Virus record (IMG/VR): IMGVR_UViG_3300046559_000735
Span: 1-27,971 of that record
Strand: one strand, 5' to 3'
Source: a virus
DNA: 27,971 nt
Positions 1-27,971 of the stretch are shown here, piece by piece. Within the stretch, counting starts at the first letter, position 1, and each line of letters opens with the position of its first letter. The notes beneath the pieces are model-generated. The model had not been told where the DNA came from. It saw nothing but the letters and a program-made list of their open reading frames with translations, and did no database searches. Position numbers and translations under genes: made by a program.

Positions 1-2458
1 CTGAGCCCTCGCCCAAATGTGGCCCCATAATCTGGGGCCTTACCGCTTCCAACAGTTCCTTCTTGGTCTGCGCTAAAGTTTCGTTACCAGCAGCACGTCG
101 TGTCAACAAATCAGTTTTTATAAACCCGTAGTCGTGCTCGTTTATTTGCTTAGCGAGATAAGCCTTTCGAGCAGACTCTGGTGTTGCCGGAAGGCGATCG
201 GCATTATCTTCGGGAAGATCCATCCGACGCATTATCTCAACCGTGTTCGCCTTCGAGACGCTTTCTGGCGGGTCAACCATATTCGGCCTAAACAAAAAGG
301 CCGTCATAGTCCGCTTGCCTTCAGCCGTCAGATAAGGATTGTTACCTATCTCATCAACAGTAACTGGCGGCCCTTGCCCCGTCAACATACGGCGCTCAAG
401 GTTGTTTTCTTCCTGGTCGTTGGCAGCCTTTGTCTGCTCATTGTGCAGCCGCGACGTGCGCTGCTGGTTCTGCCACTGCATATTCATCTGCTGACGCAGT
501 GCCTTTACCGCCGCCGTACGGCGCACCACATCATCAGCAGGCACAGTATCCATTATGTGTTGGAGACCTTGCGCCATTCCCGGTACTTGCGAGTCGGGTA
601 ACTCGCCTTGTTCAAGTGGCGGCAGCGGAAAATCGAGCTTCGGGATGGGCTTCAATAAGACATCAGGACCAGCAGCGACTGGCGTGACTGCAGGAGTTGG
701 CGAAGCCGCCACGGGCGCTGCGGACTGTGCCCGTGCAACTTGCGCCATCAGCGCCCCCGGATTCTTTGCATGTATTCCGTCATCCGCCACATTCGACGGT
801 CCAATGTCTCCCGCAAACGCCACCCCATTAGATTGCGCCAGCTGCGCCAGCTGCGCGTTGCGCCCCTGCAAAAACGGCGCAGTTCCCACTCCAAGCAGCG
901 TCACACTCTTAGCACCAGCATCTTTCAATCGTTTGATTTGGTTGTCGATATGTGCCAACTCGTTGTTGTTGAGCGGTCCAGGATCAGTGATGTTTGATGC
1001 ACCCGACGACAGTACTGCATTGGAATCTTTGATCTTCGAGTCGGGCGTGTGTTCGAGCAGATTCTCAATCGCGCCGGGAGCCCATCCTGCGACCGCCGTG
1101 CTGTCATCCTTACGGTCGAAGTTGTGCTCGACACCACCAACGCCCGCCTTGCGGATCAGGTGCGCCGCGATGCTATCACCGAAAGCGGTGTACGAAGTTC
1201 CACCAGCAGGCGGTTTCGATGATCTGCCACTATCAAGTGCTTTTGAGCCGACTCCTGTAAACCCCGTTATCCCAAGAGCCTTAGCACCGTTCCATTCCCC
1301 CCAGCCATTCCGGGCGATATATCTTGCAGCGTATTTTATCGTCTCATCTTCATTTTTGGGGTCAAGCGGATCAAGTCCTGTGTCAGCTTGGAATTTATTC
1401 CCAACGCCGCCGCCTGTATAGAGTTGGAACGCGCCGCCTGACTTGCCGCCATCCCCCAAGAACACGCCGAGTCCTTCTGCACCAGCAACTTTGACTGCAA
1501 GTTTAGGATCAATTCCAGCAGCTGCAAACTCACGTTCTATTACAGGTATTTTGTTTCGTGGGTCTGACAACGCACCGCCAGCCGACAGCTGTGACCCGTC
1601 AATAAGCCCTGCATCAATCTGCGCTTGCACCGCTGCCGCCTGAGTTCGATACCGTTGATGCAACTGATTATACTCATCTCCGATCAGTGCATCACGGTTC
1701 TTGTCCAGATAATCCATCGCGGCCGCTGGGTTTTTCTGCGAGATTCCTTCTACCTTCATCTTCACATAGTCGCCGCGAATTTTCTGCTGCATCGCGTTGA
1801 CTGCATCAGGGCTATTCTGCGTCCCTTTGAGACGCAGCTCTTCCATCCCGGCATCCATCTGCTTAGCGATGTATGCGCTTTCGGCTGCCGAATCATCGGT
1901 TGCAATCGCTTGTGCAAGTCCTGTTGTGGCGTTCTGATATTTTGCCTTATTAGTCTCGCCCTGATATACTTTGAACTGTTGATCGTAATGCCTACCAGCC
2001 TCTTCCAGTGCAAAGGCGTGTAACCGTCGTGTTTCAGCATCAAATTGTACCTGTTGACGAGGGTTCTGTAGAGTGCTGCGTATATCATTTCGTAATTTTG
2101 ATAACGCAGTAGATACTTCAGGAAAAGCCTTTATGGCATCTTCTCCGCTTTTTCCCATAAATCCGGTATCACCTGTTTCCGGATCGCCGGTAAATAACTT
2201 GGTTTTACCCTCCATATATTTATTAGATGCTACGTCCGACGCCACTTGATTGATAAGTTCCTGTCGGCGGATAACCTCTGCTGACAGCGTGTCCGCCGCC
2301 GTCCCCACAGTGTGCCCAAGTTGGCTCTCCGCCGCACCCACCTGCGCACCAAAGGCTTCAGGTCGCGCCTGAATATCTTGATACCTTGACGGAACCCCGA
2401 CGTTCGGTTCTACAGACGGTATCGGGTTGTATGGGAGACTTCCAGCGAGTACGGGCAT
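1..2458 (-). CDS. Large internal virion (ejection) protein with lytic-transglycosylase-like and SGNH-hydrolase-like domains, C-terminus cut by window edge
   Basis: The frame is open for about 819 codons and continues past position 1. The start ATG overlaps the stop of the preceding internal virion gene (TGATG). Residues ~1-310 are mainly helical and Gln/Ala-rich, as in podovirus ejection proteins. Around residues 315-410 is a lysozyme-like segment with a candidate catalytic glutamate E328 in AGAEGLG, followed by SGGAFQLY, the pattern of goose-lysozyme/lytic transglycosylases. Residues ~423-575 look like an SGNH/GDSL hydrolase: block I AFGDSIA (Ser429), block III LSSGASN (Gly486, Asn489), and a C-terminal DGIH (Asp560, His563). 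The remainder is helical and charged. By analogy with T7 gp15/gp16 it would be ejected to open the cell wall. Domain calls rest on motif reading only. The SGNH domain could act on O-acetylated peptidoglycan or surface sugars, which is inference. Confidence 0.8.
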   Translation of the reverse strand, partial: MPVLAGSLPYNPIPSVEPNVGVPSRYQDIQARPEAFGAQVGAAESQLGHTVGTAADTLSAEVIRRQELINQVASDVASNKYMEGKTKLFTGDPETGDTGFMGKSGEDAIKAFPEVSTALSKLRNDIRSTLQNPRQQVQFDAETRRLHAFALEEAGRHYDQQFKVYQGETNKAKYQNATTGLAQAIATDDSAAESAYIAKQMDAGMEELRLKGTQNSPDAVNAMQQKIRGDYVKMKVEGISQKNPAAAMDYLDKNRDALIGDEYNQLHQRYRTQAAAVQAQIDAGLIDGSQLSAGGALSDPRNKIPVIEREFAAAGIDPKLAVKVAGAEGLGVFLGDGGKSGGAFQLYTGGGVGNKFQADTGLDPLDPKNEDETIKYAARYIARNGWGEWNGAKALGITGFTGVGSKALDSGRSSKPPAGGTSYTAFGDSIAAHLIRKAGVGGVEHNFDRKDDSTAVAGWAPGAIENLLEHTPDSKIKDSNAVLSSGASNITDPGPLNNNELAHIDNQIKRLKDAGAKSVTLLGVGTAPFLQGRNAQLAQLAQSNGVAFAGDIGPSNVADDGIHAKNPGALMAQVARAQSAAPVAASPTPAVTPVAAGPDVLLKPIPKLDFPLPPLEQGELPDSQVPGMAQGLQHIMDTVPADDVVRRTAAVKALRQQMNMQWQNQQRTSRLHNEQTKAANDQEENNLERRMLTGQGPPVTVDEIGNNPYLTAEGKRTMTAFLFRPNMVDPPESVSKANTVEIMRRMDLPEDNADRLPATPESARKAYLAKQINEHDYGFIKTDLLTRRAAGNETLAQTKKELLEAVRPQIMGPHLGEGS

Positions 2459-2997
2459 CAGAACACATTCACCCCTTCTGTCTGGTATCGAAGCCACTTA
2501 TCTGAGAACGACGATGCGCCACCAAGCAGCGAACTACCCGCTCCGATCACCCCTGCTGTCATAGCGTTCTTCGCTGTCATGGTATCAAGCTGCGATTGTG
2601 CCTCGAAGTTTGATGCCTGCGCCGTATAGGCGCGCGTCTGCGCGAGTGCATTGGACATCACCGTTTCGGTATCGAGTCGTCCGACGTTCGCAGCCCCTTC
2701 CCGCACCGTCACAGGCGATCCAACTCCTGTGTCGATACCACTTGCTCCTTGCCCCGCCTCAATAGCGCCAAGAACCGCCTTGTTCTTCATGTCCTGGCGT
2801 TGCGCGCCCACGCCACCAGCCGCCGCCGAATACTGCGCGTTTTGCTGCGCGATTATCTCGTTATTGCGCGCAACACCAGCCTGATACCGCGCCGCATTGG
2901 ATTGGGCTATTCCGGACGTGATAGCGCCAGCGGCACCTACGCCAGCACTAAGTGCTGAACCAGCTAGAGCAATTGTTCCAAGGGATACAGGGTCCAT
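2458..2997 (-). CDS. Internal virion protein, T7 gp14-like class
   Basis: This 179-residue protein is Ala/Gly/Gln-rich. It has a hydrophobic N-terminal stretch (residues ~5-30, SLGTIALAGSALSAGVG) and a long helical middle with many Gln and Asn residues (YQAGVARNNEIIAQQNA), plus a GAANVGRLDTET segment. This composition and its place between a gp13-like gene and the long lysozyme-containing gene match podovirus ejection protein B, which helps form the channel across the envelope. The ATG at 2997 is preferred over a TTG at 3003 because GGAG lies 8 nt upstream of the ATG. The stop overlaps the next start (TGATG), so translation is probably coupled. The function is assigned from family resemblance and order, not from a diagnostic motif. 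Confidence 0.75.
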   Translation of the reverse strand: MDPVSLGTIALAGSALSAGVGAAGAITSGIAQSNAARYQAGVARNNEIIAQQNAQYSAAAGGVGAQRQDMKNKAVLGAIEAGQGASGIDTGVGSPVTVREGAANVGRLDTETVMSNALAQTRAYTAQASNFEAQSQLDTMTAKNAMTAGVIGAGSSLLGGASSFSDKWLRYQTEGVNVF

Positions 2998-3003
2998 TAA
3001 CAA

Positions 3004-3429
3004 TTACTCCAGATGAAACGTCATGAGCCCATCTTGCGGAGCATCAAGACTAAACCCGAGCCACTCTAACCACCTAACCGAACACTCAAAATCTACCAAC
3101 ACGACTCCATGCAGGCTCTTAAAATGCTGCCGCAACAACGTCAGGGCTTCACGAGAATGCCGCAAAAACGTCACTGGAATATCCGCGATATGGCGTGATC
3201 CGAGTAGCCAAACCAAGGCTGTATCATCAAGTACGCCAGCGCAGCGAGCGCCGTACATAACAACAGGCCGACTATCCACAAGTCCTGTATAGCACACAAG
3301 ACTGCGCGCCACTTCTTGTGTGATGATATGTTCTGGCAAGTCGCCGATTTTGGCACGCTCATGCTCCCGCAGGTTTTCACAGATCTCCCTTACGTGCGCC
3401 AGCGTCGTTTCTACGATCTCCACCTTCAC
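3004..3429 (-). CDS. Internal virion protein A-like, GNAT-fold (DUF2833 / T7 gp13 type)
   Basis: The product is 141 residues. It starts at a GTG overlapping the stop of the tail nozzle gene (GTGA), so I reject the longer frame that begins inside the nozzle gene. The order of segments (an N-terminal helix, VVMYGARCAGVLDDTALVWLLG, a helix, then VDFECSVRWLEWLGFSL near the end) is that of the GNAT-like DUF2833 family that includes T7 gp13. Proteins of this type are small virion or assembly factors, and no acetyltransferase activity is established for them. The neighbours fit: nozzle upstream, other internal virion proteins downstream. The stop TAA is followed closely by the next gene's ribosome-binding site. 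Confidence 0.7.
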   Translation of the reverse strand: MKVEIVETTLAHVREICENLREHERAKIGDLPEHIITQEVARSLVCYTGLVDSRPVVMYGARCAGVLDDTALVWLLGSRHIADIPVTFLRHSREALTLLRQHFKSLHGVVLVDFECSVRWLEWLGFSLDAPQDGLMTFHLE

Positions 3430-6086
3430 ATCACATCTCCCTGCGCCACCTCGGGGATAATTGCGAGAACTGTCGCCGGCAACGGATAATCCTGCTGAAC
3501 ACAAACCGACCCGACCACGTTGAAAGAGGGATCAAGCACTATACGCTGATCTCCAAAAGTTAGTCCAGCAATGCTGGTTGTCGGCCAATATTCTCCTGGA
3601 TCGGTTGACGAGGTGCCTTTCTTCCACTCACGCAGCGTCAAGAATGTCGTGCCGTACTTCACGCGCGCCGCATCCTTCACTCTGATGGTCGCCGCAGTTA
3701 CTTTCTTGCGTTTACCCTGTATGGTAGCCTCACCGGCGTCGAGATAAAGGGTCTGCAACTGACACTGATACAGAAGCCCGACCACCACCGAAGAGGCAGC
3801 TGTTGTCAACGTGATTGCGCCGGCACTGACTGTAAAGGGGCCTTGCACCGCACCATCAGCGAGCGCGTAAACCTGAAATCCATTCAGATGCGCTAACCCG
3901 CTCACTGTGGTAACTATCGGGTCGATGCGCCAAAGCCCATCAAACGCCCCAAGCAGCGGCGGCCAAGAAGGGAAGTTCGGGTCAATAGCTGCCGTTACCA
4001 CAGTCGAGCTTGTATAACCCGTAATAACAGCTTTTGCTCCACCAAGACTGCGTATAACCTTAGTTCCAACATCCCCTGACGAGAAACTAGCACTTCCCGC
4101 TGTAAACGTGGCCGTTCCCGTCGGCTGTGAAACGGTAAGCGTACGGGCCGACACCCAATTAGCTACAGTACTAAGCGCCGCATCAAGACACCAGCAATCC
4201 TCAATCGAATTGTACTGCTTGTCAACCATACGCTCTACAAACCGCGTTCCCCCGCGGTTCACTACCAAATATACAGCATCTATGCTCCCTTCATGAACAA
4301 CAGCTACATCTTCTATTATCCCGTTGGTGTCGTGGTGTGCCCACCCCAAGACTTCCTGCTCTTTGAAATACGTCAATGAGAGTGCTGAACCGTCGTCGCG
4401 CCGCGCCCAAACTATCTTTGTAGGACTGTCTTGATACGCCCATGCCGAGATAGTATGTGGGTAAAACAGATGATTGGAAAACGCCGTTATGTCTGTTCCC
4501 GTGTATATGTTAACGAAGAAGTTATATTGCAAATCGCGAACCACCGATGACCCCAGTTGAACGTAGAGTATATCATAATTGATAACTATGGGATGAATGT
4601 CAGCACTGCCGTAGTACGATTGCGGAACTATAACAGCGTTCGACGGTGTAACAACAGCCGGACTCGATGGCGATGACGAGCCGCCCGTCAGTTGCACAAT
4701 CCCTGAATTAGTCCCGATAACAAGGCCGCCGGGCATTGTCTGGAGCCACAAGATGTCACCGACCTGCGAAGCAGCTATCGTGAAGGCGTATGAGTCGTTA
4801 TCTACGGTCGGGTTTGAGAAGGTGAAGTCGGCGAACTTTCCAGGGCGGCTGCCCCATAACGTACTCGGAAAGTTGAGGCTTGATGCGTAGATTTGCCGCT
4901 GCTGGAATAGCCCAACCACATCAGGATCCAGCCCACTCGTAGCACCTATTGACAGCGTGGCCGTGAAAGTCGTACCTCCGCCAGCTGCAGCTACCGTGGG
5001 CGCTGTGTAGTCATGACCTGGGTTCCTGATATATATTCCTATTATCGAGCCTACACCACCAGCTGTGTTATTGCTTATTATAGGAAAGAGCTCTGCGCCC
5101 GCGCCCGTCGCGTCGGTTACGTTGAGTGAAGTTCCACTGACCGGCCAGTCAGCGGTGGATGCACTTATGGCAAATCCGGTGATCTTCCCTGGCGTGAACG
5201 GATCGTCGAAGGTTGGAGGCGCCTTGGTAAAATCCGCTACTATGTTGCTGTCTGTAAACGAAGGGCCGTATGAGAAGCCCGCAAAGCCAAACTGTGACTC
5301 GAGGCCGGGCACTTTTGCACCAGGGGCGGGCAGCGCCTTATACACCTTGTAAAAACGCGCCCCAGCTACCGCGTTCCAAAAGATACTCGCAGTTCCCTGC
5401 GTCGTGGCTATATCTATACCTGTCGTACCTCCATAATTCGACGGCAAGCTCTCATTGCCGTTCATATCAACAGATGTTACAACGTACAGATAGGTTGTGT
5501 TTTGCGGGTCGGGAGACCCTGCTGGCAGCCCTGAAATCGTCACACCACTTATCGTGGGCGGGCCTATCACAGGCGTAACGGACACTGGGGTTAGTGTCCA
5601 GTTTGTGTCGGTTATCCGTGATAAAACCTGCCGTTTATAGCCGTGTCGAGTTATCCACATTTGATCGGCTATCTGCGAAAAATGCAGGAACGGCAGGTCG
5701 GCCTCCGCGTAGGGCGTGTCGATTGTGTATGGGGAACCTGTGAGGATAATAAATCCGGCGTTGCTGGAGTTCGGATACGGCGGGGTGCCAGGATTTTTGA
5801 TAAACCGCATCTTGCCCGCCGACAGAACGAGCATATAGGTTTGACCGATCGTGGCTGAGAACTGAAACGGGATAAGGCGGACCTGCCCTGTCGTGGCAGC
5901 CTGCCCCATATACTGTGTGCCGGGTCGTGAGCTTGCGCCGCCCTTGTAATCCACGTAAAAATTGCGCATGATCGCGGCGGCCTGATGGAACTTCGCGAGA
6001 TCAGTCCGCCCGTAGAGACTGGGCGAAATCTCGCCCGCCGCAAACGTGTTCTGGATCAGGGATACTGGGGCTTCACGGTCGGGCAT
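3426..6086 (-). CDS. Tail tubular protein B / tail nozzle
   Basis: The 886-residue protein begins with a hallmark of the T7 gp12 / podovirus nozzle family: SLIQNTFAAGEISPSLYGR, then DLAKFHQ, RNFYVDYKGGASSRPGT and RLIPFQFS. Much of the middle is beta-rich and Gly/Thr/Ser-rich, with typical nozzle segments such as LWGSRPGKFADF and the aromatic HHDTNGIIEDVAVV region, followed by YLVVNRGG. The length is near the usual 750-900. It would form the distal tube below the adaptor ring. The ATG follows directly on the TAG of the preceding adaptor gene, with a G-rich stretch upstream. Its stop overlaps the GTG of the following gene. There is no export signal, in contrast to the fibre proteins of this phage. 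Confidence 0.92.
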   Translation of the reverse strand: MPDREAPVSLIQNTFAAGEISPSLYGRTDLAKFHQAAAIMRNFYVDYKGGASSRPGTQYMGQAATTGQVRLIPFQFSATIGQTYMLVLSAGKMRFIKNPGTPPYPNSSNAGFIILTGSPYTIDTPYAEADLPFLHFSQIADQMWITRHGYKRQVLSRITDTNWTLTPVSVTPVIGPPTISGVTISGLPAGSPDPQNTTYLYVVTSVDMNGNESLPSNYGGTTGIDIATTQGTASIFWNAVAGARFYKVYKALPAPGAKVPGLESQFGFAGFSYGPSFTDSNIVADFTKAPPTFDDPFTPGKITGFAISASTADWPVSGTSLNVTDATGAGAELFPIISNNTAGGVGSIIGIYIRNPGHDYTAPTVAAAGGGTTFTATLSIGATSGLDPDVVGLFQQRQIYASSLNFPSTLWGSRPGKFADFTFSNPTVDNDSYAFTIAASQVGDILWLQTMPGGLVIGTNSGIVQLTGGSSSPSSPAVVTPSNAVIVPQSYYGSADIHPIVINYDILYVQLGSSVVRDLQYNFFVNIYTGTDITAFSNHLFYPHTISAWAYQDSPTKIVWARRDDGSALSLTYFKEQEVLGWAHHDTNGIIEDVAVVHEGSIDAVYLVVNRGGTRFVERMVDKQYNSIEDCWCLDAALSTVANWVSARTLTVSQPTGTATFTAGSASFSSGDVGTKVIRSLGGAKAVITGYTSSTVVTAAIDPNFPSWPPLLGAFDGLWRIDPIVTTVSGLAHLNGFQVYALADGAVQGPFTVSAGAITLTTAASSVVVGLLYQCQLQTLYLDAGEATIQGKRKKVTAATIRVKDAARVKYGTTFLTLREWKKGTSSTDPGEYWPTTSIAGLTFGDQRIVLDPSFNVVGSVCVQQDYPLPATVLAIIPEVAQGDVM

Positions 6087-6881
6087 CTAGTACGCCCCAC
6101 CCGCATCCTCGACAAACGGCATCGACGCCCAAGGCATCCACAACGTTCCCGGACCCGACCAAGCCGCCCCTGCCGTCCGCGCCCTTATCCAGTCTGGTGT
6201 GTGATCCGCTATTGTCCAGCCTTCATCACCGTCACGTACTCGCGCAGCGTCAAGCGCACCCTTCGCTATCGAGATGTTGTCGGCGCGCACAATGCGCGCC
6301 TCTCTCTTATCCTTGATAACCGCCATCGCAAGCCGCGCTGCCAATACCGCCACCATGGCCTGCTCGAAGAGGGGGTCCCAGGCATCAGGATACATCATCA
6401 TGCCAGTGTAAACAAGCGATGCTGTGAGCTGGTTCGTGAGGATTACACGAGTCTGTTCCGGATCGTGCCCTTCGATCTGATCCCATTGAGATTCGATCGG
6501 GTTGGGTATACTGAAAGAGGCGACAAGGAACGGCGCAGGTGACGCCCATGTAAGGATGTTGCCCACCACTGTCTGATCGGTGCGCGGCACAAATCTCGCG
6601 TGAACACAGTCTGTAGGCCATTCGTACATATAGGACCACGGCCCGGGCACACCTGTGAAGGCGGCGTTGATCCCAGTCACATCCCCTATCATAACCAGCT
6701 TTTCTTGCTTTCGCGCAAAGTTCCAATGCGCCGCGCTCAACAACTGGCGCAGCGTCGGGTCATAAATCCGCAATGCGGCCATCGCCGCGTCCGTACCCTC
6801 ACTCAGATCGCCAACGTCATATTCATCGAACCCGCACTCGTCAAGCGCGCGGTTCACAAGATCAACTGGGAGGGTTGGCAT
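6087..6881 (-). CDS. Tail tubular protein A-like adaptor, copy 3 (264 aa)
   Basis: This is the longest of three consecutive related genes. The N-terminus VDLVNRALDECGF, then a DLSEGTDAA segment and LRQLLSAAHWNFARKQ, matches the gp11/adaptor pattern (helix, short loop, helix, then an aromatic WxFAR). Next comes WSYMYEWPTDCVHARFV, equivalent to the WLYEYQYPADC motif of the family, and helices rich in Ala near residues 150-210. The C-terminal ~50 residues (Trp/Pro-rich) are not present in the other copies. Family members form the ring joining portal to nozzle. The start overlaps the previous gene by 20 nt. The stop TAG abuts the ATG of the nozzle gene. Confidence 0.85.
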   Translation of the reverse strand: MPTLPVDLVNRALDECGFDEYDVGDLSEGTDAAMAALRIYDPTLRQLLSAAHWNFARKQEKLVMIGDVTGINAAFTGVPGPWSYMYEWPTDCVHARFVPRTDQTVVGNILTWASPAPFLVASFSIPNPIESQWDQIEGHDPEQTRVILTNQLTASLVYTGMMMYPDAWDPLFEQAMVAVLAARLAMAVIKDKREARIVRADNISIAKGALDAARVRDGDEGWTIADHTPDWIRARTAGAAWSGPGTLWMPWASMPFVEDAGGAY

Positions 6882-7446
6882 TTTGCTGCTGCCCTTTCTG
6901 CCGCGCCAGTTCTGGTGCTAACTCGACCGCGAACTTCTTCGCAAGTGCGTCCACAATGATTTCTGTGAAGTCGTTGTGCCAATTATCTGGATCAAGAACC
7001 GCCGCTATGTAGGTTATGATGGCATCAGGGTCGTTGCAGAGAATCGTCCGCGCGTTGTTCGCCGGGTCGAAATGGAGTCTATACGACCGAAAAGTGGGAC
7101 GCCATTCTGGCAAGAACGCCGGCCTGGTCTTTACCTGAAGCGGTATCACACAATCAGCAGGATATTGATACTCATACAGCCAAGGCAACTCTGGATGAAT
7201 AGCGCCATCCCACGGAACCGTGTAATTTGCCGTGCCGTTAATGATATTAGGAGCGCTTTTCATCAGCGCAAGAATCCCATCACGCCGCGCCCACGCCGGT
7301 TTCAGCGTATGGAAGAAATAATCTCGGGTCTGCTGCCACTGGTCAAGCGCCACCCGCGCCGCTACACTACCCTCGGCAATGTTGCCGATATGACGCTTAT
7401 ACCCGATCAAGTCCAGAGCTTGGTTGCAGACCGCCTCGATGGTCAT
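6862..7446 (-). CDS. Tail tubular protein A-like adaptor, copy 2 (194 aa)
   Basis: The protein starts VCNQALDLIGYKRHIGNIAEGS, then RDYFFHTLKPAWARR and WLYEYQYPADCVIPLQV. These are the same three blocks, in the same order, as the flanking copies and as T7 gp11-type head-tail adaptors. A helical C-terminal half (DPDNWHNDFTEIIVDALAKKFAVELAPELA) is also typical. The ATG overlaps the stop of copy 1 (ATGA) and the stop lies inside the start of copy 3, so all three are translationally coupled. Whether all three enter the virion in equal numbers cannot be told from sequence. Confidence 0.85.
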   Translation of the reverse strand: MTIEAVCNQALDLIGYKRHIGNIAEGSVAARVALDQWQQTRDYFFHTLKPAWARRDGILALMKSAPNIINGTANYTVPWDGAIHPELPWLYEYQYPADCVIPLQVKTRPAFLPEWRPTFRSYRLHFDPANNARTILCNDPDAIITYIAAVLDPDNWHNDFTEIIVDALAKKFAVELAPELARQKGQQQNANPPS

Positions 7447-7988
7447 GAGTCCCTCATGTTAGCAATACCGGCGAAGCTCAACGCCTCCGATAACTTCTCC
7501 CTTGACGCCTCAATCCGATTTTCGAGTGCAAACGCCAGGGCACTACCAAGCAGCCGCGTATACGCCTCAGTAAAGATCGAGTCCCAAAAATCTTCGAGAA
7601 CCTCGACGGTCGCAAGAACACTAGATGCCGCGACCCGCGTTACGATCTGCCGCACTCCAGGTACAAGACTAGTCGCCATTACGTTCCATTCAACCGGATG
7701 CGGGTCTAACGGGTTGTAATCGGCTGGAATAACTTGCCGTACCCGAATAATGTTAGGGTATTGATAAGCGAACAACCACGCCGGGGGCGGATTCCCTGCC
7801 ATAGCTACCAGTGGAATTTGGAGCATCGACCAATCATAATCACCCTCGTACAAGAGGAAGTTACGAAGTGGTACGTAGAGAAGGTTTGCGTACAGCGCTT
7901 CCGTCGAACCATCCGTCATCGACGAAATCTGAGATCGCGAGCCGATCTGAGCAAGCGCCCGATTGGTTACATCAACGCTTGTTGTCAT
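7443..7988 (-). CDS. Tail tubular protein A-like adaptor, copy 1 (181 aa)
   Basis: The N-terminal block VDVTNRALAQIGSRSQISSMTDGSTEA is the standard opening of phage adaptor (gp11-like) proteins. It is followed by VPLRNFLLYEGDYDWSM and AWLFAYQYPNIIRVRQV, matching the aromatic central motif of copies 2 and 3. The C-terminal helix contains EDFWDSIFTEAYTRLLGSALAFAL. It would sit on the portal or between portal and nozzle. The ATG overlaps the stop of the upstream exported fibre-like gene (ATGA). Confidence 0.85.
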   Translation of the reverse strand: MTTSVDVTNRALAQIGSRSQISSMTDGSTEALYANLLYVPLRNFLLYEGDYDWSMLQIPLVAMAGNPPPAWLFAYQYPNIIRVRQVIPADYNPLDPHPVEWNVMATSLVPGVRQIVTRVAASSVLATVEVLEDFWDSIFTEAYTRLLGSALAFALENRIEASREKLSEALSFAGIANMRDS

Positions 7989-9598
7989 GGGAACCCCGAA
8001 ACGCCAGTGCAGATGTAGCTGATTCTATACGTTCCCGGCGTTGTCAAAGAGCCTGCGCCCGTTGACCAGTTAAAGTTCGATTCTGTAACTGAATGATTTG
8101 CAAGAAAATGCGTAGTGGTCGCTGGCCACGCCTGGGGATTGGGAAAGCTCGCGGCCCCATCCGGCCGTAAGATACATACACTGTCATACTGCCCCACATT
8201 GTCGCCATAGGTCAAGTTTATCGTGCCCGTACTAGCTGGAGCGGCTCCCGTCACGACGGTAAAGTTTCCGGAGCGGCTAGTCGATCCAGAACCTATAGTA
8301 ACTACCGCGCCCGTCCCGAAACCAGTCACAGCAACTGTGGGCTTACCCAACGGCGAATAGAGGCCACCATCTTGATCCCAACCAGCCGAACTTCCGGGAA
8401 AGAAAGTAGAAAGGCCGCCGATTGTCTCAATCGTACTATTGCTCTGCGCCTTATACCGTATGCCTGTAACGGCACCGCAGCCTGAAAAACTTACGAAGTT
8501 AGAGCTCTCATAGATGACGCCGTTCTGTCCAACCTGTGCAAACGCACCGCTAAAACCAGGAGTCCCCACACACGACACCACTTTAGCTACTTCGGTAAAT
8601 TCAATGTGCCCGCCTAGGATAGCGGCTTCGTGGTTCACGGCGCTACCTGAGATGGTGTAATTTGAGTTTACGATGATTGTGGAACCGAACTCAGCGTGCA
8701 TGTGATCCGCTGCAGTCGTGGTAAAATTTACGTCGTCGTTGATACTGATGATCCCGCCACTCTGTGGGAAAACGGCGTTTCCTCCTGACGAGCCAATCGT
8801 CATCTTAGCGATACCCAAGTAACAACCATGCCCTGCGACTAAAGTTTCTCCCGCAGAGGTCACGGTCGTTGTGCCGGAAGAAGCACCTGTGATAAGGATA
8901 TACTCCGGAACGACTGAGCCAATAGCTGTACCTGCGGCCGGCCCTGAACACGAGATCGTACCTGAGTACGTACCTGCAGCAAGGCTTATGGTTATCTGGT
9001 TAGCCTTGCCGTTGTAAAGTGTGAGGGCATGATTGAGTGCATATTGCGCGGTTAGGCATGGAGCCCCAACCAAACAATCCCCTGTATCGGTTCCACCTGT
9101 AGTGACGAATAGAGTTGTTGGCGCGTTCAGTACCGACAAGCCGCTATCCTGTACCAGTGTGCCGCTGGTGTTGTTGAAAGTTAGGATATGCCCGATAGTT
9201 GAGCTGTTCGGACCAAGTATGTTGCCCTGCCCGGTGCCAGGATAGTCAGAAAGGCTGCCATTCACGTTAAACGTGAGGGGCAGCGTCGAGGCGCCGCCGA
9301 AAGACCCCCACGTCACAAGTCCGTGACTCGCATCAATACCAAGACATAGCTGATGATATCCTGCTGTAGTCAGGGCATCATTTATGCACATGCCTTTGCC
9401 TGAGGCATCTGTTACGCTGAACGGGTTAAGTCCTTTACCGAGGTTATCTCCCAGGACTCCTCCAGGATCACCAACCGCATGATCCTGTGTCCAGCGCGAT
9501 ATACTGCCGGGAGTTACCGCGCCGTTCTGTCGAACAGCCTGTTGCCCCCACGAGGCGCTGGTCCAAAACAACGCCAGGAGAAAAGCTAGCCGTTTCAC
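7985..9598 (-). CDS. Exported, cysteine-rich tail-fibre-like protein with beta-helix-like core
   Basis: This 537-residue protein starts at a GTG overlapping the upstream stop (AAGTGA). It begins with a Sec-type signal peptide: KR, then LAFLLALFW, then SASWGQ, with likely cleavage before a Gln. The mature part is Gly/Ser/Thr-rich and beta-rich. A segment around residues 155-330 (GDCLVGAPCLTAQYALN, ISLAAGTYSGTISCSG) is typical of phage parallel beta-helix proteins. There are 10 cysteines, all after the signal peptide. It is encoded between capsid-associated small genes and the adaptor genes, a common place for a tail appendage. No enzymatic motif was recognised. The export signal is unusual for a virion part. 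Confidence 0.7.
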   Translation of the reverse strand: MKRLAFLLALFWTSASWGQQAVRQNGAVTPGSISRWTQDHAVGDPGGVLGDNLGKGLNPFSVTDASGKGMCINDALTTAGYHQLCLGIDASHGLVTWGSFGGASTLPLTFNVNGSLSDYPGTGQGNILGPNSSTIGHILTFNNTSGTLVQDSGLSVLNAPTTLFVTTGGTDTGDCLVGAPCLTAQYALNHALTLYNGKANQITISLAAGTYSGTISCSGPAAGTAIGSVVPEYILITGASSGTTTVTSAGETLVAGHGCYLGIAKMTIGSSGGNAVFPQSGGIISINDDVNFTTTAADHMHAEFGSTIIVNSNYTISGSAVNHEAAILGGHIEFTEVAKVVSCVGTPGFSGAFAQVGQNGVIYESSNFVSFSGCGAVTGIRYKAQSNSTIETIGGLSTFFPGSSAGWDQDGGLYSPLGKPTVAVTGFGTGAVVTIGSGSTSRSGNFTVVTGAAPASTGTINLTYGDNVGQYDSVCILRPDGAASFPNPQAWPATTTHFLANHSVTESNFNWSTGAGSLTTPGTYRISYICTGVSGFP

Positions 9599-9936
9599 TT
9601 CTTCATCCTCGCTGGCGCCCCGTCAGGCTTCGGTTCGCGACGGCGCGTATTAAACCCTGGTACGAAGTCCTTCTCCCACCCGTCCTCAAGATTCATATCT
9701 TCGATAGGATTCATCGAGGCTTCGTTAGTGGCAAGACGCGCCTGCTCAAGACCTATCATGGCCTCAGCTTCCTCATCAAGGGGCTCCATCTCGAGTGTCG
9801 GCCACTTCACTTTGTAGGGTGTGCCATCGCCGACGATGGTGCCTTTCTGCTCACCGAGCTGATCGTTCTCTTTATCGCCGGGCAGCCAATGATCGCCTTC
9901 GAGATAATGTGCGGATAAGAGACGGTACTTAGCCAT
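9595..9936 (-). CDS. Small MAKYRLL-type protein, 113 aa, unknown function
   Basis: The protein opens MAKYRLLSAHYLEGDHWLPG and contains VGDGTPYKVKWPTLEMEPLD. Its N-terminus is paralogous to the upstream 136-residue protein (MARYRLLAPHVIDGVYLL). From memory, such YRLL...VGDGT starts occur in small phage proteins encoded next to capsid genes. A clear ribosome-binding site, AAAGGAG, lies upstream of the ATG. The C-terminus is Lys/Arg/Pro-rich. It may be a head decoration or completion protein, but no role can be assigned from sequence. The stop overlaps the GTG of the exported fibre-like gene. Confidence 0.75.
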   Translation of the reverse strand: MAKYRLLSAHYLEGDHWLPGDKENDQLGEQKGTIVGDGTPYKVKWPTLEMEPLDEEAEAMIGLEQARLATNEASMNPIEDMNLEDGWEKDFVPGFNTRRREPKPDGAPARMKK

Positions 9937-9937
9937 G

Positions 9938-10348
9938 TCAGGCTCCTTTGACGTAGGGTATCAGCGGGTCATTCGGAGATACCGAACCTGTATGAGGCGC
10001 CCAATAGTGATCTGGCGGCGCACATGGCATGTTCGGCTCTGAGCAACACCCTGACGGAATCTCACGTGTGGGATGAGGCTGTGGCGGGTTCCACGTCATC
10101 GGCCGCCCCATATTCTCAGGTCGGTTCAAAAGAACCGGGGAGCCGTCGATGTGACGGCCCCCCGGCAACGACTCGGCCGTAATCGCCATGCGCCAGTCCC
10201 AACACCGCATCGACTTAACGCGGCTGACTGCATCATCATCGAGCGGGTCCATATCGGGAGTTGGCAACAGATCTCCATCTACCACAGCCCCCGACAGCAG
10301 GTAGACTCCATCTATCACGTGCGGCGCAAGAAGGCGATAACGGGCCAA
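9938..10348 (-). CDS. Small MARYRLL-type protein, 136 aa, TTG start
   Basis: The start codon is TTG. It is chosen because TGAGGAG lies 7-8 nt upstream and because the resulting N-terminus, MARYRLLAPHVIDG, lines up with the neighbouring paralogue. After the shared ~20 residues the two proteins diverge. This one has LPTPDMDPLDDDAVSRVKSM and a Pro/Cys-rich C-terminal half (SGCCSEPNMPCAPP). The four clustered cysteines could bind metal or form disulfides, which is speculation. It sits just downstream of the capsid cement region, so a head-associated role is plausible. Confidence 0.7.
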   Translation of the reverse strand: MARYRLLAPHVIDGVYLLSGAVVDGDLLPTPDMDPLDDDAVSRVKSMRCWDWRMAITAESLPGGRHIDGSPVLLNRPENMGRPMTWNPPQPHPTREIPSGCCSEPNMPCAPPDHYWAPHTGSVSPNDPLIPYVKGA

Positions 10349-10363
10349 GTCGTGTCTCCTCAG

Positions 10364-10765
10364 TTAGGGTTTCGCGACGGGTTTCGGTGTGGCGGGCTCG
10401 GGGCCAGCGTCCTGTTTGAGCTGAGCCAGCTCCCGTTCCTGCATCGGCGTTCGGGAAGGCAAGCCCTCCAGAAGCGCGATTCGGTCCAGCACATCTTGTG
10501 GAACGGCCACCTCGCGCCGTCCCTTGATAGGCCAGTCCACACCACGCTCCTTCGCCTGCTCCGCGCTCACCGGCTCCGCAGCTCGTTCGGCGGCTTGTGC
10601 CTCTTCGAGCGCCTTGCGCTGTGCAGCTCGCAGCGCCATTTCAGCCTCGAAGTTCTTCACCGCCTCGTTTTCGTCAGGGACCGACACCGGCTGTGGTACG
10701 ATAAAGACCGGAGCAGGTGCCGGCGCGTCCGGTGTGGCCGCTGCAGCTGGTTTTGTGGTTTCCAT
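10364..10765 (-). CDS. Pro/Ala/Glu-rich helical protein, 133 aa, unknown
   Basis: The ATG at 10765 (METTKPAAAA) is chosen over a longer frame beginning at 10813 because AAGGAGAG lies directly upstream and the longer version would read through a 35-bp palindrome. The sequence has an Ala/Pro N-terminus, then a charged helical region (NFEAEMALRAAQRKALEEAQAAERAAE), then VDWPIKGRREVAVPQDVLDRIALLEGL and a Pro-rich tail. No family is recognised. Position right after the capsid and cement genes suggests a head-associated or assembly protein. Confidence 0.7.
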   Translation of the reverse strand: METTKPAAAATPDAPAPAPVFIVPQPVSVPDENEAVKNFEAEMALRAAQRKALEEAQAAERAAEPVSAEQAKERGVDWPIKGRREVAVPQDVLDRIALLEGLPSRTPMQERELAQLKQDAGPEPATPKPVAKP

Positions 10766-10779
10766 GGTTGCTCTCCTTC

Positions 10780-10814
10780 GATGTACATGAATGGACGGTC
10801 CATACGTGTACATC
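10780..10814. promoter_or_regulatory. 35-bp near-perfect palindrome, copy A, between cement gene and next gene
   Basis: The outer arms are GATGTACA and TGTACATC (8 bp, perfect). The inner arms are ATGGAC and GTCCAT (6 bp, perfect) around one central G, with a 3-nt unpaired stretch on each side. It overlaps the cement-gene stop codon and lies 14 nt before the next start. A second copy with the same length and spacing is at 27368-27402. It could be a protein-binding operator or an RNA hairpin at the 3' end of the cement gene message. Confidence 0.75.
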
Positions 10815-11310
10815 AGTTGTTAATAGTGATACCCGGCGGATAGCTGATTTGGTCCTGCCGATCCAGCACAATCGCGCCGAATATCGTCCCTGTCGAATGG
10901 GTTCCGGCCGTGACGTACTGCAGCCGCAAGAACCGCGGCAATGCCTGTGCTGCCGTGGGTGCAAGCTCGGTCGGCAACAAAATGCGTGGCAGGTCGATTG
11001 CGAGGAGCAACCGGCCAGCGACCAGCACCGCTTCGAGCAATGTCCCTGTCGTAATCATCGTTGTGTACGAACCAGGGTTCCCGGTTCCGTCATCCGGGGC
11101 ACCCTGAATCTGTACCTCCAACGACGTACCCACGGTGAACGTCGCTGTGACAAGGATGAGGACTTTGAGCGCCGGATCATCCCCGATGCCCATATCACGG
11201 GCATTAAGGAGGTCGAGCACATTCGTGCTCTGCTGCGTCCCGGTAGTGGGAGTATCCACATTGACGGCGCCTGCCGTGCCTGTGAATTGAAGGGCTCCAT
11301 CTAAGATCAT
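10813..11310 (-). CDS. Capsid cement/stabilisation protein, Bbp16-like
   Basis: The 165-residue protein has a jelly-roll-like, beta-rich composition, with LDLLNARDMGIGDDPALKVLILVT, GTSLEVQIQGAPD, LLLAIDLPRILLP and PRFLRLQYVTAGTHSTGTIFGAIV. These segments match the family of capsid cement proteins exemplified by Bordetella phage Bbp16 (comparable in role to epsilon15 gp10), as recalled from those families. It is placed immediately downstream of the major capsid gene, as in those phages. The start ATG is preceded by AAAGAGGAG. The stop codon is inside the 35-bp palindrome, which may limit or process downstream transcript. Confidence 0.8.
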   Translation of the reverse strand: MILDGALQFTGTAGAVNVDTPTTGTQQSTNVLDLLNARDMGIGDDPALKVLILVTATFTVGTSLEVQIQGAPDDGTGNPGSYTTMITTGTLLEAVLVAGRLLLAIDLPRILLPTELAPTAAQALPRFLRLQYVTAGTHSTGTIFGAIVLDRQDQISYPPGITINN

Positions 11311-11335
11311 GACCTATCTCCTCTTTGCGCGGCGG

Positions 11336-12379
11336 TTAGGTGATACGGGCTTCGGTGTTCAGGATCGCGTCAACAGTACGGATCGGAACTCCACGGAAGG
11401 TCGTTACAACCTGTCCTTGGAACTCTTCCATCCGCAGCAAGACGTTCGTCTTGTTCATCGCCTGCAAATCCAAGTAAGTACGAAGCACACGATTGCAGTA
11501 GATGACTGTGCGGCCCATTTGTCCCTGAATCGTTGGGGCATCCGAAGTCTGCACACCAGACATCATTGGCGAGGCTGTCGGGAGACGATACAGCCCACGA
11601 ACAAGGCCATTGATCAGATTTGCTGCCGACGCACCGTTCAGCAACGTAACGTCGATGTTACACAGCCGCACGGTATAACGCCAATCCCGAAGGGTGAGAC
11701 CGATCTCCCATTTGAAGTGGTCTCGATAAGCCTGATACGTGTTCAGGGCGGCATCTTGGACCGGCCATTCACCCATATCGCGGTGCTGCAACCCGGTAAT
11801 CTTCCCCTTCGGGAAAATGCCGTGTAGCGTCTGAGCACCCCACGTCGCGATCCACAGCGATGTATTCGTAGAGCCGGTCCCGCCCATGTCGATAACCTGT
11901 ACGGCGGTCTGTGCCGTCGCAGCCGTTACCGTGTTGTAGCGCGGGGCAAGACCCATGAACCGTTCCGGGTTCACGCCAGTATTCCCGTACACCAAGGTGG
12001 TCGCCACCTGCTGGTTCATACCTTCCAGAAAGGCCGTGACCTCCGACATACGGAACTCGGCGGTGTTTCCATTCAGATCGGCGATGTCTTTATCGACGAC
12101 CGAATAGACCTCCAAGTTTCCGCAGGTATCCACGATCGGCGCTGTCGTGGATTTGGCGTTCGGCACGCCATAGTTCAACAGGCGCCACGTTGCCTGTGGG
12201 AGACCTGTCCGCACCGTGGTTTTATGCCCGGTCGGCAGATTGCCCTCGACCACCAACATGTCGAGCAGAATCTCGTTTGTCTGCGAGAGCAGCTCGACAA
12301 TACTGGCGATTTTGTAATCATCGTCAAGTCGTTTCGCCCAGTCCGCGTAGGTCAGGGCGGTTGCACCAAGAGTTGCCAT
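11336..12379 (-). CDS. Major capsid protein, gp7/Bbp17-like (HK97 fold)
   Basis: The 347-residue length is close to the ~335 of epsilon15 gp7. The N-terminus TALTYADWAKRLDDDYKIASIVELLSQTNEILLDM is characteristic of this capsid family. It is followed by PQATWRLLNYGVPNAKSTTA, FLEGMNQQVATTLVYGNTGVNPERFMGLAPRYN and a C-terminal FRGVPIRTVDAIL. This would form the shell of the head. A strong ribosome-binding site, AAGGAGA, precedes the ATG. It is flanked by the scaffold gene upstream and the cement gene downstream, the usual order. Confidence 0.93.
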   Translation of the reverse strand: MATLGATALTYADWAKRLDDDYKIASIVELLSQTNEILLDMLVVEGNLPTGHKTTVRTGLPQATWRLLNYGVPNAKSTTAPIVDTCGNLEVYSVVDKDIADLNGNTAEFRMSEVTAFLEGMNQQVATTLVYGNTGVNPERFMGLAPRYNTVTAATAQTAVQVIDMGGTGSTNTSLWIATWGAQTLHGIFPKGKITGLQHRDMGEWPVQDAALNTYQAYRDHFKWEIGLTLRDWRYTVRLCNIDVTLLNGASAANLINGLVRGLYRLPTASPMMSGVQTSDAPTIQGQMGRTVIYCNRVLRTYLDLQAMNKTNVLLRMEEFQGQVVTTFRGVPIRTVDAILNTEARIT

Positions 12380-12390
12380 TTAACGTCTCC

Positions 12391-13059
12391 TTAGAGCTTC
12401 GGACCTCCGGTGTGGGGCCCATCTTGACCGTAGATCGCCTGAGCAAGGCCCGGACGAGTGTTACTCAGTGAGCCGTCTTTGCTACGAGCGGCTGGGTCGC
12501 CCGAAACCGATCCGCCCTCTGATAGGCGCTGCGCCCACCGATAAAGAGTGCGAACTACTGCCGGGTTGTTTCCAGCTCCCGTAAGATTGAGGGCTTCACG
12601 GAACTTCGGGTCTGAAAGCTCTGCGTTATCAAGCACCTTTGATACTGTCTGCTTGACCTCATCGAGTTTAGCCCCGCCGATTTCAGGGTCACCTTTTATC
12701 TCGGTGACCCAGTCCGTCTGCTGTTTATCCCATCCACCATAGAGTTTGTCCATGTTCGTTTTCATGGCGGTCGCCGCAAGTTCGACCATCTTCTGTGCTT
12801 GCGGTCCAGTTAGACCCGGAATCTCTTTCGCGATGTTCTTGAACTCATCGAACTGTTCGCCAGCCTCGAACCCCTCAGGAAGCGTGAGCTTTTCCGGGTC
12901 GAAGGCGTCGGGTGGCGGCGTGTCGCCACCGAGCAGCGAAGCGTCCGGCTTCTGATCGTCGTCCGCCGTGCTAGGCGGCGTCGGCTCCGCTGGTATCGTC
13001 GATACTCCCCCGCTCTGTGTCGGTCCCGGCGGAGTCTGAATCGGGGCTGGATCTGACAT
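12391..13059 (-). CDS. Scaffold-like head assembly protein
   Basis: This 222-residue protein is acidic with a Pro-rich N-terminus, then KLTLPEGFEAGEQFDEFKNIAKEIPGLTGPQAQKMVELAATAM and a charged helical region (DPEIGGAKLDEVKQTVSKVLDNAELSDPKFREALNLTGAGNNPAVVRTLYRWAQRLSEGG). The pattern LPEGF..., a GLTxxQAQ helix and a C-terminal NNPAVVRTL block is familiar from podovirus capsid-assembly scaffolds encoded just before the capsid gene. The ATG has GAGAG upstream and lies inside the end of the Bbp19-like gene, with an overlap of 89 nt. Confidence 0.8.
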   Translation of the reverse strand: MSDPAPIQTPPGPTQSGGVSTIPAEPTPPSTADDDQKPDASLLGGDTPPPDAFDPEKLTLPEGFEAGEQFDEFKNIAKEIPGLTGPQAQKMVELAATAMKTNMDKLYGGWDKQQTDWVTEIKGDPEIGGAKLDEVKQTVSKVLDNAELSDPKFREALNLTGAGNNPAVVRTLYRWAQRLSEGGSVSGDPAARSKDGSLSNTRPGLAQAIYGQDGPHTGGPKL

Positions 13060-13336
13060 TGTGCTCTCTCAACATTGTTAGGTACAGGTCGGGGGCAGCT
13101 TCCGTGAGGTCTGCACCGAGGCGCAAACCGATGTTCCGTTCGCCTTCAGCGAAGGCCATTGTGAGGGCGTTGTGGGCGAAGGATGTGGAGTATATGTGGC
13201 AGGACGCAAGGAGGTCATAGATGTACTCACGGCCGCTAGGCTCAGCCATAAATCGGGCCAGACGCTCAAGCTGATCGCGTCGCTTGATGCGCGCTTCGCG
13301 GCGCTGCTGTCTGACAATGCGTGGTTCATCTGACAT
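12971..13336 (-). CDS. Bbp19-like phage protein
   Basis: The 121-residue protein contains REARIKRRDQLERLARFM, then PSGREYIYDLLASCHIYSTSFAHNALTMAFAEGERNIGLRLGADLTEAAPDLYLTMLRE. This matches the Bbp19-like domain of Bordetella phage BPP-1 and many podovirus head modules (RR-rich helix, SGR, F/S, EG-RN-GL, P-LY). Its role is not known to me. It always lies between portal and scaffold, as here. The last ~28 residues (Ser/Asp/Thr-rich) are encoded in the region overlapping the scaffold gene. GGATGAG precedes the ATG. Confidence 0.85.
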   Translation of the reverse strand: MSDEPRIVRQQRREARIKRRDQLERLARFMAEPSGREYIYDLLASCHIYSTSFAHNALTMAFAEGERNIGLRLGADLTEAAPDLYLTMLREHNVRSSPDSDSAGTDTERGSIDDTSGADAA

Positions 13337-13337
13337 C

Positions 13338-15026
13338 TCATCCTACGTTTTCGTTGCCGAGGATCATTTGCAGTGCATTCTTCCCGCCGCCCACGTCGGT
13401 ATTTGATAGTGTCTCAGCACCCTGCGCCGCCCCCATTGCGGCCTGCCCGGCTTGTGCCATTTGCTGCGCCTGTTCGCGCTGCGCTGCGATAGCCTGCGCA
13501 TCTTTGGTTGGCACGATTATCTTCGGTGACACGCCGAGGGCATCACCGTACTCGTCCATCGTTTCGTAGGCGTCGAGCTTGTCCAGCACCGTGGGCACGA
13601 CGCCGGCCAGCGAACCGGCAAATCCCCAAATCTTCTCTATGGCAGCTGTCGCGAGCCCGCGCTGCGCCATCGCCAACATAGAGATGTAATCTACTTGGAT
13701 GTGAGTGGGGAGGCCGCGAAGTTTCGCTGGAGGTGGGGGCAAGAGACGCCCTCTCCACATAATTCCCCAGACTCGGTCGATAGCCTTGCTAAGCCCTTCA
13801 CCAAGTATTCGCTCAAGCACCGGACCGAGCAATACCAGTTTCTCTTCGCGTCTGGCATCAATCTCAGTGGCCGTCCGCACAGTTTGCAGGTCAGTAATGC
13901 CTGTGAAGAGATCGTTGTGGAAGGTGATCTTGAGGCGCTGCTGGATTTCACGAATATCCTCCTTCATCTCACCTATCGGGGGCATGACGGTATAGAGGGG
14001 CTTTGCACCAACGCGCGAGTTGTCAAGACCGGCTACGTAGGTCCACCCGCCCGGCAGCATCGAGGCTGGCTGGTTTTTTAGCTGCACATCAGCGATCATG
14101 GGTGGGTTTACCATCTTGTCGATAGCCTGCGCCTTCCGTCGCGTCTCCTGCTGCAGCTGCTTTACGTCGCCGAGAGCATCCATGCCGGGGCTTCGACCGT
14201 AGGGGTCATTTGCCACCACGTCCCACCGGGGAACCATCCCAGGCCACTCGAAGAAGCCTTTCGCGCGGAGTATCCTGTCCTTCGGTGAGCCCCACTCCCA
14301 GTACACTTCCCTAAACGGGAAGCTACTCGAAACCACGTCGTTATATCCTTTGTTGGGCTCGATAACGTGCATTATGAGTTTTTCTCGGGTAGATGAAGCT
14401 GACATACCTGGGTTCGAGGTGTTAACGGATTGTTGCACATCTGGACCGGCGTTGTCAACCCCAAACATATCAGCTATTTGCTGATGTGTCATCGTGAACT
14501 CTCTGGCAAGAACATTCGGGTTGAACTTCGCATCAAGCTCCACAAAATACTCACCGGCGCATGGATTGAAACAGTGAATTACATTCTCGAAATCCTCATA
14601 GATAATGATGACGGCAGTACCGAACACGACGAGGTCGAAGTACATAACCGCCATCGCGGTGTAGAAATTCGACTCCGCAAAGACCCGCATCATGCGTTTC
14701 TCGCACTCAGAGAGCCAAATCGAGACCTCTGGATCGTCCTCAGCGTTCTCGATCTTGAGTTTGAACCAGGGCCGCGTAGGTGAAGTGATCCCTGCCATCA
14801 TACCCGCCGCAAGCGTGCGCGCGGCGAGTGTTGCTGTCGAGTCCACGATGTTGTAGTTGATAGGTGACCCTCGATTTGCTTGGTTGGCAACCACGAGCCA
14901 CCGATAGCGGCGGGGAAGAATGTAGTCGGAAAGCTCGCGCCAGTGCAGCCACCAACTATAGCGGCGGATACGCATACCCCCCACCTTGCCGTCAAGGTGC
15001 GTGCGTAGATCTTCTACACTGGACAC
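13338..15026 (-). CDS. Portal protein (head-to-tail connector)
   Basis: The 562-residue product carries classical features of the head-to-tail connecting protein family: an N-terminal RYSWWLHWRELSDYILPRRYRWL, DSTATLAARTLAAGMMAGITSPTRPWFKL, VVFGTAVIII, then EVYWEWGSP, GFFEWPGMVPRWDVVANDPYGRSPGMDAL and QQETRRKAQAIDKMVNPPM. The C-terminal ~70 residues are Gln/Ala-rich. It forms the dodecameric DNA gate of the head. The start is GTG (MSSVEDLR), 10 nt after the stop of the preceding gene and with only a weak ribosome-binding site, so coupling to the upstream gene is likely. Confidence 0.93.
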   Translation of the reverse strand: MSSVEDLRTHLDGKVGGMRIRRYSWWLHWRELSDYILPRRYRWLVVANQANRGSPINYNIVDSTATLAARTLAAGMMAGITSPTRPWFKLKIENAEDDPEVSIWLSECEKRMMRVFAESNFYTAMAVMYFDLVVFGTAVIIIYEDFENVIHCFNPCAGEYFVELDAKFNPNVLAREFTMTHQQIADMFGVDNAGPDVQQSVNTSNPGMSASSTREKLIMHVIEPNKGYNDVVSSSFPFREVYWEWGSPKDRILRAKGFFEWPGMVPRWDVVANDPYGRSPGMDALGDVKQLQQETRRKAQAIDKMVNPPMIADVQLKNQPASMLPGGWTYVAGLDNSRVGAKPLYTVMPPIGEMKEDIREIQQRLKITFHNDLFTGITDLQTVRTATEIDARREEKLVLLGPVLERILGEGLSKAIDRVWGIMWRGRLLPPPPAKLRGLPTHIQVDYISMLAMAQRGLATAAIEKIWGFAGSLAGVVPTVLDKLDAYETMDEYGDALGVSPKIIVPTKDAQAIAAQREQAQQMAQAGQAAMGAAQGAETLSNTDVGGGKNALQMILGNENVG

Positions 15027-15036
15027 TGGCTATGAC

Positions 15037-16008
15037 CTACGGCTGTGGATCAGGGTCTTCATGGCCGCGTGTGGCCGGGCCACTAACGATGTCCCGAAGG
15101 TTGCTGAGTACCCCCGTCGCCTCGTCGAGCAAAGCTCCGATCTCTTCGATCATCGCAAGCGGTTCGTTGGTCGGCTGCGGGGTCGGCTGCGGGGTCGGCT
15201 GCGGGGTCGGCTGCGGGGTCGGCCCAGGAGTAGCACTCCCAAACGGGTCGTCATTCGTAATCTTCACGCCGTTTAAGGCGTCCCTCATGTCATTCCACGC
15301 TGTGCTCTTTCCTGTCAGAATCCTGTAGTTCTCGGCCAGCGTCTTGCCGCCTGCCTTGGTTATCTGGTCGATGGTGTAGTTGAGGGAAGTCATCCATGAC
15401 AGATAGACCATGCCACAACCGATTGAGGGGTAATCCTGATCGGTGCCCTGATCTTTGTCGATCCAGTTTGGCCGCCCTGCCAGATACCACGACGGGGCCG
15501 ATGTGAACGCGGCGAGCGCTCCATTCGGCCCTCCCGAAACGGCTTCGGCCAGCCACCGTGATAGCGCCTCGCCTCCCGAACCGCCGCAGTTCCACCCCTT
15601 CCCTTGCGCCCCCATAAACGCCTCGGACAGCTCCGCCTCGTAGAGGCCAATGACTATCGAAGAGTTACCGAACGCGGCGTCGATGTAGAGGGTGCCGCCA
15701 GTCTGAAAGTCACAGCCGTAGTGGTACGCACCCGCCGTGCCGTTAGTAGTGCTACCGTCGATCGCCGCCACGACAGCGATGATTGGTTTCCCGGCAATGC
15801 CGAACCACGTCGCAGTCTGCTCGAATACCTTCTGCGCGACTGCGAGTAGAGCCTTCGCGTTGGCAAGTCCTGGAGCACCAAGACTCGGATCGTAGTAAAC
15901 GGTCACGTCGGTAGTCTTGCCGACGAGTTCTGTTGGGAAGTCGAAAGGCTGATCGGCTGCGTTGTGGGGCGGCGTGATGGTCTTGCCGGGAAGCGTAAGA
16001 ACTCTCAT
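15037..16008 (-). CDS. 323-aa protein with secreted-hydrolase-like domain and PTPQ linker, unknown
   Basis: Residues ~35-225 form one domain: VTVYYDPSLG, KPIIAVVAAIDG, GAYHYGCDF, LYEAELSEAFMG, GWNCGGSGGEALSR, YLAGRPNWID, YPSIGCGMVYLSWM and GKTLAENYRILTG. I recall similar order and motifs in uncharacterised secreted bacterial proteins, where the helix before SExFM carries a His-Glu pair. Here the position reads Ala-Glu, so any metal-dependent activity may be lost. After it comes a PTPQ repeat linker (~residues 261-280) and a short acidic helical tail. No signal peptide is present. It is encoded between the lipoprotein and the portal. The function is unknown. AGGAGA precedes the ATG. Confidence 0.65.
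   Translation of the reverse strand: MRVLTLPGKTITPPHNAADQPFDFPTELVGKTTDVTVYYDPSLGAPGLANAKALLAVAQKVFEQTATWFGIAGKPIIAVVAAIDGSTTNGTAGAYHYGCDFQTGGTLYIDAAFGNSSIVIGLYEAELSEAFMGAQGKGWNCGGSGGEALSRWLAEAVSGGPNGALAAFTSAPSWYLAGRPNWIDKDQGTDQDYPSIGCGMVYLSWMTSLNYTIDQITKAGGKTLAENYRILTGKSTAWNDMRDALNGVKITNDDPFGSATPGPTPQPTPQPTPQPTPQPTNEPLAMIEEIGALLDEATGVLSNLRDIVSGPATRGHEDPDPQP
15169..15216. repeat. Four perfect 12-bp tandem repeats encoding Pro-Thr-Pro-Gln linker
   Basis: The unit GGTCGGCTGCGG (plus strand) is repeated four times without change, with a degenerate fifth copy following. It keeps the reading frame, so copy-number change would only alter linker length. Confidence 0.95.
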
Positions 16009-16018
16009 GCTATTCTCC

Positions 16019-16654
16019 TCAGTTTACACGGATTTGATAGGATCGGTAAGCCGGCGTTATGCTAAGACGCCCCGGCGCTGGCGCACCCACAACCGACAGA
16101 TGATTAACCGCCGCCGCAACGGCCTGCTCTTGCAACGCCTCGATGCCCGCCGGGCTGCATGGTGCGTACGCGTCGTAGATACGGGCGTAAGCTTCAGCAC
16201 CAGTTCGCGGCTGTGGCATTGTGCCGATCAAGGTTTGCTGACCAGTCATCACCAATGTGCCGATCGAGGCTGGGCGTGTACCCGCGAGGGCATACTGATT
16301 CGAGTTGTTGATGAGGCCTGCAAGGCCCGAGCCAGCCATCCCTGCAATCCCAACCGGCCCTCCCGCTACCCCTGCAATCCCCATAATCCCCGACGCGAGC
16401 CCCGTCAGCGCATTCACCTGCGAGACGGTCTGTACTCGCGAAATGTTGTCGAGGGTCGCCTGATCGAAATAGCTTCGGCATCGCATCTGCACGAGAGTGA
16501 GGCCGTTGGTGTAGAACGATGGCACGTCGGTTATGGCCGCGGTCTGTGCTGTCAGCGCGTTCACGTCAGGGATGCTCAGCATTCCCGGAGGGGAGACCTG
16601 CGTCCCACCACAGCCGGCAAGAGCCAAGGTTAGGGCGAGGATGAGGCGGGTCAT
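16019..16654 (-). CDS. Phage-encoded lipoprotein, 211 aa
   Basis: The start overlaps the stop of the preceding gene (ATGA). The N-terminus MTRLILALTLALAGC is a lipoprotein signal with lipobox LAGC, so Cys15 should be lipidated. The mature part has one conserved-looking Cys in MRCRSYFDQ, a Gly/Ala-rich stretch (GLASGIMGIAGVAGG), and a second Cys in IYDAYAPCSPAGIEAL. I recall similar pairs of cysteines in lipoproteins of alphaproteobacterial prophages. It directly follows small membrane genes near the endolysin. Candidate roles are outer-membrane lysis factor (o-spanin-like, though long and not Pro-rich) or superinfection exclusion. A longer frame upstream is an artefact, since the 55-residue gene is read there in another frame. 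Confidence 0.75.
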   Translation of the reverse strand: MTRLILALTLALAGCGGTQVSPPGMLSIPDVNALTAQTAAITDVPSFYTNGLTLVQMRCRSYFDQATLDNISRVQTVSQVNALTGLASGIMGIAGVAGGPVGIAGMAGSGLAGLINNSNQYALAGTRPASIGTLVMTGQQTLIGTMPQPRTGAEAYARIYDAYAPCSPAGIEALQEQAVAAAVNHLSVVGAPAPGRLSITPAYRSYQIRVN

Positions 16655-16818
16655 TTGATCGGCGCGCCGAATGTGCCCCAACCGAGCAGCCCGATCAGAA
16701 TATAGAACATCAGGGCGTAAGGGCCGAACGCCTGCGAACCTGGATTGCGCCAGTACCACCCTCCCCCAAAGACAAGGCTGATAACGTAAAAAATCCAGAA
16801 CCAGATACCTGCGGTCAT
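16651..16818 (-). CDS. 55-aa protein with two membrane segments
   Basis: The protein starts MTAGIWFWIFYVISLVFGGG and ends with LMFYILIGLLGWGTFGAPIK. Two hydrophobic segments (residues ~4-22 and ~35-52) flank a short polar loop, WRNPGSQ. It has ATGA overlaps on both sides with the 82-residue membrane protein and the lipoprotein. Short two-TM proteins in phage lysis regions can be holins, antiholins or membrane-remodelling proteins, and nothing in the sequence separates these. Confidence 0.75.
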   Translation of the reverse strand: MTAGIWFWIFYVISLVFGGGWYWRNPGSQAFGPYALMFYILIGLLGWGTFGAPIK

Positions 16819-17063
16819 TTCGGTTCCTCCTTGGACGGCGTAGCTGCTGCCGCAATAACAGCGTCCTTCTTCTGACTCGATTCCGACGAGCCGAAGTAGT
16901 ACCCAACAACAGTAGCGAACTGCCCGATGATCGCGCCTACAATCATGCTAGTTGAGGACGTATCGCCTTTCAAGTACGACAGCGCGAGCGCCACGCCAAG
17001 TAACAGATATACGAACGCCCCAAGCGCCGCTTTGACTTGCCAGGGCATGTCATTGGGGTTCAC
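16815..17063 (-). CDS. Holin-like two-TM protein, 82 aa (GTG start)
   Basis: The start is GTG at 17063, supported by AGGAGGAG 4-5 nt upstream and a GTGA overlap with the preceding gene. Hydrophobic segments are at residues ~10-31 (VKAALGAFVYLLLGVALALSYL) and ~40-58 (MIVGAIIGQFATVVGYYFG). They are followed by a polar SSESSQKK tail ending in Lys/Glu. The GYYFGSS...KK end resembles many small phage holins with charged cytoplasmic tails. This and its position three genes from the endolysin suggest a holin, but it has not been proved by homology here. Confidence 0.7.
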   Translation of the reverse strand: MNPNDMPWQVKAALGAFVYLLLGVALALSYLKGDTSSTSMIVGAIIGQFATVVGYYFGSSESSQKKDAVIAAAATPSKEEPK

Positions 17064-17215
17064 GACTCCTCCTCTGCAGCATTCCACCGCTCCAGGACCA
17101 ACGCCGCCAGTTCTTCGTTAGCTTTGAAGTTGGCCCGCAGCCCGGTTTCTATAACCGGCACACCCTCCTCGTCCCGGATGACTGTAGGGGTATCGGGGTC
17201 GATATGGAATTTCAT
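17060..17215 (-). CDS. 51-aa acidic protein, unknown
   Basis: The sequence begins MKFHIDPDTPTVIRDEEGVP and ends KANEELAALVLERWNAAEEES. It is acidic, has no membrane segment, and its C-terminal half should be helical. GGAGGG stands 5 nt before the ATG, and the stop overlaps the GTG of the holin-like gene. The strong ribosome-binding site, the junction overlap and in-frame reading with no stop support it as a real gene. No family is recognised. Confidence 0.65.
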   Translation of the reverse strand: MKFHIDPDTPTVIRDEEGVPVIETGLRANFKANEELAALVLERWNAAEEES

Positions 17216-17224
17216 GGTGCCCTC

Positions 17225-17842
17225 CTAGAACCCTGCCGGCAGCGTGCCGTCACGATGCCACACCCGAAGTTCGCCCTCTGTGCCGGAAAAGATGCTGTGA
17301 TCCACCAAGGCCGGAATCCCAGGCACGTGAAGATTCGGGCGATCCTGCCAGAACAGATACTTCACGCCGTGTGGAGCCAGCCCGTACTTCGGCAGCATCC
17401 AAGGCCACGCCTGAATTTTCGGCGACGACGGATCATACATTCCGTGGTACGCCAGCGGCGGCCGGCCAATGGCACTCGCCACAAGCGCTCCGAAGGTTTC
17501 CATCCGAGCGGCGGGCGGGCGTGGCTGTCCTTCCCAGTCGATCATGACAGGGCCGCGAAGATGCCCAACCACCCGGATCAGGTTATCCAGCTGCGTTTGA
17601 ACCGGGTCGTCTGTGAGGAAGTGATAAGGTACGGCCAGCCGCGCCGTACCAAGTGCCCCGCCGAGATTCGCTTGGAATCGAGGATCGACATTGCTCACGC
17701 CCTGCGTTGCCTTAATCATCACCATCACAATCGAGGCCGGCACTTCGCGCCAGTTAATTGGACCGTTCCAGTGCGACACGTCGATGACGCCGCCGAAGGT
17801 CGCTGTTGGGGACCAAACTATCTTTCCAGGTGCGAGGTACAT
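17225..17842 (-). CDS. Endolysin, GH25 muramidase
   Basis: The 205-residue single-domain enzyme shows GH25 landmarks: GVIDVSHWNGPINW (Asp21), IKATQG, YHFL, VMIDWEG (Asp102 and Glu104, the usual catalytic pair), YHGMY, YLFWQD and VDHSIFSG (Asp181). It cleaves the beta-1,4 bond between MurNAc and GlcNAc. There is no wall-binding domain and no signal peptide, so a holin is needed to release it. GH25 is less usual in phages of Gram-negative hosts than GH24, though known. AAGGTG precedes the ATG, and the gene lies between membrane-peptide genes. Confidence 0.92.
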   Translation of the reverse strand: MYLAPGKIVWSPTATFGGVIDVSHWNGPINWREVPASIVMVMIKATQGVSNVDPRFQANLGGALGTARLAVPYHFLTDDPVQTQLDNLIRVVGHLRGPVMIDWEGQPRPPAARMETFGALVASAIGRPPLAYHGMYDPSSPKIQAWPWMLPKYGLAPHGVKYLFWQDRPNLHVPGIPALVDHSIFSGTEGELRVWHRDGTLPAGF

Positions 17843-17846
17843 CAGA

Positions 17847-17957
17847 TCACCTTAACAAGAACACAAAGAGGAGCACCCAAAGAACGGGGTTCCCAAGGCG
17901 GCATATCAGGAACGCCGCCTGAAAAGCATTGAATAGCAAGTTCACCGCAAGAGCCAT
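17847..17957 (-). CDS. 36-aa hydrophobic membrane peptide next to endolysin
   Basis: The product reads MALAVNLLFNAFQAAFLICR, then LGNPVLWVLLFVFLLR. It is almost entirely hydrophobic, with a turn at GNP and terminal Arg. Its ATG overlaps the stop of the upstream gene (TGATG) and it ends 5 nt before the endolysin ATG. The size, hydrophobicity and place suggest a holin-type or lysis-accessory peptide (two short helices or one long one). No homology claim is made. Confidence 0.65.
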   Translation of the reverse strand: MALAVNLLFNAFQAAFLICRLGNPVLWVLLFVFLLR

Positions 17958-18277
17958 CAGCTAACTTCTCCACCACCCACGTTCCTTTTCTCCTCTGCCA
18001 TGCCTTCTGCCTTCCCGGCTTCCCGTGCCAAAATCTCGAGGCGGTGTGACATGCCGTTGGTCTGCACCTTGACTTCCTCTATAGTGGTTGCCACGCCGTC
18101 GATCTTGTCCGCTGTTACAAGCGCGATAGCGTGCGCGTTCTGCGTAGTGGCGGCTAAGACCTTGACAGCATGAGCAGTCCGCCGGCTTGAAATGAATTGC
18201 TGAATGAGCCCCCACAGGACACCGATGGCTATGATGCCGGACGGAGAAATCCACTCATAAATCAGCTTCGCTGTCAT
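17957..18277 (-). CDS. TM/coiled-coil protein of lysis region, 106 aa
   Basis: One membrane segment at residues ~11-30 (SGIIAIGVLWGLIQQFISS) is followed by RR and a helical region to the end (TIEEVKVQTNGMSHRLEILAREAGKAEGMAEEKRN). N-terminal TM plus long helix is the shape of i-spanins (Rz-like). Similar small proteins upstream of phage endolysins also exist without assigned role. The ATG overlaps the stop of the preceding gene (ATGA). Confidence 0.75.
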   Translation of the reverse strand: MTAKLIYEWISPSGIIAIGVLWGLIQQFISSRRTAHAVKVLAATTQNAHAIALVTADKIDGVATTIEEVKVQTNGMSHRLEILAREAGKAEGMAEEKRNVGGGEVS

Positions 18278-18465
18278 TGCCCCAACAGCGTCTTTCTCTG
18301 CACGGCGTTCTGGTCAGGTGCCCCGAACGGCGACGTGAGGATAGTCGAGCCAAGCCCGCCATATATGCTCGGCATCTGCGATGATGGCCCTGCCGTCGTT
18401 CCCGCGAAGGTAGGTGGGTTCGGTGGCGGGGGCGGCGGTGCAGGAGGCTTCGGTGATCCGAACAT
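18274..18465 (-). CDS. 63-aa proline-rich small structural-type protein
   Basis: The start at 18465 gives MFGSPKPPAPPPPPPNPPTF, followed by PSIYGGLGSTILTSPFGAP and a C-terminal KTLLGQ. The pattern 'poly-Pro, GGLxSTILT, KTLLG' is one I recall from many podovirus and other phage small proteins encoded near tail or lysis genes, of unknown role. The chosen start overlaps the stop of the preceding gene (TGATG). A longer in-frame reading upstream crosses that real gene and is rejected. Confidence 0.75.
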   Translation of the reverse strand: MFGSPKPPAPPPPPPNPPTFAGTTAGPSSQMPSIYGGLGSTILTSPFGAPDQNAVQRKTLLGQ

Positions 18466-18671
18466 CACGGCAGTCCATTCTCGCCGTGAATCTTGCCCGT
18501 CATCTGCGGCCGCTCTGCAGCTTCCTGCCGCTTTGACTGGTCGCCGCTGTAACGCTGCATCGCGCCGCCAAGGGGCGACACACACCCGCGCGCGTTGGCG
18601 TCGCCCCGTGCCTCGGTCGTGTGGACGGTGTGAGCTTGTCCGCCGCGTGTATGTGAACTGTTACCTGCCAT
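18465..18671 (-). CDS. 68-aa hydrophilic protein, unknown
   Basis: The protein begins MAGNSSHTRGGQAHTVHTTE and ends PQMTGKIHGENGLP. It is Gly/His/Gln-rich with no hydrophobic segment. A strong AGGAGG lies 6 nt before the ATG, and its stop overlaps the next start. No family is recognised. It lies between the tail-spike gene and the Pro-rich 63-residue protein. Confidence 0.65.
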   Translation of the reverse strand: MAGNSSHTRGGQAHTVHTTEARGDANARGCVSPLGGAMQRYSGDQSKRQEAAERPQMTGKIHGENGLP

Positions 18672-18697
18672 GTTGTCCTCCTAGAAGCTCGATTTAT

Positions 18698-21331
18698 CTA
18701 CAGCCTAGAATCTGCTGTGGCGTGGATGCAGTATGTAGAGGCGATGACGGGGGCTGTAGTGATCTCGCCGATTGGCACGCCCGTCGTGCCCTTAGCGACC
18801 GGAATATCGACGCTGACCACTGCATCAGCCGCGCCCGTCACGTTGCGCCAGTTGGCGTTGCCGGCGCTCGGATTGTAGGTCACGATCGTCGGCGACGCGC
18901 GCATCTCGACCGGGAAGCGCCACTGTGCGCCAATGCTACCGATTGTTGTGCTTGCGCCGACTGTGCATATCGCGCCGGCAAGGCCGCCAGTCTGCGCCAC
19001 CACCGTCCCCTGCGGGAAGGTCTTGGCGTAGTAGCGGCTCGCGATCTCGATCTCGTCCTTGTATTGCAGGGGGATGAACGGCGTCGGAACGGGGGACGCT
19101 TCCAACTTGACGTTGCCCATCTGAAACGTGGCACCGGTTGTCGTCGTCAGCGCGGTCTGCGCCGAACTACACTCGTTGTCGCCGTTGAACCATGCGCCGG
19201 GCGTCCCCTGAATCGTTGACCCGCATTCAAGAAACACCCGAAGGCCAGCGCCCGCTGCGGTGCCGGTCGAAACCCATGTGCCGGCTGTATCCCCTGGAAT
19301 GATAACGACACATTTTGCCCATGTCGCAGCGGTCAGGGCGCAGTTCTGAAAGTAGCTGCGAGTAGCAGCGGCGTTTATCAGAGCGATGGCGTATGTACCC
19401 GTAACCGAGGACTTCAACCAAACGCTGGCCGTTACGGTCGCCGCACCGGCAGCGCCAAAGCCCCAATTGCGAATGTTGTTGGCTTCGATCTTCTGCCAGA
19501 ACTTCGTGGCTTGTCCTGCGGTTGGGCCAGCGCCACCCGTTCCTACCGTGTATTTTATGCTGTGCTGCGCGCCCGGTGGCGCATCGGCTGAACGGGTTGT
19601 AGTTGGCGAGCCTGTGGCATTGTTTGAGGCGGATAGAATCCAGCCGTCGAGGGTGTTCGTGTTGCCGCCCGTTGGCGTGGAGTAAGGGCGGGTTGCATCC
19701 AGGCTCTCGTTGACCTGATCGACCTCCGCGCCGCCGTTGAGGATGACGCTAGGAGCGGGTGTCTGCTTGAAGTCGATCGCCGACCAGTTCATCGTCGTCG
19801 AGGTGAACTCGCCCGAGGGCGTCCCGATAAGCTGGTTGCCGGAATAGGCGACGCTCAGCGCCGCGCTGCCGACGTTGAGGACTGTCCCGCCCGCCGTGCC
19901 GTTGTTGTCCCACACGTTCCCGGTGATCGAGTATCCGGTGCCGTCCAGGAGGTTGAGCACCGAGCCGCTGGATACCGAATCGTTGTGGACATTGCCGGTA
20001 TAGGCGATGTTGCGGACCCATTTCGGCGCGGTGTTCGGGGTGCCGATTCCCACATAGAGCCCGTTGCTCAATACCGGCTGCGCCGCGATGGACGACATTT
20101 GATTGCCGGTGATAATGACGTTGCCGTACTCGACCCCGGAGATCGCCTGGATGACGCCGATGGGGGAGATGCGGTTTTCTTCCAGCGAGTCGGCGGAAAT
20201 CCTCACGGTGCCGGTCGGACCGGTCGTCATGTTGGCAAGAAATCCGAAGCCGTTGCCGATCAGCTTCGAGCCGACGATGGCGATGTCGCCACCGGCGCGA
20301 AACTCGAACCCGGCGGTGTTCCCGTACCAGTAGGTCGGCGTGCCCCCGCCCGCGCTCGATGCGTTCGCGTTGGTGTCGGCGGTGATCGTGAAGGTGTTGG
20401 GGTCGACGACGGTGACCGGGTAGTAGCCGTGGATCGTGATGTTGTTGAAGACGGTCGCGCCGTACCAGATGGCGATCTGCCCGGTGGACATGCCGTGCGC
20501 GGTGTGCGCCACGGTGACGGTGGGCGTCGTGTTGACCGTCGTGAAGGCGTTGTTGCCCTCGGTGCCGGTCGTGCAGCGATTAAGGCAACGAAGCCGAGTT
20601 GCGGTATAGGCGTCCTCGCCACCGTCCTTGACGATGGTGTTTATCTTCAATATCCCGTCGTGCCCGTGATTTATCGACTCGAAGTTATTCGTCTTGAACG
20701 CATAGGCGGAATCGAGGCGGATGCCGTCCCAGGCGTTCGAGCAAATGACGTTATCGACGTAGCTCCGCTCGTTGTACGTCGAGCCTCCGGTGCCGGTGTA
20801 GCTGAGACAGGCGCCGGACGTCTTTGGGGTATCGCTGTCCATGTAGAGGTCGCGGATGGTTACACCCCCCAGCGACGCGACGGCAAACACGTCACCCGTC
20901 GTGCGGGTGTCCCGGATAACCGTGCCGCCGGTGTTTCCTGTCCCCTGGTTTGACCCCTTCCCCGCGCCGACGATGGTTATCCCGCTCGTGATGTTGATTG
21001 TGCCGCTGACGTGGCACAATCCGGCCGGGAGCACCAAAACCCCGCCGCCATTGCCGGTCGCCGGGAAAGCCAGCGCCTGCGTCAGATTGACGGCGGCCTG
21101 GAGCGCGCTCGTGTTGTCGAAGGTGCCGTCATTGCAAAGCATCCCGCTATTCGCGCCGTAAACAACGGTCCTGCCGATGCCGAAGTTGTTGAGCACGGCG
21201 GGCAGCGTCGCGTTGGAGCCGTCGGTATTTAATTTGCCCGCAGCAACAGCAGTAGAATTTCCATCGTGAACTACCTGCGCTGACGCGCTTCCGTAGAATA
21301 AAATGGCCGCTATTGCGGCGAGATATTTCAT
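18698..21331 (-). CDS. Exported tail-spike-like protein with pectate-lyase-type beta-helix
   Basis: The start at 21331 overlaps the upstream stop (ATGA) and gives a Sec signal peptide, MKYLAAIAAILFYGSASAQ, with likely cleavage after ASA. Residues ~60-480 look like a parallel beta-helix of the pectate lyase 3 superfamily (TSALQAAVNLTQALAFPATG, VLVLPAGLCHVSGTINI, GGVTIRDLYMDSD, NAWDGIRLD). After ~residue 520 a jelly-roll-like carbohydrate-binding region follows (SVILNGGAEV, WQKIEA, TASVWLKS). Near the C-terminus is PTPFIPLQYKDEIEIASRYYAK, a motif common at tail-fibre ends. It has 12 cysteines, all after the signal. It may bind or cut host polysaccharide, with active residues not identifiable. 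Part of the gene (roughly 19.7-20.9 kb) is visibly GC-richer than its surroundings. Confidence 0.8.
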   Translation of the reverse strand: MKYLAAIAAILFYGSASAQVVHDGNSTAVAAGKLNTDGSNATLPAVLNNFGIGRTVVYGANSGMLCNDGTFDNTSALQAAVNLTQALAFPATGNGGGVLVLPAGLCHVSGTINITSGITIVGAGKGSNQGTGNTGGTVIRDTRTTGDVFAVASLGGVTIRDLYMDSDTPKTSGACLSYTGTGGSTYNERSYVDNVICSNAWDGIRLDSAYAFKTNNFESINHGHDGILKINTIVKDGGEDAYTATRLRCLNRCTTGTEGNNAFTTVNTTPTVTVAHTAHGMSTGQIAIWYGATVFNNITIHGYYPVTVVDPNTFTITADTNANASSAGGGTPTYWYGNTAGFEFRAGGDIAIVGSKLIGNGFGFLANMTTGPTGTVRISADSLEENRISPIGVIQAISGVEYGNVIITGNQMSSIAAQPVLSNGLYVGIGTPNTAPKWVRNIAYTGNVHNDSVSSGSVLNLLDGTGYSITGNVWDNNGTAGGTVLNVGSAALSVAYSGNQLIGTPSGEFTSTTMNWSAIDFKQTPAPSVILNGGAEVDQVNESLDATRPYSTPTGGNTNTLDGWILSASNNATGSPTTTRSADAPPGAQHSIKYTVGTGGAGPTAGQATKFWQKIEANNIRNWGFGAAGAATVTASVWLKSSVTGTYAIALINAAATRSYFQNCALTAATWAKCVVIIPGDTAGTWVSTGTAAGAGLRVFLECGSTIQGTPGAWFNGDNECSSAQTALTTTTGATFQMGNVKLEASPVPTPFIPLQYKDEIEIASRYYAKTFPQGTVVAQTGGLAGAICTVGASTTIGSIGAQWRFPVEMRASPTIVTYNPSAGNANWRNVTGAADAVVSVDIPVAKGTTGVPIGEITTAPVIASTYCIHATADSRL

Positions 21332-21777
21332 AGCGCCTGCCCCATAAACTTGGCAGTCGCTGACGCTGTAAGAGTATCGCACCCCGTCGTTGAAAACGCT
21401 GCAACGATTCCAACGGGTGAGGTTGTTGCTCTTATAGGTGCCTCCCACTGCGCAGCGACGGCACCTTTGGTGCCATCAGAAGAAACCGGCCAACACCAAA
21501 GCGGTGTCACCGCCCCATTCGCGGGTATTGCCGTCGCATTAAACACCATTACGTAGCCACTCGTCGCACCAATTTTGACTGAGAGGCTATACAGAGATAA
21601 GGCGTTTCCGGTTGTCCCTCCCGCCGGCTTGAAAACGTAGTTGCTGACCGAATCAGCACTTGCCTGTTGCTGGATACTGCCGATAGGTGGTCCCCCTGGT
21701 GAGGGCTGCGCACCGGCTGCGACAGCCCATAACAGAGCTGTCCCCACTAAAGCGAGTCGCTTTGACATCTTAATCAT
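21328..21777 (-). CDS. Exported 149-aa protein, tail-appendage associated
   Basis: The N-terminus MIKMSKRLALVGTALLWAVA, then AGAQ, is a clear Sec signal peptide with an AGA-Gln cleavage site. The mature ~125 residues are beta-rich (GNALSLYSLSVKIGATSGYVMVFNA, VTPLWCWPVSSDG, AAFSTTGCDTL) and contain two cysteines, possibly a disulfide. It lies between two other signal-peptide proteins of fibre type, and its stop overlaps the start of the spike gene (ATGA). It may be a small fibre or a head-binding or chaperone partner. No family is recognised. Confidence 0.75.
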   Translation of the reverse strand: MIKMSKRLALVGTALLWAVAAGAQPSPGGPPIGSIQQQASADSVSNYVFKPAGGTTGNALSLYSLSVKIGATSGYVMVFNATAIPANGAVTPLWCWPVSSDGTKGAVAAQWEAPIRATTSPVGIVAAFSTTGCDTLTASATAKFMGQAL

Positions 21778-21791
21778 GGCTTTTATCCAGG

Positions 21792-23417
21792 TCAGAATAC
21801 TACGAAGCCGATCTTGACGGTGCCATTGAGGGCGTTCGTCGCGTGCGTGTTCACGATGTTGACGGTGATCGTACCGGAGCCGGGCACACAGGAGGCGATC
21901 CAGGGATAGCCATTAGTGACCAGCGTGCCGCTGTACCCAAGGTCAGTGCACTGGATAACGTCCGTGGCGGCGACTGAGGAGTCGTTGATGACATAGGCAG
22001 TTGCGGCGGTCGCGCCCGCTGTGGTCAGGGTACCTGTGGTGGCAACGCCACGCTGACCGTTGCAGGTAACGGGCGTTGCGCCGGCGACTGTGCAGGTCGC
22101 CCCGCCAAGACGGACGTTGCCGGTGCCAGCCGCCGCAACGGAGAGGTCGCGGTTGGCGTCCGCGCCAGAACCGCCCAACGTCAGGGACGGCGCTGCACCT
22201 GTCGCCGACGGTGTGGCGATCAGGTGGTTGACGATGGTGCCCGCAGGGTTAACGACCTCAAAGGCGGCGTTGGCGTTGGCGGCCCCGCCGACGAAAACGC
22301 TGGCCACGCCTTTAGTCTGTAGGGCCAGCCCTACGTTGGTGTCGGTGCCTGTCCCTATGATAGACGGGTAGGCTGGATTGGCAGTCGCTGCACCGTTCAA
22401 GGACAGAAAATCGACCGCCGACGCAACGGTATTGGCCTGTACCGACGAGTTCGCCACGGTGGTACCGCCCAAGGCCACTGTGCTGGTGCCCTTGGGAAAG
22501 AGGCCGATGGGGATGGTGGCTCCGGAGCCGGTTGTGGTGATGGGCACCACGTTGGTTGAGGTGGAGCCGGTCACGTTCAGGTTGTTGACTGCGGAGGCGG
22601 TGCGGAGGACTGAGAACTGAACCGCCGTATCGTCGGTTAGGAACCGAAGGTTGCCGGTTCCCTTCGTGCCGAAGTCCATCGCCTCGGCGGCATCACCAGA
22701 CGCTCCGCCCGCCTTGACGGACGGTACGCTGCCAGTCGCTGCACCAGTCACGACGACTTGATTGACGCCGCTAGAGACGTTTGGTGCGAGGAGCGCTGTC
22801 GTGAACAGTGGGTCGGCTGAGGAGCCGGCCGATACGAGTGCTGCGCCGACCGTGGCGGACGGTCCAGCGAAACCAACGGCCGAGGTGCCCTCACCGATTA
22901 GTACGCTACGCGCTGTCAGGGTTGTTTGGCCGGTCCCGCCACTAGGCACCGTACCCGCACCAACGCCGGCCGCCACGGTATTCTGACAGAGGTAGTTGGT
23001 GCCGTCCGAATACGCTATCACGCCGGTATTCTGCGTGAGGGCAAGCGTTGCCGCTCCGCAGATTGTGCTGGTGGTGGGTGTGATGGTAGCCGTACCCGCG
23101 CCGATATTCTGGAAGATGAATTTGCGGCCGGACGAGAAGCCCGGCGTCCCTGCCTTCGGCAGCGTCACCGCCACCGGCGACGAGTTGGAAAACGACACGA
23201 GCTTGCCCGAATCGTTTGGGACTATGGTGTAGGTCGTTCCGGTTTGGGCGTTGGGGACGCCCGCGTATGAGTCTGCACCCTCCCACACCTTCCCAAGCGT
23301 GGGGCCGAGGAAATACTCGGTGCCGGGCGCACGGGTTTGTGCGTCGGCGTCGCCAATAAAGAAGGCGGCGACAAAGAGCGCCAAGATGCTCCGCGCCAGA
23401 ACCTGGTTAGTACGCAT
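21792..23417 (-). CDS. Exported tail-fibre-like protein, 541 aa
   Basis: The N-terminus has a Sec signal peptide: MRT, then VLARSILALFVAAFF, then IGDADAQ, with cleavage expected after ADA. The mature protein is Gly/Ala/Thr/Val-rich. It contains VTLPKAGTPGFSSGRKFIFQN and PSGGTGQTTLTARSVLIGEG, a motif found in many phage fibre and collar proteins before repeated trimeric segments. The C-terminal ~100 residues (NDSSVAATDVIQC, PWIASCVPGSGTITVNIVN) form a compact beta domain. Six cysteines are present in three close pairs. GGAAAG precedes the ATG, which lies inside the end of the 38-residue basic gene. Confidence 0.8.
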   Translation of the reverse strand: MRTNQVLARSILALFVAAFFIGDADAQTRAPGTEYFLGPTLGKVWEGADSYAGVPNAQTGTTYTIVPNDSGKLVSFSNSSPVAVTLPKAGTPGFSSGRKFIFQNIGAGTATITPTTSTICGAATLALTQNTGVIAYSDGTNYLCQNTVAAGVGAGTVPSGGTGQTTLTARSVLIGEGTSAVGFAGPSATVGAALVSAGSSADPLFTTALLAPNVSSGVNQVVVTGAATGSVPSVKAGGASGDAAEAMDFGTKGTGNLRFLTDDTAVQFSVLRTASAVNNLNVTGSTSTNVVPITTTGSGATIPIGLFPKGTSTVALGGTTVANSSVQANTVASAVDFLSLNGAATANPAYPSIIGTGTDTNVGLALQTKGVASVFVGGAANANAAFEVVNPAGTIVNHLIATPSATGAAPSLTLGGSGADANRDLSVAAAGTGNVRLGGATCTVAGATPVTCNGQRGVATTGTLTTAGATAATAYVINDSSVAATDVIQCTDLGYSGTLVTNGYPWIASCVPGSGTITVNIVNTHATNALNGTVKIGFVVF

Positions 23418-23523
23418 TGGACTTTCCTTTCGACTTAGCTGGTTTCCGGGCTGCCGGGCGCTTCGTAGCGGGCTTCCGCTTGGAGGCGTCGGCGAGGTTG
23501 AGTGTGTTGACGTTGGATTTCAT
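23407..23523 (-). CDS. 38-aa Lys/Arg-rich basic peptide downstream of terL
   Basis: The ATG overlaps the TGA of the large terminase gene (ATGA) and AGAGGG precedes it. The product starts MKSNVNTLNLADASKRKPAT and continues with KRPAARKPAKSKGKSNAY. About 13 of 38 residues are Lys or Arg, with Ala/Pro between them, like histone H1 tails. Its TAA lies inside the start of the next gene (11-nt overlap). It may bind DNA or RNA, for example during packaging, but this is inference from composition and position. Confidence 0.65.
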   Translation of the reverse strand: MKSNVNTLNLADASKRKPATKRPAARKPAKSKGKSNAY

Positions 23524-25013
23524 GCCGCGGCCCTCTCTGAGGAGAATGGATCGTACTCGGTCTCGACGAGAGGATGGTGCGGGCCTTCATGCCCCGCGTC
23601 GAGGTTCGGCATCACCGGGAAGGCGAAGGTCAGCGCGAGTGCGTCAGCCCAGTCGGGCGATGCCACACCGCGCCGTTTCATGTCCTCCTTGCGTTCGAGC
23701 TGTATCTCGTCCCGCGCATTGAACCCGTAGGTTGGCGCGACTAGCTGTTCGGCGAGAGTGTCGTCGTCCTCGATAGCGCCACCGGCGTCTAGCCACGCCC
23801 GCGTGGCCCCCCATATTTCGGCGCGCTTGTTAGCGTAGCTCTCGCCCTGCGAAAGCAGGTCGCTGCGCGACGCTTTGCCACCGAACTGCACATCGTACAC
23901 AGAAAGACGAAGCTGTCGGCAACGGTCCACAACACCTCCACCAACACCGCCGCCATCAATAAAAATAGCATCGGCGTGGAGGTGTTGAGACAACTCCACG
24001 ACTCTTGCGGCGACGGACATGGTATCAAGTCCCCGCAGCCGCACAGCAGGAGTAGTGCGAGCATCGCGGCCCTTCCGCACCACGAGGACAGTTTCATCAT
24101 CACCGAACCTCGCCACGTCAACGCCGATGATTAGGGGGTCGAAGCGCTGCGCGACGGCTTCGCGGGCGCGGGCTTCTGCCACAGCATAAGCTGAGATAAA
24201 CTCCAGCGCCCCAACTCGAGGGAACACCCCTTTGACACGTACTCGGAAAAAGTCCGAGTCGTCGCCATATGCATCTGCCCACGCCGCGATCTGGGCCTTG
24301 TTCGTGAACGACACTTCTCGTGCATCAACCTGCGTCGTGTACCATCGCGCGTCGTCGAACGTAGAACGGAACCGACCCGATGATCGGGTCGGGTTGCCGC
24401 ATACCAGCCAAACCCTCTCAGTGTTCTCATCGGTCAGGAATCCTTCCGAGGTTTCCCATATCACGTCGGGGATGGAGGACGCCTCGTCGTAGATCATAAA
24501 CACGCGGCGGCCCTGATTATGCAGGCCGGCGAACGCCTCAGGGTTACGTTCGGACCACGCTACCATATCGACCCGCCACGTTTTGGTGTGCTCTGGATCG
24601 AGGGAGAAGATGGAGGTGGCCTCAAGTTTGAAGAGGTCTCGGCCGACGAAGAGGCGGTGCCACTTCGCGAGTTCGGCCCAGGTCTTGGTTTTCAGTTGGG
24701 TCTCGGTGTTGGCGGTGACCACCCCCCGAGTGTCAGTCGCAGTGGACAGGGCCCACAAGATGATCCAAGAGACCAGAGCTGATTTCCCGACACCGTGGCC
24801 TGAGGCAACAGCCTCCAGCACAGCCTGTGATGGGGACAGTCCGTTTCCGATGCGAGTGAGGAGATCGGCTTGCCACTGTTCGGGTCCACTTCGCGAAGTG
24901 AGTTCACCTTGCCCCCACGGGAAAACGGCGCGGACAAACCCAAGTGGGTCCGACGCGAAAGTTGCGAGGAACTCTATGAGTTCATCGAGGGTTCGGTCGT
25001 CGATGTCTATCAT
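23520..25013 (-). CDS. terL: Terminase large subunit
   Basis: From ATG 25013 the product is 497 residues. It has Walker A SGHGVGKSA (Lys77), Walker B VFMIYDEA (Asp176-Glu177), a CGNP motif (~residue 205) and a C-terminal nuclease domain with IIGVDVARFGDD (Asp299), IFIDGGGVGGG (Asp353) and PDWADALAL (Asp457). This is the packaging motor: ATPase plus endonuclease. The frame stays open further upstream, but there is no good start and the conserved N-terminal helix begins here. AGGGG is 7-8 nt before the ATG but lies within a large inverted repeat that ends directly at the start codon. The TGA overlaps the next ATG. Confidence 0.95.
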   Translation of the reverse strand: MIDIDDRTLDELIEFLATFASDPLGFVRAVFPWGQGELTSRSGPEQWQADLLTRIGNGLSPSQAVLEAVASGHGVGKSALVSWIILWALSTATDTRGVVTANTETQLKTKTWAELAKWHRLFVGRDLFKLEATSIFSLDPEHTKTWRVDMVAWSERNPEAFAGLHNQGRRVFMIYDEASSIPDVIWETSEGFLTDENTERVWLVCGNPTRSSGRFRSTFDDARWYTTQVDAREVSFTNKAQIAAWADAYGDDSDFFRVRVKGVFPRVGALEFISAYAVAEARAREAVAQRFDPLIIGVDVARFGDDETVLVVRKGRDARTTPAVRLRGLDTMSVAARVVELSQHLHADAIFIDGGGVGGGVVDRCRQLRLSVYDVQFGGKASRSDLLSQGESYANKRAEIWGATRAWLDAGGAIEDDDTLAEQLVAPTYGFNARDEIQLERKEDMKRRGVASPDWADALALTFAFPVMPNLDAGHEGPHHPLVETEYDPFSSERAAA

Positions 25014-25064
25014 GGGTGCTGCCCCTGGGGAAGGGCGAAGGGGAGAACTTTCCCAGGGGCACCC
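25014..25064 (-). promoter_or_regulatory. Long hairpin abutting the terL start codon
   Basis: On the transcribed strand GGGTGCCCCTGGGA pairs with TCCCCAGGGGCAGCACCC, with a 3-nt bulge and a loop of about 19 nt. It ends on the base before the ATG and contains the only ribosome-binding-like AGGGG. It could restrain terL translation or act as a processing site. The rest of the gap up to 25170 holds no gene that I can see. Confidence 0.6.
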
Positions 25065-25170
25065 AGCGCCGGGCTTGCGCCTAATGCTTGCTTTCGCGCG
25101 CATGCTGCGTGCCAGCGCACCTTGATTATGAGTTTTGCGTCGGGCCGCGCGGGCCGCGCCAGAACCTGGA

Positions 25171-25347
25171 TCAACGAAGTTTCTCCAGCAACAGTTCGGC
25201 GAGCCGCCGCGCCACGTCGTACACATCGACCTCGGAGAGGTCGTCGGGTATCGCCATTTGGGCGAGCCGAAACTGCGGTCCGTCGGGCACGCGCTGGAAC
25301 GAGACCGGCGGCTCGATGGTGTCGTAGATGATGGTGATCTGGGCCAT
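25171..25347 (-). CDS. 58-aa small protein before terL, unknown
   Basis: The start at 25347 overlaps the upstream stop (TGATG) and gives MAQITIIYDTIEPPVSFQRV, then FRLAQMAIPDDLSEVDVYDV and a C-terminal helix ARRLAELLLEKLR. The longer in-frame start at 25431 would overlap the previous gene by 85 nt and adds an Arg-rich segment of poor coding appearance, so it is rejected. No family is recognised. Confidence 0.65.
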   Translation of the reverse strand: MAQITIIYDTIEPPVSFQRVPDGPQFRLAQMAIPDDLSEVDVYDVARRLAELLLEKLR

Positions 25348-25565
25348 CAGTGCGCCCGCACTATTCCGGCGATAGCGAGCTGTGTGGCGGCCTGCCGCAC
25401 GCCCGCGAGCGAGTTCTCGACGTGGAGCCACGCTGGCTGCTCACGGTAGAACGCCAGCTGTTTGGCCGCGCTTTCGGCCACCTTGATCGCTTCGAGGAAG
25501 TTGGTGAACGCCTCGGCGTCGGAGTAGGCGGCCCGGCCCAAGATGCCGTCGTGCTGCGCCATCAC
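25347..25565 (-). CDS. 72-aa helical small protein, unknown
   Basis: The sequence starts MMAQHDGILGRAAYSDAEAF and is mostly Ala-rich helix (EAIKVAESAAKQLAFY, LAGVRQAATQLAIAGIV). It has ATGA overlap with the membrane/coiled-coil gene upstream and TGATG overlap with the 58-residue gene downstream. An assembly or accessory role near the terminase genes is possible. No family is recognised. Confidence 0.65.
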   Translation of the reverse strand: MMAQHDGILGRAAYSDAEAFTNFLEAIKVAESAAKQLAFYREQPAWLHVENSLAGVRQAATQLAIAGIVRAH

Positions 25566-25990
25566 TTCTTCTCCTGGTGGAGAGTGTGGTACTCGGCCTC
25601 CAAAGGCCGCGCCCGCCCCTCGATCAGCTCGATGCGGCGTGTCAGCCGATCTTCTAGCGAGGTCACCATGTTCATTGTTCGGGCGCTCTGATCGTGCCGC
25701 GCCGTATCCTGCTTGTCGATCTCTGCCAGCATCTCCCGGCGGATGTCAAGACAGCGGCTGTCAAACTCCACCCGCGTGACCCCGCTTCCCACCACCTGCA
25801 GCCGCAGGCCATCAAGGCACTCGTCGAGGTGGTCGAGGCGTTTGTGTACGCCCGCGAACTCATTGAGGCGGGTGTTCTTCGCGTGCGCCACGTAGAAAAG
25901 GACGACCGGCACGAGGATGCCATTGGCGATAAGAAGCGTGATCGAAGCGACCTCATAGTTGCTGAGGTCGCTTACGGTGTTCACAGGCAT
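25562..25990 (-). CDS. Membrane-anchored coiled-coil protein, ~142 aa
   Basis: A single membrane segment at about residues 14-34 (VASITLLIANGILVPVVLFYVA) is followed by a helical, charged region to the end (RLDHLDECLDGLRL, VTSLEDRLTRRIELIEGRARPLEAEYHTLHQEKK), likely a coiled coil. An ATG at 25990 and a TTG at 25996 both fit. A strong AAGGAGG lies too far upstream for either but perfectly placed for an 11-codon leader frame whose stop overlaps this start. The shape resembles i-spanin or membrane-tethered assembly factors, and the neighbours are terminase genes. Function unknown. Confidence 0.7.
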   Translation of the reverse strand: MPVNTVSDLSNYEVASITLLIANGILVPVVLFYVAHAKNTRLNEFAGVHKRLDHLDECLDGLRLQVVGSGVTRVEFDSRCLDIRREMLAEIDKQDTARHDQSARTMNMVTSLEDRLTRRIELIEGRARPLEAEYHTLHQEKK

Positions 25991-26016
25991 ATCCAAGACC
26001 GAGCGGTGCTCACCAT
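25981..26016 (-). CDS. Possible 11-aa leader peptide upstream of membrane/coiled-coil gene
   Basis: The ATG follows GGAGG by 5 nt, the best ribosome-binding site of this region. It reads MVSTARSWICL and stops at a TGA lying 6 nt inside the next gene's start. This may be a coupling leader that delivers ribosomes to the ATG at 25990. Alternatively the site belongs to a start I have misjudged, or a small sequencing error shifts the frame. Confidence 0.35.
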   Translation of the reverse strand: MVSTARSWICL

Positions 26017-26026
26017 CTGATCCTCC

Positions 26027-26527
26027 TTAGGCCGCCTCATCTTTCCGCCGCCTTGCGGCGTCAAGCCGCTCACCGATGTTCAGGTTCATGTTCTTGTTGA
26101 CGGAGCGCTGGACCGGCGCGAACCCGGCCCGATCCGCAAACGTCTTGAATATCTCGTTCAGCAGCGCGGGCGACTCGATCTCGTCGTCCTGCACCATCTC
26201 ATGAATCCGCTGCGCCGCATCTTGCGCGACCAGCTGCATCTTCGCCTCGAACTCCTGCGCCACCGCGTCGGCGTTCCGCCGATAGAACTCCCGAAGTTCC
26301 TGAAACGCCGGGTCCACCTGCAACGTCGAAATCCGCGACGGAGAGTACCCCGTCTGCAACGACACCTGAAACGGCGTGAGCCCGTGCGCCAGGAGCCGCG
26401 CGACGGCGTGATGGCTGTCCCGGAGCCGTTTCAGCGTCGGGGCGCGTGCTACCCCCCGCTCGCCCTCGGCAAGTTCACGGATAGGGCCGGCGATTTCCAA
26501 ATCCAACGTCATGCGCCACGATGACAT
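26027..26527 (-). CDS. Terminase small subunit (probable)
   Basis: The 166-residue product has a helix-turn-helix-like segment around residues 50-75 (HGLTPFQVSLQTGYSPSRISTL), then PAFQELREFYRRN and a helical region with EFEAKMQLVAQDAAQRIHEMV, and a basic C-terminus. Such architecture, with a DNA-binding N-terminal domain and helical oligomerisation part, is typical of small terminases. It is first in the leftward operon that contains terL. Two ATGs are possible (26527 and 26512) and neither has a ribosome-binding site. If the promoter at 26518-26546 is real, the transcript would begin at the ATG at 26512 and be leaderless. Confidence 0.75.
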   Translation of the reverse strand: MSSWRMTLDLEIAGPIRELAEGERGVARAPTLKRLRDSHHAVARLLAHGLTPFQVSLQTGYSPSRISTLQVDPAFQELREFYRRNADAVAQEFEAKMQLVAQDAAQRIHEMVQDDEIESPALLNEIFKTFADRAGFAPVQRSVNKNMNLNIGERLDAARRRKDEAA

Positions 26528-26536
26528 ATCGTGGCG
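26514..26536. promoter_or_regulatory. 9-bp inverted repeat at the start of the leftward operon
   Basis: The arms CGCCACGAT and ATCGTGGCG are perfect, separated by 5 nt. The repeat overlaps the proposed -10 region and the start of the small terminase gene, so a bound protein could block transcription of the morphogenesis operon. It could also form an RNA hairpin. Confidence 0.55.
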
Positions 26537-26546
26537 AGCGTGTCAA
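26518..26546 (-). promoter_or_regulatory. Candidate leftward late-operon promoter
   Basis: A perfect TTGACA is followed after 17 nt by CATCGT, preceded by an extended TGT. The -10 is weak. The promoter upstream of the gene at 27640 shares the arrangement TTGACA, 11 nt, ATATGTCA. Transcription would begin at about the ATG at 26512. Confidence 0.35.
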
Positions 26547-26570
26547 GGAAAATCGGAGGGGTTACGTCCA

Positions 26571-26680
26571 GAGGGATGTACAATTTGTTTGCAGAGTTCA
26601 TATTTGCTGAGGGGGGTGTACAATTACCTCCAGGAGCTTATATTTGCTGAGGGGGGTATACGCACGACCGAGGGGGGTGC
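26571..26680. repeat. Direct repeats in the divergent control region (40-bp period)
   Basis: Two 28-bp copies, at 26594-26621 and 26634-26661, share GAGNTNATATTTGCTGAGGG and GGGTRTAC, with differences at only three or four positions. Partial copies flank them: GAGGGATGTACAATT at 26571 and GAGGGGGGTGC near 26670. The period of 40 bp is close to four helical turns, which suits binding of several copies of one protein. Candidate roles are activator sites for the leftward promoter, operators for the rightward gene, or iterons. No gene is seen in 26528-26802. Confidence 0.75.
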
Positions 26681-26710
26681 CTCGACGGCGGTACCCCGGC
26701 CTCGCGGCGT

Positions 26711-26741
26711 TTTTGCATACCACCCATGCAAAACAAATAAT
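26711..26741 (+). promoter_or_regulatory. Candidate rightward promoter with overlapping operator-like dyad
   Basis: TTGCAT (26713-26718) and AATAAT (26736-26741) are separated by 17 bp. A perfect 8-bp inverted repeat, TTTTGCAT and ATGCAAAA with a 7-nt spacer (26711-26733), covers the -35 and most of the spacer, as repressor operators often do. It lies about 60 bp before the 177-residue gene. Confidence 0.45.
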
Positions 26742-26772
26742 GTACATGGAGCGGGCGTTGTGCGATTATGAG

Positions 26773-26793
26773 GTTGTCGCGAATGGCGACAAC
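26773..26793 (+). promoter_or_regulatory. Leader hairpin before the 177-aa gene
   Basis: Perfect 8-bp arms GTTGTCGC and GCGACAAC enclose a 5-nt loop and end 9 nt before the preferred ATG. It could be a translational control hairpin or a second operator. If translation starts earlier (26740s), it would lie inside coding sequence. Confidence 0.5.
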
Positions 26794-26802
26794 AAACCTG
26801 GG

Positions 26803-27336
26803 ATGAAGACAATGATTATCGAGATGGTAAACACAATCGTACCGTTGGGACGCGGCTCGAAATATGGCACGATGACGGTAGACCCGTCACGGTTCTCACA
26901 GACCGTGCTCACCCACGTGTTCGACTATGGCTTGCGCCAAATCCTCAACGACGCGATTGCCGACAAGACGGACGACGACGGCAACACGCTCTCGGACGGC
27001 GACCTGTTCGCCAAAGCCCAAAAGCGACTCGACACGTTGTATAGCGGTGAACTTCGCGTGCGCCGCGAAAGCGCCGAGCCGATCGATCCGGTTGACGCCG
27101 AGGTTTGGCGGATGGCAAAGAAAGCCATCTCCGCGGCGATGAAGGGCGCGCCCGAATACGCCGCAACCAAGGGGCAAAAGGATCGCGTCCTGGCCACCAT
27201 CGTGGCGCGCGGCAAGGCGGCCACTTGGGAAGAAGCCATTGCGATCCACGAAGCGGCCAATCCCAAGCTGCGGCCGGCTGCTACCCGCATCGTCAAAGAA
27301 CAAGCCGCGACGGGCGTGGTTGACGCTGATCTCTAA
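26803..27336 (+). CDS. 177-aa rightward protein, unknown (start uncertain)
   Basis: From ATG 26803 the protein reads MKTMIIEMVNTIVPLGRGSK. It then has a segment FSQTVLTHVFDYGLRQILNDAIADK, which I recall as a recurring opening in uncharacterised phage and plasmid proteins. Later parts are charged and helical (LFAKAQKRLDTLYSGELRVRRESAEP, VWRMAKKAISAAMKGAPEYAATKGQKD, WEEAIAIHEAANPKLRPAATRIVKEQ). Upstream in-frame starts (26644, 26740) would run through repeats and the promoter-like elements and are less likely. It may be an early or regulatory protein, since it is the first gene right of the divergent control region. No domain is recognised. Confidence 0.7.
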   Translation: MKTMIIEMVNTIVPLGRGSKYGTMTVDPSRFSQTVLTHVFDYGLRQILNDAIADKTDDDGNTLSDGDLFAKAQKRLDTLYSGELRVRRESAEPIDPVDAEVWRMAKKAISAAMKGAPEYAATKGQKDRVLATIVARGKAATWEEAIAIHEAANPKLRPAATRIVKEQAATGVVDADL

Positions 27337-27352
27337 CACGATGGAGGGGGGC

Positions 27353-27368
27353 GGGGGCGCAAGCCCCC
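27353..27368 (+). terminator. Strong GC hairpin after the 177-aa gene (no U-tract)
   Basis: GGGGGC and GCCCCC enclose the tetraloop GCAA, a stable GNRA type, 17 nt after the stop codon. There is no run of T directly after it, so it is either a weak intrinsic terminator or an RNA-stabilising 3' structure. Confidence 0.5.
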
Positions 27369-27402
27369 GTGTCCATGTATGGACGGTCCATCGGTGTACA
27401 CG
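27368..27402. promoter_or_regulatory. 35-bp palindrome, copy B
   Basis: It has the same layout and length as the element at 10780-10814. The inner arms ATGGAC and GTCCAT, around G, are identical. The outer arms are CGTGTCCA and TGTACACG (one mismatch). The two outermost pairs differ from copy A but in both copies remain complementary, indicating that symmetry is conserved. It follows directly on the GC hairpin. Confidence 0.7.
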
Positions 27403-27577
27403 GGCCTGAGGCGCCCTGGTACTCGCTTAATTGCTATTTGACTTTGACCCGATTGATTTTGCCAAAGAGGTATTTAATTTTTTTTTTTTTTTTTAATAAT
27501 CAGCTCTGAAAACCCAACCCATGCCACCCCCCGTTGCCGACCAGCATGTTAAACGCTTCTAAGGCGCTACAGGCCCC
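27403..27577. other. Gene-free stretch with AT-rich patch and 17-T run
   Basis: Between the palindrome and the next promoter no gene is visible. From about 27427 to 27500 the sequence is strikingly AT-rich for this genome and contains 17 consecutive T (27478-27494) followed by AATAAT. No GC-rich stem directly precedes the T run, so it is not a standard terminator for rightward transcripts. It may be an easily melted region (origin-like) or an assembly-sensitive homopolymer. Confidence 0.6.
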
Positions 27578-27606
27578 TTGACACCAACCACATCATATGT
27601 CACAAT
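27578..27606 (+). promoter_or_regulatory. Candidate sigma70-type rightward promoter
   Basis: A perfect TTGACA is followed after 17 bp by CACAAT, which has an extended TGT directly upstream. The predicted transcript starts near 27613, about 27 nt before the ATG at 27640. AGGGA lies about 11 nt before that ATG. Confidence 0.5.
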
Positions 27607-27639
27607 TGACCGATTTTTACAACCAGGGACACCCAGACA

Positions 27640-27971
27640 ATGGCAAGAGGCCGACCGCGCGTTGGACGTTCATCATACACTGACGTCGCCCCGTTCATGG
27701 AGTCAGCGCGTCACGTAGACCTACCAATGCACATACACTGTGCCGATGAAAATACGGCGATTCGAACACTGCAACGCATGAACCAATACCGCATCGTATG
27801 CCGACAAGAGCACCCCGAACTCAAATCAGACTACGATCCATACATCTACCGGCGGCGCGGCGAATACATTGAGATTGATGAACGCGGCCGGCTCAACGTT
27901 CTCGAAGTGCTCGACGGCAACGGCCGGGCGCTGAGCATCGACGCCATCAACGGGATACGGAAAGTATCCCT
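27640..27971 (+). CDS. Partial gene, protein with AT-hook-like N-terminus
   Basis: The first 110 residues are in the window and the frame continues past the edge. The start MARGRPRVGRSSYTDVAPFM contains RGRPR, the core of AT-hook DNA-binding motifs. It is followed by SARHVDLPMHIHCADENTAIRTLQRMNQYR (possible helix-turn-helix-like region) and a charged segment DYDPYIYRRRGEYIEIDERGRLNVLEVLD. It lies just behind an AT-rich tract, so DNA binding there is conceivable but unproved. An early or regulatory role is inferred from direction and position. The protein's family is not recognised. Confidence 0.65.
   Translation, partial: MARGRPRVGRSSYTDVAPFMESARHVDLPMHIHCADENTAIRTLQRMNQYRIVCRQEHPELKSDYDPYIYRRRGEYIEIDERGRLNVLEVLDGNGRALSIDAINGIRKVS

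Follow-up and report, generated by a model that had tools for sequence, protein, structure and literature searches.

The usual view is that tailed phages put their receptor-binding parts together inside the cytoplasm, ahead of lysis. In epsilon15, BPP-1, and Carin-1, the characterized podophages closest to the one studied here, the tailspikes or fibers carry no signal peptide. One survey even argued that hypervariable proteins come from phages partly because they lack signal peptides (PMC6199706).

We analyzed a 27,971-nucleotide stretch of viral DNA (the window; IMG/VR record IMGVR_UViG_3300046559_000735), which belongs to a podophage from soil, related in type to epsilon15 and BPP-1. Its portal (13338 to 15026, minus strand) is about 38 to 40% identical to those of epsilon15, BPP-1, and Carin-1 (~40% for the first two), and homologs of their capsid, scaffold, cement, connector, and nozzle proteins occur with gene order kept. 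Four open reading frames for fiber- or spike-like proteins, designated F1 to F4, were confirmed on the minus strand, where they and the virion genes form a single block read in the same direction. A sequence-only reading had proposed that this phage exports these proteins, forms their disulfides in the periplasm, and either adds them to virions during or after lysis or releases them as free depolymerases or receptor blockers. Export with periplasmic disulfides is now strongly supported by several independent sequence comparisons; the destination of the proteins is weighed below.

Four fiber- or spike-like proteins carry predicted Sec signal peptides

Signal peptides were predicted with a home-made rule for n-, h-, and c-regions. 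F1 (7985 to 9598; 537 amino acids [aa]), F2 (18698 to 21331; 877 aa), F3 (21328 to 21777; 149 aa), and F4 (21792 to 23417; 541 aa) all pass this rule, with scores of 12.8 to 16.2; each has a positive n-region, a hydrophobic h-region, small residues at −3 and −1, and a mature N-terminal Gln behind a predicted signal peptidase I (SPase-I) site, in agreement with the sequence-only reading. The predicted F1 signal (9545 to 9598; 18 aa, SWG^QQ) reads MKRLAFLLALFWTSASWG^QQ and, as a correction to that reading, begins with a GTG codon. That of F2 (21278 to 21331; 18 aa, ASA^QV) reads MKYLAAIAAILFYGSASA^QV; the frame is also open upstream, at 21448, and the fitting start is the ATG at 21331. The signals of F3 (21709 to 21777; 23 aa, AGA^QP), whose gene overlaps that of F2 by 4 nt, and F4 (23340 to 23417; 26 aa, ADA^QT) read MIKMSKRLALVGTALLWAVAAGA^QP and MRTNQVLARSILALFVAAFFIGDADA^QT, respectively.

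As controls, the rule picked up all but one (PhoA) of 10 textbook Sec substrates from E. coli and, at the stricter threshold used for the survey, 2 of 569 core virion homologs; it gave no convincing signal among 53 virion-region proteins of five characterized relatives. In relatives collected through the portal, signals were predicted for 40 of 176 ORFs in the capsid-connector slot and 16 of 123 in the TerL-portal slot (56 of 299 combined), compared with 9 of 1,603 antisense ORFs. Because predicted signals cluster in the same two slots of relatives and are nearly absent from core and antisense ORFs, those on F1 to F4 are not chance. Of 167 signal-bearing proteins, 110 have Gln as the first residue after the predicted cleavage site. 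Judged by these comparisons, F1 to F4 are almost certainly exported.

Even cysteine counts are coupled to the predicted signal

The mature parts of F1, F2, F3, and F4 hold 10, 12, 2, and 6 cysteines, with none inside the signals, and the portal, capsid, and nozzle proteins hold 3, 3, and 4, as had been counted earlier. We rejected cysteine number by itself as evidence, since the tailspikes of epsilon15, Carin-1, and AF, which lack signal peptides, hold 15, 9, and 8. The argument rests on parity, conservation, and coupling to the predicted signal.

Signals and paired cysteines also occur together on fiber- or spike-like proteins of many uncultured relatives. The mature cysteine count is even in 154, odd in 6, and zero in 7 of the 167 signal-bearing proteins; at the level of clusters, 67 are even, 6 odd, and 5 zero (P of ~2 × 10−14 for the 73 nonzero clusters under random parity), while other ORFs have 534 even and 552 odd counts. 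Three of the few signal-bearing proteins with odd counts are of the F1 type.

Three within-family comparisons, of the F2, F3, and F4 domains, tie the predicted signal to putative disulfides. The C-terminal tail-fiber domain of F2 (residues 523 to 873; 18713 to 19765, minus strand) matches PHROG 4492 (E = 2.6 × 10−27) and is homologous to cyanophage and Methylophilales phage tail fibers, which, unlike F2, lack a signal peptide and hold one conserved free cysteine in place of its six. Cysteines 664, 674, 703, 721, 789, and 868 are present in both signal-bearing copies of the domain, and among eight homologs lacking a signal these positions hold cysteine only once (789, in S-N03). The CQRYY/F cysteine is found in all eight of these homologs and is substituted in F2. 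The F2 domain has therefore acquired six cysteines, and the free one that signal-less tail fibers retain has disappeared from it. For the F3 domain, 55 of 61 sequences have both cysteines (C95 and C133 in F3), 5 have neither, and 1 has one; all four members without a signal lack the pair (chance, ~3 × 10−5). The N-terminal motif of F4, YFLGPTLGxxW, occurs with and without a signal and is also found on signal-less spike or fiber proteins, one of which (in relative L047) matches tail spike, fiber, and EPS-depolymerase PHROGs. By such homology, F2 and F4 resemble tail fibers or spikes. Conserved cysteines are gained and lost pairwise, as is typical of disulfides. Selection for paired cysteines linked to the predicted signal peptide is strongly supported, and F1 to F4 are very probably disulfide bonded.

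The sequence-only reading had itself named an alternative, in which the hydrophobic N termini are uncleaved virion-anchoring helices; these N termini might also be chance matches, with the cysteines unpaired. That our signal prediction is a home-made rule leaves some room for this explanation, but it sits poorly with the frequent Gln after the predicted cut, the near absence of signals from core and antisense ORFs, the strongly nonrandom parity, and the existence of signal-less homologs for all but one of the four kinds of domain. The signals also diverge fast: between the window and relative L003, those of F4 are 38% identical and the nearly unchanged mature parts 99%, so the predicted F4 signal is not a conserved anchoring helix. 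We consider this alternative highly improbable.

Architecture of F1 and F3

F1 lies in a slot bordered on the capsid side by the cement gene (10813 to 11310, minus strand; homolog of epsilon15 gp8 and Carin-1 gp42) and on the tail side by three tandem connector-like genes (6087 to 7988, minus strand; homologs of epsilon15 gp11 and BPP-1 bbp14). Its mature N-terminal domain (9215 to 9544, minus strand; QxA[V/I]xQxGxV ... C71 ... C85) is shared by 19 distinct proteins with otherwise unrelated bodies, with a predicted signal immediately ahead every time and the cleavage position aligned, an arrangement of conserved attachment domain and variable body. In Carin-1, the same slot between cement and connector holds the head spike base gene, gp40, and its neighbor, gp39; from this position, F1 may be a head spike. 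The Carin-1 proteins differ in having no signal peptide and no detectable sequence similarity to F1, and no relation to them was detected among neighbors in the F1 slot. A structure prediction for F1 (pLDDT, 33; alignment of 10 sequences) was set aside.

F3 is modeled as a jelly-roll-type beta-sandwich (pLDDT, 89). The best match of this model among PDB folds is a phage cement protein (E = 4 × 10−3; TM score, 0.38), and because such matches are weak, no function was assigned from the fold. Ralstonia phage RSK1 is among the fold matches. The F3 domain was not found in 385 genomes of one class, a set without a positive control.

Pfam gave no accepted match and a PDB sequence search no relative for any of F1 to F4, and no known fiber or spike homolog of F1 or F3 was found in Pfam or PHROG. 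Among 50,697 phage records, there was no match to F1, F3, or F4, nor to the N-terminal and F3 domains of other loci.

Probable destination of the exported proteins

The SPase-I-type signal and the conserved mature N-terminal domain ahead of variable bodies are strongly supported features of the predicted proteins. This modular architecture, the location among virion genes, and the fiber homologs lacking a signal support indirectly the view that F1 to F4 are virion appendages, as does the finding that five near relatives encode no signal-less spike behind the internal virion protein, the tailspike region of epsilon15. A signal-bearing protein of relative L073 matches a virion structural PHROG. 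We regard the virion as the somewhat favored destination.

Our main reading, to which we assign a probability of roughly 0.6, is that F1, F2, and F4, together with the small F3, are modular virion appendages made as Sec precursors and docked at lysis. The precursors would pass the inner membrane and lose their signals ahead of Gln, and the mature parts would form disulfide bonds as they fold in the periplasm; heads and tails are assembled in the cytoplasm. Docking would have to wait until the cell is opened by holin and endolysin, and would take place then or shortly afterwards. The fuller two-compartment route, with capsid and tail built in the reducing cytoplasm and head and tail appendages exported by Sec, oxidized, trimerized, and clipped on at lysis, has in our estimate an even chance of being correct. 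We know of no precedent for exported trimers docking on cytoplasmic virions.

The main rival is that these proteins are free late products that never join virions, acting as capsule or biofilm depolymerases around the lysing cell or as receptor blockers, so that progeny are not captured by debris or sibling cells. Signals and disulfides would suit an extracellular product equally well, F3-type proteins are small and free-standing, and some relatives retain signal-less spike or fiber candidates: L043 and L191 encode one signal-less tailspike plus five signal-bearing proteins, and the TerL-portal slot holds signal-less collagen-like proteins in L014 and L015 and large signal-less proteins in L023 and L028. 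The exported proteins are therefore perhaps not the sole adsorption parts. Against free release stand the anchor-like architecture of a conserved domain ahead of variable bodies, the gene position between cement and connectors, the signal-less homologs of the F2, F3, and F4 domains that look like virion fibers, and the lack of a signal-less spike behind the internal virion proteins of close relatives; an unsystematic look noticed no outer membrane export machinery. We hold both forms of this rival, taken together, to be possible but doubtful.

The window also encodes a fifth predicted exported protein, absent from the earlier list: a lipoprotein (16019 to 16654, minus strand) near the lysis genes, with a 14-aa lipobox signal (LALAG^C) reading MTRLILALTLALAG^CGG, perhaps an outer spanin or another envelope protein. 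Its presence, and the serotype conversion genes of the relative epsilon15, would fit a role of F1 to F4 in lysogenic conversion or superinfection exclusion, in which they would remain part of the host envelope, changing its surface or blocking related phages. Against this, their genes form part of the co-directional virion block, not of a separate conversion module, and their domains are fiber-like and modular. Such a role is very unlikely.

Comparison with known systems

If appendages are exported, assembly would finish at or after lysis, coinfecting phages could mix receptor specificity, and the fibers would be disulfide stabilized for soil. In that case, pipelines that read a signal peptide as a nonvirion sign would also place an entire class of appendages in the wrong category; the cysteine parity test offers a cheap search for further cases. 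No report of exported tailed-phage fibers was found in the literature searched, which covered only a minority of subscription papers; within it, a Sec-export route for appendages is undescribed for tailed phages.

Coat proteins of filamentous phages, of which M13 pIII is an example, are virion proteins made with signal peptides and with disulfides; they are assembled in the inner membrane during extrusion, and not in a lytic tailed phage. T4 Spackle (gp61.3) is exported by a cleaved signal peptide, has a disulfide, and acts in the periplasm, a precedent for a disulfide-bonded phage protein outside the virion (PMC7650644). In contrast to the proteins described here, it is a 97-aa inhibitor of the tail lysozyme and is not fiber-like; its length is exceeded severalfold by F1, F2, and F4, and F3 is modeled as a beta-sandwich. 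Signal-peptide and SAR endolysins, one of which is known from the related phage UFJF_PfDIW6 (PMC8951688), likewise rely on the Sec system of the host late in infection, but they are lysis enzymes and not appendages, and the window's own GH25-type endolysin (17225 to 17842, minus strand) has no signal. Relative to epsilon15, BPP-1, and Carin-1, the tailspike slot is empty in the window's close relatives, and the window's fiber-like proteins are predicted to be exported and are encoded in two other slots.

Results

The four fibre/spike-like open reading frames (ORFs) on the minus strand (F1, 7985-9598; F2, 18698-21331; F3, 21328-21777; F4, 21792-23417) each begin, as the sequence-only reading had claimed, with an SPase-I-type signal followed by Gln; their 10, 12, 2, and 6 cysteines, respectively, all lie within the mature part, in agreement with the same reading. 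The F2 start codon overlaps the last bases of F3 (ATGA, 21328-21331), suggesting that these two exported proteins are translationally coupled. A fifth exported protein, previously missed, is a lipoprotein (16019-16654, minus strand, in a longer frame, 16019-16909) with a clear lipobox (MTRLILALTLALAG^CGG) and two mature cysteines besides the lipid-bearing one. Between it and the portal lies a 323-amino-acid protein that contains a stretch of PTPQ repeats and has no confident family assignment (15037-16008, minus strand). The window is a 27,971-base IMG/VR virus fragment with homologs of epsilon15, BPP-1, and Carin-1 proteins for the portal, capsid, scaffold, cement, connectors, and nozzle. Epsilon15, BPP-1, AF, and Carin-1 have a single connector gene; in the window, three neighbouring minus-strand genes at 6087-7988 (181, 194, and 264 amino acids) all match it, giving the appearance of a triplicated adaptor.

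We gathered relatives (L-numbered loci) with the portal, F1, F3, an F3 profile, and an N-domain profile as queries and applied a fixed signal rule (ATG start, ribosome-binding site, score of ≥14.5) that is blind to cysteines; ORFs came from a simple caller, and some starts may be wrong. Of 10 known E. coli Sec substrates used as controls, the rule recovered 9, missing PhoA. Signal peptides were predicted for 40/176 non-core ORFs in the capsid-connector slot, which holds F1, and 16/123 in the terminase-portal slot, against a background of 2/569 core-gene homologs and 9/1,603 antisense ORFs. None of 53 virion-region proteins of epsilon15, BPP-1, AF, Vibrio 1.021, and Carin-1 reached the threshold, two scoring 6 to 7.

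In L073:12838-18341 and L043:14967-19275, the capsid and cement genes are followed by a series of exported proteins encoded one after another, most of which lack sequence relatives; one (L073:16297-17232) matches a virion structural PHROG. Five exported proteins occupy the same slot in L088:12045-18443; this contig was assigned by binning to a Terriglobia (Acidobacteriota) genome and, provided that the assignment is correct, hints at one host group.

The proposed coupling of signals to even cysteine counts held among relatives: 154 of 167 signal-bearing proteins have an even number in the mature part (6 odd, 7 zero), versus 534 even and 552 odd among other ORFs of ≥120 amino acids. Clustering at ≥35% identity left 67 even, 6 odd, and 5 zero; the coin-toss expectation for the 73 non-zero clusters, 2 × 10−14, is optimistic because of residual relatedness between clusters. 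An earlier, smaller set gave the same picture (42 clusters; one odd, from L088; one mixed, that of F1; the others even or zero). The F1 cluster was mixed through a single sequence, L051:4602-6212, a near-identical F1 copy with 11 cysteines instead of 10 and among the few odd counts.

In F1-family proteins, unrelated bodies are preceded by a shared N-terminal domain of the mature protein, in which two cysteines (C71 and C85 in F1) are invariant. This domain directly follows a divergent signal in 19/19 distinct proteins found, and several tblastn matches start at or near the predicted cut rather than the start codon. In F4, the signals of the window and L003 proteins are 38% identical, versus 99% for the mature parts. 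These two patterns of signal divergence argue against the N termini being anchoring helices. The F4 motif (L)GPTLGxxW stands behind a signal in the window (identical to L002 in this region), L003, L039, L067, L080, and L085, and near a hydrophilic, signal-less N terminus in L047, L055, L062, and L069; the L047 protein matches tail spike, fibre, and EPS-depolymerase families.

Over residues 523-873, F2 shows homology to tail fibres without a signal, among them those of cyanophages and Methylophilales phages. This domain holds six cysteines in F2 and its L003 relative; among eight signal-less homologs, Cys occurs at only one of F2's six positions (789, in S-N03), while the CQRYY/F-motif cysteine, kept in all eight, is lost in F2 (ASRYY). 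Such a pattern is predicted for a domain that has passed from a reducing compartment into an oxidising one. The F3 domain is spread over many phage types, nearly always behind a signal. Of 61 aligned copies, 55 keep both cysteines, 5 lack both, and 1 has a single one; the four copies in complete signal-less proteins (L131, L138, L139, and L158) comprise three of the five without the pair and the single-cysteine copy. An additional cysteine pair is present in some copies, on an extra loop.

Discussion

Indirect evidence points to the virion as the destination of these exported proteins. Their genes stand among virion genes, and F2 and F4 have domains in common with tail fibres. F1 lies between cement and connector, the place of the structurally identified head-spike base gene in Carin-1, with no sequence similarity joining the two. 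Five relatives reach beyond the window; in these, the internal virion protein is the last in the virion block, with no tailspike following, whereas epsilon15 has one in its late region. Counting against this destination, the L043/L191 phage encodes a signal-less Carin-1-type spike plus five exported proteins, and in the second slot L014, L015, L023, and L028 encode proteins without a signal that are collagen-like or large; free depolymerases or blockers are therefore possible.

In the proposed mechanism, precursors would pass SecYEG late in infection, SPase I would remove the signal, and Dsb enzymes would presumably form disulfides. Oligomers would be held in the periplasm until the onset of lysis, when filled heads and tails would meet them; a GH25 endolysin is encoded at 17225-17842, with small membrane proteins nearby as holin candidates. 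Through export, parts that bind receptors or cleave polysaccharides could be kept away from cytoplasmic precursors and gain disulfide stability.

Coat proteins of filamentous phages are both exported and built into the virion, through a different type of assembly. Searches of an open-access library of papers turned up no account of fibre export among tailed phages. Exported phage proteins are known with roles in lysis and exclusion (PMC7650644, PMC8951688): T4 Spackle has a cleaved signal and a disulfide (PMC7650644), and signal-peptide endolysins are another exported class (PMC8951688). We class F1 to F4 with phage appendage proteins, their virion incorporation being putative, rather than as a new family.
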